Source: an uncultured Sphingomonas sp.
GTDB lineage: Bacteria; Pseudomonadota; Alphaproteobacteria; Sphingomonadales; Sphingomonadaceae
Assembly (NCBI RefSeq): GCF_937871615.1
Contig: NZ_CALMPA010000017.1
Location: forward strand, 1 to 64,000
DNA length: 64,000 nucleotides
Direction: 5' to 3'
Shown here: piece by piece, positions 1 to 64,000 of the stretch
How positions within the stretch are numbered: position 1 is the first letter of the stretch
Layout of the letters: every line of letters begins with the position of its first letter
The notes under the pieces: generated by a model
Told to the model about the DNA's origin: nothing
What the model saw: only the letters and a program-made list of their open reading frames with translations
The model's database searches: none
Made by a program: the position numbers and the translations under genes

Positions 1-210
1 TTCCGCCGCCGCAAGAGCTGCCCCTTCTCCGCGAAGGATGCGCCCCGGATCGACTATAAGGACATCCGCTTGCTCCAGGGCTTCGTCTCTGAACGTGGCA
101 AGATCGTTCCGTCGCGCATCACCAGCGTGTCGGCCAAGAAGCAGCGCGAACTCGCTCAGGCGATCAAGCGCGCGCGTCACCTGGGCCTGCTGCCCTACGT
201 CGTTAAGTAA
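1..210 (+). CDS. rpsR: 30S ribosomal protein S18, 3' part
   Basis: The window opens inside this gene; 69 codons and the TAA stop are present and the start lies to the left. The translation begins [10 protein letters not shown] and ends LGLLPYVVK, with the [11 protein letters not shown] and [10 protein letters not shown] segments typical of S18. S18 binds S6 and 16S rRNA on the platform of the small subunit. The stop is followed by GGAG and then rplI 11 bases later, the usual rpsF-rpsR-rplI order, so the two genes are surely co-transcribed. Identification is secure; only the N-terminus is missing. Confidence 0.97.
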
Positions 211-221
211 GGAGCGCGCAC

Positions 222-815
222 ATGGACGTTATTCTGCTTGAGCGCGTCGAGAAGCTTGGCACCATCGGCGATGTGGTGAAGGTGAAGGATGGCTTCGCCC
301 GCAACTATCTGCTGCCGAACAAGAAAGCGATGCGCGCCAACGAGGCCAATCGCAAGGTGTTCGAGGCCAATCGCGCCCGGATCGAATCCGAAAACGCCAA
401 CCGTCGCGGCGATGCCGAGAAGGAAGCGAAGAACTTCAACAACGTGTCCGTGACGATCATCCGTCAGGCATCGAACACCGGCCAGCTTTACGGCTCGGTC
501 GCGGTGCGTGACATCGTCGAGGCGCTGGTTGCCGACAAGCACAAGGTCGCCAAGAGCCAGGTCGTGCTCGATCGTCCGATCAAGGCGATCGGCGTGTACG
601 AGGTGAAGGTCGCGCTTCACCCGGAAGTCGCGGTGACGGTGAAGGTCAACGTCGCGCGTTCGCCTGAGGAGGCCGAACTGCAGGCGTCGGGCGTCGATGT
701 CGCGGCGCAGATGTTCGAGGAAGGTCGCGATACCGGCGGCTTCACCGAAGATTACGATCCCAATGCGGAGCCCGGCGCCACCGCCGAGGTTCAGCCGGAG
801 GCGGAGCAGGCGTAA
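222..815 (+). CDS. rplI: 50S ribosomal protein L9
   Basis: L9 binds 23S rRNA at the base of the L1 stalk. The protein starts MDVILLERVEKLGTIGDVV and contains the L9 signature GFARNYLLPNKKA around residues 24-36. The N-terminal domain is followed by the long connecting helix (residues 40-75) and a C-terminal domain. At 197 residues it is longer than the E. coli protein (149) because of an acidic, Ala/Glu-rich tail ending EVQPEAEQA; such tails are common in alphaproteobacterial L9. The ATG is preceded by GGAG directly behind the rpsR stop. A strong hairpin terminator follows the gene. Confidence 0.98.
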   Translation: MDVILLERVEKLGTIGDVVKVKDGFARNYLLPNKKAMRANEANRKVFEANRARIESENANRRGDAEKEAKNFNNVSVTIIRQASNTGQLYGSVAVRDIVEALVADKHKVAKSQVVLDRPIKAIGVYEVKVALHPEVAVTVKVNVARSPEEAELQASGVDVAAQMFEEGRDTGGFTEDYDPNAEPGATAEVQPEAEQA

Positions 816-838
816 GCCCGCTCCCCATCAGGGACAAG

Positions 839-874
839 AAAAGGCCCGTCGGAGCGATCCGGCGGGCCTTTTCA
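839..874 (+). terminator. Rho-independent terminator after rplI
   Basis: A 15-bp stem (AAAAGGCCCG...CGGGCCTTTT, with one G-T pair) closes a GCGA loop and runs into TTTTC. It lies 24 bases behind the rplI stop and ends the ribosomal protein operon. The opposite-strand gene ends at 899, so it may also serve that gene, because the stem begins with an A-tract. Confidence 0.85.
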
Positions 875-898
875 TTGACGGTCCGAAACGCGCGCGCC

Positions 899-1249
899 TC
901 AATTATCGCAGGCGGCATAATCCCCGGCACGACAGGCGGCGACCGCGCGGCGCCATTCCGCCATTTCACGCTCATAACGCGCGCGATCGCTCGCATAGCG
1001 CGCCATGTCGCGGTCATGGTCATGAGACGCCGCCGCGTAACCGGCATCATCGCCCCTCGCGCGCACCGTGCGCCAGCGCGGCCCGGTGATCGCGGCGCCG
1101 GCCCGGACATTGAGTTGCCGTGTCTCCTCGCTGTCACGCGCGCGGGCCGCCGCGCTCCGCATCGTCGCATCGCGCGGATCATCGGCATGGGCCACGCCCG
1201 GCAGAAGCGCCGCGACCATCGCCGCGCAGATAAATCGCATATTCTTCAT
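899..1249 (-). CDS. Small exported hypothetical protein
   Basis: This 116-residue protein starts MKNMRFICAAM and has a short signal peptide with a likely cleavage after GVAHA (about residue 22). The mature part is rich in Arg, Ala, Asp and Glu and ends in a YEREMAEWRRAVAACRAGDY segment. The pair of C-terminal Cys residues (AACRAGDYAACDN) could form a disulfide in the periplasm. I recall similar small proteins from sphingomonads but know no function. An in-frame GTG 12 bases upstream is an alternative start; the ATG fits the signal peptide better. It is convergent with rplI and lies downstream of glmS in the same orientation. Confidence 0.7.
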   Translation of the reverse strand: MKNMRFICAAMVAALLPGVAHADDPRDATMRSAAARARDSEETRQLNVRAGAAITGPRWRTVRARGDDAGYAAASHDHDRDMARYASDRARYEREMAEWRRAVAACRAGDYAACDN

Positions 1250-1355
1250 TGCTGATCCCACCCCGATAACGCGGGTCGAGGCTATCAGCGGCGCGCGCGG
1301 CGCGGCAAATCGAATGCGACGAACCCCACTCGGCTCATCGCTTTCAGGCGCGGTC

Positions 1356-3179
1356 TCACTCCACCGTCACGGATTTCGCCAGGTTGCGTGGCTGATCCAC
1401 ATCCGTACCCTTCGCCACCGCGACGTGATAGGCGAGCAACTGCACCGGCACGGCATAGACCAGCGGCGCGATCAGCGGGTGCACCTTGGGCATGGTGATC
1501 GTGGCGATGCACCCCTCGCCCGCCGCCTCCACGCCATCATAATCGCTGATGAGCACCACCTTGCCGCCACGCGCCTGCACCTCCTGCATGTTGCTGACGG
1601 TCTTGTCGAACAACGGCCCGCTCGGCGCGATGACGATCACCGGCACATTCTCGTCGATCAGCGCGATCGGGCCATGCTTCATCTCGCCCGCCGCATAACC
1701 TTCGGCGTGGATGTAGCTGATTTCCTTGAGCTTCAACGCGCCTTCCAGCGCCAGCGGATAATCGGTGCCGCGCCCGAGATAGAGCACGTCGCGCGCGCCG
1801 GCGACCGCGCCCGCCATCCCCTCGATCGCCTCGTCATAGGCGAGCGCCGCATTGAGCGCGGCCGGCGCTTCGGACAGATGCTTGACGATCGCCTTTTCGT
1901 CCGCCGGGGTCAGCTTCCCCTTGGCGCGGGCGAGATTGGCGGCAAGCGCGGCAAGCACCGCGAGTTGGCAGGTGAACGCCTTGGTGGAAGCGACGCCGAT
2001 TTCCGGCCCGGCATGGGTGGGCAGCAGCAGATCCGCCTCGCGCGCCATCGAACTGGTCGGCACGTTGACCACCGCCGCGATCGTCTGCCCCTCGCTGCGC
2101 GCGTGGCGCAGCGCGGCGAGCGTATCGGCGGTCTCGCCCGACTGGCTGATGACGATCATCAGCCCGCCCGGCTCCATCACCGGCGCGCGATAGCGGAATT
2201 CGGATGCGACATCGAGATCGACCGGCACGCGCGCGAACTGCTCGAACCAGTATTTCGCGACCATCCCGGCGTAAAAACTGGTGCCGCAGGCGACGATGGT
2301 GACGCGCTTGATCGCGGACAGATCGTAATCCGGGATCGGCAACGTAACGCGATCCTCCAGCCGCTGGAGATAGGCACGCAGCGTCTGCGCGACGACGATC
2401 GGCTGCTCGTAAATCTCCTTCTGCATGAAATGGCGATGATTGCCCTTGTCGATCAGCGCCCCGGTCACGCCCGAGATGGTGATCGCGCGCTCCACCGGAT
2501 TGTTGTCGCGATCGAACACCTGCGCGCCATCGCGGGTGCAGACCACCCAATCCCCTTCATCGAGATAGGCGATGCGCTGCGTGAGCGGCGCGAGCGCCAG
2601 CGCGTCGGAGCCGAGATAGGTCTCCCCATCGCCATAGCCCACCACCAGGGGCGAGCCGAGCCGCGCGCCGATCAGCAATTCGGGATGATCGCGAAACAGG
2701 ATCGCCAGCGCGAACGCACCATGGAGGCGCGGCAGCACTTCGCTGACCGCCTCCGCCGGCGCCATCCCCGCCTCGATCTTCTCGCTCACCAGATGCGCGA
2801 CCACCTCGGTATCGGTTTCGCTGGTGAACACGCGGCCGCGTGCGATAAGTTCATCGCGCAACGCTTTGAAATTCTCGATGATTCCGTTGTGGACGACGGC
2901 GACATGATCGGTCGCGTGAGGGTGCGCGTTATTGGTCGTCGGGCCGCCATGGGTCGCCCAGCGGGTATGCGCGATGCCGACATCGCCCGGCAGCGGATTG
3001 GCGGCGAGTTCGCGCGCCAGGTTCACCAGCTTGCCCGAGGCGCGCCGGCGATCAATCGCGCCGTTGTGGACGGTGGCGACCCCGGCCGAATCATATCCGC
3101 GATATTCCAGCCGCTTCAGCCCGTCGACCAGCCGATCGGCCACGTCTTCATTGCCCAATATGCCCACAATGCCGCACAT
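1356..3179 (-). CDS. glmS: Glutamine--fructose-6-phosphate aminotransferase (isomerizing)
   Basis: GlmS converts fructose-6-phosphate and glutamine to glucosamine-6-phosphate, the first step towards UDP-GlcNAc for peptidoglycan and LPS. The 607 residues match the family length. Cys2 (MCGIVGILG) is the N-terminal nucleophile of the class II glutaminase domain (about 1-220). Two SIS sugar-isomerase domains follow, with the VACGTSFYAG and SQSGETADT motifs. The C-terminus KSVTVE is standard for GlmS. The gene lies 43 bases behind glmU on the same strand, so the two steps of the pathway are probably co-transcribed. No glmS ribozyme is expected or seen in the short gap. Confidence 0.98.
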   Translation of the reverse strand: MCGIVGILGNEDVADRLVDGLKRLEYRGYDSAGVATVHNGAIDRRRASGKLVNLARELAANPLPGDVGIAHTRWATHGGPTTNNAHPHATDHVAVVHNGIIENFKALRDELIARGRVFTSETDTEVVAHLVSEKIEAGMAPAEAVSEVLPRLHGAFALAILFRDHPELLIGARLGSPLVVGYGDGETYLGSDALALAPLTQRIAYLDEGDWVVCTRDGAQVFDRDNNPVERAITISGVTGALIDKGNHRHFMQKEIYEQPIVVAQTLRAYLQRLEDRVTLPIPDYDLSAIKRVTIVACGTSFYAGMVAKYWFEQFARVPVDLDVASEFRYRAPVMEPGGLMIVISQSGETADTLAALRHARSEGQTIAAVVNVPTSSMAREADLLLPTHAGPEIGVASTKAFTCQLAVLAALAANLARAKGKLTPADEKAIVKHLSEAPAALNAALAYDEAIEGMAGAVAGARDVLYLGRGTDYPLALEGALKLKEISYIHAEGYAAGEMKHGPIALIDENVPVIVIAPSGPLFDKTVSNMQEVQARGGKVVLISDYDGVEAAGEGCIATITMPKVHPLIAPLVYAVPVQLLAYHVAVAKGTDVDQPRNLAKSVTVE

Positions 3180-3222
3180 GACTGCCTCGATCTTCCTAAA
3201 GTGTTCGGTTTTATTCAGGTGG

Positions 3223-4593
3223 TTATTTGGCCGCTTTCTTGCGCGCCGTCATCTGCTGACGGAAACGCGCCGCCCAGCCGGGCTTTTCTTCCTGCGGCGG
3301 GCGGACGAGCGCGAGCGCATCCGCGCTCACATCGCGCGTCACCACCGCGCCCGCGCCCACGATCGCGCCGTCACCGATCGTCACCGGCGCTACCAGCGCG
3401 GAGTTGGAGCCGATGAATGCCCCCGCGCCGATCTTCGTGCGATATTTGAAGAATCCATCATAATTGCAGGTAATCGTTCCGGCGCCGATATTGGCACCGG
3501 CGCCGATTTCCGCATCGCCGAGATAGCTGAGATGGTTCGCCTTGGCGCCTTCGCCAAGCACCGCCTTCTTCATCTCCACGAAATTGCCAACGCGCGATTT
3601 CGCCTCCATCACCGCGCCGGGCCGCAGTCGCGCATAGGGGCCGACCGAGCAGCCCGCGCCCACCCGCGCCCCTTCGATATGGCTGAAGGCATGGACCGTG
3701 GCCCCGTCCGCCACCGTCACGCCGGGGCCGAACACGACGTTCGGCTCGATCGTCACATCGCGACCGATCACCGTGTCATAAGCGAACCACACGGTTTCGG
3801 GCGCGATCAGCGTCGCGCCATCGGCCATCGCCTGCGCGCGCCGGCGCTCCTGCCAGGCCCGCTCCACGATCGCCAGTTCGGCGCGACTGTTCACGCCGGC
3901 AACCTGCGCCTCATCCGTTTCGATCACGGCGGAAGCGCGCCCGTCGGCTGCGGCCAGCATGACGATATCGGGAAGGTAGAATTCGCCCGCCGCATTATTG
4001 TTGTCCACCCGCGCGAGCAGCCCGAACAGATCCGCCGCGCGCACCGCCATCAGGCCGGAATTGCAAAGCGTTACCGCCCGTTCCTCCGATGTCGCGTCCT
4101 TGAACTCGACCATTTTCGCGATCCGCCCGTCGTCGTCCGCGATGATCCGGCCATAGGCGCCCGCATCCGACGGGCGGAAGCCGAGCACCACCGTCGCGGG
4201 CCGATCCGCGGCATGGAGCCGATCGAGCATCCGCCGCATCGTTTCGCTGCCGATCAGCGGCACATCGCCGTAGAGTATCAGCACATCGCCCGCGAACCCG
4301 CCGAGCGCCGCCTCCGCCTGATGCACCGCATGGCCGGTGCCGAGTTGTTCCGCCTGATGCGCCACCGTCGCCCCGATCGGCGTGACCGCGGCCTCCACCT
4401 GCTCGCGCCCGGCCCCGACCACGACCACGGTGCGCGCGGGAGCGAGCGCCGCCACGCTATCCAGCAGATGCAGCAGCATCGCCCGCCCGGCGAGCGGGTG
4501 CAGCACCTTGTGCAGATCGGATTTCATCCGCGTCCCCTTGCCGGCGGCAAGGACGATTGCGGCGATTGGGGCGGGGATCGGTCTGTCGTTCAT
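3223..4593 (-). CDS. glmU: Bifunctional GlcNAc-1-P uridyltransferase / GlcN-1-P acetyltransferase
   Basis: GlmU acetylates glucosamine-1-phosphate and then adds UMP to give UDP-GlcNAc. The N-terminal pyrophosphorylase domain has AAIVLAAGKGTRMKS (about residues 11-25) and the YGDVPLI motif. The C-terminal half is a left-handed beta-helix made of hexapeptide repeats (for example IGAGANIGAGTITCNYDG near residue 365). Length is 456 residues, as usual. It is the first gene of the glmU-glmS pair and is divergent from the HAD phosphatase gene, whose ATG lies 62 bases away, so the short gap must hold promoters for both directions. Confidence 0.98.
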   Translation of the reverse strand: MNDRPIPAPIAAIVLAAGKGTRMKSDLHKVLHPLAGRAMLLHLLDSVAALAPARTVVVVGAGREQVEAAVTPIGATVAHQAEQLGTGHAVHQAEAALGGFAGDVLILYGDVPLIGSETMRRMLDRLHAADRPATVVLGFRPSDAGAYGRIIADDDGRIAKMVEFKDATSEERAVTLCNSGLMAVRAADLFGLLARVDNNNAAGEFYLPDIVMLAAADGRASAVIETDEAQVAGVNSRAELAIVERAWQERRRAQAMADGATLIAPETVWFAYDTVIGRDVTIEPNVVFGPGVTVADGATVHAFSHIEGARVGAGCSVGPYARLRPGAVMEAKSRVGNFVEMKKAVLGEGAKANHLSYLGDAEIGAGANIGAGTITCNYDGFFKYRTKIGAGAFIGSNSALVAPVTIGDGAIVGAGAVVTRDVSADALALVRPPQEEKPGWAARFRQQMTARKKAAK

Positions 4594-4655
4594 GAAGCGC
4601 GCTTTCGCATTGGATGCTTGCCATTTCCAGTGTGCTGCTGTCTGGCGCCTGTCTG

Positions 4656-5318
4656 ATGAATGTTTTTCCGTTCACAATCGTCGGCTTCGATCTCGACGGC
4701 ACCTTGCTTGATACCAGCGCCGATCTGGCGGCGGCGGTGAATCACGCGCTCGCGGTGGATGGCCGCGCGCCGGTCCCCGCCGATGCGGTCCGCGCGATGA
4801 TCGGCGGCGGCGCGCGGCGGATGCTCGCGCAGGCGCTCAGCGTGACCGGCGGATGCGACGCGGCGACGCTGGAGCGGCTGTTTCCGGTGCTGCTCGATTT
4901 CTACGCGGCGAATCTGGTGGTCGATACCGCGCCTTTTCCGGGCATGATCGCCGCGCTCGATGCGCTGGCGGCGCTGAACGTCACGCTCGCGGTGATGACC
5001 AACAAGCGGGAGGATTTCGCCCGCCCGATCCTCGACGCGCTTGGCCTCACCAGCCGCTTCGCCACGATAATCGGAGGGGACACGCTTGGCGTCGCCAAGC
5101 CCTCGCCAGTGCCGATCGAGGAGATGATCGCGCGCTGCGGGGGTGGCCGCGCGGCGTTCGTCGGCGATTCGAGCTTTGATGTGGATGCCGCTCATGCCGC
5201 CGGGATACCCGCCGTCGCCTGTGCGTTCGGCTTCCTCAACCAGCCTGTCGAAACGCTTGGCGCGGAAGCGGTGATCGCGCATTTCGACGAGCTTGTCCCA
5301 GCGCTTGAGAGATTATGA
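4656..5318 (+). CDS. gph: HAD-family phosphatase, phosphoglycolate phosphatase-like
   Basis: The protein (220 residues) starts MNVFPFTIVGFDLDGTLLDT; the DxDGT motif holds the nucleophilic Asp of the haloacid dehalogenase superfamily. Motif II (AVMTNKRED), the Lys region (GVAKPSP) and motif III/IV (FVGDSSFDVDAA) follow in order. This arrangement with an alpha-helical cap fits Gph, which removes 2-phosphoglycolate formed by DNA repair or oxygenase side reactions. The closely related pyrophosphatase or PpaX-like roles cannot be excluded. An upstream in-frame start at 4614 would add 14 residues without similarity, so the ATG at 4656 is chosen. The 3' end overlaps the next gene by four bases. Confidence 0.85.
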   Translation: MNVFPFTIVGFDLDGTLLDTSADLAAAVNHALAVDGRAPVPADAVRAMIGGGARRMLAQALSVTGGCDAATLERLFPVLLDFYAANLVVDTAPFPGMIAALDALAALNVTLAVMTNKREDFARPILDALGLTSRFATIIGGDTLGVAKPSPVPIEEMIARCGGGRAAFVGDSSFDVDAAHAAGIPAVACAFGFLNQPVETLGAEAVIAHFDELVPALERL

Positions 5319-5674
5319 CCCATCAAGAACGCCTGACCTTCTGGCGATTGCTGCTCGCGGTCGCGCTGACTTTCGCGATAACGATGGCGTTGCTGCCGCA
5401 GCCGCCCGCGCTCCCGGTCGGCGACAAATGGCAGCATATGGCCGCGTTCGGCACGCTGACGGTGCTTTCGATCCTCGCCTATCCGCGAGCATCCTTGCTC
5501 CAGGTGGGCGAGCGGCTCTCCTTCCTCGGCGCGATGATCGAGCTGGTCCAGTCGCTCCCCGTGCTGCATCGCGATTGCGATATCATGGACTGGGTGGCGG
5601 ATACCGTCGTCATCATCGGGGTGATCGCGGTCGTCGTTGTCTTCAGGCATTTCCGGGGCGACGCCAGGCTTTGA
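5315..5674 (+). CDS. VanZ-like small membrane protein
   Basis: This 119-residue protein has three or four hydrophobic segments (about 10-30, 40-60, 65-80 and 92-112). The pattern DKWQHMAAFGTL, then AMIELVQSLPVLHRDCDIMDWVAD, is the VanZ-like arrangement of a conserved D-K-x-x-H, an E-x-x-Q and a final D-x-x-A-D. The biochemical role of VanZ-like proteins is not well established. The ATG overlaps the phosphatase stop (ATGA), indicating translational coupling. Its last 32 bases overlap the 3' end of the convergent nucleotidyltransferase gene. Confidence 0.75.
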   Translation: MTHQERLTFWRLLLAVALTFAITMALLPQPPALPVGDKWQHMAAFGTLTVLSILAYPRASLLQVGERLSFLGAMIELVQSLPVLHRDCDIMDWVADTVVIIGVIAVVVVFRHFRGDARL

Positions 5675-6668
5675 TCCACAAATGCCGCGCCAGCATGGCG
5701 GGCGGCATCCGCAGCCAGTGTGAGCGGACGTAAAAGGCCAGGCGCGTCGCCGGGCGCGTTCCCCGGCCCCAGCCATCGCGCGCGAGCAGGCGACGGCACG
5801 CCAGCGCGTCGAAGCCCGGCTCGGCCTGTTCATTCGCAATCGGCGTGTCAAACAGCCGATGCGCCAGCCTCAGCGCCCGCGCCACCGCGCGCGCCGCCTG
5901 ATGTTCCGCCGCCCGCGCACGGAGCTTCGCGAGATAATCGCCGTCCCGCCCCACGAACTCGCGCACCAGCCGGTCGATATCCCACAGGTTGCGCAAGCCC
6001 CCGGACAAGTCGCCATCGCCGAACAGATGGATCGCGGCATGGATCACCATATCCTCCGCAGACAGGATCGACAGGCCGCCACCGAGCGGCGGCGCCGCCG
6101 CGATCAGCTTCTCCGCATCGGGCCGCGCGCGCGCGGTGAGCGGCAGGATCGTGTGGTGGACATCAATCATCCGATCGCGATCGCGGTGGATCAGCGGAGG
6201 CAGTTCATGCATCCAGCGGCGGTAATATGCGTCGTCATAAGGATCGGGCTTCACCCATTCCCAGCCCGCGCCGAGCAGCGCCGCCTCGACATCATCGAGC
6301 GCCGCGCGCGGCACGAGGATATCGAGATCGCCGATATGCCGCCCCCGCCCCGCGTCCAGCCCCGCCGCGACAAAGGCGGTGCCCTTGAGCAGGGCCACCG
6401 GGCAACCGAGCGGCGCCAGCGCGCGGCGCGCCATCTCCGCTTCCCACAGCGCCTGCCGCCGCCCCTCCTCCGCCGACTGGATCGCCGCCGCGAGAATCGC
6501 CTCGGCGCGCGGTGGCACGGGCAATCCACGCAGCCGGAACGCGAGCGAGCCGATCAGCAACTCGGCCCGCGCCACCGCGATCACCTCTACCCATTGCGCC
6601 GGATCGAGCGCCCCCGCCGCCTCAGGCGCGGCGAGCAGCCGGCACAGCAGCGCCGCCGCGCGGCTCAT
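5643..6668 (-). CDS. Nucleotidyltransferase-family protein of the HprK-related cassette
   Basis: The 341-residue protein carries a nucleotidyltransferase-fold core: ALLKGTAFVAAGLD (about 92-105) followed by GRHIGDLDILV (109-119) with two Asp residues in the position of the metal ligands, and later DVHHTIL. This matches the uncharacterised nucleotidyltransferase family I know as PF14907. The C-terminal third is Arg- and Trp-rich. It is the last gene of a four-gene unit; its ATG overlaps the kinase stop by four bases. Family members occur beside HprK-related kinases, so I infer that it modifies the same unknown target. Substrate and nucleotide are unknown. Confidence 0.75.
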   Translation of the reverse strand: MSRAAALLCRLLAAPEAAGALDPAQWVEVIAVARAELLIGSLAFRLRGLPVPPRAEAILAAAIQSAEEGRRQALWEAEMARRALAPLGCPVALLKGTAFVAAGLDAGRGRHIGDLDILVPRAALDDVEAALLGAGWEWVKPDPYDDAYYRRWMHELPPLIHRDRDRMIDVHHTILPLTARARPDAEKLIAAAPPLGGGLSILSAEDMVIHAAIHLFGDGDLSGGLRNLWDIDRLVREFVGRDGDYLAKLRARAAEHQAARAVARALRLAHRLFDTPIANEQAEPGFDALACRRLLARDGWGRGTRPATRLAFYVRSHWLRMPPAMLARHLWIKAWRRPGNA

Positions 6669-7516
6669 GCCACCGCCTCGATCGCCGCGATCGCGCTATC
6701 CGCATCGGGATAATCGAGCGCGATCGCCGGCACCGCCCGCACGAAGCGGGTGAGCGCATCGAAGCCGCGCTCACCCAGCGCGACATAATTGGTGGAAGCC
6801 TGCGTCAGCCGCACGAACGCTTCGCTCGCGCCCACCTGGCGCATTTCACTCGCGAACCCGAAACGCGGGAACATCAGAGAGGCCGGGCGCGCTGGCGCAT
6901 CCATCGCCGCAATCGCGGCGGCATCGGGAACGAGGTGGCGGATATCGCCCTTGGGCGTCCCACGCATCAACGGGCCGAACCGCGCGTCGGGCAAGGCCGC
7001 GCGCACCACGTCGATCGCGGCGTTCTTCAGGCTGACCAGCCGGGGAAAGGCGTGGAGCAGCCCCGTTTCGGGATCGAGCAGCGCGAATTCGTCGCCCATC
7101 AGCCGCCAGCCGCGCGTCGCGAGCAATGCCGCCAGCGTCGATTTCCCCGCGCCGGATTCGCCCGTCAGCACGATCACCCGCCCGTCCCGCTCCACTGTCG
7201 CCGCGTGGAGCAACAGGAAGCGCCGCTCGCCGAGCGCAAGTTGCAGATTCATCGCCATTTCAGCAGCCAGAAGCCCGTGCGCCAGCGGCAATGGCGCGGC
7301 ATCGGGCAGCATATAATCCCCCGCGATCGCCACCGACGGCCGAACGAAGCGCCGCCATGGCCGCGTCGCGCAAAGGCGCACGCTATAATCGGGAATGCCG
7401 TCCACCGGCGCGGGATAATCGGCATAGAGCGCGCGCAATTGCGCGATCGGCGCGCGCCAGTGCGATCCCACGCGGAACGATGCCGGCCCGATGCGGACGG
7501 AGAAGACGTGCCTCAT
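6665..7516 (-). CDS. HprK-related kinase A
   Basis: A P-loop GESGAGKST at residues 119-127 sits after a LLLHAATVERDGR segment, and MGDEFALLD at 140-148 resembles Walker B. This is the layout of the catalytic domain of HPr kinase/phosphorylase, but at 283 residues with a different N-terminal part and without an HPr gene beside it. I recognise it as the HprK-related kinase A type that is encoded with a PqqD-like protein and a nucleotidyltransferase. The protein substrate is unknown; the small Tat-exported protein of the same operon is a candidate. It overlaps both neighbours by four bases (ATGA), so the cassette is tightly coupled. Confidence 0.8.
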   Translation of the reverse strand: MRHVFSVRIGPASFRVGSHWRAPIAQLRALYADYPAPVDGIPDYSVRLCATRPWRRFVRPSVAIAGDYMLPDAAPLPLAHGLLAAEMAMNLQLALGERRFLLLHAATVERDGRVIVLTGESGAGKSTLAALLATRGWRLMGDEFALLDPETGLLHAFPRLVSLKNAAIDVVRAALPDARFGPLMRGTPKGDIRHLVPDAAAIAAMDAPARPASLMFPRFGFASEMRQVGASEAFVRLTQASTNYVALGERGFDALTRFVRAVPAIALDYPDADSAIAAIEAVA

Positions 7517-7776
7517 CCCGCCTCGATCAGCCCGGCGCCGACCAGTTCGTCGAGCCGCTCGGTTAGCGCCGCGCGCTCATCGGCGGCGAGGCCGAACGCA
7601 TCGGCCAGCGCATCCAGCGTGCGCCATTCGCCGGCCATCGCCTCCAGCAATTCGGGCACCGGCGCGATGACGATATGGGTGATGCCCGATGCGCGCTGAT
7701 AGATGGCGGTCAGATCGTCGAGCGGCGCGATGCGCAGGCCATCGGGCGCGGGCGCGCGATAGCGCGTCGCGGCCAT
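7513..7776 (-). CDS. PqqD-like protein of the HprK-related cassette
   Basis: This small protein (87 residues) starts MAATRYRAPAPDGLRIAPLD and has the PqqD-like pattern of a short beta N-terminus followed by a winged-helix-like region (LDALADAFGL, LTERLDELVGAGLIE). PqqD proteins bind precursor peptides and present them to modifying enzymes; that role here is inference. The ATG at 7776 is chosen because it lies seven bases after the stop of the upstream gene; the longer reading frame would run back into that gene and has no similarity. Its stop overlaps the kinase start. Confidence 0.75.
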   Translation of the reverse strand: MAATRYRAPAPDGLRIAPLDDLTAIYQRASGITHIVIAPVPELLEAMAGEWRTLDALADAFGLAADERAALTERLDELVGAGLIEAG

Positions 7777-7783
7777 CGCGCGT

Positions 7784-8197
7784 TTATTTCCGCAGCATCT
7801 GGAGCGAGGCGAAACAGGTGAAGCCCGCCGTCCCGCGCTGCAACCGCCCGACATATTTCATATAAGCGCGGCTGCGTTCGTAATCGACACCGGGCAGATT
7901 GCCCCCGCTCGCCATCGCGCGGCGCACATCCTCGCCGCTGAGCGGGCGGACCGGCGGCGCGAAGGCGTTTCTGGTGCCCGCCGGCACGACATTGCCGTTG
8001 GCGTCGATGAAGCCGCCCGCGCGGCTTGGATCGGGCACGGGAATTTCGCAGGTGAGAACCGAGCCAGCCGTCTGCGCCAGCGCCGGGCGGATCGAGACGA
8101 CCGCCGCCGCCCCCGCCGCACCGAGCATCAGCGCGCGCCGCCGCGTGGCGCCTTCGGCACGCGCTTCGTCGTCGGCGATGTCTTTCCCGTCGTTCAT
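7784..8197 (-). CDS. Tat-exported small protein heading the HprK-related cassette
   Basis: The 137-residue product has an acidic N-terminus, then TRRRALMLGAAGAAAVV (about 18-34), which fits a twin-arginine signal, and a cleavage site after RPALA. The mature part of about 95 residues has two Cys (VLTCEIP near its start and GFTCFAS near its end) and a C-terminus ASLQMLRK. I know no characterised homologue. As the first gene of the operon, with a PqqD-like partner, it could be the substrate of the kinase and nucleotidyltransferase, although cytoplasmic modification before Tat export would then be needed. An upstream in-frame ATG at 8218 gives seven more residues; 8197 is preferred. Confidence 0.7.
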   Translation of the reverse strand: MNDGKDIADDEARAEGATRRRALMLGAAGAAAVVSIRPALAQTAGSVLTCEIPVPDPSRAGGFIDANGNVVPAGTRNAFAPPVRPLSGEDVRRAMASGGNLPGVDYERSRAYMKYVGRLQRGTAGFTCFASLQMLRK

Positions 8198-8291
8198 CAC
8201 GCTTATGCAGTTCCACAATCGGCGCGATCAGACAAGCCGCGCCGCCGAACCGTATCGCACAGGGACGTTTACGATCTCCTTCACCCCCCGG

Positions 8292-9557
8292 ATGCGCCGG
8301 GCACCGCGATCGGCTAAAGCGCGCGCCGTGCTGGATGGAATCACTCCCCGCGGCTGGTTTGCGACCGGCGTTGTCGTCGCGACGGCGGCGGTCGCCTATT
8401 CGCTGTCGCACGATTGGCAGGTGCCGCTCGTCACGCTCACCGGCGGGCTGGTCGCGCTGCTCGCCGCGTCGCAGATGCGCGAGGAGCGCGCGGCGGAGGC
8501 TGCCGCCCTCGCCCGCGAAACGACCGTTCCCGGCACGGCGATCGAGGTGGCGATCGAGGCGATCGTCGAGCCGGTGCTGCTGGTGGAAGGCACGCGGGTG
8601 ATAAGCGCGAACAGCGCGGCGCGCGCGCTGCTCGGCGCGCATGTCGCCGGTGAGGACGTGCGCACCGCGATCCGCCATCCCGCGGCGGTGGCGCATCTTT
8701 CCGAACAGCGCGGCAACGGCGCCACGCTGCCCCCGATCGAGCTGGTCGGGCTTGGCGCGCGCGATCAGCGCTGGGAAATGCGCGCGAACACGATCGGCGG
8801 CGATCGGCGCCTCGTCCACCTGATCGACCGCACCGAAAGCCACGCCGCCGAAAAGATGCGGGTCGATTTCGTCGCCAATGCCAGCCACGAACTGCGCACC
8901 CCGCTCGCCTCGATCCTCGGCTATGTCGAAACGCTGGCGGACGAAGCGGGCGAAGACCCGGCGGTCCGTGCGCGCTTCCTGCGCATCGTGTTCGACGAAG
9001 CACGCAGGATGGAGCGGCTGGTGGAGGATCTGATGAGCCTCTCGCGCATCGAGGCGGATAAATTCCGCCAGCCATCGGATTCGATCAATCTCGCGCGCCT
9101 GATCGCGGAAGTGGCGCAGGCGCTGGGCGATTCGCGCGACGGGCGCGGGCGGGATATCGCGCTTTACGTCACGCCCGGCCTGCCCGCCGTGATGGGGGAT
9201 GCGATCCAGCTATCGCAATTGCTCCACAATCTGATCGGCAACGCGATGAAATATGGCCGGGCGGGCACGCCGATTCGCGTGGAGGCCGCGCCGGCGGCGT
9301 CGGGCATGATCCGGCTGGTCGTGGCCGATCAGGGAGACGGAATCCCGCCCGAGCATCTGCCGCGCCTCACCGAGCGATTTTATCGCGTGGATGCGGGGCG
9401 CAGCCGCTCGCTTGGCGGCACCGGGCTTGGCCTCGCGATCGTCAAGCATATCGTGGAGCGGCATCGCGGGCGGCTCGATATTGCCAGCACGCCGGGCGAA
9501 GGCACCCGCGTCACGGTGATGCTGCGCGCGGCGGATGCCACTGTCATATTGGCGTAA
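8292..9557 (+). CDS. phoR: Phosphate regulon sensor histidine kinase
   Basis: PhoR is the membrane sensor that phosphorylates PhoB when phosphate is scarce. Two hydrophobic segments (about 21-37 and 45-61) lead into a PAS-like region, then the H-box VANASHELRTPLASILGY (His199), N-box NLIGNAMKYG, G1 ADQGDGIP and G2 GGTGLGLAI. Order and length fit PhoR-type kinases. The ATG at 8292 is used; a GTG at 8328 is a serious alternative because no clear ribosome binding site precedes either. The last codons overlap a Pho box, and the pst genes follow directly. The gene is divergent from the HprK-related cassette. Confidence 0.9.
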   Translation: MRRAPRSAKARAVLDGITPRGWFATGVVVATAAVAYSLSHDWQVPLVTLTGGLVALLAASQMREERAAEAAALARETTVPGTAIEVAIEAIVEPVLLVEGTRVISANSAARALLGAHVAGEDVRTAIRHPAAVAHLSEQRGNGATLPPIELVGLGARDQRWEMRANTIGGDRRLVHLIDRTESHAAEKMRVDFVANASHELRTPLASILGYVETLADEAGEDPAVRARFLRIVFDEARRMERLVEDLMSLSRIEADKFRQPSDSINLARLIAEVAQALGDSRDGRGRDIALYVTPGLPAVMGDAIQLSQLLHNLIGNAMKYGRAGTPIRVEAAPAASGMIRLVVADQGDGIPPEHLPRLTERFYRVDAGRSRSLGGTGLGLAIVKHIVERHRGRLDIASTPGEGTRVTVMLRAADATVILA

Positions 9558-9569
9558 CTTTCTTGTCAC
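9541..9569 (+). promoter_or_regulatory. Pho box (PhoB binding site) before pstS
   Basis: Three 7-base direct repeats lie exactly 11 bases apart: CTGTCAT at 9541, GCGTAAC at 9552 and TTGTCAC at 9563. The first and third match the PhoB half-site CTGTCAT/CTGTCAC, and the 11-bp period is that of tandem PhoB binding. The element starts inside the last codons of phoR and ends 50 bases before the pstS ATG, so it should drive pstSCAB-phoU-phoB under phosphate starvation. Confidence 0.75.
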
Positions 9570-9619
9570 ACGTGCGGTTTCGAAACGAACGCCGCCACCC
9601 GCCGGCGACTGGGAACACA

Positions 9620-10669
9620 ATGATTCGCCCGTTCACGCTATTGGCTCTGATGGCACTTTCGCTCGCCGCCTGTCGCGATGAGGCGGCGAGCGGCGGCGGC
9701 GGCGTGCGCCAGCAGATCAAGGCGGTCGGCTCCTCGACCGTTTATCCCTTCACCACCATCGTTGCCGAACAATTCCTCGCCAACACGCCGGATGCCAGGC
9801 CGCCGGTGATCGAATCGACCGGCACCGGCGCGGGGATGAAATTGTTCTGCGCCGGGATCGGCGCGGCGCATCCCGATATCGCGAATGCCTCGCGCCGGAT
9901 GAAGCGCGCCGAATATGATATCTGCGCGAAGAACGGCGCGGGGCAGGTGCTCGAAATCCAGATCGGCATCGACGGCATCGCGTTCGCCGAATCGAGGCAT
10001 GGCGCGAAGATGTCGCTAACCTCGGCCGATCTCTATCTGGCGCTCGCCGCGACCCCGCATGGCCGCCCGAACACCGCGCGAACATGGCGCGACGTGAACC
10101 CCGCGCTCCCCGCCACGCGGATCCAGGTCTATGGCCCGCCTTCCACCAGCGGCACGCGCGATGCCCTGGCCGAATTGATCCTCGCGCCCGGCTGCGAACA
10201 GGTCGATCCGCAGGCGAAGGCGCTCCACAAGCACGATGCGAGCGCCTTCGCGCTGCGCTGCCAGCGCATCCGCGAGGACGGCGCCTATATCGACGCGGGC
10301 GAGAACGATAATCTGATCGTCCAGAAGCTCGCCGCCAATCCCGATGCGATCGGCGTGTTCGGCTTCAGCTATCTGGCCGAAAACGAGAATACGGTGCTGG
10401 GCGTGCCGATCAACGGCGTGGCGCCAAGCTATGCCACGATCGCCGACGGCCAGTATCCGGGTGCGCGCCCGCTCTATATCTATGTGAAAAAGGCGCATTT
10501 GCGCGCGGTGCCGGGCCTGCGCGAATTCATCGCGCAATATGCGAAGCTGTGGGGCGCGGGCGGGCCGCTCGTGCGGCGCGGGCTGATCGCCGCCCCGCCA
10601 GCGATCGAGGCGCGCTCGACGGCGCTCATCCGCAACGAAACCCCGCTCGATCCGCGAGCACTGAAATGA
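9620..10669 (+). CDS. pstS: Phosphate ABC transporter, periplasmic substrate-binding lipoprotein
   Basis: PstS captures phosphate in the periplasm for the PstCAB importer. The protein (349 residues) starts MIRPFTLLALMALSLAAC; the LAAC is a lipobox, so it is probably a lipoprotein. The binding-site segments IKAVGSSTVYPFT and STGTGAGMKLFC, and later PPSTSGTRDAL, are typical of PstS. The ATG at 9620 is the start that gives a proper signal peptide; the reading frame open from 9563 would place extra residues before it. It is the first gene behind the Pho box. Confidence 0.95.
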   Translation: MIRPFTLLALMALSLAACRDEAASGGGGVRQQIKAVGSSTVYPFTTIVAEQFLANTPDARPPVIESTGTGAGMKLFCAGIGAAHPDIANASRRMKRAEYDICAKNGAGQVLEIQIGIDGIAFAESRHGAKMSLTSADLYLALAATPHGRPNTARTWRDVNPALPATRIQVYGPPSTSGTRDALAELILAPGCEQVDPQAKALHKHDASAFALRCQRIREDGAYIDAGENDNLIVQKLAANPDAIGVFGFSYLAENENTVLGVPINGVAPSYATIADGQYPGARPLYIYVKKAHLRAVPGLREFIAQYAKLWGAGGPLVRRGLIAAPPAIEARSTALIRNETPLDPRALK

Positions 10670-10685
10670 TGCGCGAGAGCCACCC

Positions 10686-12062
10686 ATGTCGCCGCTGACA
10701 TTGCTGTTCCTGATCGCCGCTTTGGGCGCGACCGGCTGGTTCACGGCGCGCACCCGCGCGGTGCGCTTCCGGCTGGCGGCGCCGGGGCGGTTCAGTTCGC
10801 TGCCCGGCCATCACGCCACCTTCGTCGCCTTGTGGACGGTGGTGCCCGCGCTGCTGTTCCTCATCGTGTGGCGCTTCGTCTCGCCCGCGATGGTGACCGA
10901 TGCGGTGCTCGCGACCTCCGCCGCGAGCGCGCTCCCCGCGCCCGGCTTCGAGCGCGCGGCGATCCTGTCCGAGGCGCGCAATCTCGCGGGCGGGCAACTT
11001 TATGGCGCCTTCCACTCCCTCTCCACCACGCTCGCGCCCGCTTATGCCGCCGCCCAGCGGAAATACGATCTGATCGCGGCGGCGATCGCGTTGCTGCTCG
11101 CATTCGGCACGGGCGCGATCGCCTTCCTGCGCGTCGCCCCCGGCTTTTCCGCGCGGACGCAGGTGGAGCGGCTGACCATGGGGCTGCTGCTCGCCGCCTC
11201 GCTGATCGCGATCCTGACGACGATGGGGATCGTCGCCAGCCTGTTGTTCGAAAGCGCGCGCTTCTTCTCGATCGTGCCGATCGGCGATTTCCTGTTCGGC
11301 ACGCACTGGTCGCCGCAGGTGATCGACCGGAACGATCCCGGCGCCTCGCTCGGCGCGGTGCCCTTGTTCTGGGGGACGTTCTTCATCGGCGCGGTGATCG
11401 CGATGATCGTCGCCATCCCGTTCGGGCTGATGAGCGCGATCTATCTAACGCAATATGCCCGCCCGGCCACGCGCCGCTGGATGAAGCCGATGCTGGAGAT
11501 CCTCGCGGGCGTGCCGACGATCGTTTACGGCTATTTCGCCGCGCTCACCGTGGCGCCGGCGGTGAGGAGCCTTGGCGTGTCGCTCGGCATCGCCTCCGCC
11601 TCGTCGGAAAGCGCGCTCGCGGCGGGGATGGTGATGGGGGTGATGATTATCCCGTTCGTCTCCTCGCTCGCCGACGATTCGCTCGCCGCCGTGCCCGCCT
11701 CGATGCGCGACGGCAGCCTCGCGCTCGGCGCCACGCCGTCCGAAACGATCCGCAAGGTGCTGCTCCCGGCGGCACTGCCGGGCGTGGTCGGCGGGGTGCT
11801 GCTGGCGATCAGCCGCGCGATCGGCGAGACGATGATCGTGGTGATGGCGGCCTCCGGCGTCGCCACGCTGACGCTCAACCCGTTCGCCAGCACCACCACC
11901 GTCACCAAGCAGATCGTCGATCTGCTGACCGGCGAGGCGGAGTTCGACAGCGCGAAGACCCTCGCCGCCTTCGCGCTCGGCCTCACGCTGTTCATCGTCA
12001 CCCTGTTGTTCAACATCGTCGCGCTGGTGATCGTGAAACGATATCGGGAAGCATATGAATAA
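10686..12062 (+). CDS. pstC: Phosphate ABC transporter permease
   Basis: PstC is one of the two inner-membrane permeases of the phosphate importer. The C-terminal half carries the permease domain, with the EAA-type loop SLALGATPSETIRKVLLPAA near residues 345-364 and IGETMIVVMAASG after it. At 458 residues it is about 140 longer than the E. coli protein; the extra N-terminal part contains two more predicted membrane segments and a periplasmic stretch. Long PstC proteins of this kind are known from alphaproteobacteria. The 3' end overlaps pstA by eight bases. Confidence 0.95.
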   Translation: MSPLTLLFLIAALGATGWFTARTRAVRFRLAAPGRFSSLPGHHATFVALWTVVPALLFLIVWRFVSPAMVTDAVLATSAASALPAPGFERAAILSEARNLAGGQLYGAFHSLSTTLAPAYAAAQRKYDLIAAAIALLLAFGTGAIAFLRVAPGFSARTQVERLTMGLLLAASLIAILTTMGIVASLLFESARFFSIVPIGDFLFGTHWSPQVIDRNDPGASLGAVPLFWGTFFIGAVIAMIVAIPFGLMSAIYLTQYARPATRRWMKPMLEILAGVPTIVYGYFAALTVAPAVRSLGVSLGIASASSESALAAGMVMGVMIIPFVSSLADDSLAAVPASMRDGSLALGATPSETIRKVLLPAALPGVVGGVLLAISRAIGETMIVVMAASGVATLTLNPFASTTTVTKQIVDLLTGEAEFDSAKTLAAFALGLTLFIVTLLFNIVALVIVKRYREAYE

Positions 12063-13314
12063 CGGCCAGTCGAGAACGCCGACCGACTGGTCCGGCGAGC
12101 GGATGCAGCGCCGCATCGCGGGCCGCTATCGCGCGGAGCGGCGCTTCCGCTTGCTCGGGCTGGCGGCGATCGCGCTGTCGGCGGCGTTCCTGATCTTCCT
12201 GCTCGGCTCGATGCTGGTGCGCGGGATCGGCGGGTTCACCGAAACGCGGATCGCGCTGCCGCTCGATCTGAAGGCCGCCAATCTCGCGATCGAGCCGGCG
12301 CGCCTCAAGGGGCGCGGCGCCGATCTCGCGCTGACCGGCGCGGGGCTGGAGAATGCGGTGGACGCCGCCGCCAATGCCGCATGGCCGAAGCTGGGCGGCG
12401 CGGAATTGCTCTCCGATGGCGCCTGGCTGCGCGTGCGCGAGGCGGTGAAGGCCGATCCATCGCTGCTCACCCGCCGCGCGACGCTGGAGCTTCCCACCTC
12501 AAGCACGATCGACATCGCGTACAAGGGCATCGGCACATCCGAGGCGGAGGCGACGGTGGCGGCGCTCGGCGGCCAGCTATCGCGCGGGCTGAACCGCGAT
12601 TTCCTGACCGCTGCGGATTCGACCGATCCAACGCGCGTCGGCATCTGGGGGGCGCTCAAGGGTTCGCTGATGACGATGCTCGTCACCATCACGCTCGCCT
12701 TTCCGATCGGCGTGCTCGCCGCGCTCTATCTGGAGGAATATGCCCCGCGAAACCGCTGGACCGATCTGATCGAGGTTTCGATCAACAATCTTGCCGCCGT
12801 ACCGTCGATCATCTTCGGTCTGCTCGGGCTTGCGGTATTCCTCGGCGCGTTCGGCCTGCCGCGCTCCGCTCCCTTGGTCGGCGGGCTGACGCTCGCGCTG
12901 ATGACGATGCCGGTGATCGTCATCGCCGGGCGCAACGCGATCAAGGCGGTGCCGCCCTCGATCCGCGACGCGGCGCTGGGCGTCGGCGCCTCGCCGATCC
13001 AGGTGGTGTTCCACCATGTCCTGCCGCTCGCGCTGCCCGGCATCCTAACGGGCACGATCATCGGCACCGCGCGCGCGCTGGGTGAGACGGCGCCGCTGCT
13101 GATGATCGGGATGCGCGCCTTCATCGCCGCCGCGCCCGAGAAGCTCACCGATCCCGCCACCGTGCTGCCGGTGCAGGTGTTCCTGTGGTCCGACGAGGTG
13201 AACCGTGGCTTCGTCGAGAAAACCTCCGCCGCGATCATCGTTCTGCTGGTGCTGCTGCTGGCGATGAACGGGCTTGCCATCTATCTCCGCAACAAATTCG
13301 AGACCCGCTGGTAA
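12055..13314 (+). CDS. pstA: Phosphate ABC transporter permease
   Basis: The partner permease of PstC, 419 residues. After a cytoplasmic start and a first membrane segment (about 35-58) comes a roughly 135-residue periplasmic insertion ([13 protein letters not shown] to [12 protein letters not shown]) that the shorter E. coli PstA lacks. The permease domain then follows, with the EAA loop [20 protein letters not shown] and [14 protein letters not shown]. The gene begins inside the pstC 3' end, and its TAA stop shares one base with the pstB ATG, so expression is coupled. Confidence 0.94.
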
Positions 13315-14084
13315 TGCGCGACAACAAGCCGCCCAAGATGACCGCCGAACGCGTCAACGTGTTCTACGGCGAAAGCCAGGCGATCACAGACGTTTCGATC
13401 GACATCCTTCAGGATGATGTCACCGCGTTCATCGGCCCGTCCGGTTGCGGCAAATCCACCTTCCTGCGCACGCTGAACCGGATGAACGACACCGTCGCCG
13501 CCGCGCGCGTGACGGGGGATATCCGGCTCGACGGCGCCGATATCTATGCGAAGGAAATGGATGTGGTGCAGCTTCGCGCCCGCGTCGGCATGGTGTTTCA
13601 AAAGCCGAACCCTTTCCCCAAGTCGATCTACGAGAATGTCGCCTACGGCCCACGCATCCACGGGCTGGCCAGGGGCAAGGCCGATCTCGATCGGATCGTC
13701 GAGCAATCGCTCGCGCGCGCCGGGCTGTGGGGCGAGGTGAAGGATCGGCTGGGCGATTCGGGCACCGCGCTTTCCGGCGGCCAGCAACAGCGGCTGTGCA
13801 TCGCGCGCGCGATCGCGGTCGATCCCGAGGTGATCCTGATGGACGAGCCGTGCAGCGCGCTCGATCCGATCGCCACCGCGCGGATCGAGGAACTGATCCA
13901 CGAATTGCGCGGTCGCTACGCGATCGTGATCGTCACCCACAATATGCAGCAGGCCGCGCGGGTGAGCCAGAAAACGGCGTTCTTCCACCTCGGTCAATTG
14001 ATCGAATATGGCGATACGCCGGATATCTTCACCAACCCGCGTGAGGAACGCACCAGGGATTATATCACCGGCCGCTACGGCTGA
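13314..14084 (+). CDS. pstB: Phosphate ABC transporter ATP-binding protein
   Basis: PstB is the ATPase of the phosphate importer. The 256-residue protein has Walker [10 protein letters not shown] (about 42-50), the Q-loop [20 protein letters not shown] that is diagnostic of PstB, the signature LSGGQQQR, Walker [13 protein letters not shown] and the H-loop VTHNMQQA. The ATG at 13314 overlaps the last base of the pstA stop; longer in-frame starts lie inside pstA and are rejected. Confidence 0.97.
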
Positions 14085-14095
14085 GAGGATGTGAG

Positions 14096-14782
14096 ATGCC
14101 AACCGAACAGAAGCATACCGTCAAGGCGTTCGATCAGGATATCGGCCAGCTACGCGGACTGATCGGCGAGATGGGCGGGCTGGCCGAACACGCCATCACC
14201 GACGCGATCGCCGCGCTGCAACGCGGCGATCTGGAGCTGGCCCAGCGGGTCCGCGATGGCGACAGGGCGCTCGACGAACTGGAAGTGGAGGTGGAGCGCA
14301 CCGCCGTACGCATCATCGCGTTGCGCGCGCCGATGGCGAACGATCTGCGCGAGGTGGTCGCCGCGCTCAAGATCGCGAGCGTGGTCGAGCGGATCGGCGA
14401 CTATGCCAAGAATATTGCCAAGCGCATCCCGATGATCGAGGGCGAGAACCGCATCGAGCCCCTTTCGCTGATCCCGGCCATGGCGAAAATAGCGGCGGCG
14501 ATGGTCCATGACGTGCTCGACGCCTTTGCAGCGCGCGATGCGGAAGCCGCATTTGCGGTTTGCGCGCGCGACGATGCGCTCGACGATTTCTACGACAGCA
14601 TCTTCCGCACGCTCGTCACCTATATGGTGGAAAATCCCAGGACGATCAGCCAGGTGGCGCATCTGCTGTTCGTCGCCAAAAATCTTGAGCGGATCGGCGA
14701 TCACGCCACCAATGTCGCCGAAATGGTGTATTTTGCCGCCACCGGGACCAGGCTTGCCGATCGAGAGAAAGTGAACAACTGA
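14096..14782 (+). CDS. phoU: Phosphate transport system regulator PhoU
   Basis: PhoU links the Pst transporter to PhoR and keeps the regulon off when phosphate is plentiful. The 228-residue protein consists of two tandem three-helix PhoU repeats, with the metal-binding-type segments ALKIASVVERIGDYAKNIA (around residue 96) and LFVAKNLERIGDHATNVAE (around 189), both containing the conserved ERIGD/H motif. It sits 11 bases behind pstB after GAGAGGATGTGAG, and its TGA overlaps the phoB ATG by one base. Confidence 0.96.
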   Translation: MPTEQKHTVKAFDQDIGQLRGLIGEMGGLAEHAITDAIAALQRGDLELAQRVRDGDRALDELEVEVERTAVRIIALRAPMANDLREVVAALKIASVVERIGDYAKNIAKRIPMIEGENRIEPLSLIPAMAKIAAAMVHDVLDAFAARDAEAAFAVCARDDALDDFYDSIFRTLVTYMVENPRTISQVAHLLFVAKNLERIGDHATNVAEMVYFAATGTRLADREKVNN

Positions 14783-15474
14783 TGGTCCGCGCCAAAATGC
14801 TTCTGGTCGAGGATGATGCCAGCCTCGCCGAACTGCTCATCTGGCACTTCACGCGCGAGGATTTCGATGTCGCGCACACCATCGACGGCGAGGAAGCCTT
14901 GCTGATGGCGAAGGAACGGGTGCCGGATATCGTTCTGCTCGACTGGATGGTGGAGGGCATTTCCGGGATCGAGGTATGCCGCCGGCTGCGCCGCGCCGCC
15001 GAAACGCAGAACGTGCCGATCATCATGCTCACCGCGCGCGGCGAGGAGGAGGATCGCGTGCGCGGGCTGGAAACCGGCGCGGACGATTATGTCACCAAGC
15101 CGTTTTCCCCGCGCGAACTGGTCGCGCGCGTCGGCGCGGTGCTGCGCCGCGTGCGGCCGGGGCTGGCGGGCGAGGCGCTCAGCTATGCCGATCTCGAAAT
15201 GGATACCGTCGGCCACAAGGTGCGTCGCGGCGGCGCGGTGATTCCGCTCGGGCCGACCGAATTTCGCCTGCTCAAGCACTTCCTCGAACATCCCGGCCAC
15301 GTCTTTTCGCGCGAGCGCCTGTTAGACAGCGTATGGGGGCATGACAGCGATATCGAGAGCCGCACGGTGGACGTTCACATCCGCCGCCTGCGCAAGGCCA
15401 TCAACGAAGGCGGGCGGCGGGACATCATCCGCACGGTGCGTTCGGCGGGCTATGCGCTGGACTCCGACGGATAG
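14782..15474 (+). CDS. phoB: Phosphate regulon response regulator
   Basis: PhoB activates Pho-box promoters when phosphorylated by PhoR. The receiver domain shows the acidic pair VEDD (residues 9-12), the phospho-acceptor Asp54 in VLLDWM, Thr in MLTARG and Lys106 in VTKPFSP. The C-terminal OmpR/PhoB winged helix ends with RTVDVHIRRLRKAIN. Length is 230 residues, as in E. coli. It ends the seven-gene phosphate unit. The 125 bases behind it hold no clear terminator. Confidence 0.96.
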   Translation: MVRAKMLLVEDDASLAELLIWHFTREDFDVAHTIDGEEALLMAKERVPDIVLLDWMVEGISGIEVCRRLRRAAETQNVPIIMLTARGEEEDRVRGLETGADDYVTKPFSPRELVARVGAVLRRVRPGLAGEALSYADLEMDTVGHKVRRGGAVIPLGPTEFRLLKHFLEHPGHVFSRERLLDSVWGHDSDIESRTVDVHIRRLRKAINEGGRRDIIRTVRSAGYALDSDG

Positions 15475-15599
15475 AATCGCGCGGCGCTGTTAGGGCGTTG
15501 TCGAATCGCTAGCGAAACGATGGAGCCAACCGCGCGCTCGTGCGTTGAGGCGCTGCGTAATTTCGACGCGAAGTGCGATTCCTCACAGGAGATTCTCAC

Positions 15600-15947
15600 A
15601 TGAAATACATTCTGCTGGCGGCCGCCGCGTTGCTTGCCACGCCTGCGATCGCGCAGGAGCATCCTTCCGCCGCGGCCCAGCTCGGCGGGCTGGAACCCAG
15701 TACGCCCGCGCTTCAGGGAACCCCGGCGCCCGGCTCCCCGGTCATTTTCAAACAGGCCCCCGCGCCTGACGTGGCCTTCCCGCCGCCGGCGGCGCAGGCC
15801 AGCTATCCGATCTGCAAGAAGGGCCAGTTCGACAAATGCCAGCAGGCCGGCACGGGCGATGGTCATGTCGACAAGGCCGCGCCCAGGCATCATCACGCGA
15901 AAAGGCACATGCACAAGGCCGAGGTGAAAACGGCGAGCAGCAAGTGA
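15600..15947 (+). CDS. Exported hypothetical protein, His/Lys-rich C-terminus
   Basis: A 115-residue protein that starts MKYILLAAAALLATPAIAQE, a clear signal peptide with cleavage after AIA. The mature part is Pro- and Ala-rich, has one Cys pair (YPICKKGQFDKCQQ) and ends in a basic, His-rich tail (APRHHHAKRHMHKAEVK). The ATG at 15600 is chosen because AGGAG stands eight bases before it. The His cluster suggests metal binding, but that is only inference. It stands alone and is followed by a hairpin terminator. Confidence 0.75.
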   Translation: MKYILLAAAALLATPAIAQEHPSAAAQLGGLEPSTPALQGTPAPGSPVIFKQAPAPDVAFPPPAAQASYPICKKGQFDKCQQAGTGDGHVDKAAPRHHHAKRHMHKAEVKTASSK

Positions 15948-15993
15948 GCGACCACAGCAAGCCGGTGGTTGCGCCCGTTTGAATGATGAGTAT

Positions 15994-16031
15994 GGAAAGG
16001 CGCTTCATTCCGATCGAAGGAGCGCCTTTTC
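15994..16031 (+). terminator. Hairpin terminator that also holds the next gene's ribosome binding site
   Basis: A 9-bp inverted repeat AAAGGCGCT (15996-16004) and AGCGCCTTT (16021-16029), followed by TCC, lies between the exported protein gene and the dehydrogenase gene. The AAGGAG that would serve the dehydrogenase ATG (16033) lies at 16017-16022 at the edge of the 3' arm. Confidence 0.6.
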
Positions 16032-16032
16032 C

Positions 16033-16932
16033 ATGTCCATCCGTTTCGACGACAGGGTAGCCATCGTCACTGGCGCCGGCGGCGGCCTTGGCCGCGAATA
16101 TGCGCTTGAGCTTGCCCGTCGCGGCGCGAAGGTCGTCGTCAACGATCTCGGCGGCGATCGCACCGGCAGCGGCGCGTCCGATGCCGCGCAGAAGGTTGTG
16201 GCGGAAATCGAGGCCGCCGGCGGCACCGCCATGGCAAATGGCGCGAGTGTCACCGAATACGAGCAGATGGTGGAAATGGTCGCCCGCGCAAAGGAAAAAT
16301 GGGGCGGCGTCCACATCCTGATAAACAACGCCGGCGTCCTGCGCGACAAGACTTTCGCCAAGATGGAACCGGCGGATTTCGAATTCGTCGTCAAGGTCCA
16401 CCTGATCGGCTCGGCCATGGCGACCAAGGCGTGCTGGGAAACCTTCCGCGAGCAGAATTATGGCCGCGTGCTGATGACCGCTTCGTCCACCGGCCTGTTC
16501 GGCAATTTCGGCCAGGCGAATTACGGCGCGGCGAAGCTCGGGCTCGCGGGGCTTACCAAGACGCTGTATCTCGAAGGCGCGAAGAACAACATCAAGGTCA
16601 ACACGATCGCTCCCGTTGCGGGCACGCGCATGACCGAGGATCTTTTCCCGGAAGATGCGTTCAAGGCCTTCTCCCCGGACAAGGTCGTTCCGGCCGCGCT
16701 GTTCCTCGTCAGCGAGGATGCGCCGAGCAACCAGATCGTGGGCGCCGGCGCGGGCGTGTTCCAGGCCAGCTATGTCACGCTGACGCAGGGCAAGCTGCTT
16801 GCCGGCGACGATTTGTCCCCAGAAGGCATCCAGAAACACTGGGCCGAAATCACCGATCGCGCGAGCGAGATCGTGCCCGATTCCGGCGCCGCGCAATCAA
16901 TGCTGATCGGCAAGAAGCTCGCCGGCGGCTGA
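16033..16932 (+). CDS. SDR-family dehydrogenase, MFE-2 (3R)-hydroxyacyl-CoA dehydrogenase-like
   Basis: The 299-residue protein starts MSIRFDDRVAIVTGAGGGLG with the NAD(P)-binding TGxxxGxG motif, followed by NNAG (about 102-105), the catalytic Ser in ASSTGLFGNFGQ and the YxxxK pair in NYGAAKLGLAG. The VNDLGGDRTGSG segment and the overall layout resemble the dehydrogenase domain of peroxisomal multifunctional enzyme 2, so a role in beta-oxidation of branched or unusual acyl-CoAs is likely. It is longer than simple SDRs because of a C-terminal extension. The ATG follows a hairpin closely. The gene is monocistronic, with a strong terminator behind it. Confidence 0.85.
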   Translation: MSIRFDDRVAIVTGAGGGLGREYALELARRGAKVVVNDLGGDRTGSGASDAAQKVVAEIEAAGGTAMANGASVTEYEQMVEMVARAKEKWGGVHILINNAGVLRDKTFAKMEPADFEFVVKVHLIGSAMATKACWETFREQNYGRVLMTASSTGLFGNFGQANYGAAKLGLAGLTKTLYLEGAKNNIKVNTIAPVAGTRMTEDLFPEDAFKAFSPDKVVPAALFLVSEDAPSNQIVGAGAGVFQASYVTLTQGKLLAGDDLSPEGIQKHWAEITDRASEIVPDSGAAQSMLIGKKLAGG

Positions 16933-16948
16933 TCCGCCCGGCCCTCCG

Positions 16949-16988
16949 TTTCTCCTTCCCCGGCAGCGCATTGCCGGGGAAGGAGAAA
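16949..16988. terminator. Bidirectional hairpin terminator
   Basis: A perfect 17-bp inverted repeat (TTTCTCCTTCCCCGGCA at 16949-16965 and its complement at 16972-16988) with a six-base loop fills the gap between two convergent genes. The T/A-rich outer ends give a short U-tract in either direction. Confidence 0.75.
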
Positions 16989-17342
16989 TCAACTCTCGAC
17001 CAGTTTCAGCAGCCGGCGCTCCACCGGCGCCAGCACCGGGCCAAGCTCGTGCCCGCGTTTCAGCACCGCACCGGCCTCGTTGACGAGCGCCCACATGCCC
17101 TGTCGATTACGCAGCGCCGGGCGCTTTTCGATGCGGAACTCAGGGCGCTCCGCCGCGCGGCGGAAAGCGGCGAAAATCGCGGCATCCCGGCCAAGATCAA
17201 TCGCATAATCCCGCCAATGCCCGGCAGCGACCATCCGGCCATAAAGATCAAGAATCCGCGTCAGTTCCATCCGCTCGAAGCCGATCTGGCCCGGCCACCG
17301 CTGCGTGGCCGTGGCGGCGGGAAAAGGGGTGACGACCCCCAT
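16989..17342 (-). CDS. DUF2794 family protein
   Basis: A 117-residue protein with the DUF2794 pattern: an N-terminal IGFERMELTRILDLYGRMVAAG, then WRDYAIDLGRDAAIFAAFRRA and RIEKRPALRNRQGMWALV, ending with a GHELGPVLAPVERRL tail. The family is confined largely to alphaproteobacteria and has no assigned function that I know. Its ATG shares a base with the stop of the serine acetyltransferase gene (TGATG), so the two are translationally coupled, yet no functional link is evident. Confidence 0.85.
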   Translation of the reverse strand: MGVVTPFPAATATQRWPGQIGFERMELTRILDLYGRMVAAGHWRDYAIDLGRDAAIFAAFRRAAERPEFRIEKRPALRNRQGMWALVNEAGAVLKRGHELGPVLAPVERRLLKLVES

Positions 17343-18031
17343 CAGGCGCGGGTCGCCGCGCGATCGGTGCCGGCCTGTTCCTCCATCAGCGCATCGAGGC
17401 GGCGGCGCATCACCTCAAGCTCGCAACGCAGCAATTCCACCTTCTGCGTCGCGGGATCGAATATCTCGCTGCACGGCGTGCCATAAGGCACGAATTTCGG
17501 CGCATCGGCCTGCCCGCCTTCCACCACCGTCGCGCGCGCCGGAATGCCGACCATCACCGCGCCTTCGGCCACGTCCTTCGTCACGACCGCGTTCGCGCCG
17601 ACACGCGAGCGACGACCGATCGTGATCGGGCCGAGCACCTGCGCGCCCGATCCGATGATCGCGCCGTCAAGGATCGTCGGATGCCGCTTGCCGGCAACGC
17701 CGTTATCCGGGCTGGTGCCGCCTAGCGTGACGCATTGGTAGATCGTCACATCGTCGCCGATTTCCGCCGTCTCGCCGATCACGACAAAGCCATGGTCGAT
17801 AAAGAAATTGCGCCCGATCGTCGCGCCGGGATGGATGTCGATCGCGGTCATGAAGCGGGAAAAATGATTGACCAGCCGCGCCAGGAAATAGAGCCGCGAG
17901 CGATAGAGGCGATGCGCAACACGGTGCCACGCCAGCGCCCAGACCCCCGGATAAAGCAGGATTTCGAGCCGAGAATGCGGCGCGGGATCGCGCGCGCGGA
18001 TCGAATCGAGATATGCCGTCAGTCCGGCCAT
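17342..18031 (-). CDS. cysE: Serine O-acetyltransferase (EpsC/CysE type)
   Basis: CysE acetylates serine for cysteine synthesis. The 229-residue protein has a helical N-terminus ([18 protein letters not shown]) followed by a left-handed beta-helix with [36 protein letters not shown] and [20 protein letters not shown], all typical of serine acetyltransferases. The length and N-terminus match the shorter EpsC-like type. The ATG at 18031 is chosen because the frame open from 18118 has no similarity upstream of [10 protein letters not shown]. The C-terminus is a coiled extension ([22 protein letters not shown]). Confidence 0.92.
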
Positions 18032-18186
18032 GACGTGTCTTCCCCTAGAAGAACGAGCATTTAGGCAATCGCCCGCGCGATTTCCAGCAGCGCGCCGATT
18101 TCGCCTGTCCGCAACCAAGGCTCCGGAATCGGGTTTGTCTATGAAGGCCGATTCAGTAACACCAGCGGCCCACGGGAGAAAACTGT

Positions 18187-18954
18187 TTGGACCTGACGCT
18201 TGCCGGCGCCGATACCCTTTTGCCCTTCATCCTTGTCGGTTTCGCCGCACAGATCGTCGATGGCGCGCTCGGCATGGCGTTCGGCATCATCTGCAACACG
18301 TTGCTCGTCGCGGTGATGGGCATGGCGCCGGCGCGCGCCTCCGCCAATATCCATATTGTCGAGACCTTCACCACCGCCGTCTCCGGCATCAGCCATATGC
18401 TCCACGGGAATGTCGACCGGCGGCTGTTCCTGCGTTTGCTGATACCGGGACTGATCGGCGGGGTGAGCGGCGCCTATCTGCTGAGCAATATCGACGCGAG
18501 CGCCGTGAAGCCCTTCGTGCTCGGTTATCTGGTGCTGGTCGGGCTCTATCTGCTGATCCGCGCCGCGACGCTCAGGCATCGTCAGGCAAAGCCCAGGGTA
18601 GTCGAGCCGCTGGGGCTGATCGGCGGCTTCCTCGATGCGGCGGGCGGCGGTGGCTGGGGGCCGGTGGTCACGTCCAACCTACTGGTGCAGGGGGTGGAGC
18701 CGCGCCGCGTTGTGGGCACCGTCAACGCGGTGGAATTTTTCCTGACCGCGGCGGTATCCGCCACATTCATCCTCGAACTGGGCGTGCGCGATTTCGCGAC
18801 GGCGACGATCGGGTTGCTGATCGGTGGCGTCGCCGCCGCCCCGCTGGGTGCGGTGATGGCGAAGCGCATTCCCGTGCGGGTGATGCTCGTGCTCGTCGGC
18901 ATCGTGCTGACCCTCACCAGCGCCTACGGCATTCTCCACACCTTCCTGTTCTAG
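18187..18954 (+). CDS. TSUP-family transporter (TauE/SafE-like)
   Basis: The 255-residue protein has seven or eight hydrophobic segments and the TSUP motifs [16 protein letters not shown] in the first half and [16 protein letters not shown] in the second, the two inverted repeat units of the TauE/SafE family. Members export sulfite or organosulfonates or move other anions; the substrate here is unknown. The start is TTG at 18187, eight bases behind GGGAG; no ATG fits the conserved N-terminus. It is divergent from cysE, and a sulfur connection is possible but not shown. Confidence 0.82.
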
Positions 18955-19016
18955 CAACCGCGCCGACCGGCTCCACCGTCACGAGACGGCGAGCCAGCCG
19001 CTGCCGCGAATTGCGT

Positions 19017-19538
19017 TCAGGCCGTCGCGGCGTGGACGGTCGCGACCGCCTTCATCACCGCGCCGATGCGCGCCGCCGTCTGGATCATCTCGGCGGTGGC
19101 GCCGGATTTCTTCAACACCTGCTCGTGCGAATCAATGCACATGCCGCAGCCGTTCATCGCGCTGACCGCAAGGCTGAACAGCTCGAAATCGACCTTCTCG
19201 ATCCCTGGCGCGCCAATCACGTTCATGCGCAGCTTGGCCGGCATTTTCCCATATTCCTCGTTCGAGGCGAGGTGGACGAAGCGATAATAGACGTTGTTCA
19301 TCGCCATCACCGCCGCCGCGGCGCGCGCCGCATTGGCGGCCTCTGGCGAGAGCTTGTCGGCCACTTCGGCCTCGGTCGCGTCGACCAGCGGCTTATATCC
19401 GGAGCCATACGCGCAGGCGAGCAGCGTGCCATATTTGCGCTGATCGTTCAGCACCGTTTCGTTGAGCAGCGAGCCGACGTTGAGCCGGATGTCCTTGGCG
19501 AAATCGGGCAGACCGCCCGCGAATTCCTTGAGCGCCAT
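19017..19538 (-). CDS. ahpD: Alkyl hydroperoxide reductase D
   Basis: AhpD is a CxxC peroxidase/reductant that can recycle AhpC. The 173-residue protein has the active-site motif NGCGMCIDSHE with Cys131 and Cys134 and the His of the proton relay three residues later, inside a carboxymuconolactone-decarboxylase-like helical fold. Length fits the AhpD family. It is downstream of ahpC on the same strand, with a hairpin in the gap, and OxyR is encoded divergently from ahpC. Confidence 0.93.
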   Translation of the reverse strand: MALKEFAGGLPDFAKDIRLNVGSLLNETVLNDQRKYGTLLACAYGSGYKPLVDATEAEVADKLSPEAANAARAAAAVMAMNNVYYRFVHLASNEEYGKMPAKLRMNVIGAPGIEKVDFELFSLAVSAMNGCGMCIDSHEQVLKKSGATAEMIQTAARIGAVMKAVATVHAATA

Positions 19539-19558
19539 TTTCTATCTCCTCAGGCCAA

Positions 19559-19594
19559 GAAAAAGGGCGCGAAACCGCGATGGTCCCGCGCCCT
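19559..19594 (-). terminator. Hairpin terminator between ahpC and ahpD
   Basis: Read on the minus strand, AGGGCGCG and CGCGCCCT form an 8-bp stem with a 15-base loop, followed by TTTTTC. It lies 16 bases behind the ahpC stop and before ahpD, so it should lower the ahpD transcript relative to ahpC. Confidence 0.7.
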
Positions 19595-19609
19595 AAACAG
19601 GTTTGGGGA

Positions 19610-20155
19610 TTATGCCGCGATCTGCAGCACGTCGTCGCCCTTGTTCCAGTTGCACGGGCACAGTTCGTCGGTCTGCAGCGCATCGAGCACGCGCAGCGTC
19701 TCCGCCGGGTTCCGACCGACGTTCAGGCCGTTGACCTGCACCGCCTGGATCACATTGTCCGGATCAATGATGAAGGTGGCGCGGAACGCGACATGCTCGT
19801 TCTTGTCGAGAATGCCGAGCGCTTCCGCCAGCTTCGCGCCATTGTCCGCGAGCCACGGGAAATCAGCCGCCGCGAGATCGGCATCCGACTTGCGCCATGC
19901 GAGGTGGACGTGCGCGGTATCGGTCGAGGCGCCGATCAGCACCGCGTCACGATCCTCGAAATCGCCCTTGAGCTGGCTGTAGCCGACGATCTCCGTCGGG
20001 CAGACGAAGGTGAAATCCTTCGGCCAGTAGAACAGCACCTTCCACTTGCCCGGATAGGCGGTGGTGAGGTCGAGCGTCTCGCCTGCCGGCAGCGCATTGG
20101 TGCCCTGCTGGACGGGAACGTTGATGGCGGGGAAGGAATTGCCGATGGTCAGCAT
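19610..20155 (-). CDS. ahpC: Peroxiredoxin, alkyl hydroperoxide reductase C
   Basis: AhpC reduces hydrogen peroxide and organic peroxides. The 181-residue protein starts MLTIGNSFPAINV; the peroxidatic Cys52 lies in FTFVCPTEI and the C-terminal Cys residues in ELCPCNW (166 and 168). The C-terminus is shorter than in the classic AhpF-dependent AhpC, which fits use of AhpD as reductant, as in actinobacteria and some alphaproteobacteria. The ATG at 20155 gives the family N-terminus; the open frame further upstream has no similarity. It is divergent from oxyR. Confidence 0.95.
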   Translation of the reverse strand: MLTIGNSFPAINVPVQQGTNALPAGETLDLTTAYPGKWKVLFYWPKDFTFVCPTEIVGYSQLKGDFEDRDAVLIGASTDTAHVHLAWRKSDADLAAADFPWLADNGAKLAEALGILDKNEHVAFRATFIIDPDNVIQAVQVNGLNVGRNPAETLRVLDALQTDELCPCNWNKGDDVLQIAA

Positions 20156-20253
20156 ATTATATGGCCTCCTGGTTATAGAATCCGGGCCTCCATCGCATCC
20201 ATCTCCTGTTTTCGTTACGCGGGCGATTGTTCGCCTCTTGCGCCGCAACACAT

Positions 20254-20290
20254 ATAGGCCTTCGTTTAATTGATCCAATAGGCTATTCCG
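20254..20290. promoter_or_regulatory. Possible OxyR site between ahpC and oxyR
   Basis: The divergent 161-base gap contains an ATAG half at 20254 and a small palindrome AATAGGCTATT at 20277-20287, about one and two helical turns apart. This resembles the ATAG/CTAT elements of OxyR sites, but the spacing does not match the full four-half-site consensus, so the call is weak. Confidence 0.35.
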
Positions 20291-20316
20291 TTCGCCTTGA
20301 TTGATTGAGGCGATCA

Positions 20317-21219
20317 ATGACGCAGATCTACCTCCCGACGCTGAAGCAGTTGCAATATCTGATCGCGCTGAAGGATCACGGCCATTTCGGTCGCGCGGCG
20401 GAAAGCTGCTACGTCACGCAATCGACGCTGTCGGCGGGGCTGCGCGAGTTGGAAACCCTGATCGGCGTGACCCTCGTTGAGCGCACGCGCCGCGTGGTGC
20501 GTTTCACCCCGCTCGGTGAACGAATCGCGGCCAAGGCGCGCAAGGTGCTGCGCGAGGCGGAGGAACTGGGCGACATGGCGCGCGCCGCCGGTCGGCCGTT
20601 ATCGGGCGAGTTGCGGATGAGCGTGATCCCCACGATCGCCCCCTTCCTGCTGCCGCGCATCCTGCCCCGGTTGCGCGCGGATTATCCCGATCTCAAACTG
20701 TATCTGCGCGAGGAGCCGAGCGCGGCGGCCTGCGAATCGCTCAACAACGGGCGCGCGGATTGCGTGCTGCTCGCGCTGCCTTATGCCTGCGGCGAAGTGG
20801 CGACGCAGCCATTGTTCGACGATCGGCTGTTCGTGGCGTTTCCGGATGGAGAACTGCCCGCCGTGGCGACCCCGGTTTCGGCCGATGAGATCGACGAGAC
20901 GCGGCTTTTGCTGCTGGAAGACGGCCACTGCCTGAAGGAACATGCGCTCGCGGCGTGCAACCGCCCCGAATTGCGCGCGGAAGCGCAGATGCTCGGCACT
21001 TCGCTCCACACGATCGTCCAGATGGTCGACAACGGGCTGGGCGTGACGATGCTGCCGGAAATGGCGCTGAAGGCGGGGATCCTCGAACACACCCACATCC
21101 GCGCGCGCCCGCTCGCCGGCGAGCATCCGTTGCGCACGATCGCGCTGGCGTGGCGCAAGGCCTCCCCGCGTGAGCGCGACTTCCTGCTGCTGGCGGAGGT
21201 GCTGGCGGAGCAGGCCTAA
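20317..21219 (+). CDS. oxyR: Hydrogen peroxide-sensing LysR-type regulator
   Basis: OxyR activates peroxide-defence genes after disulfide formation. The 300-residue protein has an N-terminal LysR helix-turn-helix (GRAAESCYVTQSTLSAGLRE) and a periplasmic-binding-like sensor domain. The redox pair is conserved: Cys205 in DGHCLKEH and Cys214 in LAACNRPE, the same nine-residue spacing as Cys199/Cys208 of E. coli OxyR. The ATG at 20317 is chosen over a TTG four codons upstream. It is divergent from ahpC, and katG lies 4 kb further right, so both are probable targets. Confidence 0.94.
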   Translation: MTQIYLPTLKQLQYLIALKDHGHFGRAAESCYVTQSTLSAGLRELETLIGVTLVERTRRVVRFTPLGERIAAKARKVLREAEELGDMARAAGRPLSGELRMSVIPTIAPFLLPRILPRLRADYPDLKLYLREEPSAAACESLNNGRADCVLLALPYACGEVATQPLFDDRLFVAFPDGELPAVATPVSADEIDETRLLLLEDGHCLKEHALAACNRPELRAEAQMLGTSLHTIVQMVDNGLGVTMLPEMALKAGILEHTHIRARPLAGEHPLRTIALAWRKASPRERDFLLLAEVLAEQA

Positions 21220-21342
21220 AGCGATTTCAAGGTAGGTGGAATCACCGACCGGCTCGGAACTCGCGACAAATAAAGGGAAATCGAGCGGCGATCCGATGCA
21301 GTGGGAGCGAAAACCGCTCGAAGTGCGGGCGCCCCCTGCCCC

Positions 21343-21777
21343 TCAGCGCGACCATTTCTCCGCCGCGCGCTGATCGCTCGCGCGTGCATTCACCCAGCGC
21401 GCCTCCGCGCCGCGCGTCTCGCGTTTCCAGAACGGCGCGTCGGTCTTGAGCCGGTCGATCAGGAACGCGCACGCCTCCAGCGCCGCCGCGCGATGCGGGG
21501 CACAGGTGCCGACGAACACGATCCGCTCGCCTGGCCGCATCGCGCCGACACGGTGAACGATCGAGGCGGCGCCGAGCGACCAGCGCGCCACCGCTTCCTC
21601 CGCCAGCCGCGTCAGCGCCATCTCGGTCGCGCCGGGATAATGTTCGAGCGTCAGTTCCTCCACGCCATCGTCGGCGCGGACCAGCCCGGTGAAGGTCGCC
21701 ACTGCCCCGCCCTGCTCGATGCGCGCATGTTCGGCGGCGATGTCGATCGGCTCCGACGCTATGCGGACGAAGATCAT
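21343..21777 (-). CDS. moaE: Molybdopterin synthase catalytic subunit
   Basis: MoaE uses the thiocarboxylate of MoaD to build the dithiolene of molybdopterin. The 144-residue protein contains GGAVATFTGLVR, LEHYPGATEMAL, HRVGAMRPGE and the catalytic Lys region DAPFWKRE, in the usual order. It overlaps the moaD stop by four bases, so the two subunits are made together. The C-terminal tail WVNARASDQRAAEKWSR is a common short extension. Confidence 0.93.
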   Translation of the reverse strand: MIFVRIASEPIDIAAEHARIEQGGAVATFTGLVRADDGVEELTLEHYPGATEMALTRLAEEAVARWSLGAASIVHRVGAMRPGERIVFVGTCAPHRAAALEACAFLIDRLKTDAPFWKRETRGAEARWVNARASDQRAAEKWSR

Positions 21778-22025
21778 CCGCCCGTCACCGGCGGGAACAG
21801 CGCCACTTCGCGCGCACCGGCGAGCGGGGCGTCGAGCGGCACGAACGCCTGATCCACCGCCGCGCGCAAACGATCGCGATCCGCGAAGGCGGCGGCATGG
21901 CCCGCGCTGCGCCGCGCCAGCCAGTCGACCAGCGCGGCGACCGTGGCGATTTCCGCGGGCGGGTCCACTTCCTCCTCGCCCACGCCGATGCGTTCGCGTA
22001 CCCAGGCGAAATAAACGAGCCGCAT
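21774..22025 (-). CDS. moaD: Molybdopterin synthase sulfur carrier subunit
   Basis: A ubiquitin-fold protein of 83 residues, starting MRLVYFAWVRERIG and ending FPPVTGG; the terminal GG is adenylated and sulfurylated. The internal VDQAFVPLDAPLAGAREVALFPP segment is typical of MoaD. The ATG overlaps the pgsA stop (TGATG) and the stop overlaps moaE. Although the open frame extends to 22604, the upstream part lies in another frame of pgsA and is not coding. Confidence 0.92.
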   Translation of the reverse strand: MRLVYFAWVRERIGVGEEEVDPPAEIATVAALVDWLARRSAGHAAAFADRDRLRAAVDQAFVPLDAPLAGAREVALFPPVTGG

Positions 22026-22576
22026 CAGTCCATGTGCTTCAGACCGACGCGCAGATAATCCCAGCCGGTGACGATGGTGAGCACCGCCGCACCCCACAGC
22101 GAAACGAGGCCGACCTGTTTCACCCACGCCTCCGCCGGCACCGCGCCGCCGAGGATCAGCGCGCCGAGCGCGACGAGTTGCAACGTCGTCTTCCATTTCG
22201 CCAGCCGCGAAACCGGCACGGACACCTGGAGTTGCGCCAGAAACTCGCGCAATCCCGATACCGCGATCTCGCGCAGCAGGATGATGAGCGCCGCAATCAG
22301 ATGGATGCCCTCGATATCGCGCGTCGCCACCAGCATCAGCACGACCGCGGCCACCATGATCTTGTCCGCGATCGGATCGAGGAACACACCGAGCTTCGAT
22401 ACGGTGCCCTGCGCGCGGGCCAGATAGCCGTCGAAATAATCGGTGATGCCCATCAGACAATAAAGCGCGAAGGCCAGCCAATAGCCCGCCGCCCAGGCCG
22501 GCCACCACAGACACGCGACAAGCAGCGGCAAGGCGACGATTCGCGACAGGGTCAGCAGATTCGGCACGGTCAGCAT
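22025..22576 (-). CDS. pgsA: CDP-diacylglycerol--glycerol-3-phosphate 3-phosphatidyltransferase
   Basis: PgsA makes phosphatidylglycerophosphate, the precursor of PG and cardiolipin. The 183-residue membrane protein starts MLTVPNLLTLSRIVALPLL and has the CDP-alcohol phosphotransferase motif D-x2-D-G-x2-A-R-x8-G-x3-D-x3-D in ITDYFDGYLARAQG...VFLDPIADK (about residues 44-70). Four to five further hydrophobic segments follow. It is the first gene of the pgsA-moaD-moaE unit, an arrangement common in sphingomonads. Confidence 0.95.
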   Translation of the reverse strand: MLTVPNLLTLSRIVALPLLVACLWWPAWAAGYWLAFALYCLMGITDYFDGYLARAQGTVSKLGVFLDPIADKIMVAAVVLMLVATRDIEGIHLIAALIILLREIAVSGLREFLAQLQVSVPVSRLAKWKTTLQLVALGALILGGAVPAEAWVKQVGLVSLWGAAVLTIVTGWDYLRVGLKHMD

Positions 22577-22880
22577 CGCGACAGGACTTAGGGTTCAAAC
22601 TCAATCAAGACAACGCCGTGCCGGAAGCGGCTTTATGGTGTCAGGCAAAGAACAAGGAGGGCGCGACACGCAAGCATCGTAACCGGCGCAGCGACGCCGC
22701 CCGCCGCATAGCGGCCCTGATTGAGCTTGAACCCGAAGCACCCCTTCCCGATGCCGCAACGGCCCCGGCGAAACCCGCCAATCATATCCGTCCCATATGC
22801 GATGTTTAGCGGTTGGCGTCGGTCCCCGCGCTGGGCTATGCCTCCGCCAAATCCGTATGTAGCAGGGCATAACCAGCGTC
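22577..22880. other. 304-base gap with one doubtful small reading frame
   Basis: Between the divergent pgsA and transporter genes a GTG-started frame runs from 22618 to 22809 on the plus strand (63 residues, basic, with a KHRNRRSDAARRIAALIELE stretch). Its third codon positions are clearly less GC-rich than in neighbouring genes and no good ribosome binding site precedes it, so I do not call it a gene. The rest should hold two promoters; I see no repeat or clear operator. Confidence 0.4.
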
Positions 22881-24176
22881 ATGATAAACGCCCTCGGGCT
22901 TCTCAAGCGTCGACGTTTCTTGCCGCTTTTCTCCACGCAATTCCTTGGGGCGTTCAACGACAATCTGTTCAAGACGGCGATGGTGCTGTTCGCGACCTAT
23001 GAGATTTTCGCGGATTCGCGGCAGGAAAGCTTTTTCAACGCGCTGGCGGCGGGGCTGTTCATCCTGCCCTTCTTCCTTTTTTCCGCGCTGGCCGGGCAGA
23101 TCGCCGATACCACCGACAAGGCGCGGATCATCCGCTATGTGAAGATCGCCGAATTCGCGATCATGGCGATGGGCAGCGCCGGCCTGCTGCTCGCACGCGC
23201 CGGGGTTCAGACCATTCCGGTCATATTGATGCTGACGGCGGTTACCGGGCTTGGCATCCACTCCACCTTCTTCGGCCCGATCAAATATGCGATCCTGCCC
23301 CAACATCTGGAGGAGGATGACGTGCTTGGCGCCACCGGGCTGGTGGAGGCGGGCACCTATCTTTCGATCCTGATGGGCACGATACTCGCCGGCTTCATCT
23401 ATCATTCGGTGGCGATCGTAGCACTCGTCACCTTCGCGGTGGCGCTCGCGGGCTATCTCACCGCGCGTCAGGTGCCCCCAGCACCTCGGCTCGGGCCGGC
23501 GCTGACGCTCGATCTCAATCCGTTTCGCGCGTCATGGCGGCTGATTAACGGGACGATGCACATCCCGCGCCTGTTCCTCGCGATCTGCGCGATCAGTTTC
23601 TTCTGGACGATCGGATCGGTGCTGGTGGTGATCTTCCCGCCGCTGGTGAAGAATGTGCTCACCTCGAACGCCAGCGTGGCGAGCTTGGTGCTCGCGATCT
23701 TTTCCATTGGCGTCGCGATCGGATCGGTGGTCATCAATCTGATGCTGCGCGGGCATATCTCCGCGAAATATTCCCCGGCTTCCGTGATCGCGATGGCGGG
23801 CGCGGTGCTGGCCTTCTGGTTTTCGGTGCGCGGCTGGGCGCCGGCACCCGCCGGCACGCTCTACGGGATAGAGGGGTTCATCCGCCATCCCGGCGCGGCG
23901 TTCATGCTACTGTCGCTTGTCGGCATCGCGGTGTTCGGCGGCATGTTCGTCGTGCCGCTCTATGCGTTTCTGACCACCACCGTGGCCAAGGATCAGACAG
24001 CGCGAACGGTGGCGGCGAACAATGTGGTAAATGCCGGCGCCATGACGATCGGATCGGCCGCCGTCGCCGGGCTGACCGCGATCGGCGTCACCCCCAACGA
24101 TCTGCTGCTGGCGATCGTCGCGATGTGCTTCGTATCGGCGTGGCTGGCGCAGAGGCTGCACCTCGCCTGCGATTGA
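22881..24176 (+). CDS. MFS transporter, LplT-like
   Basis: A 431-residue major facilitator protein. The start MINALGLLKRRRFLPLFSTQFLGAFNDNLFKTAM is the signature of LplT, the lysophospholipid flippase, and of the transporter half of fused acyltransferase/acyl-ACP synthetase proteins. Other matching segments are GIHSTFFGPIKYAILPQ and VEAGTYLSILMGT. In many alphaproteobacteria this domain is fused to an acyltransferase and ligase; here the gene ends after about 11-12 membrane segments and no acyltransferase is adjacent. Transport of lysophospholipid is inferred from the family. Confidence 0.85.
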   Translation: MINALGLLKRRRFLPLFSTQFLGAFNDNLFKTAMVLFATYEIFADSRQESFFNALAAGLFILPFFLFSALAGQIADTTDKARIIRYVKIAEFAIMAMGSAGLLLARAGVQTIPVILMLTAVTGLGIHSTFFGPIKYAILPQHLEEDDVLGATGLVEAGTYLSILMGTILAGFIYHSVAIVALVTFAVALAGYLTARQVPPAPRLGPALTLDLNPFRASWRLINGTMHIPRLFLAICAISFFWTIGSVLVVIFPPLVKNVLTSNASVASLVLAIFSIGVAIGSVVINLMLRGHISAKYSPASVIAMAGAVLAFWFSVRGWAPAPAGTLYGIEGFIRHPGAAFMLLSLVGIAVFGGMFVVPLYAFLTTTVAKDQTARTVAANNVVNAGAMTIGSAAVAGLTAIGVTPNDLLLAIVAMCFVSAWLAQRLHLACD

Positions 24177-24198
24177 GGTTGGCCGCCGGCGACCGACT

Positions 24199-24969
24199 CT
24201 AGCGAATCCGCACCCAGGTCGGCGCGTGATCGCTGGCCTTTTCCCGGCCACGGTAATCGCGATCGACCCCCGCCTCGGCCAGCCGGTCCGCAACCGCCGG
24301 GCTGAGCAGCAGATGATCTATGCGAAAGCCCGCGTCGCGCTGCCACGCGCCCGCCTGATAATCCCAGAAGGTCCACACTCGCCCCTGAGGATGGCGCGTG
24401 CGCAGAGCATCGGTCCACCCCTGCGCCAGCAGCGCGCGATAGGCCGCGCGGCTTTCCGGCTGCATCAGCGCATCATCGGCCATCGCGCGGGTGGAATAAA
24501 CGTCATCGTCGTTGGGGATGACGTTATAGTCACCCGCCAGCACCGTCGGCACTTCCTCCGCCAGCAGGGCGCGGGCGCGCCGCGCCAGCCGCTCCATCCA
24601 GCGCAGTTTGTAATCGAATTTCGGCCCCGGCTGCGGATTGCCGTTGGGAAGGTAGATCGACGCGACCACCAGCCCGTCGACCGCGCATTCGAGATAGCGG
24701 CTGTGCTCGTCCTCCGGCTCGCCCTCCAGCCCGCGCTGGCGCTCGACCGGATCGGCCCCGCGCGCGAGCACGGCCACGCCGTTGAAGCCCTTTTGCCCGT
24801 GCCACACCGCGCCATAGCCGGCGGCACGAATCTCGGCCTCGGGGAAGGTTTCGTCGCTCGATTTCAGTTCCTGAAGGCAGACGATATCGGGCTGCTGCTC
24901 GGTGAGATATTCCACCAGCCGCGGCAGCCGCGCCTTGATGCCGTTCACATTATAGCTGACGATCTTCAC
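24199..24969 (-). CDS. xth: Exodeoxyribonuclease III
   Basis: An AP endonuclease/3' exonuclease of base-excision repair. The 256-residue protein starts MKIVSYNVNGIKARLP and shows the family motifs CLQELKSSDE, GVAVLARG, VVASIYLPNG, VLAGDYNVIP, WTFWDYQAG and the terminal SDHAPTWV with the catalytic Asp-His. It lies six bases behind erpA on the same strand, so both are probably co-transcribed. Confidence 0.95.
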   Translation of the reverse strand: MKIVSYNVNGIKARLPRLVEYLTEQQPDIVCLQELKSSDETFPEAEIRAAGYGAVWHGQKGFNGVAVLARGADPVERQRGLEGEPEDEHSRYLECAVDGLVVASIYLPNGNPQPGPKFDYKLRWMERLARRARALLAEEVPTVLAGDYNVIPNDDDVYSTRAMADDALMQPESRAAYRALLAQGWTDALRTRHPQGRVWTFWDYQAGAWQRDAGFRIDHLLLSPAVADRLAEAGVDRDYRGREKASDHAPTWVRIR

Positions 24970-24975
24970 GCGCGA

Positions 24976-25314
24976 TCAGACCGAAAAGCTGGTGCCGCAG
25001 CCGCAGCCCGACGCCGCGACCGGATTTTCGACCTTGAACGCCGCACCCCCGAGCGATTCGACATAATCGACCGAAGCGCCGCGCACGAGATCAATGCTCA
25101 CATCGTCCACCGCCAGCGTCACGCCATCGGTTTCCACCGTCACGTCGCCAGGTTCGACGGCATCGGCAAGGCCGAAGCGATATTGGAAGCCGGAACAGCC
25201 GCCCCCCTCCACCGACAGCCGCAGGATCGCGGGCTTGCCCTGTTTCGCCGCGATCGCCGCGACGCGCGCGGCGGCGGCGGGGGAAAGCGCGATTTCGGAT
25301 ACGATCGTTGCCAT
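24976..25314 (-). CDS. erpA: Iron-sulfur cluster insertion protein, ErpA/IscA family
   Basis: An A-type Fe-S carrier of 112 residues. The three conserved Cys are in GGGCSGFQYRF (about residue 42) and in the C-terminal GCGCGTSFSV. The D-x-V-S-I-D-L-V segment and overall length fit ErpA or an IscA-like HesB protein; I cannot separate these from sequence alone, so the symbol is a best guess. It precedes xth and follows katG on the same strand with a 91-base gap that contains a GC-rich hairpin (25370-25398) lacking a U-tract. Confidence 0.88.
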   Translation of the reverse strand: MATIVSEIALSPAAAARVAAIAAKQGKPAILRLSVEGGGCSGFQYRFGLADAVEPGDVTVETDGVTLAVDDVSIDLVRGASVDYVESLGGAAFKVENPVAASGCGCGTSFSV

Positions 25315-25405
25315 GTTCGGGAGATAGGCGGTGCCGCCCCGGTCGGCAACCGGCGAGCGCCCCGATCATGGCCCGCCCTCCCGGTGGGAAAGCGGGCCAG
25401 CGCGA

Positions 25406-27610
<2,205 letters not shown>

Positions 27611-27807
27611 TCATCCGCTCCTATGGTTGTGCTCTTAGTGGCGCGGGATGATTGCGCGCGTCTGACAGACTGTCCAATCGCTAAAATCCCTGAGACTGAT
27701 CGAACGACAGCTTCATGGGACGAAAGGGCGCCGGCACGGCGCCTTTAAGGAAAAAATCTTCCGCCGCTATCGACGGATAGCCCGCAACGCGGCACGATCC
27801 GCGCCAT

Positions 27808-29307
27808 ATGAACGGGCGGCATGGCAAATCCGGTTTGCTGGCGATCGTCATCGCCGGAACGGTGGCCCTTACGGGATGCCATCGTCAGCCGGCATCGCCG
27901 CCGCCGCCGCGACTCGAAACCCCGCTGAGATTGCCCGAAACGCCTTCCGCCATTTCGGTGCCGATCACCGCGCGGCTCGCCGATCTGGAGCGCACGCTCA
28001 ACCGGGAAATGCCGCAGACCTTGTGGTCGATCAACCGCGTGGAAGACAAATGCGTCCCCGCGCAGCGCATCGCGGTGTTCGGCACGCGGATCAGGATCAC
28101 GCCCGATCTGCGCTGCCGCATCGTCGGCACGGTGCGGCGCGGACGCGTTACGCTCGGCGGCAGCGGGAGCACCCTGCGCCTCACGCTCCCCGTCCGCGCA
28201 ACGATCAGCGCCGAGGATATCGGCGGCCTGATAGATCGCGAAACGGCGACCGGCGCGGCGACCGCGCACGCCGATATCCGGCTCGATATCAAGCCTGACT
28301 GGACCCCCACCGCCAAGGTCTCGATTGATTATGACTGGACGACACCCCCCGGCGTCACGCTGTTCGGCAAGCGCATCACCTTCGTCGACAAGGCGGATGG
28401 CAAGCTGGCCGAGGTGGTCGCCAGGCTCGAACGCGATCTTCCCAAACAGCTCCGCGCGCTCGATCTGCGCAAGGAAGCGGCGAAGGTGTGGCCGCAGGCT
28501 TTCACCACGCTCGAACTGAACCATGACAACCCGCCGGTGTGGCTCCGCATCGTCCCGACGCGGATCGGCTTCGCTGGCTATAAGGTGCGCGGTCGCAATC
28601 TCGAACTCACCGCGACGGCCGAGGCGCTGACGCAGACCTTCGTTGGCGATCGCCCCACCGATCCGGCGCCCACCCCGCTTCCCGATCTCGTCCGACAGAC
28701 GAAGCCGCCCCGGCTCGCGTTCCAGATTCCGGTGCTCGCCGATTACGCGCAGCTTGAGCCGGTGGTGGCGCGCGCGCTCGCCAAACTCGCCGCGCGCGGG
28801 ATCACCATCCCCAGGGCGGGGCCGGTCGATGCGCGGTTCGGCGAGGTCACGATCTACGCGACCGAGGGCAACCGGCTCGCGGTGGGCGTCACGGTCGACG
28901 CGAAGCTGAAATCGGGGCTGATCGGGCACATCAGCGGGCGGGTGTGGTTGACCGGCGAGCCATATAACGCGGCCAATTCCGAGCGCGTCGAAATCCGCGA
29001 TCTGCGCGTCGCCGCCAACACCAATCGCGATACGGTCAATCTGCTGATCCGGCTGTTCCAAACGCCGGAGGTGGTGGAGGCGATTCGCGAATCGCTGACG
29101 CAGGATTTCGCGAAGGATTATGCCAAGGTGCTGCGCTCCGCTCGCGCCGCCATCGCCGAGCGCCGGCAGGGCGATTTCGTGCTCCGCGCCGATATCGGCG
29201 AGGTTACCCACGGGCGCGTGATCCCCACCGGGCAAGGTTTGTTCATGCCGGTGCAGGCGTTCGGAACGGCAAGCGTTTCCTATCGCCCGCGCATGGCGAA
29301 ACGGTAG
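27808..29307 (+). CDS. DUF4403 family lipoprotein
   Basis: A 499-residue protein with a lipoprotein signal (IVIAGTVALTGC near residue 24), a Pro-rich linker, and then repeated beta-rich segments (SVPITARLADLERTLNREMP, VRATISAEDIGG, FQIPVLADYAQLEPVVARAL) characteristic of DUF4403. The repeated units with short amphipathic helices resemble lipid-binding (SMP/BPI-like) folds, but this is inference. A GC-rich hairpin (GGCGCC inverted repeat) lies 60 bases before its ATG. It is convergent with a DoxX gene seven bases away. Confidence 0.8.
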   Translation: MNGRHGKSGLLAIVIAGTVALTGCHRQPASPPPPRLETPLRLPETPSAISVPITARLADLERTLNREMPQTLWSINRVEDKCVPAQRIAVFGTRIRITPDLRCRIVGTVRRGRVTLGGSGSTLRLTLPVRATISAEDIGGLIDRETATGAATAHADIRLDIKPDWTPTAKVSIDYDWTTPPGVTLFGKRITFVDKADGKLAEVVARLERDLPKQLRALDLRKEAAKVWPQAFTTLELNHDNPPVWLRIVPTRIGFAGYKVRGRNLELTATAEALTQTFVGDRPTDPAPTPLPDLVRQTKPPRLAFQIPVLADYAQLEPVVARALAKLAARGITIPRAGPVDARFGEVTIYATEGNRLAVGVTVDAKLKSGLIGHISGRVWLTGEPYNAANSERVEIRDLRVAANTNRDTVNLLIRLFQTPEVVEAIRESLTQDFAKDYAKVLRSARAAIAERRQGDFVLRADIGEVTHGRVIPTGQGLFMPVQAFGTASVSYRPRMAKR

Positions 29308-29314
29308 CCCGCCG

Positions 29315-29716
29315 CTATCTCGTGCGGGAGGAGCTTGCCGCGTCGATGCTCCAGCTACCCGGCCCGGCGACCGCGATATAAAGAAAGACGAAGCAGAACA
29401 GGATCGCCGCATCCCCGCCGTTCGCAGCCGGCCAGAAACCATGGCTGGCATGGGCGGTGAAATAGCCGATCGCCATCTCGCCGGCGCAGATGAAGGCGGC
29501 AGGCCGGGTGAACAATCCCAGCGCGATCAGCGCGCCGCCGGCAATCTCGATAATCGCCGCCGCATAGAGGATCGTCGGCAGCGGCTCCGGCACGCCAGGT
29601 TGCGGCAGCGGGAAAGCGAACAGCTTCATCAGGCCATGCTCCATAAAGAGCAACGCGGCCATGATCCGAAGCACGCTCAACATCCGTGGCCGCCATGCGG
29701 CAAGCATCTGTTCCAT
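29315..29716 (-). CDS. DoxX family membrane protein
   Basis: A 133-residue protein with four hydrophobic segments and the DoxX pattern RIMAALLFMEHGLMKLF, IEIAGGALIALGLFTRPAAF, CAGEMAIGYFTAHA and a FCFVFLYIAVAGPGSWSIDA end. DoxX proteins are associated with redox and respiratory functions in some species, but the role here is unknown. It lies downstream of a 55-residue membrane protein gene on the same strand (41 bases). Confidence 0.85.
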   Translation of the reverse strand: MEQMLAAWRPRMLSVLRIMAALLFMEHGLMKLFAFPLPQPGVPEPLPTILYAAAIIEIAGGALIALGLFTRPAAFICAGEMAIGYFTAHASHGFWPAANGGDAAILFCFVFLYIAVAGPGSWSIDAASSSRTR

Positions 29717-29757
29717 GCCACCATCCTCTCCATGTGCCGGAAGCTGCCGGCGTGCCG

Positions 29758-29925
29758 CTATACCAAAAAAGTCCAGAAGCAGATGAAAAAGGCCGTGAAG
29801 CTCAGCACGAACAGTTTCAGATCGTGATCGTCGCCGCGCGGCGCGGGGGCGATGCTGGGCGGCGGCAAGATCCGGCGAAACGGATGACCTGCGGCTTCAT
29901 TGGTGAGGACAAGCGGTCGTTTCAT
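29758..29925 (-). CDS. 55-residue single-span membrane protein
   Basis: A complete small gene: ATG at 29925, TAG at 29758-29760. The product starts MKRPLVLTNEAAGHPFRR, has a Pro-rich middle (ILPPPSIAPAPRGDD) and ends in a hydrophobic span (LKLFVLSFTAFFICFWTFLV), so it should be a tail-anchored or single-pass inner-membrane protein with the N-terminus in the cytoplasm. The codon use fits coding sequence and the frame carries a coherent membrane segment. I recall similar small proteins in sphingomonads but no function. It precedes the doxX-like gene on the same strand. Confidence 0.7.
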   Translation of the reverse strand: MKRPLVLTNEAAGHPFRRILPPPSIAPAPRGDDHDLKLFVLSFTAFFICFWTFLV

Positions 29926-30015
29926 GGCGATGAGTTAATATTCTATTTACGATTTCCGCCATCGCCAAAGAGCGTTAACGCGGGACTGTCCTGACGTGGC
30001 ACATGAGGAGGGAAG

Positions 30016-30546
30016 ATGCCGCTCTACGAATTTCGCGGAAAGCAGCCGGATTGCCACGCCACGGCCTGGGCCGCCCCCAGCGCGGACCTGATCGGCGATG
30101 TCGTGCTGGCGGAGGAAGCGAGCGTGTGGTTCGGCGCGGTGATTCGCGCGGACAACACCACGATCGCGATCGGCGCCCGCAGCAACTTTCAGGACGGCGC
30201 GATGCTCCATTCCGATCCCGGCGCGCCATGCACCGTGGGCGCGGATTGCACCGTGGGGCATCACGCGATCCTCCACGGCTGCACGGTGGGCGATCGCGCG
30301 CTGATCGGCATGGGGGCGATCGTGCTCAATCACGCGGTGATCCCGCAAGATTGCATCGTCGGCGCGGGCGCGCTGGTGACGGAGGGGAAGACATTCGAGC
30401 CCGGCAGCCTGATCGTCGGCTCTCCGGCCAGGGCCGTGCGGAAGCTGGATGAAAAGACGATCGCCTTCCTCAAGCTCTCGGCGCAAAGCTATGTCGGCAA
30501 GGCGCGCGAGGCGACGACCGAATTAAAGCGCATCGACCCGGCATAA
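30016..30546 (+). CDS. Gamma-carbonic anhydrase-like hexapeptide-repeat protein
   Basis: A 176-residue left-handed beta-helix protein. Zn-ligand-type His residues occur in MLHSDPG and GHHAILHGC, and the arrangement DNTTIAIGARSNFQDGAMLHS then TVGHHAILHGCTVGDRALIGMGA is that of gamma-carbonic anhydrase-like proteins (YrdA/CaiE/PaaY type). Many of these act as thioesterases or have no proven activity, so the enzyme role is uncertain. GGAGGGAAG directly precedes the ATG. Confidence 0.88.
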   Translation: MPLYEFRGKQPDCHATAWAAPSADLIGDVVLAEEASVWFGAVIRADNTTIAIGARSNFQDGAMLHSDPGAPCTVGADCTVGHHAILHGCTVGDRALIGMGAIVLNHAVIPQDCIVGAGALVTEGKTFEPGSLIVGSPARAVRKLDEKTIAFLKLSAQSYVGKAREATTELKRIDPA

Positions 30547-30609
30547 CCACGCTGAAAACCGCGCGAGAGGCGATGGACAGGCGCGCGGACCGCCGACATA
30601 ACGCCGGTT

Positions 30610-31581
30610 ATGTCGATACCCGCAATCCTCTCCCGCCTGCGTCTTCCGATCATCGGTTCGCCGCTGTTCATCATCTCCGGCCCGGATCTGGTGATCGCGC
30701 AATGCAAGGCCGGCATCGTCGGCTCCTTCCCCGCGCTCAATGCGCGGCCGCAGGGGCTGCTCGACGAATGGCTGCACCGCATCACGGAAGAACTCGCCGC
30801 GCATAATCGCGCCCATCCTGATCGCCCCGCCGCTCCGTTCGCGGTCAACCAGATCGTTCACAAGTCAAACGACCGGCTGGAGGCCGATCTCGCCACCTGC
30901 GAAAAGTGGCAGGTGCCGATCACCATCACCTCGCTCGGCGCGCGCGAGGAGCTGAATCAGGCGGTCCACAATTGGGGCGGTATCACCTTCCACGACGTGA
31001 TCGACGACCGTTTCGCGCGCAAGGCGATCGAAAAGGGCGCCGACGGGCTGATCCCGGTCGCCGCGGGCGCTGGCGGCCATGCCGGCCGGCTCTCGCCGTT
31101 CGCGATCGTTTCGGAAATCCGCCAGTGGTTCGATGGCCCGGTCGCGCTTTCCGGGTCGATCGCGACTGGCGACGCGGTGCTGGCGGCGCAGGCGATGGGC
31201 GCTGATTTCGCCTATATCGGCTCCCCCTTCATCGCCACCGCCGAAGCCAATGCCGACGAAGGCTATAAGAACGGCATCGTCGAGGGCCGCGCGGCGGATA
31301 TCGTCTATTCAAACCTGTTCACCGGGGTTCACGGCAATTATCTGCGCGGCTCGATCGTCGCGGCGGGGCTGGATCCGGAAAACCTGCCCGAGGGCGATTA
31401 CAAGACGATGAACTTCGGCCAGAGCAACGGCGCCAAGGCCAAGGCGTGGCGCGATATCTGGGGCTCGGGCCAGGGCATCGGCGCGGTCAGCAAAGTCGAG
31501 CCGGTGGCCGAGCGGATCGAACGGATCGAGCGCGAATATCTGGCCGCGCGCGCGCGTCTGGGGCTGGCGGCGGCGGCATAA
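30610..31581 (+). CDS. Nitronate monooxygenase-family flavoprotein
   Basis: A 323-residue FMN-dependent TIM-barrel protein of the NMO/2-nitropropane dioxygenase family. It starts MSIPAILSRLRLPIIGSPLFI, and shows the FMN phosphate-binding pattern GADGLIPVAAGAGGHAG (about residue 146) and VALSGSIATGDAVLAAQAMGADFAYIGSPF. The family detoxifies nitronates or acts as NAD(P)H-flavin reductase or enoyl reductase; the substrate here is not evident. It is 63 bases behind the hexapeptide protein gene on the same strand. Confidence 0.88.
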   Translation: MSIPAILSRLRLPIIGSPLFIISGPDLVIAQCKAGIVGSFPALNARPQGLLDEWLHRITEELAAHNRAHPDRPAAPFAVNQIVHKSNDRLEADLATCEKWQVPITITSLGAREELNQAVHNWGGITFHDVIDDRFARKAIEKGADGLIPVAAGAGGHAGRLSPFAIVSEIRQWFDGPVALSGSIATGDAVLAAQAMGADFAYIGSPFIATAEANADEGYKNGIVEGRAADIVYSNLFTGVHGNYLRGSIVAAGLDPENLPEGDYKTMNFGQSNGAKAKAWRDIWGSGQGIGAVSKVEPVAERIERIEREYLAARARLGLAAAA

Positions 31582-31590
31582 ATCGCGCGA

Positions 31591-31625
31591 GGCGGCGCGC
31601 GGCTGCTTTCGAACCGCGCGCCGCC
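31591..31625. terminator. GC-rich hairpin after the NMO-type gene
   Basis: A perfect 12-bp stem (GGCGGCGCGCGG and its complement, 11-base loop) starts ten bases behind the stop. No U-tract follows, so it may be a transcript-stabilising or weak terminator element between convergent genes. Confidence 0.45.
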
Positions 31626-31664
31626 CGTCTGGTTCACGCGCCGGGCGGCGGGATTCGAATCGCG

Positions 31665-32126
31665 TCAGAAGGCGAGCGACAGGCGATCGAGCATCCGCCG
31701 TGCCGGGCTTTCATCCGGCATCCCGACAAGCTGCGCCGCATCGAGCCGCGCGACGCGGCGGTGCAATTCGATGCTCGACGCCACCATCTGCCGCGCCTGT
31801 TCGGGCAGATCGCGCAGCAGATCGCTTTCCGTCGTCGGCGCCTCGCCCAATCTGCGCGAAGGATCGAGCGCGTCGCGTGCGGCGATTTCGCCCTGCTGCA
31901 CCGCGCGCTGCGTCAGGAGCCAGGCGATCACGTGCATCAGCCGCGTCGTCACCTTCAGCGATTCGCAGGAGAAGCTGACGCGCATCATCGGCGGCAGCGC
32001 CTCGCGCTCCACCCGCCCGCCTTCATCGAAATAGCTTCGCGCCTCGTCGGCCAGCAGCATCGCTTCTGTATAAAGACCGTCGATCAACCGGCGGTGCACC
32101 GCCGAATCATAATGTCCCTCGCCCAT
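31665..32126 (-). CDS. DUF1465 family protein
   Basis: A 153-residue helical protein with the DUF1465 segments RRLIDGLYTEAMLLADEARSYF, RVSFSCESLKVTTRLMHVIAWLLTQRAVQQGE and a C-terminal SPARRMLDRL. The family is confined to alphaproteobacteria; I know no assigned function, although its small helical nature and wide conservation suggest a cell-cycle or regulatory role. ATG 32126 is chosen; an in-frame start at 32177 would add 17 residues (MGAAAVAKKRKTCHASS). Confidence 0.8.
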   Translation of the reverse strand: MGEGHYDSAVHRRLIDGLYTEAMLLADEARSYFDEGGRVEREALPPMMRVSFSCESLKVTTRLMHVIAWLLTQRAVQQGEIAARDALDPSRRLGEAPTTESDLLRDLPEQARQMVASSIELHRRVARLDAAQLVGMPDESPARRMLDRLSLAF

Positions 32127-32250
32127 GGATGATGCGTGACAGGTTTTGCGCTTCTTCGCCACGGCCGCTGCACCCATCGTTTCCCGGCGTCACGTCCCAA
32201 AACGGAAAAACAGGCCGGGGCCGTATCGGTTCCGGCTGCACGCGCCCGCG

Positions 32251-32463
32251 TCAGGCGATGATGTCCGGAATCAGCCGATCCTCCAGCACCGCGATCTCGT
32301 CGCGCAGGCGCAGCTTGCGCTTCTTGAGGCGCGCCATCTGGAGCTGATCCACCGGCCCGCCGCTCCCCAGCGCGACGATCGCCGCGTCGAGATCGCGGTG
32401 TTCGGTCCGCAACGTGTTCAGCCGTGCCGCAATATCGCTGTCGTCCACCCACTCGCCCTCCAT
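32251..32463 (-). CDS. YdcH/DUF465-family small protein
   Basis: A 70-residue protein starting MEGEWVDDSDIAARLNTLR with the DUF465 pattern LRTEHRDLDAAIVALG, then LQMARLKKRKLRLRDEIAVLED. The family forms short helical coiled structures and has no firm function. The ATG at 32463 removes an N-terminal part that has no similarity. A second member of the same family starts 172 bases away in the opposite direction. It is followed on the same strand by the DUF1465 gene. Confidence 0.8.
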   Translation of the reverse strand: MEGEWVDDSDIAARLNTLRTEHRDLDAAIVALGSGGPVDQLQMARLKKRKLRLRDEIAVLEDRLIPDIIA

Positions 32464-32635
32464 CGCCGACCGTAGCAGAATCCGGGGGTGCTGTGGGCGA
32501 CAAATTATCGTGTCGCGCGCGCAATATCCCGTTGTCGCCGCCGCCGGGCGAAACCACATAAAATCGAGGGCGACATTTGGCGCGATCGGTGATTTACTCC
32601 TTAGTCCCTTCACCCTGACAAAGGAGGTTCCTGTC

Positions 32636-32794
32636 ATGCAAACCGCGCATCTTTCGGCTCTTGAGGCCAAACATGCGGTGCTGGACCGGCGGATTGAAGA
32701 GGAGGAGCATCGACCGATGCCCGATACGTTTCTGGTCGCCGACCTCAAGAAACAGAAATTGCGCGTGAAAGAGGAAATGTCCGCAGCGCATTGA
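32636..32794 (+). CDS. YdcH/DUF465-family small protein
   Basis: A 52-residue protein starting MQTAHLSALEAKHAVLDRR and ending VADLKKQKLRVKEEMSAAH, with the typical DUF465 spacing between the two helices. A strong AAAGGAGG stands nine bases before the ATG, which fixes the start although the frame is open further left. A strong terminator lies ten bases behind it, so it is a short single-gene transcript, probably abundant. Confidence 0.85.
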   Translation: MQTAHLSALEAKHAVLDRRIEEEEHRPMPDTFLVADLKKQKLRVKEEMSAAH

Positions 32795-32804
32795 TGCCCA
32801 TATC

Positions 32805-32834
32805 GGGCGCCCCGGATGACGGGGCGCCCTTTTC
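32805..32834 (+). terminator. Rho-independent terminator after the DUF465 gene
   Basis: A 10-bp GC-only stem GGGCGCCCCG / CGGGGCGCCC (32805-32814 and 32820-32829) with a five-base loop is followed by TTTTC. It ends the short plus-strand transcript and lies just before the end of the convergent aldehyde dehydrogenase gene. Confidence 0.85.
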
Positions 32835-32837
32835 ACA

Positions 32838-34244
32838 TCAGCCGATCTGCTTCGCCGCCGTCTTGCGAGTCGTGGCGCCATAGGGCGGCTTCAGCCCGGC
32901 AAGCTTCGCCACATCGAGTCGTGATTGTTTGAACACGCTCTTGGCGTGGCTGAACGTCACGAAGCCGTCGCGGCCGTGATAAGCCCCCATCCCCGATGGC
33001 CCGACCCCGCCGAACGGAAGATCCTCCATCGAAACGTGGAACACCACATCGTCCAGCGTCACGCCGCCCGATATCGTGCGATCGAGCACGCGGCGGCGCT
33101 CGCCCGCGTCCGGCCCGAAATAATAGAGCCCCAGCGGACGATCCCGCCGATTGACCTGGCGGATCGCATCCTCGATCCCGTCATAGCGGCGCACCGGCAG
33201 GATGGGGCCAAAGATTTCCTCCTGCATCAGCGTCATGTCGTCGGTAACGTCGCGAACGATGTGCAGCGGCATCTTGCGCGAATTGGTACTGGCGAAATCC
33301 TCGCCCGCCGGGTTCACCACCTCCACCGTCGCGCCCTTCGCGCGGGCATCGTCGATCCACGCGTTGAGCCGCTGATAATGCCGGTCGTTGACGATGCTGG
33401 TGTAATCCGGATTGGCGAGCAGCGTGGGATACATGGCGCTCGCCGCATTCTTGAGGCTTTGCACCACCTCCCCTTCGCGCGCGGACGGCACCAGCACATA
33501 ATCGGGCGCGAGACAGATCTGCCCGGCGTTGAGCATCTTGCCCAGCGCCACGCGCTGCCCGACCTGCGCGGCATCGGCATTCTCGCCCACGATCACCGGG
33601 GATTTGCCGCCCAGTTCCAGCGTTACCGGGGTAAGATTGTCCGCCGCCGCGTGGAGGATGTGCTTGCCGATCCCGGTCGCGCCGGTGAACAGCAGGTGAT
33701 CGAACGGCAGCTCGGCAAACGCCTTGCCCACCTCAGGCCCGCCGGAGATGAACACCAGTTCGGACGGATCGAAATATCGGCCGACGATTTCTTCGAACAG
33801 CGCGGCGGTGGCGGGCGTATATTCGCTCGTCTTCACCATCGCGCGATTGCCCGCCGCGAACACGCCGGCAAGCGGCGCCATGACGAGATTTACGGGGAAG
33901 TTCCACGGCGAAATCACGCCGACGACGCCCTTTGGCTGATATTCCACCCACGCCCGCGCGCCCAGCAGGCCAAGCGGGAATTGCACCGATCTCCTGTCCC
34001 GCCGCGCCCAGCGATCGACATGTTTCAGCGCGTGGTTCAGCGGCCCGATCGAGCCGGCGATATCGGTAACCATCGTCTGATCCGCGCTGCGATGCCCGAA
34101 ATCCTCCGACAGCGCGTCGCAGAAGCGCGTGGCGTTATCGCGGATCATCGCGATCGCGCGCTTCAGCCGGTCCTTGCGCAACGCCAGCGGCTCCGGCAAC
34201 GCGGCCATGAAGCTTTCGCGTTGCGCCGCAAGTATCTCCTGCAT
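32838..34244 (-). CDS. Coniferyl-aldehyde dehydrogenase-like protein
   Basis: A 468-residue aldehyde dehydrogenase. The NAD-binding region VGVISPWNFPVNL, the catalytic Glu in TLELGGKSPVIVG and the nucleophile Cys in MLNAGQICLAPDYVLVP are present. The short N-terminus (QRESFMAALPEPLALRKDRL) and C-terminal FVTFSHAKSVFKQSRL match the membrane-associated fatty/coniferyl aldehyde dehydrogenase class (CalB-like). Substrates may be aromatic or long-chain aldehydes. It precedes no obvious pathway genes; the next gene on the strand ends 13 bases upstream. Confidence 0.85.
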   Translation of the reverse strand: MQEILAAQRESFMAALPEPLALRKDRLKRAIAMIRDNATRFCDALSEDFGHRSADQTMVTDIAGSIGPLNHALKHVDRWARRDRRSVQFPLGLLGARAWVEYQPKGVVGVISPWNFPVNLVMAPLAGVFAAGNRAMVKTSEYTPATAALFEEIVGRYFDPSELVFISGGPEVGKAFAELPFDHLLFTGATGIGKHILHAAADNLTPVTLELGGKSPVIVGENADAAQVGQRVALGKMLNAGQICLAPDYVLVPSAREGEVVQSLKNAASAMYPTLLANPDYTSIVNDRHYQRLNAWIDDARAKGATVEVVNPAGEDFASTNSRKMPLHIVRDVTDDMTLMQEEIFGPILPVRRYDGIEDAIRQVNRRDRPLGLYYFGPDAGERRRVLDRTISGGVTLDDVVFHVSMEDLPFGGVGPSGMGAYHGRDGFVTFSHAKSVFKQSRLDVAKLAGLKPPYGATTRKTAAKQIG

Positions 34245-34257
34245 CCTCGCTCTCCTG

Positions 34258-34692
34258 TTATTTTTTCGCGCAGCCGATCAGGCCGCCCAGCGGCAGCACG
34301 ATACCATCCTTTGCGCCCCGGTCGATCCTCAGCGTGGCGGAGGATATCAACGCGCCATCGGTCAGCGCGCTGCCGCTGATTACCGCCATATCGAGCGTGA
34401 TCGTCACATCGCCCAGCCGGTATTCGCTCGTGGGCGCGAAACCGAAATTCGCCGTGGCGCCCGGTGTGACACGCGGATAATCCGTAACCGCGCCGTCCAG
34501 CACCAGGCGTATCGCGCCCGGCTCGGCCGTCGCCATCGCGGCGAGCGTCCGCGTCGTGCCGGTCGTGAAAAGATACGCGGCACAGCCCTGCGCGGGCAAA
34601 GCCTGTGGCGCGAGCCGACCGATCGGCAGGCCGTCGATCGACCCCGGCGGGGCGGGCGGATCGGCCAGTAACGCGAGAAGAAGCGCGATCAT
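34258..34692 (-). CDS. Hypothetical protein coupled to prepilin peptidase
   Basis: A 144-residue protein starting MIALLLALLADPPAPPGS, a short hydrophobic leader that could be a signal sequence. The rest is rich in Ala, Gly, Thr and aliphatic residues with a single internal Cys (PAQGCAAYLF) and another near the end (GGLIGCAKK). I do not recognise a family. Its ATG overlaps the prepilin peptidase stop by four bases (ATGA), so it is translated with it and may belong to a pilus or type II secretion function. Confidence 0.65.
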   Translation of the reverse strand: MIALLLALLADPPAPPGSIDGLPIGRLAPQALPAQGCAAYLFTTGTTRTLAAMATAEPGAIRLVLDGAVTDYPRVTPGATANFGFAPTSEYRLGDVTITLDMAVISGSALTDGALISSATLRIDRGAKDGIVLPLGGLIGCAKK

Positions 34693-35465
34693 CCCGCCAT
34701 CCCTATCATCATCAGCCACGCGGGATAAGCCGCGACGGCAAGGAACGCCCCGAACGGCAGTTTGGCGTTAGCCGGCAGCGCCCGCCCCCGCACGCGCTCG
34801 AACAGCGCCAGCCCCAGCCCGATAAGCGCCGCGAGCGTCACCACCGCCGGCAACAGCCGCCAGCCCAGCCACAGCCCGATCGCGCCGAGCAACTTGGGAT
34901 CGCCGCCGCCCAGCCCCTCATGCCCACGCACCACGCGATACAGGCGCGCGATCAGCCACAGACTTGCGAAGCCGGCGGCCCCACCGATCACGCGTTCCTC
35001 CAGCGACGGCATGACGCCGAGCGCGCCCGCCGCCAGCCCAAGGAGCGCCAGCGTGCCGGTCAGCACATCGGGCAACCACAGCGCCGCCACATCGAGCGCG
35101 GCGAGCGTCAGCAGTAGCCAGCCGAACAGCGCCCCGAACGCCCCCTCCACGCCGGGCGCGACATAGCCCGCCGCCACGCCGATCAGCGCACAACCAAGCT
35201 CGATCTGCCAGTGTCGCGGGTCGATCGGCTTGCCGCAAACAGGGTTGCGACATCGCCCGCGAAGCAGCATCGCGCTAACCAATGGCACCAGTTCCGGGGC
35301 CGTCAGCGTGCGCCCGCAGGAATCGCACGCCGATCGCCCCGCCGTCACCCCGCGCCCTTCCGGCCAGCGGATCACGATCGTCGCGAGAAAGCTCCCCGCG
35401 ATCGCGCCGGCTAATGCCAGCAATATCGGCCATATCCATCCGGGTAGCGCAGCCAGCATCTCCAT
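34689..35465 (-). CDS. Prepilin peptidase / N-methyltransferase (A24 family)
   Basis: The 258-residue membrane protein has the cytoplasmic Zn-type motif of four Cys (CDSCG and CRNPVCG, about residues 47-76) and the two catalytic Asp of aspartic prepilin peptidases, in LDVAALWLPD and in GGGDPKLLGAIG. Seven or eight hydrophobic segments fit PilD/GspO. It cleaves and methylates type IV prepilins or type II pseudopilins; no pilin gene is in this window. It is divergent from thiolase by 71 bases. Confidence 0.9.
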   Translation of the reverse strand: MEMLAALPGWIWPILLALAGAIAGSFLATIVIRWPEGRGVTAGRSACDSCGRTLTAPELVPLVSAMLLRGRCRNPVCGKPIDPRHWQIELGCALIGVAAGYVAPGVEGAFGALFGWLLLTLAALDVAALWLPDVLTGTLALLGLAAGALGVMPSLEERVIGGAAGFASLWLIARLYRVVRGHEGLGGGDPKLLGAIGLWLGWRLLPAVVTLAALIGLGLALFERVRGRALPANAKLPFGAFLAVAAYPAWLMMIGMAG

Positions 35466-35536
35466 CCCGCTCGTCCTATCGTTTGTAATGCGCGCCGTCC
35501 CCGCCTAGATCGCACGCAAATCAACGGAGCAGCGAA

Positions 35537-36724
35537 ATGACCACCGATTCCGTCGTTATTCTGTCCTACGCCCGCACCCCGATGGGGTCGTTTCAGGGCA
35601 GCCTCGCAGGCGCGTCCGCGACCGAGCTTGGCGCCACCGTCGTCAAGGCGGCGGTCGAGCGCGCGGGCGTCGCGGGCGGCGATGTCGAGCGCATCTATAT
35701 GGGCTGCGTGCTTCCCGCCGGGCTGGGCCAGGCGCCCGCGCGTCAGGCGGCGCTGAAGGCCGGCCTGCCGCAATCGGTGGAGGCCACCACGGTCAACAAG
35801 ATGTGCGGATCGGGGATGCAGGCCGCGATCATGGGTGCGGAGGCGCTTGCCGCCGGTACGGTCGACCTGATCGTCACCGGCGGGATGGAGAGCATGACCA
35901 ACGCGCCCTATCTGCTCCAGAAGCATCGCGGCGGCGCGCGGCTCGGCCATGATCGCGTGATGGATCACATGTTCCTCGACGGGCTGGAGGACGCTTATGA
36001 GCCGGGCAAGGCGATGGGCGTGTTCGCGGAGGCGACGGCGGGCGAATATCAGTTCACCCGCGCCGCGCAGGACGATTACGCCATCGCCTCGCTCACCCGC
36101 GCGCAGGCGGCGCAGCAATCGGGCGCGTTCGATCGCGAGATCGTCCCGGTCGAGGTGAAGGGACGCAAGGGCGTCGAGACGATCGACAAGGACGAACAGC
36201 CGCTGAAGGGCGACGCGTCGAAAATCCCGAACCTCAAGCCCGCCTTCGCCAAGGATGGCACGATCACCGCCGCCAATGCCTCGTCGATCTCCGACGGCGC
36301 CGCCGCGCTGGTGCTGACGCGTGAGAGCGTCGCGGCGGCCAAGGGGCTGAAGCCGGTCGCACGGATCGTCGCCACCGCCGCCCATGCGCATGAGCCGGCG
36401 AAATTCACCACCGCGCCCGTCAAGGCGATCGAGAAGGTGCTGGCGAAAGCGGGCTGGAAAGCCGGCGAGGTCGACCTGTTCGAAGTGAACGAGGCCTTCG
36501 CCTGCGTCTCGATGATCGCGATGCAGGATCTCGGGCTCGATCACGCCAAGGTGAACGTCAACGGCGGCGCCACCGCGCTTGGCCACCCGATCGGCGCATC
36601 GGGCGCGCGGATCATCGCCACGCTGATCGCCGCGCTCCAGAATCGCGGCGGGAAGAAGGGCGTTGCGTCGCTGTGCATCGGCGGCGGCGAGGCGACCGCC
36701 GTGGCGCTCGAACTGGCGGACTGA
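35537..36724 (+). CDS. Acetyl-CoA acetyltransferase (thiolase)
   Basis: A 395-residue thiolase. The nucleophile Cys is in VNKMCGSGMQA (about residue 91), the His in NGGATALGHPIGASGAR, and the second Cys in ASLCIGGGEATAVALE. The length and the RQAALKAGLPQSVEATTVN segment fit biosynthetic acetoacetyl-CoA thiolase (AtoB/PhaA). It could feed polyhydroxybutyrate or take up acetoacetyl-CoA from catabolism, including from the HMGL-type lyase encoded 5 kb away. ACGGAGC precedes the ATG. Confidence 0.93.
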   Translation: MTTDSVVILSYARTPMGSFQGSLAGASATELGATVVKAAVERAGVAGGDVERIYMGCVLPAGLGQAPARQAALKAGLPQSVEATTVNKMCGSGMQAAIMGAEALAAGTVDLIVTGGMESMTNAPYLLQKHRGGARLGHDRVMDHMFLDGLEDAYEPGKAMGVFAEATAGEYQFTRAAQDDYAIASLTRAQAAQQSGAFDREIVPVEVKGRKGVETIDKDEQPLKGDASKIPNLKPAFAKDGTITAANASSISDGAAALVLTRESVAAAKGLKPVARIVATAAHAHEPAKFTTAPVKAIEKVLAKAGWKAGEVDLFEVNEAFACVSMIAMQDLGLDHAKVNVNGGATALGHPIGASGARIIATLIAALQNRGGKKGVASLCIGGGEATAVALELAD

Positions 36725-36766
36725 TGTGGGAGGCGTGGCGGGGCGATATCACGCTCCGCCCCCCTC

Positions 36767-36845
36767 CCGTTCGTACTGAGCCTGTCGAAGCACTGTCCTT
36801 CTTGCGAGAGGAAGGACAGCCGTTCGACAAGCTCGGAGAGAACGG
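36767..36845. repeat. Long imperfect palindrome, sphingomonad-type intergenic repeat
   Basis: Arms CCGTTCGTACTGAGCCTGTC... and ...GACAAGCTCGGAGAGAACGG pair over about 35 bases with a short loop around TTGCGAGAG; the inner part is TGTCCTTC/GAAGGACA. This GAGC-TGTCGAAG type of palindrome is one I recall as dispersed between convergent genes in sphingomonads. It lies between convergent thiolase and transporter genes and could also end transcription. Confidence 0.6.
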
Positions 36846-36856
36846 CAATAATGCGC

Positions 36857-36873
36857 TATAACATATTGTTATA
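36857..36873. other. AT-rich perfect palindrome
   Basis: TATAACA-TAT-TGTTATA is a perfect inverted repeat inside an unusually AT-rich patch (about 36846-36910) of an otherwise GC-rich region. A short hairpin CACATTCGTGTG and a tandem GTGAACTTC follow at 36901-36925. No gene is nearby in a position to use it as promoter, since both flanking genes end here. Confidence 0.5.
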
Positions 36874-36935
36874 ATTGCATTTAACTGGAATATTCAACTC
36901 ACACATTCGTGTGAACTTCGTGAACTTCGGCCTTC

Positions 36936-37694
36936 TCAAACCTTCGCCCTGAACGGGGTGAAGTCGGTATGGCGATCGTACACGTCCACCCCCTCGCGCC
37001 GCTTGAGGAAGCCAACCACCGCATAGGTGAACGGGGTTAGCAGCACCTCCCACGATACCTTGAGCACGAACTGGCTCAGCATCACCAGCAGCATCGCGTG
37101 GATCGGCCAGTCCGGCGCGCCGATGAAGGCGAGCGGGTAGAAGATCAGGCTGTCCACCCCCTGCCCCACCACCGTGCTGCCGATCGTGCGGGTCCACAGA
37201 TATTTGCCCTCGGTCCAGATCTTCATCTTGGCGAGGACGAAGCTGTTGGCGAACTCGCCCGCCCAGAAGGCGCAGATCGACGCCGCGACGATGCGCGGCA
37301 CCTGGCCGAATACGCTCTCGTAAGCGGCCTGCCCCGTCCACCCCGCATCGGGCGGCAGCGCCACCACCACCCATGACATCACCACCATGAAGATCATCGC
37401 GCCAAAGCCCGCCCAGATGCAGCGCCGCGCGCGGGCATAGCCGTAAACCTCGGTCAGCACGTCGCCCAGCACATAGCTCACCGGAAAGAACAATATGCCC
37501 GCCCCGAACGGCCACGGCCCGATCCACGGCAGATCGACTACCGCGCGCTTCCCCGCGCCGATGACGTTCGATAGCAGCAGGATGGTGACGAACGCCGCCA
37601 TCACGAAATCGAAATAGCGGAAATGCCCCCCCGCAACCGCCTGCGCCTCAACCGCCCGCAGCGGCTCGCTCTCGCCCCCATTCATGCCCGGCAT
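36936..37694 (-). CDS. Queuosine precursor transporter (YhhQ/DUF165 family)
   Basis: A 252-residue membrane protein with the VUT/DUF165 layout: FDFVMAAFVTILLLSNVIGAGK, FFPVSYVLGDVLTEVYGYARARRCIW, ASICAFWAGEFANSFVLAKMKIWTEGK and GQGVDSLIFYPLAFIG. YhhQ takes up pre-Q0/pre-Q1 in E. coli. Six hydrophobic segments are visible. Start 37694 (MPGMNGGES) has CAGGT nine bases upstream; an alternative ATG lies three codons inside. A tRNA gene lies 50 bases upstream in the opposite direction. Confidence 0.88.
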   Translation of the reverse strand: MPGMNGGESEPLRAVEAQAVAGGHFRYFDFVMAAFVTILLLSNVIGAGKRAVVDLPWIGPWPFGAGILFFPVSYVLGDVLTEVYGYARARRCIWAGFGAMIFMVVMSWVVVALPPDAGWTGQAAYESVFGQVPRIVAASICAFWAGEFANSFVLAKMKIWTEGKYLWTRTIGSTVVGQGVDSLIFYPLAFIGAPDWPIHAMLLVMLSQFVLKVSWEVLLTPFTYAVVGFLKRREGVDVYDRHTDFTPFRAKV

Positions 37695-37744
37695 GATGCA
37701 ACCTGTTTCGCCCGACCGCAATCCGCGCTAGGCGATGCCCGTGC

Positions 37745-37821
37745 GCGCCCGTAGCTCAGTTGGATAGAGCACGAGCCTTCTAAGCTTGGGGCCGCAGGTT
37801 CGAATCCTGCCGGGCGCGCCA
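37745..37821 (+). tRNA. tRNA-Arg (anticodon TCT)
   Basis: A full cloverleaf of 77 bases: acceptor GCGCCCG/CGGGCGC, D-arm GCTC-AGTTGGATA-GAGC, anticodon arm CGAGC-CTTCTAA-GCTTG with TCT at positions 34-36, a five-base variable loop, T-arm GCAGG-TTCGAAT-CCTGC and an encoded CCA end. It reads AGA codons. The catabolic block begins about 310 bases behind its 3' end, which makes it a candidate integration site. Confidence 0.96.
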
Positions 37822-38131
37822 TTATTTCAAATACTTTACGCGCGTTTCGTCGAACGGGCGTCCCACCGGGGCAACGTCCGGGGAGCTATTTTCCTCTCAG
37901 CGCCCCCAATCAGTGCTCCGCTGGGGAGGGTCGAGCGGCGCCCACGGCGACTGGCGCTGGCTTGCGCGCGCCAATCCGCCAATGGCTTCGCGACTACGCC
38001 CCAACCGAACTGAACGTCTTCCCGATCGCAGTCACCCTTGGGTCGCATCGCCCCCGTCGTTGGGCAACGGCGCAGCGCGTCATCAAGCCTGCAAACGACT
38101 GACCGGCCCCGGGGCGGCCTTCATCGGATGG
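37822..38131. other. 310-base gap between tRNA-Arg and the catabolic block
   Basis: No reading frame here has similarity that I recognise; those that exist are short. The first 25 bases after the tRNA are AT-rich (ATTATTTCAAATACTTTACG), the rest is GC-rich. A GGCCCCGGGGC palindrome at about 38103-38116 could end the leftward leuD transcript. I see no integrase remnant and no second copy of the tRNA 3' end in this window. Confidence 0.4.
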
Positions 38132-38764
38132 CTACGACCGGGTGATCGTGCTATAAATCCAGGGCCGTGCCGCCATATCGCGAGCGCGGGCGCGCTCTAT
38201 TTCTTCCGCGAGTTGAAGCGTTTGGGCAATGGCGTCGCGCCCCGCCAGGAGCATCTCGCGCGCGTCCCGATCAATCTCGAAGCGCCAGTTCGGGCCATTT
38301 GGAAGGACGACACGCTGCGCTTCCAGATCAACCGTCAGCATTGGTTCGGCGTCATTCTCCAGCGAATGAACGATCGCTTCGATCCACGCGCGATCGAGCA
38401 TCGCAGGCACCACGCCGTTGGCGACGCAGTTACCCAGAAAGATCGGATTGAAGGAGGGCGCGACCACCGCGCGGAAGCCATATTCGGCAAGCGCCCATAC
38501 CGCATGCTCACGGCTGGAACCACAACCGAAATTCGCGCCGCTGACGAGTATCTCTGCTCCGGCATAAACAGGGTTATTCAGCACAAAACCGGGCTGAGGA
38601 TCGCGTGATCCGATAGAGGTGTAGCGCCAGCCGGAGAACAGGCCGTCGGCCAGCCCATTTTTCGATACGCTGCGCATTTCGCGCGACGGGATGATCGCAT
38701 CGGTATCGACATTGTCGCGCAGTAGCGGCGCAGCGATCGCGGTTACCTTGGTGAACGGTTTCAT
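38132..38764 (-). CDS. LeuD-type hydro-lyase small subunit (isopropylmalate/citraconate-type)
   Basis: A 210-residue aconitase-family swivel subunit. The active-site loop SGANFGCGSSREHAVWAL and the segments DNVDTDAIIPSREM and NPIFLGNCVANGV are typical of LeuD. It acts with the LeuC-type subunit encoded upstream; the two overlap by four bases (ATGA). Standard leucine synthesis is possible, but the company of a CoA-transferase and HMGL lyase under a catabolic operator points to hydration of a branched unsaturated diacid such as a maleate, citraconate or methylglutaconate-like compound. That is inference. Confidence 0.85.
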   Translation of the reverse strand: MKPFTKVTAIAAPLLRDNVDTDAIIPSREMRSVSKNGLADGLFSGWRYTSIGSRDPQPGFVLNNPVYAGAEILVSGANFGCGSSREHAVWALAEYGFRAVVAPSFNPIFLGNCVANGVVPAMLDRAWIEAIVHSLENDAEPMLTVDLEAQRVVLPNGPNWRFEIDRDAREMLLAGRDAIAQTLQLAEEIERARARDMAARPWIYSTITRS

Positions 38765-40164
38765 TGCGCAGCTACCTGGCGCGGATCGGCGATACGGCCA
38801 GCGATCGCCGAGGCGGCGACGGTTTCCGGTGAGGCCAGATGCGTGCGCGTGCCCGGCCCCTGCCGGCTTTCGAAATTGCGATTGGTCGAGGAAATGACCC
38901 GCTCCTGCGCGCCGAAACTCTCGCCGCCGGCGAAGAAGCACATCGAGCAACCCGATTCACGCCATTCAAAGCCCGCCGCCTGAAAAACCTCGTGCAGCCC
39001 CTCCGCTTCCGCCTGCCGCTTCACCTGCGTCGATCCGGGCACGCAGATCGCTTTCACCCCCGGCGCGACATGGCGCCCCCGGAGGAGCGCTCCCGCGCGG
39101 CGCAGATCGCTGAGGCGGCTGTTGGTGCACGATCCGATGAACGCCGCGTCGATGGTGAGGTCGGTCAGCCGGTCGCCCGGCTCCAGCCCCATATATTCGA
39201 GCGCTCGCTTCTGGTTCTCGGGTGCACCCTGCCCTGCTCCGGTCGCCGGCACCAGACCGTCGATCGGCACCACCTGTTGCGGGCTCGTGCCCCAGGTAAT
39301 CATCGGGGCCACATCACTGGCGTCGAACACCCGCTCGACATCGAATTCCGCGTCATTGTCGCTGGCGAGCGTCGACCATTGCTCGATCGCGGCATCCCAA
39401 TCCGCCCCCTTCGGGGCGAAGGGGCGACCTTTCAGGAAATCGATCACCTTTTCGTCCGGCGCAATGATCGCGGTGAAGGCCGCGAATTCCGTACCCATGT
39501 TGCAAAGCGTCAGCCGCGCCTCGACATCCAGCGCACGCACCGCCGCGCCGGCATATTCGACGACATGCCCAGCGCCCCCGCCAACACCGAAGCGACCGAG
39601 CAACGCCAACGCGAGATCCTTTGCCGTAACCCCTTGCGCCAGTTCGCCGTCAATCCGGACGCGCATCCGCGGTGGCCGGCGGACCCGCAGCGTAGAAGTC
39701 GCCAGCGCATGTTCCGCTTCGGACGAACCGATGCCCCAGGCGAGCGCCCCCAGCGCCCCTTGCGAACAGGTATGACTGTCAGGACAGATCAGCGTCGCGC
39801 CCGGCAGGACGATGCCGAGTTCCGGGGACATCACATGCACGATCCCCTGCTGCGGATCATTGATATCGAACAGGCGAATGCCGGCCCGCCCCGCCGCTTC
39901 ACGCGTCGCGTGGATGAAATCCGTGCCGGTTGGCATCAGCGTCCGATCGGTGCGACCGGGGCGCGTATCAATGATGTGATCCATCACCGCGAACGCCTGA
40001 TCCGGCGCGAACACCGGCAGCCCACGTTCGTGCAACCCGCGCAGCGCCACGCCGCCAGTGCGCTCGTGCAGCAACACCCGGTCGATCAGGATCAGATCGA
40101 GCCCGCCGGGCGTCTGCGTCACGCGATGCGCGTCCCAGATCTTGTCGAAGATCGTCCGGCTCAA
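38761..40164 (-). CDS. LeuC-type hydro-lyase large subunit (isopropylmalate/citraconate-type)
   Basis: A 467-residue 4Fe-4S dehydratase of the aconitase superfamily. The start TIFDKIWDAHRV, CPDSHTCSQGALGALAWGIG, the Fe-S ligand Cys in FIGSCTNSRLSDLR and the pair in SGCSMCFFAGGE are all present, so the cluster should be intact. It overlaps leuD-like and the CoA-transferase gene by four bases on either side. Family members hydrate isopropylmaleate, maleate, citraconate or dimethylmaleate; the operon context favours a degradative use. The opposite strand carries long open frames caused only by GC bias. Confidence 0.87.
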   Translation of the reverse strand: MSRTIFDKIWDAHRVTQTPGGLDLILIDRVLLHERTGGVALRGLHERGLPVFAPDQAFAVMDHIIDTRPGRTDRTLMPTGTDFIHATREAAGRAGIRLFDINDPQQGIVHVMSPELGIVLPGATLICPDSHTCSQGALGALAWGIGSSEAEHALATSTLRVRRPPRMRVRIDGELAQGVTAKDLALALLGRFGVGGGAGHVVEYAGAAVRALDVEARLTLCNMGTEFAAFTAIIAPDEKVIDFLKGRPFAPKGADWDAAIEQWSTLASDNDAEFDVERVFDASDVAPMITWGTSPQQVVPIDGLVPATGAGQGAPENQKRALEYMGLEPGDRLTDLTIDAAFIGSCTNSRLSDLRRAGALLRGRHVAPGVKAICVPGSTQVKRQAEAEGLHEVFQAAGFEWRESGCSMCFFAGGESFGAQERVISSTNRNFESRQGPGTRTHLASPETVAASAIAGRIADPRQVAAQ

Positions 40165-41300
40165 TTGTCCACGCCCTCGCTCAGCACCTCGTCTGTATGT
40201 TGTCCGGGGAATGGAAGATCACGGTGCAACGCAAGTTTCTTACCGTCGATCTCCAGCGGCAGCGCCGGCAGGGAAACGGCTTTGCCATTCTCCAGCGTCA
40301 GATCGACCAGCCCGCCCGCCGTCTTCAGATGCGGATCGTCGAACAAGTCCTCCGGACGCGCAATGGGCGCGAATGGCAACCCGATCGCCTCCAGCCGGGC
40401 AACGATGGCCGCGCGGGGGATCCCGGCGAACAAGTCGCGAATCGGCGGGAGCACGCGATCCCGCTGCAACACCCGATCGTTGTTCGCCGCCAATCCCTTG
40501 TCGGCAAGAAATTCGGCGAGATCGAATTCCGTGCAGAACGCCTGCCATTGGGCGTCGCTGACCACGCCGACGAACAATTGCTCATCGGGAATGGCCGTCT
40601 CGAACACATCATAAACCGCCCATGCCGAAATACGCGCGGGCATTGGTGGCGCGGGCGTTCCCGTCACGGCGGCTTGCGCCATATGCTGGCCGACGAGGAA
40701 AGCGGTGGTTTCGAACAGCGAGCATTTCACCTCGCCGCCCTCCCCGGTCCGATGCCGCCGCTCCAGTGCCGCAAGAATGCCGATCACCCCGAACATGCCC
40801 CCGGCGACATCAATCACCGACGCCCCCGCCCGCAACGGGCGGCCCGGAGGCCCGGTCATATAGGCAAGCCCACCCATCATCTGCGCAACCTCGTCCAGCG
40901 CGGTGCGATGGCCGTAAGGGCCACTCAGAAAGCCCTTTGCCGTGCAGTAAATGAGACGCGGGTTGCTTTCCCGAAACGTATCCGGGCCAAGGCCGAGCTT
41001 TTCCAGCGCGCCGGGCCGGAAATTCTCGATCACCACATCCGCTTCATCGATCAGGCGACGCGCATCAGCCTTGCCTGCGGCGGATTTCAAATCGAGACAG
41101 ATGCTCCGCTTATTGCGGTTGAACATCGGGAAATAGCCAGCGCCCGACCCCAGCAGCCGACGGGTATGATCGCCGCCTTCCGGCTCCACCTTGACAACGT
41201 CAGCACCAAGATCGCCAAGGATCAGCCCGATCGACGGCCCCATGACCATATGGGTGAATTCAATTACTTTGAGGCCGGCCAGCGGCAACGATTCCATCAT
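40161..41300 (-). CDS. Class III CoA-transferase (CaiB/BaiF family)
   Basis: A 379-residue protein with the family start LPLAGLKVIEFTHMVMGPSIGLILGDLGADVVKVE, the RNKRSICLDLKSAAG segment and the region around the catalytic Asp (HRTALDEVAQMMGGLAYMTG, near residue 168). Class III enzymes swap CoA between carboxylic acids, for example succinyl-CoA with citramalate or malate. It is the first gene of the caiB-leuC-leuD unit; the ATG at 41300 follows CAGGG. An operator-like palindrome lies 50 bases upstream, shared with the divergent lyase operon. Confidence 0.9.
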   Translation of the reverse strand: MMESLPLAGLKVIEFTHMVMGPSIGLILGDLGADVVKVEPEGGDHTRRLLGSGAGYFPMFNRNKRSICLDLKSAAGKADARRLIDEADVVIENFRPGALEKLGLGPDTFRESNPRLIYCTAKGFLSGPYGHRTALDEVAQMMGGLAYMTGPPGRPLRAGASVIDVAGGMFGVIGILAALERRHRTGEGGEVKCSLFETTAFLVGQHMAQAAVTGTPAPPMPARISAWAVYDVFETAIPDEQLFVGVVSDAQWQAFCTEFDLAEFLADKGLAANNDRVLQRDRVLPPIRDLFAGIPRAAIVARLEAIGLPFAPIARPEDLFDDPHLKTAGGLVDLTLENGKAVSLPALPLEIDGKKLALHRDLPFPGQHTDEVLSEGVDN

Positions 41301-41349
41301 CCCTGTTTCTCGGCTTTCGCGTTGAGTGCGTCTCGACAATCCGGCATCA

Positions 41350-41371
41350 TTTGATATAGAAATAGGACAAT
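41350..41371. promoter_or_regulatory. Palindromic operator, site A (caiB / HMGL divergent promoter)
   Basis: TTTGATATA, spacer GAAA, then TAGGACAAT: 13 of 16 fixed positions match the consensus half-sites TTTGnTATA and TATAnCAAA. It lies 19 bases before the HMGL-lyase ATG and 50 bases before the CoA-transferase ATG, so it could control both directions. Confidence 0.65.
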
Positions 41372-41389
41372 AAGGCAAGCAGAGGTTTG

Positions 41390-42346
41390 ATGACACCCGA
41401 GATATTGGTCAGCGAGGTCGGCCCGCGCGACGGCCTGCAAAGCATCAAGAGCATCCTGCCCACGAACGTCAAAAAGGCATGGATCGCAGCCGAGGCGGCG
41501 GCTGGCGTGCGGGAGATCGAAGTGGGCAGCTTCGTTCCCGCCAAACTGCTCCCGCAGCTCGCCGATACTGCCGAAATCGTCGCTTACGCCAAGACCATTC
41601 CGGGGCTGACCGTGGCAGTTCTCGTGCCCAATCTGCGCGGCGCCGAGGCGGCGATCGCCGCGGGCGCGGACAAGCTCACCCTGCCGCTGTCGGTTTCCGA
41701 AACGCACAGCCTCGCCAATCTGCGCCGCACCCATGCGCAGGTGATCGACGAGGCGCGCGCCATCGCCGCGCTGGTCGCCGCGCAGCCGACGGGCAAGCGT
41801 CCGCATTTCGAGGGCAGCCTTTCGACCGTATTCGGTTGCACGCTGGAAGGCGCGATCCCGCTGCCGCAAATCCTCGGTCTCGCGGAACAACTGATGGAAG
41901 CGGGCTGCGACGAGGTCGGGCTTTCGGACACCACCGGCTATGCCGATCCGAAAGCGGTGAAAGATATGGTGCGCGCGGTGCGCCACACGATTGGCGACAA
42001 AGCGCTCACCGGCATTCATCTGCACAACACACGTGGGCTTGGCCTCGCCAATGTGCTCGCCGCGTTGGAAATGGGGCTGGAGACGGTCGATTCCTCGCTG
42101 GGCGGCATCGGCGGCTGCCCTTTCGCGCCAGGCGCGAGCGGCAATATCGTGACCGAAGATCTGGTCTTCATGCTTCAGACGATGGGGCTGAAAACCGGCA
42201 TCGACCTTCCCAAGCTACTGGAAGTCCGCAAGATCATCGCCGCCGCGCTGCCCGGCGAGCCGCTTTACGGCTTCACTCCCGATGCCGGGCTGCCGCTCGG
42301 TTTCGTTCCTGAATCTCGGTCAAATTCCATGGAGACTGCGGCATGA
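41390..42346 (+). CDS. HMG-CoA lyase-like acyl-CoA lyase
   Basis: A 318-residue TIM-barrel lyase of the HMGL family. It starts MTPEILVSEVGPRDGLQSIKS with the metal/base motif EVGPRDGLQ, has KLTLPLSVSETHSLANL, GLSDTTGYADPKAV, the metal-binding HLHNTRGLGLANV and the catalytic Cys loop LGGIGGCPFAPGASGN. HMGL splits 3-hydroxy-3-methylglutaryl-CoA or related hydroxyacyl-CoAs into acetyl-CoA and a keto acid. As first gene of a four-gene operon, divergent from the CoA-transferase, it probably ends the lower pathway. TTG at 41387 is not used as start. Confidence 0.9.
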   Translation: MTPEILVSEVGPRDGLQSIKSILPTNVKKAWIAAEAAAGVREIEVGSFVPAKLLPQLADTAEIVAYAKTIPGLTVAVLVPNLRGAEAAIAAGADKLTLPLSVSETHSLANLRRTHAQVIDEARAIAALVAAQPTGKRPHFEGSLSTVFGCTLEGAIPLPQILGLAEQLMEAGCDEVGLSDTTGYADPKAVKDMVRAVRHTIGDKALTGIHLHNTRGLGLANVLAALEMGLETVDSSLGGIGGCPFAPGASGNIVTEDLVFMLQTMGLKTGIDLPKLLEVRKIIAAALPGEPLYGFTPDAGLPLGFVPESRSNSMETAA

Positions 42347-43023
42347 CGATCGGCACCAAGATGATCCGGGAGGAGAAAACCGCCCGCCAGATATTTGAAG
42401 AGGTGATGGCCAACCCCGCGCGGACGAAGTTTGGCTTCGGCGAACGGCTGGCGATCGTGAACGTCGATTTCCAGAATGCCTATACCCGGATCGACGAATT
42501 CAAGACCGCCTATGAAACCGATCCGCGCCAGATCGAATATGCCAACACCATCTCCCGTCTTGCCCGCGAAAAGGGGATGCCGGTCATCTGGACGCATGTG
42601 GCGTACATGAAGGATGCAAGCGACGCCGGCGTGTGGGGAACGCGAACGGATACGCCGGATTCGCTCCAGAACATCAAATATGATTCGCGCCGCCACCAGT
42701 TCGACGATCGCTGCGAGATCGATCACGAGCGCGACGCGATCTACACCAAGCGAATGCCTTCCGCCTTTTTTGAAACGCCGCTGCAAAGCCTGCTGGTGTG
42801 GCACAAGGTCGATACCGTCGTGGTGACGGGCGGCTCGACCTCCGGCTGCATCCGCGCGACGGCGGTGGACAGCCTCAGCCGAGGCTATCGCACCATCGTC
42901 CCGATCGAGACCTGCGCAGACAAGCACGAAAGCTATCACTTCGCCAATCTGACCGACCTTCAGCTCAAATATGCCGATGTCGAGCCGGTGCAGTCGGTAA
43001 TCGACTGGCTGGAGGCACGCTGA
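42343..43023 (+). CDS. Isochorismatase-like cysteine hydrolase (amidohydrolase)
   Basis: A 226-residue protein with the Asp-Lys-Cys triad of the family: Asp42 in IVNVDFQNAYTR, Lys136 in AIYTKRMPSAFF and Cys169 in GGSTSGCIRATAVDSLS. The N-terminal extension and the YTKRMPSAFF and ETCADK segments are closest to N-carbamoylsarcosine amidohydrolase and maleamate amidohydrolase. It should therefore hydrolyse an amide, for example a half-amide of a diacid. It overlaps the lyase gene by four bases and the following gene by one. Confidence 0.88.
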   Translation: MTIGTKMIREEKTARQIFEEVMANPARTKFGFGERLAIVNVDFQNAYTRIDEFKTAYETDPRQIEYANTISRLAREKGMPVIWTHVAYMKDASDAGVWGTRTDTPDSLQNIKYDSRRHQFDDRCEIDHERDAIYTKRMPSAFFETPLQSLLVWHKVDTVVVTGGSTSGCIRATAVDSLSRGYRTIVPIETCADKHESYHFANLTDLQLKYADVEPVQSVIDWLEAR

Positions 43024-43949
43024 TGCGCGAGGGCGAGAAAGATCCCGGCCTCTATGATTTCCGGCCCTATCGCGATCGCGAGAAGCTGGAATGGCCGGAA
43101 GGCAAGAAGGTCGCGGTGTGGGTGTCCCCCAATCTCGAATATTATGAGATCGACCCTCCGGCCAATCCGCACCGCAAGAGCTGGACGAAGCCGCATCCGG
43201 ATGTGCTGGGCTATGGTCACCGCGATTATGCCAACCGTATCGGTCATTGGCGGATGGCCGAGGTGATGGAAAAACACGGGTTCAAGGGATCGGTGTCGCT
43301 CTCGGTCGCGCTGTGCCAGCACCACCCCGATGTCGTCGCCAATGCGAATGAACTCGGCTGGGAGTTCTTCAGCCACGGCATTTACAATACACGCTACAGC
43401 TACGGCATGGATGAGGCGCAGGAGCGCGCCATCATCGAGGATTCGATCAGGACGGTCCGTGAAGCATCCGGCCAGACGATCAAGGGCTGGCTCGCACCGG
43501 CGCTGACGCACACGCCACGCACCCTCGATCTGATCGCCGAATATGGCATGACCTATACCTGCGATCTCTATCATGACGATCAGCCGGGGCCGGTGCATGT
43601 GAAGCAGGGGCGCCTCGTGTCGATGCCATACAGCATCGAGGTGAACGACCATTATGGTTTCTTCGTCTATAATATGAGCCCGCGCGAATATGCCGACACG
43701 CTGATCCGGCAATATGAGCGACTGGCGGCGGAGGGCGAGAACTCCGGTACGGTGATGTGCATTCCGCTGCACAGCTATCTGATCGGTCAGCCGCATCGCA
43801 TCGGCCCGTTCGAGGAAGTGCTGCGCCACATCGCCGCCGATGGCCGCGCGTGGATCACCCGATCGGGCGATATCGCCGATCATTTCCTCGGCAACGGCTA
43901 TGACGCCGCAGTCGCCGATGCAGCCCGTTACGCAAAGGCATCAGCATGA
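43023..43949 (+). CDS. PuuE-like polysaccharide-deacetylase-fold hydrolase 1
   Basis: A 308-residue protein of the NodB/PuuE fold. The start has the WPEGKKVAVWVSPNLEYYEIDP segment, followed by YGHRDYANRIGHWRMAEVMEKHGFKGSVSLSVAL, the His motif NELGWEFFSHGIYNTRY and a late LHSYLIGQPHRIGPFEEVLRHI. These fit the PuuE type (allantoinase and cyclic imide hydrolases) rather than chitin deacetylases, because the first metal Asp is replaced. The ATG overlaps the preceding stop by one base. Amide or imide ring opening is a reasonable inference. Confidence 0.82.
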   Translation: MREGEKDPGLYDFRPYRDREKLEWPEGKKVAVWVSPNLEYYEIDPPANPHRKSWTKPHPDVLGYGHRDYANRIGHWRMAEVMEKHGFKGSVSLSVALCQHHPDVVANANELGWEFFSHGIYNTRYSYGMDEAQERAIIEDSIRTVREASGQTIKGWLAPALTHTPRTLDLIAEYGMTYTCDLYHDDQPGPVHVKQGRLVSMPYSIEVNDHYGFFVYNMSPREYADTLIRQYERLAAEGENSGTVMCIPLHSYLIGQPHRIGPFEEVLRHIAADGRAWITRSGDIADHFLGNGYDAAVADAARYAKASA

Positions 43950-44875
43950 CGCTCGACCCCGCTTATCTGGAATATCCGCGCCGCCGCGAGGGGATGGATC
44001 ACGACCTCTACGCCCCCTCGCCCATGCCCTCGCGCAAGCCGGTCCACTGGCCCGGCGGCAAGCAGGTCGCGGTGACGCTGCTCGTCAACCTCGAATGGTT
44101 TCCGATCACGCCGGACGACAAACCGTTCCGCGCGCCGGGCCATATGGTGACGCCCTATCCCGATTACCGTCACTATACCGCGCGCGAATATGGAACGCGG
44201 GTGGGCTTTTATCGCCTGCTCGACGCCTTCGCCAAGGCCGGGGTGAAAGCAACGATCGCGGTGAATTCAGTAATCGCGGAGCGTTATCCCTCGATCATCG
44301 CCGACATACTGAGCGGCGGGCATGAGATCATCGCCCATTCGACCGACATGAACGGCACGATCGCCGGCGGCATCTCCGAAGAAGAGGAACGCGCGCTGAT
44401 CGCCGCGGCGCGCGATACGCTGGCGAAGGCGATGGGCGCGGCGCCACGCGGCTGGCAATCAATCGCCCGCTCGCAGAGCTTCAACACGCCCCGCCTGCTG
44501 GTCGAGGCGGGCTTTGATTTCATGTGCGACTGGGTGAACGACGATCTCCCTTATATCGCGTCAACGGAAGCCGGCCCGATCGTCAGCGTACCATTCAACC
44601 ACGAACTGTCCGATCGGCAGATGATCGCCGTGCAGCAACAGTCGATGGACAGCGTAGCCCAGCAGATCGAAGACGCGCTTGCATGGCTGACGGCGGAAGC
44701 GGCGCAATATGGCGCGGGCCGCGTACTGCCCTTCACATTGACGCCTTATATCACCGGCCTGCCCTATCGCATGGACGCGTTCGAGACGCTGCTTGGCCGA
44801 CTGGCGACGGACGACGCAATCTGGTTTGCCACCGCGAGCGAACTGGTGGATTGCTGGCGCCCGCAAGCCGCCTGA
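43946..44875 (+). CDS. PuuE-like polysaccharide-deacetylase-fold hydrolase 2
   Basis: A 309-residue relative of the preceding gene product: WPGGKQVAVTLLVNLEWFPITP, ARE-YGTRVGFYRLLDAFAKAG, the His motif GGHEIIAHSTDMNG and a final LPFTLTPYITGLPYRMDAFETLL. The two differ strongly in the active-site region (SHGIYNTRY against AHSTDMNGT), so they are unlikely to have the same substrate; they may act as two subunits or in two steps. It ends the plus-strand operon, overlapping its neighbour by ATGA, and is followed by a strong terminator. Confidence 0.82.
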   Translation: MTLDPAYLEYPRRREGMDHDLYAPSPMPSRKPVHWPGGKQVAVTLLVNLEWFPITPDDKPFRAPGHMVTPYPDYRHYTAREYGTRVGFYRLLDAFAKAGVKATIAVNSVIAERYPSIIADILSGGHEIIAHSTDMNGTIAGGISEEEERALIAAARDTLAKAMGAAPRGWQSIARSQSFNTPRLLVEAGFDFMCDWVNDDLPYIASTEAGPIVSVPFNHELSDRQMIAVQQQSMDSVAQQIEDALAWLTAEAAQYGAGRVLPFTLTPYITGLPYRMDAFETLLGRLATDDAIWFATASELVDCWRPQAA

Positions 44876-44894
44876 GCGAAGCTAGATATTGAAC

Positions 44895-44932
44895 GGCCCG
44901 GTCGGAAGCTATTCTGACCGGGCCTTTTTTTT
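44895..44932 (+). terminator. Rho-independent terminator of the HMGL operon
   Basis: A 9-bp stem GGCCCGGTC / GACCGGGCC with a 12-base loop, followed by eight T residues. It lies 20 bases behind the last gene of the four-gene operon. Confidence 0.9.
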
Positions 44933-44959
44933 CCGCCCAAGGGAGGAGCCGGGCGAAAA

Positions 44960-45286
44960 TCAGGAGGTTAACGCCTCCGCTTGATCGCGCGGGTCGAGAA
45001 AGATGCGCAGCGCGCGCATCAGCAGCGCATCCATCGCCTCGCGACGTTCCTGCGCGGGGTCTCCATCATAAGCGATATCGCGCAACGCCGACACAGGTTC
45101 ACCACGCAGGTCAGCGACCAGCCGCTCCAGCCGATCGATCCGGTCGTTCGATACCGACAATTCGATCAGCAGCGCCAGCGCGATATTGAGCACATCCTCC
45201 GCTTCCCCGCAGCCAAGACTTTTGGGGCGATTACCGCGCGCGGAATGAATAAGCGCGGTCAGCGCCTCCGTACTAGTCGTCGTCAT
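44960..45286 (-). CDS. Small helical protein, related to the one at 51.7 kb
   Basis: A 108-residue protein with a helical middle (VLNIALALLIELSVSNDRIDRLERLVADLRG) and a C-terminal helix (MDALLMRALRIFLDPRDQ). I recognise no named family. It resembles the 98-residue product encoded at 51695: both have a LxEL/F...DRxDxLERL block and end with a (M/I)RxxRxxxDP motif. Its ATG overlaps the stop of the methyltransferase-like gene (ATGA), so it may be a partner of that enzyme. Confidence 0.65.
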   Translation of the reverse strand: MTTTSTEALTALIHSARGNRPKSLGCGEAEDVLNIALALLIELSVSNDRIDRLERLVADLRGEPVSALRDIAYDGDPAQERREAMDALLMRALRIFLDPRDQAEALTS

Positions 45287-46413
45287 GCAGGCTTCCTTGC
45301 ACTGATCGCGTACCAGCGATTGCCGGCGAACCCCTGCAACGCGGCGAGATCATGTTCGACGATCTCCTCGGCGGCAAAGCCCGCGGCAAGCATGTCGGCA
45401 CGCAGATCGGCGGTGGCATAGGTGTTCCAGTGCACCTCGCCGTTGAAATGAGTATCCCAATCCCGCTCGACCTGATGGACGATGCTGGGCTGGTTGCGGA
45501 TTGCGACATCCTGATGAATCACGATGCCGCCGGGGCGGACAAGGCGGCGCGCTTCACGCATCATCGCACGGCGCTTTCCCTCGCCGATTTCGTGCATGAC
45601 GTTGTGGGAGACGACCAGATCGAAGCTGGCGTCGGCGAAGCCCATCTCAGCCGCGTCCATCTGATGAAAATGGACTCCGACGCCTAGTGATTCCGCACGC
45701 GCATGAGCATAACGCAGCATCGCGGCGCCGATATCGACCGCGTGCACCTCAGCATCGGGATCATGCGCGGCATAAGCAGCGGACGCCGCGCCGGCCGAGC
45801 AGCCGATATCCAATATGCGCTTCGGTCGGAAACCGTCGAAATGCTCGTCGAGCAGTTTGAGGACCACGCCCGCCTTGCTGTCGCCGCGACCGATCCCCTG
45901 CCCGAAGGAAAAGACATTACCGCCACATTCATACAGCGCACCCGCGATCACATCGTCGTCGCCCTTATCCATCGCATAGCCGCCCGGCTGGAGATGGATA
46001 TCGACCGCGGCAACCTCCGTCGACGGATCATAAGCCGGATCGAGATTGAGGCTGCCCTTGCGATCGGGCGCGTTCATCAGCGTCCGCGTTGCATCACGCA
46101 TACGATCGAGATCGCGGTAGATCGGCTCACCGACCGAGACCCAGATCATCTCCTGCGCCGCGCGATTGGCAGCGCTCCAGCGGCGGTAGCTCGGCGACAT
46201 CAGGAAAGCGCGCTGAACCTCATCCGGCGATTGCGGTGCGCGACCGTGCTTTTCGACGAACGCGGGCTTGGCCTCTGCCGCGAAGGCCTCGACATTGCGC
46301 GGGCGGACGTGCGCGTTGAGCAAGCGGCGCAGACCGACTACGGCTTCCTGCCGGCTGCGTTGCTCCGTGCTGGTTTCGGGCAGCAAGGCATGCTGCAAAT
46401 CGCGAACCTTCAT
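45283..46413 (-). CDS. SAM-dependent methyltransferase-like protein 1 with extra N-terminal domain
   Basis: A 376-residue protein. The C-terminal half is a class I Rossmann methyltransferase domain: motif I ILDIGCSAGAASAAYA, VHAVDIGAAML, MDAAEMGFADASFDLVVSHNVMHEI and RLVRPGGIVIHQD. The N-terminal 170 residues form a separate helical region with SLNLDPAYDPSTEVAAVDIHLQPGGY just before the Rossmann part. A second protein of the same design is encoded at 58.3 kb. AGGAGAG precedes ATG 46413. An operator-like site lies 64 bases upstream. Substrate unknown. Confidence 0.8.
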   Translation of the reverse strand: MKVRDLQHALLPETSTEQRSRQEAVVGLRRLLNAHVRPRNVEAFAAEAKPAFVEKHGRAPQSPDEVQRAFLMSPSYRRWSAANRAAQEMIWVSVGEPIYRDLDRMRDATRTLMNAPDRKGSLNLDPAYDPSTEVAAVDIHLQPGGYAMDKGDDDVIAGALYECGGNVFSFGQGIGRGDSKAGVVLKLLDEHFDGFRPKRILDIGCSAGAASAAYAAHDPDAEVHAVDIGAAMLRYAHARAESLGVGVHFHQMDAAEMGFADASFDLVVSHNVMHEIGEGKRRAMMREARRLVRPGGIVIHQDVAIRNQPSIVHQVERDWDTHFNGEVHWNTYATADLRADMLAAGFAAEEIVEHDLAALQGFAGNRWYAISARKPA

Positions 46414-46476
46414 TACGGCTCTCCTGGGAAACTTATCGACCGAGAAAAGCATGGCACGCGGCGAACCGCAAGCCAA

Positions 46477-46498
46477 TTTGACCTATCATTGATACAAA
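46477..46498. promoter_or_regulatory. Palindromic operator, site B (methyltransferase-like 1)
   Basis: TTTGACCTA, spacer TCAT, then TGATACAAA: the outer TTTG and CAAA are perfect, total 11 of 16 fixed consensus positions. It lies 64 bases before the methyltransferase ATG, directly at the end of the VOC gene. Confidence 0.5.
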
Positions 46499-47431
46499 TC
46501 AACCGGCCTCGATCAGTTCGAGTAATTCACCGGCTGGCCCGACGATCGTGCATGTCCGCCGACCGTTGTAGATCGCTTCCGCGCGCGATGCCGGCGGCGC
46601 GATCGAAAGCCCGGCGACGGAATCCAGGCTCTCGACCTCGAGCGTGACCAGCGCATTGCCCGGCGGCAGCCGCGACGGATCACCGGGCCGCACGCCGGCG
46701 ACCATATCCGGCCCGACCGGATAGCCATCGAGTTCGATCAGATTGCCGCGCTGCCGCATACCGATCGCGCTCAATTCGATCGCATGATCGGCGGCGAGCC
46801 CCTGCGCGTGCTGAATGATATCAACCTTGCTCTGCCGCACAGGCCGTTCACGCAGCGAAAAGCGATCGACGTACCAACGCAGCATCGCGTTGAAATCGGG
46901 ACCGGCGCAGACGACGATGAAGGTCCGCCCGATCGGGCCGCTCGGCGGCGGCAGGATCGACGTCTCACGATCGCCGGTTTCCGTCGTGAAGTAGAGACAC
47001 TCCCCACCCGGCCCGACAACCTGCATCGCGATGATCGAAGGCATGAACTGCAAGGGCTTGGGCGGTCCGATGATCTTGAACGGCGAATCCGCGAGCCGCT
47101 CGGCTAGCGCGTACACATCATCGACGATGATCTCGAAGGCGGTCCAGCCGAAGGAAGTAAGCGGACGATAGCCGGGGACGGGCGGCGCCTCGACAAGGCG
47201 AACATATGTATCCGTCTCACCCGTCGCCTGCATGACAACATAGCGTGCGCCCGCGCTATCGCCCCGCCCCCAGCTTGCCGCCAATCCGGCGTCAAGCGTG
47301 CCGCTTTCCAGCGCGCGATAGTCGAAATAGTCAGCGTAACAGGCAAGCGCGCGATCGAGTTGCGGCACCGTCGCGGTGGTGGCGACGATCCGCAGCAGCT
47401 GTGGATCGGTAAAGGTCGTCCAATCGCTCAT
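46499..47431 (-). CDS. VOC-superfamily protein
   Basis: A 310-residue protein built of two vicinal-oxygen-chelate modules: RIVATTATVPQLDRALACYADYFDY to ECLYFTTETGD, then RTFIVVCAGPDFNAMLRWYVDRFSL to GELLELIEAG. The family includes extradiol dioxygenases, glyoxalases and epimerases. I cannot pick out the two His and one Glu of an extradiol dioxygenase, so a non-oxygenase role is more likely. The second ATG (47431) is chosen because GGAGG lies eight bases before it; the first (47437) would sit directly on that site. Confidence 0.75.
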   Translation of the reverse strand: MSDWTTFTDPQLLRIVATTATVPQLDRALACYADYFDYRALESGTLDAGLAASWGRGDSAGARYVVMQATGETDTYVRLVEAPPVPGYRPLTSFGWTAFEIIVDDVYALAERLADSPFKIIGPPKPLQFMPSIIAMQVVGPGGECLYFTTETGDRETSILPPPSGPIGRTFIVVCAGPDFNAMLRWYVDRFSLRERPVRQSKVDIIQHAQGLAADHAIELSAIGMRQRGNLIELDGYPVGPDMVAGVRPGDPSRLPPGNALVTLEVESLDSVAGLSIAPPASRAEAIYNGRRTCTIVGPAGELLELIEAG

Positions 47432-47482
47432 ACCCATTCCCTCCGCTCGATGACCATTCCGAGGGGTGGCTATGTCAGCTTT

Positions 47483-47504
47483 TTTGTTATATCTCTATAT
47501 CAAA
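47483..47504. promoter_or_regulatory. Palindromic operator, site C (VOC gene)
   Basis: TTTGTTATA, spacer TCTC, then TATATCAAA: a complete match to both half-sites (16 of 16). It lies 52 bases before the VOC ATG and 11 bases behind the regulator stop. It is the best copy of the element and defines the consensus. Confidence 0.75.
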
Positions 47505-47514
47505 TAATCGGCCA

Positions 47515-48291
47515 TCACAGCAGTTGCGACGCCGAGGCTGGAGAATTGAGATCAAGGCGGATCTGATAGCGATCGGGCCGGTATTGGGCGAGAATATGCT
47601 GCACCGGCACCCCATTGGTATCGAGCACGGTACGGCTGACCCGCAGGATCGGAGAACCAATATCCACCTGAAGCACCGCCGACAGCGCGGCATCGGCCAG
47701 TGTGGCGGAGATCGTCTGCCTGGCCGCGCCGATATGCACGCCTGCTTCCTCCAGCAGCGCCAGCATCGGGGTGGATTTCAGCTTGGCCCGCGTCATCTTC
47801 GCGCCGAGGGCTGCGGGAATGTAGCTGACGAAATGCCCAACAGGCAGGCCGTCCATCCCGCGCATACGAACGACGCGCAGCACCTCGCTGTTCACGGGAA
47901 CCTCAAGCGCCTCGTCGATCGGCGGCCGCGCGGCCACCGTTTCGACCTCCAGCAGTTCCACCTTGGTCGCGCGGCCAAAGGTGAGCAGCGAGTCGAGCGC
48001 CTGTTCGATATTTCCCTGAATCGGCTTTGCGGGCGAACGGAACACCACGGTGGTGCCGACACGGCGCTTACGCTCGACCAGATGATTGTCGGCCAGTTCG
48101 TCCAGCGCGCGGCGCGCCGTAATGCGCGATACGCCGAACTGGGCGGAAACCTCCTGCTCGGTCGGCATTCGCGAACCGAAAGCCCGCTCACCGCTGGTAA
48201 TTTCCTCGCGCAATTGCAGGAATATCTGATGATAGAGCGGCACCGCCTGGCCGCGCGCCACCGCGACAACTTCGTCGGTTTCACGTCGCAA
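47515..48291 (-). CDS. GntR-family regulator, HutC subfamily
   Basis: A 258-residue regulator with an N-terminal GntR winged helix (PLYHQIFLQLREEITSG, RMPTEQEVSAQFGVSRITARRALDELADN) and a C-terminal UTRA ligand domain (RPPIDEALEVPVNSEVLRVVRMR, LRVSRTVLDTNGVPVQHILAQYRPDRYQI). The start is TTG at 48291 with GAGGAGAG six bases before it; the frame remains open to 48393 but that would overlap the divergent gene. It is the only regulator in the block and the probable reader of the palindromic operators. Confidence 0.88.
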   Translation of the reverse strand: MRRETDEVVAVARGQAVPLYHQIFLQLREEITSGERAFGSRMPTEQEVSAQFGVSRITARRALDELADNHLVERKRRVGTTVVFRSPAKPIQGNIEQALDSLLTFGRATKVELLEVETVAARPPIDEALEVPVNSEVLRVVRMRGMDGLPVGHFVSYIPAALGAKMTRAKLKSTPMLALLEEAGVHIGAARQTISATLADAALSAVLQVDIGSPILRVSRTVLDTNGVPVQHILAQYRPDRYQIRLDLNSPASASQLL

Positions 48292-48392
48292 GAAAAACTC
48301 TCCTCGAAATTCGTATGCGGCTCGGTCCGCAATTGCGCCGCCACGCGGTGAGCTTTCCAAACGCGCTTCGCAACAAGAAAGGTTCTGTTTCA

Positions 48393-48806
48393 ATGGTGCT
48401 CAAGCCATTTATCGATAGCAATGACGCCCGCCAATTGATTGACGCCGCCATTTCCGCCGCCACGAAAGAAGGCCTGGCAATGACCATCGCCGTAACCGAC
48501 GCGGCCGGATTTCCCTTTGCGCTCCAGCGAATGGATGGCGCCGGGTTGCTCACCGCGGATGTCGCGTTGCGCAAGGCACGCACGGCAGCGCTCCTCCGCG
48601 CACCAAGCCGGGCGCTGGCTGAACGCGTGCCAGCCGATCCCGCGTTGCTCGCGCTGACCGAATATCTGCCGATGGCGGGCGGCCTGCCGATCAAGACCAG
48701 CGATGGAATTGTCGCAGGCGCGATCGGCGTATCGGGCGGCACGGCGGAGCAGGACGAATATATCGGCGCAGCGGCATTGGCCGCGCTGGACGCCACCCAC
48801 AGTTGA
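48393..48806 (+). CDS. GlcG/HbpS-like protein
   Basis: A 137-residue protein of the haem-degrading-domain family: LIDAAISAATKEGLAMTIAVTDAAGFPFALQRMDGA, then ALRKARTAALLRAPS, and a glycine-rich MAGGLPIKTSDGIVAGAIGVSGG end. Members include GlcG, HbpS and small proteins in diol and heterocycle pathways; function is generally unknown. It is divergent from the regulator gene, with 101 bases between them and no copy of the palindromic element. ATG 48393 follows AAGAAAGG. Confidence 0.8.
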   Translation: MVLKPFIDSNDARQLIDAAISAATKEGLAMTIAVTDAAGFPFALQRMDGAGLLTADVALRKARTAALLRAPSRALAERVPADPALLALTEYLPMAGGLPIKTSDGIVAGAIGVSGGTAEQDEYIGAAALAALDATHS

Positions 48807-48852
48807 CCGGCCCGCACGCCCGGCGAGCGATCCGCGCCCGCCGGGCCTCGGC

Positions 48853-49704
48853 TCAATGCATTTCCTCACCGCCCGACACGTTCATCGCTTCGCCGGTGAT
48901 ATAACGGGCCTGCCCGGAACACAGGAAAGCGCAAGCATTGGCGGTGTCGCCCGGATCGCCGACCCGCCCGAGCGGGATACGCCCGCGCATCGCCGCCATA
49001 TACTCGTCCAGCGTCTGCCCGCGCGCCTTCGCCATATAATCGTTCTGCCAGCTTCCCAGCCCGGTCGTGACGTGATTGGGGCAGACCGCGTTGACGGTGA
49101 TCTCCTGCGGCCCAAGCTCGATCGCGGCGGAGCGCGTGAGGCCGACCAGCCCGTGCTTCGAGGCGATATAGGAGGAGGTCAGCGCCGAACCGGATTTCGA
49201 TCCCCGGCTGCCGATCGAGACCACGCGGCCACGCCCCCAGCCCGGCTGCACCTCCTGCTTCAACATCTGCCGCACCGCATATTTGGTCGCGAAGAAAGCG
49301 CCCCGCAGGTTCACGTTCATCACCGTGTCCCACATCTCCTGCGTCGCGTCGACCAATGGCCCAAAGAGATAGCCGACCCCCGCATTGTTGACGAGGATAT
49401 CGAGCTTGCCGAACCGCTCCACCGCATAGGCGACCAGCGCTTCTACCTGCGCTTCCTCACGCATGTCGGCCTGGAAGGTGGCAACGTCGGGATTGATCCG
49501 GCGCAGATCATCCGCGACCGCCGCCATCTCCTCGGTCGAGCCGACGCCGTGCGCGGGCGCCATATTGCCCTCCACCCTGCCGAGATCGTGGATCACCAGT
49601 TTCACCCCGTCCTCGGCCAGCTTGCGGGCGATCGCCTCGCCCAACCCCTTACGACGGCCCGCCCCCGTGACGATCGCCACTTTGCCTTCCAGATCGGGAT
49701 ACAT
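48853..49704 (-). CDS. SDR-family oxidoreductase
   Basis: A 283-residue short-chain dehydrogenase: KVAIVTGAGRRKGLGEAIA at the N-terminus, NNAGVGYLFG, catalytic Ser in SIGSRGSKSGSALTSSYIASKHG with the YxxxK pair, then NAVCPNHVTTGLG. The insert between the first two glycines (RRKG) and the VIHDLGRVEG loop are not those of FabG. It is 11 bases downstream of the OYE-like gene and the last gene of that unit. Oxidation of an alcohol or reduction of a ketone intermediate is likely. Confidence 0.87.
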   Translation of the reverse strand: MYPDLEGKVAIVTGAGRRKGLGEAIARKLAEDGVKLVIHDLGRVEGNMAPAHGVGSTEEMAAVADDLRRINPDVATFQADMREEAQVEALVAYAVERFGKLDILVNNAGVGYLFGPLVDATQEMWDTVMNVNLRGAFFATKYAVRQMLKQEVQPGWGRGRVVSIGSRGSKSGSALTSSYIASKHGLVGLTRSAAIELGPQEITVNAVCPNHVTTGLGSWQNDYMAKARGQTLDEYMAAMRGRIPLGRVGDPGDTANACAFLCSGQARYITGEAMNVSGGEEMH

Positions 49705-49715
49705 GACCACTACTC

Positions 49716-51698
49716 CTATAGTTCCATGGCCGCACGATAGCCTTCCGCCGTGGCTGTCAGCGCGATGCGCGGCGCTTTGCAATCACCGATGACGCGAACC
49801 TCCACCCCCGCCGCGCGCAGCGCAGGCGCCAGCGCATCATCCGGCACGCGCGCGGTGGCGTAAGTGAAGAAGGAAACGTCGCGCAGCGCCTGCTGCGCGC
49901 CGCTGAAGATATTGGCATAGGCGATTTCGCCTTCCTCGATCTTCGGCATCGGCAGCGGACGGACAGAGGTGATGATCTTCACCCCTTTACGATAAAGTCG
50001 ATGATAAACCCCCTGCCGCACGACGAGCGATTCATCGCTGGCGATGCGATCGCGTGGGGTGAGGATCGTCACCTGATCGAAGCGATCGGCAAGGAACTCG
50101 GCTGCGTCATAGGTGAACGCGCCGTGATCTTCATCCCATATCACCGCGTTGCCCGGATTGCGGGCGGGATAAGCGGCCAATTGCCTGACCGCCTCGCGCA
50201 GATCGGGAACAAGCCCCTCGTCGCGCCAATCCTCCGGGAGGAATGCCGGCCATGCGGGCGTCGATCCGGTGGCAAGGATCACCACATCGGGGGCTAGCGC
50301 CAGTATCGCATCCACATCCGCACGCTGCCCGAGATGGAAATGCACCCCATGACGCCGGGCGGCCAGATGCTGATAATCATAGATGCTGCTCAGCCCCTCG
50401 CCGCCCGGCAGATTCGCGTGCAGCCGTGTCTTGCCGCCCGGCTCATCGGATGCGCCGAACACATGAACTTCATGCCCGCGCGCGGCGGCGACCCACGCCG
50501 CCTCCAGCCCCGCGATGCCTGCACCGACCACGGCGATCCTGCGTGGCACGGCGGCACGCTCGGGCCGCCAATCCGCTTCATCGACCGCGCCAACGCGGGG
50601 ATTGTTGTCGCATAACAGCCCTCGCCCGGAGGTAATCATATGCCAGCAGGTATTGCAGGAAACGCAATAGCGGATTTCCGCCTCGCGCCCTTCCCGCGCC
50701 TTCAACGGCCATGCCGGATCTGTCACCAGCGGGCGGGCGAGCATCACCAGATCGGCGAGGCCATCACGGACAATCCGCTCGCCTTCATTGGGATCGGTAA
50801 TGAGCCCCAGCGCACCCAGCGGGACACCCGGCGCCGCGCGACCGAGCCGCTGGATCGTATCGACATAGGGCAAGCGCGGCCCATGGTTGTCGGGCAGATG
50901 GGTGTAGAGCGTGTCCGAATGGCTACCCCAGCAATAGGTCAGATAATCCATCGCGCCTTCGGCGTGAAGCAGCGCGGTGATCCGCGCCGCCTCCACTTCA
51001 TCAATGCCACCGTCGATGCCATCCCAGGCGGGCAGCTTGGCCCCGATCATGAAGCCCACGCCGCAGGTCTGGCGGATACTTTGCATCAGCAGCCGCAACA
51101 GCCGCGTCCGCCCATCCCGATCGCCGCCGAACTCATCCTCGCGCCGGTTGGAGTGGGCGGAGAGGAATTGATGAAACAAATGCCCGTGCCCTGCCGAAAT
51201 CTCGACACCGGCAAACCCCGCCTTGGCGAGATTGGCGCAACTTGCGACGAAGCACTCGATCATCGCATGGACATCGGCGGTGGAGAGCGCCTCAGGCACT
51301 GTCCAGCTCAGATCATCCGGCAGCGCAGAGGCCCCGCGCGCAGCGAGATTGCGGAATCCGGCGCGAAAACCACGCCCGTTGTCCTGCACCTGACCAAGCA
51401 TCAGGCCGCCTTCGCGCGCGACGGTCTCGGCCCATCGCGCCAGCGCATCGGCATTGACGCCGGAGAGCACCTGCGGCCGCGTCGGGAGGGTCTGCCACGG
51501 CAGCATCGCCATCGGCTCGCTCACCAACAACGACGCACCGCCGCGCGCGCGATTGGCGTAATAATCGATCAGCCGATCGGTGACGCGGCCATCCACACAA
51601 TAATGGGTCGAGGTGGAAGCGTGGACGATACGGTTCGGCAGATCATGACCGCCCACGCGGACCGGCGAAAACAGATGCGGATAGCTGGTCACGCTCAA
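49716..51698 (-). CDS. NADH:flavin oxidoreductase, 2,4-dienoyl-CoA reductase / TMADH type
   Basis: A 660-residue two-part protein. The N-terminal half is an old-yellow-enzyme TIM barrel (LFSPVRVGGHDLPNRIVHAS, GVEISAGHGHLFHQFLS). A Cys cluster CVSCNTCWHMITSGRGLLC (about 345-363) gives the 4Fe-4S site; the spacing C-x2-C-x2-C-x11-C differs by one residue from the usual C-x2-C-x3-C. The C-terminal half binds FAD/NAD (RIAVVGAGIAGLEAAWVAAARG). Relatives reduce dienoyl-CoA or N-demethylate amines. The ATG overlaps the small upstream gene by four bases. Confidence 0.88.
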   Translation of the reverse strand: MSVTSYPHLFSPVRVGGHDLPNRIVHASTSTHYCVDGRVTDRLIDYYANRARGGASLLVSEPMAMLPWQTLPTRPQVLSGVNADALARWAETVAREGGLMLGQVQDNGRGFRAGFRNLAARGASALPDDLSWTVPEALSTADVHAMIECFVASCANLAKAGFAGVEISAGHGHLFHQFLSAHSNRREDEFGGDRDGRTRLLRLLMQSIRQTCGVGFMIGAKLPAWDGIDGGIDEVEAARITALLHAEGAMDYLTYCWGSHSDTLYTHLPDNHGPRLPYVDTIQRLGRAAPGVPLGALGLITDPNEGERIVRDGLADLVMLARPLVTDPAWPLKAREGREAEIRYCVSCNTCWHMITSGRGLLCDNNPRVGAVDEADWRPERAAVPRRIAVVGAGIAGLEAAWVAAARGHEVHVFGASDEPGGKTRLHANLPGGEGLSSIYDYQHLAARRHGVHFHLGQRADVDAILALAPDVVILATGSTPAWPAFLPEDWRDEGLVPDLREAVRQLAAYPARNPGNAVIWDEDHGAFTYDAAEFLADRFDQVTILTPRDRIASDESLVVRQGVYHRLYRKGVKIITSVRPLPMPKIEEGEIAYANIFSGAQQALRDVSFFTYATARVPDDALAPALRAAGVEVRVIGDCKAPRIALTATAEGYRAAMEL

Positions 51699-51991
51699 TC
51701 CGGATCGTGAAGCCGCATCACGCGGCGGATGAAGCCGTTGTTCCAGTTCGCGCGTTCCGCCTCAACGTCGGCACTCGGCCGATATGCCTCGATATCGAAA
51801 CGCGTTACGACGCCGTTCTCCTCCAGCAGGCGCTCGACGGTATCCTGCCGCTCGCGCATCGCGGAGAACTCCGCCATCAGTTCGAGAAAGCACGTCATCA
51901 TCTGGTCGATCGCGGGATCATCGAAGAAGCGCGATCGCTTCCCCTTGCTCACCCGCGGGAGCTTCACATCGCTTTTCCTCGCGTCCGCCAT
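51695..51991 (-). CDS. Small helical protein, related to the one at 45.0 kb
   Basis: A 98-residue protein: a basic start (MADARKSDVKLPRVSKGKRS), a helix (MMTCFLELMAEFSAMRERQDTVERLLEEN) and a C-terminal FIRRVMRLHDPD. GGAGG lies nine bases before the ATG at 51991. It shares the helix block and the R-x2-R-x3-DP-type end with the 108-residue protein encoded at 44960. It overlaps the OYE-like gene by ATGA, which suggests it is a small partner of a flavin enzyme. No named family recognised. Confidence 0.65.
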   Translation of the reverse strand: MADARKSDVKLPRVSKGKRSRFFDDPAIDQMMTCFLELMAEFSAMRERQDTVERLLEENGVVTRFDIEAYRPSADVEAERANWNNGFIRRVMRLHDPD

Positions 51992-52007
51992 CGCCGTTCG
52001 CCTCCGC

Positions 52008-52050
52008 AAAAGAAGCAGGGCGGGAGAGCCAATCAGCTCCCCCACCCTGC
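52008..52050 (-). terminator. Hairpin terminator behind the TonB receptor gene
   Basis: On the minus strand, GCAGGGTGGGGGAG and CTCCCGCCCTGC pair (one internal mismatch zone) and are followed by TTCTTTTG. It lies 18 bases behind the receptor stop, before the small-protein/OYE/SDR unit, which may therefore depend on read-through. Confidence 0.65.
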
Positions 52051-52067
52051 CAAGCTACATCATATGC

Positions 52068-54377
52068 TTAGAAGTTATAGCGCGCCCGGGCCATCCACGT
52101 GCCGGGATTGTTGAGATACGGATAGATCAGGAACGACGTCTTATAGGTGGAGTCGAAGCAATTGCTGCATTCCACGCCAAACGACCATCCGCTGTCAGAC
52201 CCGAGTGTCAGCCCCGCGTTGACCAGGCTATGCGCCGGCTGGAAGCCAGCCTTGTCGTTCGAGGTCGCGACCCAGGTGCCACTGATATAATTCCAGTTCG
52301 CGCTCGGTTGCAGCGAATAGCCGCCGCCGAGATCGAAGCTGTAGCTACCGCCGAGCGTCGAGGTGAAGCGCGGCGCACGGGTCGGCTCAGCGACGCCGCC
52401 AGCCGGCGTGACGATGCCGGTGTTGCAGTTATTCGCATAAGTACCACCAAGGCAGCGCGCGATCTGATCCTTCGTCGCCTGATTGAGATTCGTATAGCGT
52501 GCGTGTTGCAGGCCGAAATTCCAGAACAGATTCAGGCTGCGAACCGGGTTGAAGCTGATTTCGCCTTCAAGTCCGTAATTCTCCATATCCGCCACGTTAC
52601 GCGTCAGATAGGTGATCGTGTTGGTGAGCAGATTATAGCCGCCACCCGGAAGCTGCGCCTCATAATCCATGAAATAGAAGCCGGTAAGGTTGATCTTGAC
52701 CTTGCGATCGAAGAACTCAGACCGGATACCACCTTCATAGGACCAGATCGTTTCCTTGGTGAAGGCCGCCGCGCCCACTGCGTAATAGGCACGCGAGTTC
52801 CAGCCGCCGGACTTGAAGCCCTTGGTCACCGATCCGAACACCATCACATCGGGCGTGATCTTGTAGTTGAGCGCGAAACGCGGCGTCCACACTTTCGATC
52901 GCAGTTCCACCGGAATGCCGGCGTTGAGCACATCCTGCGTATTGAATGGCTGATTGATCGCCGAGGAGCGCGCAAGCGGGCTGGCGTTCGGCGTATATGC
53001 GATCGTCTTGTCTTCGTCCGTATAACGGATACCGGCCGTGAAGGTCAGTTGCGGCGCCAGATGCACGTCGCCCTGGAAATAACCCGCATAGGCCTCGGTA
53101 TTGTTGCGCATAACACGATCGCCGCTCACCGTTGCCGCGCCAGCAAGCGGAACCGAGATATTGGCAAAATTCGTCCAGTTACGCTCGTTGACGTAATAGA
53201 AACCACCGACATAGCTCAGAATATCGTTGAACGCCTTGCCAGTTACCTTGATTTCCTGGCTGAACTGCTTGCTCCAGCTATCGTTCACGAGCGGCGTGGA
53301 GGTGCCGCGCGCGCCGGAGATGAAGTTCACGCCGTCAAACACTACGCTCGCGCTGCTCAGCCCGGCGAAGCTGTCGGTCATGTATTTCTGGCGCATGTAC
53401 GAATAGCCAGTGATGAAGTTGAGCGCCGCATCGTCGCCGACATCGACCTGGATGTTCGAACTGAACAGCGCCGAACGAGCGACGTTGCCCGCCGGGATAT
53501 CGGCCAGACCGGGCGAGACAAGCCCCGTGCCGAGCCCCTTGTTGCTGAGCAGCGGCGTGAAGCTGATCCGGTCGCCGGTTTTAGCGTCACGGAAATTGGG
53601 CAGGTTCGCAACCGAGGAATAGGTGTAGCTCGCCGCCAGATCCCAGGTCACCGTATCGGACGGAAGCGCCCGCAGCGCGCCGCGCACGCCCCAGCTCTTT
53701 TCGCCGTTGAGCTTCTGGCCGGTTACCCGATTGTCCACATACCCGTCAGAGCGAATATAATAGCCGGAGAGCTTGGTCAGCAGCTTCTCACTTACCGGCA
53801 AATCGATCGAAGCGCGGAGCTGCGCACGATTATAGCGACCGTAGCTCGCATCGGCGAAGCCGGTGATATGGTCACTTGGCTTGCGCAGGATGACGTTGAT
53901 CGCGCCACCCGTGGTGTTACGGCCAAACAGCGTGCCCTGCGGCCCACGAAGCACCTCGACCCGCTCGATATCGAAGAACGAGAAATTGTTGGCGCCCTGA
54001 CGGGCGATATAGATATCGTCGACATAAGTGCCAACCGGCGGATCGAAGGTGGAAATAGATTCCGTATTGGCAAGGCCACGCAGCGAATAGGTGTTGGCGG
54101 TGCCAAGCGCGGTGTTGTTATGCCCGATCAGGTTCGGCACATAGTTTACCAGATCAAGCGTATTGTTGATCTGACGCACCTTCATGTCGTCACTGGTGAT
54201 CGCGCTGACCGCGAGCGGCACGTCTTGGAGGCGCTCGGCGCGGCGCTGTGCGGTGACGACAATATCCGCATCGGCATCACTGGCGCCCGCCGGCTCAGCC
54301 GTCTGCGCGAATGCCGACGTGCCTGAGAGCAGGATCGCTCCGATGAAGAATCCGAATTTGGGCGAATTGAGAAGCAT
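52068..54377 (-). CDS. TonB-dependent outer-membrane receptor
   Basis: A 769-residue receptor. The signal peptide ends at SAFAQ, the TonB-box-like start is ADIVVTAQRRAERLQDVPLAVSAI, and the plug contains YSLRGLANTES and RVEVLRGPQGTLFGRNTTGGAINV. The C-terminus WMARARYNF ends in Phe as outer-membrane proteins do. This is the type abundant in sphingomonads for uptake of organic compounds. ATG 54377 is used: GGGAG lies six bases before it. An operator copy lies 85 bases upstream, which links it to the pathway as probable substrate importer. Confidence 0.93.
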   Translation of the reverse strand: MLLNSPKFGFFIGAILLSGTSAFAQTAEPAGASDADADIVVTAQRRAERLQDVPLAVSAITSDDMKVRQINNTLDLVNYVPNLIGHNNTALGTANTYSLRGLANTESISTFDPPVGTYVDDIYIARQGANNFSFFDIERVEVLRGPQGTLFGRNTTGGAINVILRKPSDHITGFADASYGRYNRAQLRASIDLPVSEKLLTKLSGYYIRSDGYVDNRVTGQKLNGEKSWGVRGALRALPSDTVTWDLAASYTYSSVANLPNFRDAKTGDRISFTPLLSNKGLGTGLVSPGLADIPAGNVARSALFSSNIQVDVGDDAALNFITGYSYMRQKYMTDSFAGLSSASVVFDGVNFISGARGTSTPLVNDSWSKQFSQEIKVTGKAFNDILSYVGGFYYVNERNWTNFANISVPLAGAATVSGDRVMRNNTEAYAGYFQGDVHLAPQLTFTAGIRYTDEDKTIAYTPNASPLARSSAINQPFNTQDVLNAGIPVELRSKVWTPRFALNYKITPDVMVFGSVTKGFKSGGWNSRAYYAVGAAAFTKETIWSYEGGIRSEFFDRKVKINLTGFYFMDYEAQLPGGGYNLLTNTITYLTRNVADMENYGLEGEISFNPVRSLNLFWNFGLQHARYTNLNQATKDQIARCLGGTYANNCNTGIVTPAGGVAEPTRAPRFTSTLGGSYSFDLGGGYSLQPSANWNYISGTWVATSNDKAGFQPAHSLVNAGLTLGSDSGWSFGVECSNCFDSTYKTSFLIYPYLNNPGTWMARARYNF

Positions 54378-54461
54378 GACCATCTCCCTGAAACCTGATT
54401 TTGGCGCGAGGCCTGAGCCGCTACGCGGAACAAACAACGGCTCCGTCCCGCAGCACCGTTA

Positions 54462-54483
54462 TTTGTCATATTACTATATCAAT
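54462..54483. promoter_or_regulatory. Palindromic operator, site D (TonB receptor)
   Basis: TTTGTCATA, spacer TTAC, then TATATCAAT: 14 of 16 fixed positions match. It lies 85 bases before the receptor ATG and 34 bases before the end of the alpha/beta-hydrolase-fold gene. Confidence 0.65.
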
Positions 54484-54516
54484 TAAAACGCTTGTAAACT
54501 GGTTTTTGCGAGCCGA

Positions 54517-55335
54517 TCAACCAACTGCCTTCATTGCGAACTCCAATATCGGCTCGATCCATTCATCCGTCCGGTCCAGCACCATCCCCGGCCCGCCGGG
54601 CAGTTCCGCATAGCTCCAGTCCGGTCGCGCGGTGCGCAGCCGCCCACCCGATGGAAACAACGGATCGGTGCGGCTCGCCAGGATCAGCGTCGGGCAGGAT
54701 ATGCGCGGCACGTCGCGCTCGAAATCATGAAGCGGGATGACCGAATGGCCGTGCTCCTTCCACGGGCCGTGCATGAAATAGGTGGCGACAGAGACATGGA
54801 CGGTCTCGTCGCTCCAATCCGGATCACCGACCCGGCGCACCCATGCCCAGCGATCGGTGAAGTGGCTGCCATCCGGTGCAATTTGCTGATTGTCCGGGAA
54901 GCGACCGATGCGCTCCGCCCGCTCGGCGGCGGAAAGATACGGCGCATTGTCCAGCACCAGTCCCACTACCAGCGCGGGCCGCTCCGCCGCGATATGCCCC
55001 GCCGCCAGCCCGCCGCCGCGATGACCAATCAGCAGGCAAGGACCGAGCGACAGCCCGTCGATCAGCGCGCCGATCGCAGCGGCATAGGCGTTGATCCCCG
55101 GCCTTGCCGGCGGATCGGACATACCGTGCGCGGGCAGGTCGAGCGCGATTGCGCGATAGCCCGCGCGTGCAAGCATCGGCAGTGCATGGCGAAACTGGAT
55201 CGACGCCCATGGCGCCTGATGAATCAGAACCACGGGTGGCCCGTCTCCATGGCTGCGATAGTGCAATTGCCCGTCCGGCCCATCGACATAGCCGCGCCGC
55301 TCACCCGGCAGAGCGGTAAGGATCGGCAGCGTCAT
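54517..55335 (-). CDS. Alpha/beta-hydrolase-fold protein lacking the catalytic Ser and His
   Basis: A 272-residue protein with a clear alpha/beta-hydrolase core: LHYRSHGDGPPVVLIHQAP, RAIALDLPAHGMSDPPAR, and TLILASRTDPLFP with the acid Asp. The nucleophile elbow reads LIGHRGGGLAAGH, so position 106 is Arg where Ser, Cys or Asp is expected. The region where the catalytic His should be reads LPGGPGMVLDRTDEW and has no His, and the usual HG of the oxyanion loop is HQ. It overlaps the flavoprotein gene by ATGA. I recall related uncharacterised proteins with GHHTG at the elbow. Confidence 0.82.
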   Translation of the reverse strand: MTLPILTALPGERRGYVDGPDGQLHYRSHGDGPPVVLIHQAPWASIQFRHALPMLARAGYRAIALDLPAHGMSDPPARPGINAYAAAIGALIDGLSLGPCLLIGHRGGGLAAGHIAAERPALVVGLVLDNAPYLSAAERAERIGRFPDNQQIAPDGSHFTDRWAWVRRVGDPDWSDETVHVSVATYFMHGPWKEHGHSVIPLHDFERDVPRISCPTLILASRTDPLFPSGGRLRTARPDWSYAELPGGPGMVLDRTDEWIEPILEFAMKAVG

Positions 55336-56798
55336 CGGCCAAGCTCCAGCGGGATGAGGTGATCGCCCAGCAACCGGCCAAAGGTCATTGCCGGTGTGAC
55401 CATCATGCCCCCGCAAGCCGCCTTGCCCATGGTCTGACTCGAACCGAGTATCTCTCCGGCGGCATAGAGGTTGGCGATCGGCGAACCATCACGCCGGATC
55501 ACGCGCAATTCATCATCCACCGCCAGCCCGATCGAACTCGAAATCGAACTCGCCTGCATACGGATCGCGTGGAACGGCCCCTCCGCGATCGGCAGCGGAT
55601 GATGCGTCCGCCCGAAGAAGTCCTTCCCGGTCTGAACACCGTAATTGAACCCCTCAACCGATTTGAGCAGGCCATCCGCGTCGATCCCCGCCTTGTCCGC
55701 CAGCGCGGTCAGGCTGTCCGCCGTCAGGAATGCCGGGCCGCCTTCATCGACAGCGGCGCGGACCTGTTCGCGCGTCCAGCCCTGCACGATGGGCGGCGCT
55801 TCCGTCAGGATGCGGTGATCGAAGATGATCCAGTAACGCTGATCGGGTTGCTGGAACAACGCCATCTCGCGCGCATCGACGCTGTCGATATCCTCGCGGA
55901 CGAAACGCCGGCCGGCGGCGTTGACATAGATTTCCCACGGCTGTCGCCGCTCAGGGAAATGCTCGATCCGGCCGACGGGTTTCGCCGGGAAATTATTGGT
56001 GTTGAACAGCGTGCCGAAGTTGCAGAACAGATTTTCCACCCCGCGCGCAAAGCCGCCAACTGCCTCACCCAGCGCCAGCCCCGCGCCACGCGAGAACGGC
56101 CACGGCGAGGCGTTATATTGCGGCATCCCGTTACGCGCGGCGAACTCCTCGGGATTGCCGGCATAGCCACCGCATGTCAGCAGCACAGCCTGCACGGCGA
56201 TATCGCGCACTTTCCCATCCGGGCTGCGCACCGACGCACCAATGACAGCGCCCGTATCATCGGTCGTCAGCGCCGTGACAGCGTGACTGAGCAACACAGT
56301 CACCGCTCCATCGCGCTCCAGTTGCTCCACGATCGGGACCAACACGTTCTTGATCGTGATGCCGCCCTCGCTCCCCCAATAGTAACGCGGCAGGCGATAC
56401 GGCTCATGGCCGAAACCCGTCACGGGATGCTCCGGCAACGGCTCGAACCCCTCGTCCATCAGCCAGTCGAAGGTCGCGGCAGCATGGTCTACCGCGCGGC
56501 GCACCAGCCCCGGATTGGCGGTGCCGCGACTGATCCGCATCACATCCTCGAAATGCAGGTCCGGCGTATCGTCGATGTCCCGCTCGCGCTGGAGCCGGGT
56601 TCCCGCAGCGCTCATCTGCCCTGTCGCGACCCATAACGATCCGCCAAGTTTGTCGGCGTGCTCGACCAGCAACACCCGCGCGCCGCGCCGCGCCGCGAAA
56701 ATGGCCGCCGGCAGCCCCGCAGACCCACCGCCCACGATGAGAAGATCCCATCGCTGACAGGAGTCGGCTCCTTCTCGAATCACCGGCGCTGAACTCAC
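55332..56798 (-). CDS. FAD-dependent oxidoreductase, fumarate-reductase/ketosteroid-dehydrogenase type
   Basis: A 488-residue flavoprotein: WDLLIVGGGSAGLPAAIFAARRGARVLLVE at the N-terminus, KLGGSLWVATGQMS, and a C-terminal LYAAGEILGSSQTMGKAACGGMMVTPAMTFGRLLG for FAD binding. The layout matches the fumarate reductase/3-oxosteroid dehydrogenase superfamily, whose members introduce or reduce a C=C bond next to a carbonyl. The gene is first of a two-gene unit with the alpha/beta-fold protein, and an operator copy lies 37 bases upstream. GGAGAGT stands before the start. Confidence 0.88.
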   Translation of the reverse strand: MSSAPVIREGADSCQRWDLLIVGGGSAGLPAAIFAARRGARVLLVEHADKLGGSLWVATGQMSAAGTRLQRERDIDDTPDLHFEDVMRISRGTANPGLVRRAVDHAAATFDWLMDEGFEPLPEHPVTGFGHEPYRLPRYYWGSEGGITIKNVLVPIVEQLERDGAVTVLLSHAVTALTTDDTGAVIGASVRSPDGKVRDIAVQAVLLTCGGYAGNPEEFAARNGMPQYNASPWPFSRGAGLALGEAVGGFARGVENLFCNFGTLFNTNNFPAKPVGRIEHFPERRQPWEIYVNAAGRRFVREDIDSVDAREMALFQQPDQRYWIIFDHRILTEAPPIVQGWTREQVRAAVDEGGPAFLTADSLTALADKAGIDADGLLKSVEGFNYGVQTGKDFFGRTHHPLPIAEGPFHAIRMQASSISSSIGLAVDDELRVIRRDGSPIANLYAAGEILGSSQTMGKAACGGMMVTPAMTFGRLLGDHLIPLELGR

Positions 56799-56834
56799 TT
56801 CACTCTCCCTTTCCGACCGCAGGGCGGCGGATCA

Positions 56835-56856
56835 AATGTTCTATTTATATATCAAA
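56835..56856. promoter_or_regulatory. Palindromic operator, site E (FAD oxidoreductase)
   Basis: AATGTTCTA, spacer TTTA, then TATATCAAA: 13 of 16 fixed positions match, with the right half perfect. It lies 37 bases before the flavoprotein ATG, in the gap behind the MFS gene. Confidence 0.6.
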
Positions 56857-56913
56857 TCATCTGCGACGGTCGAAATCAAGCATTCCGAACCGCCGCCCGC
56901 TCGAATATGGCGT

Positions 56914-58266
56914 TCACGCCGTTGCCGGCGCCGCGTTTCCGGTTACCGTCTCTGCCTGATCCTCGGCGATCAGATTGCCGGCCATATCCTGCGCCAGCGC
57001 GCGATAATGCTTGAGGCCCAGGCAGACAAACAACAGCGACGGAATACCGACCAACAAGACGAACCCGCTCAACGCGATCGAGATCGCCTTGGGTGTCCCC
57101 ATCCAGTCGGTCGCCGCGCCGATCAGCGGGGGGCCAAGCAGTGGGCCAATCAGCGTAATCACCGTATTGAAGATCGCGACCGAGCGGCTGCGCATCTCGC
57201 CCGGCGTAATCATCTGAAGCGCGGCCGGCCCACCGGCGGTGGCAACGGACTTGCCGATAAACGCGAGAAACATCGCAACCACCGCCATTTGTGCGGACGG
57301 CAGGATCGGATAGAGCGCGCTCATCGGCACGGTGATGAACAGCCCGAGGATGAGGACGCGCATCGCACCGTCCTCCTTTCCCTTACCCAGCGCCTTGCTG
57401 GCCCATAGCGCGATCGCCGTTCCGATCGGGCCGGCGGTGAAATAGAATAGGCCCGTCACCGCCCCGATTTCGCCGATGCTCCAGCCATGGACGCGCTGGA
57501 ACAACGGCACATTCCACAGCGTCAGCGTGCTCATCGCGAAATTGCAGGTGGCACCAAGCGTCAGCGCGCCGAAACCACGCCAGCGCTTGAGCATGTAGCG
57601 CACGGCGCTGGCCTGCGGGCCATCCTGCCGGCTCAATTTCTCCGTCCGCGCCGGCTCGCGCACCGTCAGCATCAATATGGCGAACAGCAGCCCTGGGATA
57701 CCGACGAAGAAAAAGGCAAGCTGCCAGGGCTCGAAATGCCCCATGCCGAACAATTCCATCGGCCCGGCGTCATGCAGCGTGGACACGAGATAGCCGCCGG
57801 CCAAAAACGCGAGGCCCGCCCCCAGATATGGCCCGGCCATATAGAGGCTGATCGCCCTGGCACGTTCCTTCCGACCGAAATAGTCGCTGATTATCGACAC
57901 CGAGCACGGGCTGACCACCGCCTCGCCCAGCCCAAGCCCGAAGCGGAAGAACAGCAGCGGCAGAAAGCTCATCGCAAAGCCGCTCATCGTCGTCATCATG
58001 CACCAGATGACGATGCCCGCGACCAGCAGCCATTTACGACTCGTCCTGTCCGCCATCACGCCCAGCGGGATCGTCACCAGCACATTGAAGATCGAAAAGG
58101 CCGGCCCCATCAGAAGACCGATTTGAAAATCGCTCAGGCCCATCGCCTTTTTGATCGGCTCGACCAGCAGCGACAGGATATACCTGTCAAAATAGGAAAG
58201 GACGAAGACCAGCAACAACAGGACGACGACATACCAACGGTATAATTCCCCCGTTCGCTTTTCCAC
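56914..58266 (-). CDS. MFS transporter (ACS/spinster-like)
   Basis: A 450-residue transporter with about 12 hydrophobic segments. The start YRWYVVVLLLLVFVLSYFDRYILSLLVEPIKKAMGLSD and the loop GVMADRTSRKWLLVAG, then GEAVVSPCSVSIISDYFGRKERARAIS, are typical of the MFS type that carries organic anions, sphingolipids or aromatic acids. It lies between the methyltransferase-like gene 2 (42 bases upstream) and the flavoprotein gene. Uptake of the pathway substrate across the inner membrane is the likely role. Confidence 0.88.
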   Translation of the reverse strand: MEKRTGELYRWYVVVLLLLVFVLSYFDRYILSLLVEPIKKAMGLSDFQIGLLMGPAFSIFNVLVTIPLGVMADRTSRKWLLVAGIVIWCMMTTMSGFAMSFLPLLFFRFGLGLGEAVVSPCSVSIISDYFGRKERARAISLYMAGPYLGAGLAFLAGGYLVSTLHDAGPMELFGMGHFEPWQLAFFFVGIPGLLFAILMLTVREPARTEKLSRQDGPQASAVRYMLKRWRGFGALTLGATCNFAMSTLTLWNVPLFQRVHGWSIGEIGAVTGLFYFTAGPIGTAIALWASKALGKGKEDGAMRVLILGLFITVPMSALYPILPSAQMAVVAMFLAFIGKSVATAGGPAALQMITPGEMRSRSVAIFNTVITLIGPLLGPPLIGAATDWMGTPKAISIALSGFVLLVGIPSLLFVCLGLKHYRALAQDMAGNLIAEDQAETVTGNAAPATA

Positions 58267-58307
58267 TGGCGTCCCTTTTCCCTGAAATGTCTGATTATTT
58301 GCGGATG

Positions 58308-59513
58308 TTATTGCGGCAGGCTGCTGCCGAAGACGTACCAGCCGCCCTTGCCGTGCCGTGGACGCCCCGGCTCATCCCAAGCGAAAGCCCCGTAACGGTC
58401 GGGATAGGTGTTCACGTCCGGCAGAATCTGCGCGAAGCTGCGCGCGCGGTCGAAACCGGCCTCAGCCATCAGCGCGATCGGATCCTGCGCGCGAAAAGCC
58501 GTATAGAACGGCTCATTGTTATTGTCGGTATCCCAGTTCCAGAAATAATCTTCCCAGGCATCGACCAGCCCGGTCGCGGGCAATTCCTGGTGCACCATCA
58601 GGCCGCCCGGTCGCAGCAGACGGCGACATTCCTTGAGGACGTTGCGCGTCGCCTTCACCGGGATTTCATGGAAGAAGAAGCTGGAGACGATCAGATCGAA
58701 ATGCCCGTCCGGAAAATCCAGCGACTCCGCATTCTGCTGGCTGAAATGGACCGGCACGCCCTCATGCTCCGCGATCGCATGGCCCCAGCGCAGCAGCGGC
58801 GCGCCGAGATCGACGCCATGCGCCTCAACGCCGGGAAACGCCTCTACATAAGGAACAAGATTCTTGCCGGAAGATGTGCCGATATCGAGAATCCGCAACG
58901 GGCGGAAATCGGGACGCTCATGCTTGATCCACCGGCTGATGACACGCGCCACACCACCCCAGCTCCGATAACTCATCGTCGCTGAAAACACGCGCGCGCC
59001 AAGGCTGACGACGGCGCCCTGCGCCACATCATCCTCAACCCACTCGTTATGAAAGCAACCCGGCGTCAGATGCACGTCCTGCGCGGTGAGATAGCGCGGC
59101 ATTTCCAGCGCCGGATCGAGGCGGAGCGATCCGCCCGCCGGGCTCCGCGCCGCAGCGTCCCGCGCAACGTCGATCATCTCCGGCAACGCGCGTTCGACGC
59201 TATCCTGCACTGACTGGAAACACATTTCCTGCGCGTTGTAACGCAGGGTGGAATAGAAGCGGTAGGACGCTTCCGGCTTCATCGCCTTTTCGATGGCAAG
59301 AGCGTTATCGAGCGCATCACCGCGCGCCTCGAAACGGGGTTTCACCCGCTCGTCGAAATCGCGCTTCACCATCTCCGGCATGTCTTGAATCGCATAGCGG
59401 CGGAGCGCGCTGCAAAAGCGCTGGCGCCCGCGCTCATCCAGTGTCGGTCGGGCGAGCGCCTCGATATCCGGGATCGCCGAGTTATGCCCGCTTTGCAGCG
59501 TATTCGCAGCCAT
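58308..59513 (-). CDS. SAM-dependent methyltransferase-like protein 2 with extra N-terminal domain
   Basis: A 401-residue protein, paralogue of the one at 45.3 kb. The Rossmann part has ILDIGTSSGKNLVPYVEAFPG, GVDLGAPLLRWGHA, FDLIVSSFFFHEI and LLRPGGLMVHQELP. The N-terminal 200 residues share a domain with the paralogue: both contain a YRxxS...AQEM block and a SLxLDPA...DxHLxPG block before the Rossmann fold. AGGAG lies eight bases before ATG 59513. It is divergent from the FAD monooxygenase operon, with an operator copy between them. Confidence 0.8.
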   Translation of the reverse strand: MAANTLQSGHNSAIPDIEALARPTLDERGRQRFCSALRRYAIQDMPEMVKRDFDERVKPRFEARGDALDNALAIEKAMKPEASYRFYSTLRYNAQEMCFQSVQDSVERALPEMIDVARDAAARSPAGGSLRLDPALEMPRYLTAQDVHLTPGCFHNEWVEDDVAQGAVVSLGARVFSATMSYRSWGGVARVISRWIKHERPDFRPLRILDIGTSSGKNLVPYVEAFPGVEAHGVDLGAPLLRWGHAIAEHEGVPVHFSQQNAESLDFPDGHFDLIVSSFFFHEIPVKATRNVLKECRRLLRPGGLMVHQELPATGLVDAWEDYFWNWDTDNNNEPFYTAFRAQDPIALMAEAGFDRARSFAQILPDVNTYPDRYGAFAWDEPGRPRHGKGGWYVFGSSLPQ

Positions 59514-59597
59514 CACCCAATCTCCTACCGGCATCCATGCCCACCGCGTCGTTTCCACCTTCACACCCACTGGACAAGAGGCGTTTACGACGGTTGA

Positions 59598-59619
59598 TTA
59601 GTCTTATATCTAGTACAAA
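59598..59619. promoter_or_regulatory. Palindromic operator, site F (methyltransferase-like 2 / FAD monooxygenase)
   Basis: TTAGTCTTA, spacer TATC, then TAGTACAAA: 11 of 16 fixed positions match. It lies 30 bases before the monooxygenase ATG and 85 bases before the methyltransferase-like ATG, in the divergent promoter. Confidence 0.5.
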
Positions 59620-59648
59620 TGAGATTGCAAGGGAGGGTGCCGAGCGCG

Positions 59649-60836
59649 ATGAAACGGGTGTTGATAGCGGGTGCGGGTCCAGTGGGGCTAACGGCGGCAT
59701 TGCTGCTGTTGCGGCGGGGAATCGCGTTCACGTTGCTGGAGCAATGCGCTGAACTGCCGGACGACCTGCGCGCGTCCACCTTCCATCCGCCAACGCTGGA
59801 TATGCTGGACACCCTCGGCGTAGCCAAGGATCTGATCGCACAGGGGCTGATCGGCTCGACCTGGCAGGTCCGTATGCACCCGAGCGGCGAGCGCGCCGTC
59901 TTCGATCTCGCCGTGATTGGCGACGCCACCGCCCACCCCTATCGCCTGCAATGCAAGCAATCGGTGCTGTGCCGCCTCCTGCTCGATCGCGTTCGAGCCG
60001 AGGGCGGCGATGTCCGCATGGGCATGGCGCTGGAGGATTTCTCGCAGACCGAGGAGGGTGTGTCCGTCACAGCGCGCGACGCAGCCGGCGAATTGCACCA
60101 GTTCGACGGCAGCTACCTGATCGCTGCCGATGGTGCGCGGAGCGTCGTGCGCGGGAAGCTCGATCTTCCGTTCGAAGGAAAGACCTACCCCGAGACCACC
60201 ATCCTTGCGACGACGCGATTCCCGTTCCACGAGCATCTGAGCGGCCTGTCGAACGTCAATTATGTCTGGAAGGAAAAGGGCACATTCAGCCTGTTGCGGT
60301 TGCCCGATCTGTGGCGGTGCAGCCTCTATCCCGATGGCGACGAAACGATCGAAGATGCGCTTCAGCCATCCAGTATCGCGCGCAAATTACAGGAAATCGC
60401 GCCGTGCGCCGAGGGGCATATCGTCGATGAAATCCGCCCTTATCGCATCCATATGCGGATCGTGGACGATTATCGCCACGGTCGCATCCTGCTGGCGGGC
60501 GATGCCGCGCATGTGAACTCGCCGTCGGGCGGTATGGGGATGAACGGCGGTATTCATGACGCGTTCGAGCTGATCTCGACGCTGGCCGAGGTGCTTGACG
60601 GCGAGCCGATCGAACATCTCGATCGCTACACGCGCCGCCGACACCCGATCGCATTGCAGGAGATACTGACCCAGGCCGATCGCAACCGCGCCCGGATGCA
60701 GGAGCGTGACAACGACAAGCGGCGCGCGATGCTCGCCGCGCTTCAGCGCACGGCCGGCGATCCCGCGGAGGCGCGCGCGCATCTGCTGCGCAGTTCGATG
60801 ATCGAGGGGCTGCGCAAGGCGGCCGAAATCGCATGA
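59649..60836 (+). CDS. FAD-dependent aromatic-type monooxygenase
   Basis: A 395-residue class A flavin monooxygenase: KRVLIAGAGPVGLTAALLLLRRG at the N-terminus, the DG motif YLIAADGARSVVR (about residue 165) and GRILLAGDAAHVNSPSGGMGMNGGIHDAFEL (about 280-310). Relatives hydroxylate phenols or pyridines with NAD(P)H and oxygen. It is the first gene of a plus-strand operon with Asp/Glu-racemase-like, aldehyde dehydrogenase, NTF2-like and glutathione peroxidase genes, and overlaps the next gene by four bases. An ATG at 59619 is possible but overlaps the operator. Confidence 0.9.
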   Translation: MKRVLIAGAGPVGLTAALLLLRRGIAFTLLEQCAELPDDLRASTFHPPTLDMLDTLGVAKDLIAQGLIGSTWQVRMHPSGERAVFDLAVIGDATAHPYRLQCKQSVLCRLLLDRVRAEGGDVRMGMALEDFSQTEEGVSVTARDAAGELHQFDGSYLIAADGARSVVRGKLDLPFEGKTYPETTILATTRFPFHEHLSGLSNVNYVWKEKGTFSLLRLPDLWRCSLYPDGDETIEDALQPSSIARKLQEIAPCAEGHIVDEIRPYRIHMRIVDDYRHGRILLAGDAAHVNSPSGGMGMNGGIHDAFELISTLAEVLDGEPIEHLDRYTRRRHPIALQEILTQADRNRARMQERDNDKRRAMLAALQRTAGDPAEARAHLLRSSMIEGLRKAAEIA

Positions 60837-61603
60837 GCGCAGGGGGCTATGATTACGGTCGCGCCGGCGTCGTCGGCATCGGCACGCCGCAAGCGAATCC
60901 GACGGTGGAGGCGGAGCTTCACGTGCTGATGCCGCCCAATGTGCTGCTCGCTACATCGCGGCTGACCAGCACGGCGAAAAAGCCGCTCGATCGGCTGCGC
61001 GACTATCTCGAGCACATGGATCGCGCGCTGGAGCAATTCGATACGTTGCGCCCGGCGGCATACGGTTTTGCCTGCACCGGCTCATCCTATCTGGTCGATC
61101 CCGCTCGCGAACGCACGCTGCTCGACGATTTCGAGGCGCGTTTCGGCTATCCGATCGTCACCGCCACCGCCGCGATCGACGCGGAACTGCGCCGATCGGG
61201 CGCGCGGCGCATCGCGCTCGCCTCCCCCTATCCGCAAGAACTGGCCGACGCCGCCACGGCCTATTGGCGCGCGCGCGGCTATGAGGTTGCCGAGGTCCGC
61301 CGGATCGAAACCGGCAGCGCGGACACACGCAGCATCTATTCGCTCGGCACCGCCGATGCGCGCCCGATCGCGACGGAACTCGCCACGCTCGACGTGGATG
61401 TCGTGCTGCTAAGCGGCACCGGGATGCCGTCACTCGCGCTGCTCGCCGATCCACCAGCGGGGGCATTGCTGCTCTCGTCCAATCTCTGCCTCGCACGCGC
61501 GCTCTGTCGTCAGATCGACGCAGCCGAGCCCGATCAAGCCAAATGGCTTCCGCGCCTCGCCGAGGCGCTCGCCCTGCCAAACGAAGGAATCTCCCGCCAA
61601 TGA
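60833..61603 (+). CDS. Asp/Glu racemase-family protein, maleate isomerase-like, one Cys missing
   Basis: A 256-residue protein of the Asp/Glu/hydantoin racemase superfamily. It starts DYGRAGVVGIGTPQANPTVEAELHVL, as maleate isomerases and arylmalonate decarboxylases do. The first Cys is present (Cys81 in GFACTGSSYLVDP). The second catalytic Cys is not: the segment that normally reads SCxxMPS is VVLLSGTGMPSLAL here, with Gly195 at that place. True two-base isomerase chemistry is thus unlikely. It overlaps both neighbours by ATGA, so it is a stable member of the operon. Confidence 0.82.
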   Translation: MSAGGYDYGRAGVVGIGTPQANPTVEAELHVLMPPNVLLATSRLTSTAKKPLDRLRDYLEHMDRALEQFDTLRPAAYGFACTGSSYLVDPARERTLLDDFEARFGYPIVTATAAIDAELRRSGARRIALASPYPQELADAATAYWRARGYEVAEVRRIETGSADTRSIYSLGTADARPIATELATLDVDVVLLSGTGMPSLALLADPPAGALLLSSNLCLARALCRQIDAAEPDQAKWLPRLAEALALPNEGISRQ

Positions 61604-63069
61604 ATATCCATCCAACAGCAATCGTCGATGCCGAGCGCATCACCGGCACGGGCAAGCCGATTCAGGTGGTTGACCCTTCCACCGAGCAAGTCATCGCTGA
61701 GGTGCCGGAGGCAGAGGATACACTGGTCGATCGCGCCGTCGCTTCGGCCCGCGCCGCATTCGAGCGCGGCGAATGGAGCCGCGCGAGCGTGGAGAAACGT
61801 CAGGAAGTGTTGCGCGCCTGCGCCGACGCGATCGACGCCGCGGCGGATCGCATCGCCGATGTGGAATGCGCCAATACCGGCATTCCCTTCGCACAGGTCC
61901 GCAACGGCCAGGTCGTCCGCGCGGCCGGCAACTTCCGCTTCTTCGCGGATTATATCGGCCAGATGACGGCGGAACTGTACGAGCAGGACCCGCAATATCT
62001 CACCTACGTCCGCCGCGAGCCGGTTGGTGTTGCCGCGCTGATTGCGCCATGGAATTCACCGCTGGCGCTCGGCTCGATGAAGGTCGCCTCGGCGATCGCG
62101 TTCGGCAATAGCTGCGTGCTGAAACCGGCGGAGCAGGATCCGCTCGGCCTCACCATGCTGATCGATGCGATCCAGAGTGCGGGGTTGCCGGCGGGCGTCG
62201 TCAATCTCGTCAACGGCTACGGCGCCAGCGTCGGCGACCGGCTGGTGCGGCATCCCGACGTGGATTGCGTTTCGTTCACCGGGGGCACGCGCACCGGCAA
62301 GATCATCATGTCGACCGCCGGCGCGAACCTGAAGCCTGCGGTGATGGAACTGGGCGGAAAATCCGCCAACATCATCTTCGACGACGCGGATTTCGACACC
62401 GCGCTGGACGGTGCATTGATCGGCATCTTCACCAACAACGGCCAGCAATGCCTGGCTGGCGCGCGCGTGCTGGTGCAACGCGGTATCTACAAACAATTCG
62501 TCGAGGCGTTCGTCGAACGGGCGAAGAAGGTGCGCGTCGGCGATCCGCGCGACGCGACGACCGAGGTGGGGCCGCTCGCGACGCGGCAGCATTACGATCA
62601 TGTGATGAGCTTCGTCCCGACAATCGAGGACAGCGGCGCCCGCATCCTCGCCGGTGGCGGTCGTGCACCGGGGTTCGATCGCGGCTTCTATTTCCAGCCA
62701 ACCATCGCGGAGGTCGATTCCAATATGCACCGACTGTGTCAGGAGGAGATTTTCGGCCCCTTCGCCACGATCATGCCCTTCGATACGGACGAGGACGCCT
62801 ATCGCATCGCGAATGAATCACGGTTCGGGCTGGTCGGCTATGCCTGGTCGCGTGACATCGCGCGGATCATGGAAGCGCAGGAGCGGATTTCCGCCGGCAC
62901 CATCTGGTGCAACACCCCGATGATGCGCGATCTGCGCGCGCCGTTCGGCGGTTATCGCGAATCCGGCGTCGGCGCGGAGGGTGGCCGTGCCGCAGAGGCA
63001 TTCTACACCCGTCAGAAGGCGGTCAGCATCCCGCGCCGTCCGCTTACGCTACGCAAATTGGGGGCCTGA
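61600..63069 (+). CDS. Aldehyde dehydrogenase, carboxymethyl-hydroxymuconate-semialdehyde type
   Basis: A 489-residue NAD-dependent aldehyde dehydrogenase: VAALIAPWNSPLALGSMKVA, FTGGTRTGKIIM, the catalytic Glu in AVMELGGKSANIIFDDADF and Cys in TNNGQQCLAGARVLV. The C-terminal EEIFGPFATIMPF and PFGGYRESGVGAEGG are standard. The closest family types are those acting on semialdehydes of ring-cleavage products. ATG 61600 overlaps the upstream stop by four bases. Confidence 0.92.
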   Translation: MNIHPTAIVDAERITGTGKPIQVVDPSTEQVIAEVPEAEDTLVDRAVASARAAFERGEWSRASVEKRQEVLRACADAIDAAADRIADVECANTGIPFAQVRNGQVVRAAGNFRFFADYIGQMTAELYEQDPQYLTYVRREPVGVAALIAPWNSPLALGSMKVASAIAFGNSCVLKPAEQDPLGLTMLIDAIQSAGLPAGVVNLVNGYGASVGDRLVRHPDVDCVSFTGGTRTGKIIMSTAGANLKPAVMELGGKSANIIFDDADFDTALDGALIGIFTNNGQQCLAGARVLVQRGIYKQFVEAFVERAKKVRVGDPRDATTEVGPLATRQHYDHVMSFVPTIEDSGARILAGGGRAPGFDRGFYFQPTIAEVDSNMHRLCQEEIFGPFATIMPFDTDEDAYRIANESRFGLVGYAWSRDIARIMEAQERISAGTIWCNTPMMRDLRAPFGGYRESGVGAEGGRAAEAFYTRQKAVSIPRRPLTLRKLGA

Positions 63070-63072
63070 GCC

Positions 63073-63564
63073 ATGGCAAACCCATTGCACGCCGAGTTGA
63101 CCGAGTTTCTCGACGCCTATTTCACCGCCTGGAACAAATATGATGTGCCCGCGATGCGCGCGTTGTGGGATGAAAGCGAAGAACAGGCACTATATCTGGC
63201 GGAAGAGTGTGAACCGCATATCGGCTGGGACGCCATCCTCGGCTATTGGGGCGTTGACCGTTCCAGGGCCGAACGCCTGCTTACCTGGCGCGATTTACAT
63301 GCGGTGCAAGCGAGCGAGGATGTCGCCATCGCATTTTTCCACGCCAATTGGAGCACGTACCTGCCCGGCAACCGGCTTTACCCGAAGCCGTTCGGCGGCC
63401 CGGTGCGGATCAGCATGACGTTGCGGCGCAAGCCGGACGGCTGGCGCGCGATCCATTATGTCGAATGCCCCCTCGCCTCGCTTGTCCAGGTACGCAAGGC
63501 GCATGAGAATGCTGTCGATCCCGCGCTGCATGCACGGCTCGCGGCCAAGGGAATCACCTACTGA
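63073..63564 (+). CDS. NTF2/SnoaL-like fold protein
   Basis: A 163-residue protein starting MANPLHAELTEFLDAYFTAWNKYDVPAMRALWDESEE, the usual entry of the NTF2-like fold, and continuing GWDAILGYWG, VAIAFFHANW and RRKPDGWRAIHYVECPLAS. The family covers dehydratases, isomerases and small hydroxylase subunits, so the function stays open. It is three bases behind the aldehyde dehydrogenase gene and is clearly part of the operon. Confidence 0.78.
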   Translation: MANPLHAELTEFLDAYFTAWNKYDVPAMRALWDESEEQALYLAEECEPHIGWDAILGYWGVDRSRAERLLTWRDLHAVQASEDVAIAFFHANWSTYLPGNRLYPKPFGGPVRISMTLRRKPDGWRAIHYVECPLASLVQVRKAHENAVDPALHARLAAKGITY

Positions 63565-63583
63565 CATGAAAGAAGGAATGCCG

Positions 63584-64000
63584 GTGAGCACGAAAATTCA
63601 AACCATCCCACTCAAGACGATCGACGGTAAGCCCGCGACGCTGGCCGATTATGCCGGATCGGTCGCGCTGGTGGTGAACGTCGCGTCGAAATGCGGGCTG
63701 ACGCCGCAATATGAAGGGCTGGAGCGGCTCTATCGCGACCATAAGGATCAGGGATTGGTGGTGCTGGGCTTTCCGGCCAACAACTTTCTGGCGCAGGAGC
63801 CGGGCACTGAGGACGAAATCGTCCACTTCTGCACCTCCACCTATGACGTGACCTTCCCGATGTTCGCAAAAATCAGCGTTGCGGGCGAAGACCGCCATCC
63901 GCTTTACGACGCGTTGGTAAAAGCCAAACCGGAACGGGCCGACAACGCAGGATCGGCAATGCGCGAACGGCTGACCTCTAAGAATATCCCGATCTATCCC
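63584..64000 (+). CDS. Glutathione peroxidase, 5' part
   Basis: The gene runs off the right edge after 139 codons. The translation VSTKIQTIPLKTIDGKPATLADYAG, then NVASKCGLTPQYEGLE with the peroxidatic Cys, FPANNFLAQEPGTEDEI and FPMFAKISV, is that of the BsaA/GPx family (Cys instead of selenocysteine). GTG 63584 is chosen because AAGGA lies six bases before it and the N-terminus then has family length; ATG 63566 would add six residues. It may protect the flavin enzymes of the operon from peroxide, or be chromosomal sequence beyond the block. Confidence 0.85.
   Translation, partial: MSTKIQTIPLKTIDGKPATLADYAGSVALVVNVASKCGLTPQYEGLERLYRDHKDQGLVVLGFPANNFLAQEPGTEDEIVHFCTSTYDVTFPMFAKISVAGEDRHPLYDALVKAKPERADNAGSAMRERLTSKNIPIYP

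Follow-up and report, generated by a model that had tools for sequence, protein, structure and literature searches.

A HutC-type regulator encoded within a sphingomonad catabolic block very probably binds a 22-bp palindrome, represses eight operons by covering their -10 regions, and is released by a pathway intermediate. The palindrome, WWTG-n-TATA-n4-TATA-n-CAWW, occurs six times in the window, the 64,000-nt stretch of Sphingomonas DNA that we analysed (Table 1). Two copies sit between divergent genes, so by gene order the six sites serve eight transcription units, and elements precede nearly every operon of a putative regulated block spanning 38.1–63.6 kb. The conserved putative operator stands at several operons adjoining the regulator gene, the arrangement of a local repressor regulon, and the copy at 47483 lies 10 nt beyond the regulator stop codon. 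Among the literature matches listed, titles and abstract openings describe neither this operator nor this regulon.

Table 1. Putative operators, regulator and regulated operons in the window
Feature	Position	Strand	Context
Putative operator	41350..41371		Between divergent CoA-transferase (-) and HMGL-like lyase (+)
Weak putative operator	46477..46498		Precedes methyltransferase-like gene MT1
Best putative operator	47483..47504		Precedes glyoxalase-fold gene
Putative operator	54462..54483		Precedes TonB receptor operon
Putative operator	56835..56856		Precedes FAD_binding_2 gene
Weak putative operator	59598..59619		Between divergent MT2 (-) and FAD monooxygenase (+)
GntR/HutC-type regulator	47515..48294	-	GntR HTH + UTRA; probable TTG start near 48291
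GlcG/HbpS-like gene, divergent from regulator	48363..48806	+	PF03928 8.9e-33; no operator
CoA-transferase III, LeuC-like, LeuD-like	38132..41300	-	Putative operator 41350; operon by gene order
HMGL-like lyase, isochorismatase-family hydrolase, two PuuE-like deacetylase-fold hydrolases	41390..44875	+	Putative operator 41350
MT1 + 108-aa ORF	44960..46413	-	Putative operator 46477
Glyoxalase/dioxygenase-fold protein, single gene	46499..47431	-	Putative operator 47483
TonB receptor, small ORF, OYE-type reductase, SDR	48853..54383	-	Putative operator 54462
FAD_binding_2 enzyme, alpha/beta hydrolase	54517..56798	-	Putative operator 56835
MT2, MFS transporter	56914..59513	-	Putative operator 59598
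FAD monooxygenase, arylmalonate decarboxylase/EutA-like, aldehyde dehydrogenase, SnoaL-like	59649..63564	+	Putative operator 59598

All six sites had been picked out by eye in a first-pass annotation, and a matrix scan located each of them. Our recount reproduced the hand-counted matches over 16 fixed positions (13, 11, 16, 14, 13 and 11 in window order; four by pattern scan, both 11s manually from the site sequences), and pattern and matrix scans agreed that the first 38 kb hold no comparable site. At up to three mismatches the window contains four element matches, against 0.01 expected from shuffles and none for the backward pattern. When each site was left out of the scoring in turn, nothing in the window but fellow sites ranked above it; with a matrix trained on all six, site scores went no lower than 24.6 bits, and no other position in the window exceeded 12.4 bits. 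A damped sequence-only model (R1) recovered four sites genome-wide at E <= 10 and missed the weak sites 46477 and 59598, so we adopted a matrix in Python together with an exact degenerate pattern. These two weak sites rest on position and conservation.

Across the whole 3.99-Mb genome, the same three-mismatch search yields four element matches, every one in the catabolic block. The backward control also yields four, and match number alone is therefore not special at this looseness. This equality, and the overlap of the elements with inferred -10 regions, would fit a reading in which they are AT-rich promoter parts, similar by chance or through sigma-factor preference. What sets the element apart is its quality and placement: its matches carry 0, 2, 3 and 3 mismatches and all lie inside 15.5 kb, whereas the control matches each carry three and are spread over four other contigs. 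Moreover, in both orientations of 43 sites (86 rows), A9 is invariant and G4 is kept in 83. Equal-scoring matches across the genome, the outcome the first-pass annotation had set against its own proposal, were absent outside the block both at three mismatches and with R1. We consider promoter parts a highly improbable explanation, and reject it because the presence of the element depends on HutC.

Several comparisons point to this dependence. We surveyed 298 family genomes: 16 of the 17 with a HutC homologue (E <= 1e-45) carry the element, versus 15 of the 281 without one (Fisher 4e-17, a value that overstates independence because related genomes share history). The HutC-positive genomes hold 41 sites and the 281 others 17, about the rate of the backward control, for which we counted 25 matches by eye in the same 281. 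The association persists when the catabolic genes are held constant: of 55 genomes with the isochorismatase, the element is found in 16/16 that carry HutC and 3/39 that lack it, and in those three no element lies within 300 kb of the isochorismatase gene. At 30 isochorismatase loci, 15 of 16 with HutC score at least 17 bits, while none of 14 without it reaches 1 bit. The six-site matrix at a threshold of at least 18 bits finds 58 distinct positions (53 with shifted overlaps merged) in 391 kb of HutC-linked stretches, none in the 119 kb surrounding core clusters that lack HutC (six stretches), and none in the second core cluster of the window genome (40 kb). Against this, one genome (G052) encodes a 47%-identical HutC homologue with an identical recognition helix, yet the element is absent from its genome by pattern and from two stretches by matrix. 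As a whole, the comparisons support the view that it is the HutC gene, and not the catabolic genes, that the element tracks, and they agree with the earlier assignment of the HutC-type protein as regulator, which had been made from proximity.

The regulator combines an N-terminal winged helix (PF00392, 3.5e-19) with a C-terminal UTRA domain (PF07702, 4.8e-33), both past cut-off, the architecture that defines the HutC subfamily of GntR proteins. Two functional assignments score below threshold: TIGR02018, the HutC equivalog for histidine repressors (112.9 bits; cut-off 220), and TIGR02325, the phosphonate repressor PhnF (113.1 bits; cut-off 156.8). No hut genes were recognised among the block proteins scanned.

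Could another regulator, encoded elsewhere, bind the palindrome, leaving HutC a mere neighbour with a separate operator? The window's regulator gene has no upstream site; as first annotated, it and the divergent GlcG-like gene lack a copy, and we saw no conserved element in their intergenic region. The palindrome also departs from the published HutC-subfamily consensus, given in an excerpt of PMC4494728 as NyGTMTAKACNy with GT and AC 4 nt apart: it has TA where GT/AC is expected (G at -8, TA at -4/-3). Against a second regulator stand the co-occurrence of element and HutC and the HutC-less copies of the core enzymes, which have no element nearby. The canonical core GTMTAKAC, moreover, is absent from the window and from 19 class-level loci. 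It appears once in each of 5/17 sphingomonad loci and never inside the element; three of these five copies lie in the isochorismatase gene, one is far from HutC (L071), and one is ~70 nt past the HutC gene (L069). Dyad discovery in several stretches, HutC-less ones included, returned GC-rich repeats and no alternative operator.

HutC homologues from other families argue further against a second regulator. Of 19 class-level loci encoding homologues of 40–49% identity, 14 have a sister element of at least 12 bits upstream of the homologue gene and five have no such site; the sister elements mostly adjoin genes unlike those of the window block. Sites also lie upstream of the regulator homologue gene in L068, L071 and L072. 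Such sites may mark autoregulation or instead serve a divergent neighbour; as putative operators, those of other lineages supply the regulator-gene signal missing from the window. We therefore regard a second regulator as unlikely and favour HutC itself as the protein that binds.

The first-pass annotation had called for a comparison of equivalent promoters in related genomes, and this too bears the proposal out. Of the 11 named relatives, 10 carry the four core sites at equivalent promoters; the eleventh, L048, keeps two. Site 41350 itself recurs at the equivalent promoter in 10 of the 11, and no CoA-transferase or lyase gene was seen in L048. In L012, L013 and L048, MT1 starts ~12 bp after the preceding gene, which leaves no promoter gap, and it is precisely in these three that its site is absent. 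The remaining two sites, 56835 and 59598, are not conserved in every relative. At a threshold of at least 18 bits, 56835 has counterparts in L083 and L085 and none in L077, L078 or L080; 59598 has them in L083, L085 and L080 (20.0 bits) and none in L077 or L078.

The position of the sites suggests how control might work. They end 18–84 nt before the start codons chosen here, close to the 19–85 bases first annotated. In 13 of 15 promoters compared, CTCGACA lies 10–11 nt before the lyase operator (41350), and this -35-like element at near-fixed distance places the -10 hexamer inside that operator. We propose that the regulator, probably as a dimer, binds the palindrome and would occlude the -10 region of the eight operons. 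A pathway intermediate bound in the UTRA domain would then release it, switching on uptake and breakdown together. Here we infer binding, repression and an inducer from what can be read directly in the DNA: the element, its positions, its conservation and its co-occurrence with HutC. Sequence cannot show the direction of control, and HutC could act at these sites as an activator. The distances of 18–84 nt to start codons and the overlap with inferred -10 regions make this improbable, as does the precedent of NagR, a repressor of the HutC family for which a DNA complex is available (PMC4333415, excerpt).

This comparatively supported regulator–operator pair belongs to a large catabolic block found repeatedly among sphingomonads. 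The block can be handled as one inducible pathway, its substrate sought through compounds that release the regulator. A literature search on cyclic-imide or citraconate catabolism gave nothing bearing on this substrate; the best PDB matches include PuuE allantoinase and N-carbamoylsarcosine amidohydrolase.

Comparison with known systems shows familiar architecture paired with an unusual operator. NagR (YvoA) and DasR are GntR/HutC repressors with solved structures and the identical two-domain architecture, and in the excerpted account NagR acts at palindromic operators to keep catabolic genes from being transcribed (PMC4333415). In NagR, Arg38 and Arg48 read G at -5 and -4 in GTGGTCTAGACCAC (PMC4333415); the window element instead has TA at -4/-3 and a conserved G at -8. 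Where DasR has Arg in the first turn of its recognition helix, the window regulator has Gln, a position that by our own reading appears to match NagR Arg38. An alignment of the HTH and wing indicates that the window regulator retains the Arg48-type Arg of VSR. The histidine-utilisation repressor HutC shares the subfamily with the window regulator, which scores below the cut-off of its model.

Further parallels come from the operators of other members of the GntR family. SdhR, likewise a HutC-type exception, binds the palindrome TCTTATGTCTTATATAAGACATAAGA, with an AT-rich centre and G/C distant from it (PMC4494728, excerpt). By our count its G lies at -7 rather than -8 and its outer sequence differs, a comparison drawn from the operator alone. 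YtrA-subfamily operators resemble the element in having their GT and AC boxes well away from the centre (same excerpt), but YtrA proteins have short C-terminal domains where the window regulator has a full UTRA domain. Between lineages of the HutC-type clade, the outer bases are mostly TTTG in sphingomonads and mostly AATG elsewhere, and the wing reads RKRRVGT versus RERGRGT; the two changes are perhaps coupled. On balance, we lean towards the view that this clade, spread over Alphaproteobacteria, moved from GT-N4-AC to a wide operator with G at +/-8, losing the Arg38-type contact and carrying a basic wing. A wide operator would imply either a greater separation of the two DNA-binding domains than NagR shows or additional outer contacts made by them. 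With an operator off the published rule, the clade offers a natural case for specificity change in GntR winged helices.

The first-pass annotation had placed six copies of a 22-bp palindrome, the candidate operator, in the catabolic block and counted their matches by hand; a window re-scan and matrix scoring bear out both positions and counts. Allowing up to three mismatches, the window holds four element matches against 0.01 expected, and none to the backward pattern (the reversed element). Scanning the whole genome (3.99 Mb) at this tolerance added nothing to these four, all of which lie in the block. The backward control likewise gives four genome matches, each with three mismatches and each on a different contig; what sets the element apart is therefore not how often it occurs but its clustering and the sites with 0 and 2 mismatches. 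When each site was left out of the matrix in turn, window sites were outranked by fellow sites only; with all six in training, the weakest scores 24.6 bits, against 12.4 bits for the best non-site in the window. Sites 46477 and 59598 are weakest, and alone neither would stand out genome-wide.

By gene order, the six sites stand over eight putative transcription units of about 22 genes, each site ending 18–84 nt before a start codon. The HutC-type protein carries the sole regulator domain found among the block proteins scanned, and only its gene and the GlcG-like gene lack a site, as claimed. Both methyltransferase-like proteins (genes MT1 and MT2) have N-terminal stretches of ~180–190 residues with no Pfam match, neither an NCBIfam match nor, at E 0.001, a PDB relative turned up for the glyoxalase-fold protein, and a Pfam search with two small block ORFs gave no match.

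Features of the catabolic block, with genes assigned by Pfam and NCBIfam
Feature	Position	Source
LeuD/LeuC-like hydratase; CoA-transferase III; HMGL-like lyase; isochorismatase-family hydrolase	38.1-63.6 kb block	Pfam, NCBIfam
Two PuuE-like hydrolases; two methyltransferase-like proteins (45283-46413, 58308-59513); glyoxalase-fold protein (46499-47431)	38.1-63.6 kb block	Pfam, NCBIfam
HutC-type regulator (47515..48294, -); GlcG/HbpS-like protein; SDR; OYE-type reductase; TonB receptor	38.1-63.6 kb block	Pfam, NCBIfam
Alpha/beta hydrolase; FAD_binding_2 enzyme; MFS transporter; FAD monooxygenase	38.1-63.6 kb block	Pfam, NCBIfam
Arylmalonate decarboxylase/EutA-like protein; aldehyde dehydrogenase; SnoaL-like protein	38.1-63.6 kb block	Pfam, NCBIfam
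Element, six sites	41350, 46477, 47483, 54462, 56835, 59598	Re-scan, matrix

Related genomes keep the same promoters. A search with MT1 gave eleven named relatives (L038 is near-identical to L040, and L042 to L043); as far as each locus extends, they share the block order, HutC included. Ten of the eleven retain the four core sites, at the CoA-transferase/lyase, MT1, glyoxalase and TonB promoters; L048 has two. Aligned intergenic regions conserve the element while most flanking sequence is not conserved. The MT1 site is absent in L012, L013 and L048, where the glyoxalase–MT1 gap is ~12 bp. Among five further relatives showing each promoter, a site of at least 18 bits precedes the FAD_binding_2 gene in two and lies between MT2 and the monooxygenase gene in three, one of them weak. 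Forty-three distinct sites carry ~29 bits of information, with A9 conserved in 86 of 86 rows and T3, G4 and T8 in 82–83. Split matches to the PuuE-like gene in L076 (15241-16106) and the LeuC-like gene in the MAG L047 (16189-17573) suggest frameshifts or assembly errors.

Four comparative tests favour HutC as the protein that would act on the element. A matrix built from the six window sites alone (threshold 18 bits) gave 60 matches in 21 HutC-linked stretches (391 kb without overlap), amounting to 58 distinct places, or 53 once shifted overlaps are merged; any of 100 column-permuted matrices gave at most 23. It found none at this threshold in eleven control stretches: six HutC-less core clusters, two from the window genome's second core cluster, and three HutC-homologue stretches from G052 and G178. 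The last three, two of which were known beforehand to be site-less, count for nothing in this test.

Across 298 family genomes, 17 encode HutC homologues at E ≤ 1e-45. The pattern WWTGNHMTANNNNTAKDNCAWW, counted by eye like its control, with letters from block-type sites and written after matches in divergent HutC loci were known, occurs in 16 of these 17 (41 sites) versus 15 of the 281 others (17 sites; Fisher 4e-17), where the backward control has 25 matches. Ten of the 17 homologues are 42–52% identical and set among partly different genes; in eight of these, the initial 20-kb stretch already contains sites, G178 has sites 11–13 kb away, and no site was found in G052. The element follows HutC rather than the enzymes: the isochorismatase gene occurs in 55 of the 298 genomes, and all 16 of these with HutC have the element, while three of the 39 without HutC show a single match each, always more than 300 kb from the isochorismatase gene or not linked to it. 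At the 30 of 55 isochorismatase loci taken, a matrix partly trained on some of the same genomes scored at least 17 bits in 15 of 16 with HutC and reached 1 bit in none of 14 without.

An element also lies upstream of the regulator gene itself in L068, L071 and L072. Beyond the family, in a class-level search, 20 of 384 other genomes encode HutC homologues (40–49% identity among the matches listed), and 19 loci were taken. A sister element, mostly AATGATATA-n4-TATATCATT, is the best match, at 12 bits or more, in 14 of the 19, each time upstream of the regulator, whose start was estimated from alignment and whose divergent neighbour may share the site. The sphingomonad matrix matched one of 22 controls (glyoxalase-homologue loci from HutC-less genomes) at 12 bits and none at 19, where class loci reached 12 of 19; none of 200 permuted matrices did equally well. 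With the six-site matrix the figures were 14/19 versus 2/22 at 12 bits (equalled by 2/200 permuted matrices) and 11/19 versus 0/22 at 19 bits (0/200). These loci (L132-L150) come from other alphaproteobacterial families, their elements are of the AATG...CATT type, and four of the loci have an aconitase-family match (31–33% to LeuC-like) nearby.

Promoters were read by eye. Of 15 lyase promoters compared, 13 have CTCGACA 10–11 nt before the operator (L129 and L130 lack it); at 15–16 bp spacing from it, a −10-like hexamer, mostly TATAGA, then falls inside the operator. TonB promoters show TTTACA, TGGACA/T or GTGACA-like hexamers whose distance varies more, and no clear −35 was seen in glyoxalase promoters. 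The natural reading of these positions is that operator occupancy would block RNA polymerase, and such occlusion would mean repression. From the UTRA domain, a small-molecule inducer would be expected, probably an intermediate of the pathway.

As to that pathway, a literature search on the block substrate found no support for any. Speculatively, a cyclic imide could be opened to a substituted maleate and then cleaved, which would suit the PuuE-like, isochorismatase-type amidohydrolase, LeuCD-like hydratase, CoA-transferase and HMGL-like lyase enzymes. Matches of the OYE protein to models for bilirubin reductase and mycofactocin OYE fall below their cut-offs. The module at 38132-44875 (LeuCD-like, CoA-transferase, HMGL-like lyase, isochorismatase-family and two PuuE-like genes) occurs with varying neighbours in the stretches examined and is perhaps a widespread pathway. 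The window genome's second core cluster (contig C70, ~111–136 kb; L116, L117) is 83% identical to the block in isochorismatase, 77% and 69% in PuuE-like, 70% in lyase and 66% in LeuC-like proteins; it has a different GntR-type match, 27% identical to HutC, and no element copy at 14 bits or more.

The operator is unusual for a HutC-type regulator. Suvorova et al. (2015, PMC4494728) give the consensus as NyGTMTAKACNy, from which FarR, NagQ and SdhR depart. Neither the window nor any of the 19 class-level loci contains GTMTAKAC; five of 17 sphingomonad loci have one copy each, always outside the elements, though in one of the five, L069, it lies ~70 nt past the HutC gene. NagR Arg38 and Arg48 read G-5 and G-4, according to Fillenberg et al. 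(2015, PMC4333415). Among 25 aligned sphingomonad sequences of the HutC clade, Q, E, H or M stands at the position taken as Arg38, the wing (RKRRVGT or similar) is basic, and the recognition helix VSRITARR is fully conserved; the site-less G052 also has this helix, which by itself is thus no predictor of a site. Where NagR reads G-5 and G-4, the block operator instead has TA at −4/−3 and a conserved G at −8.
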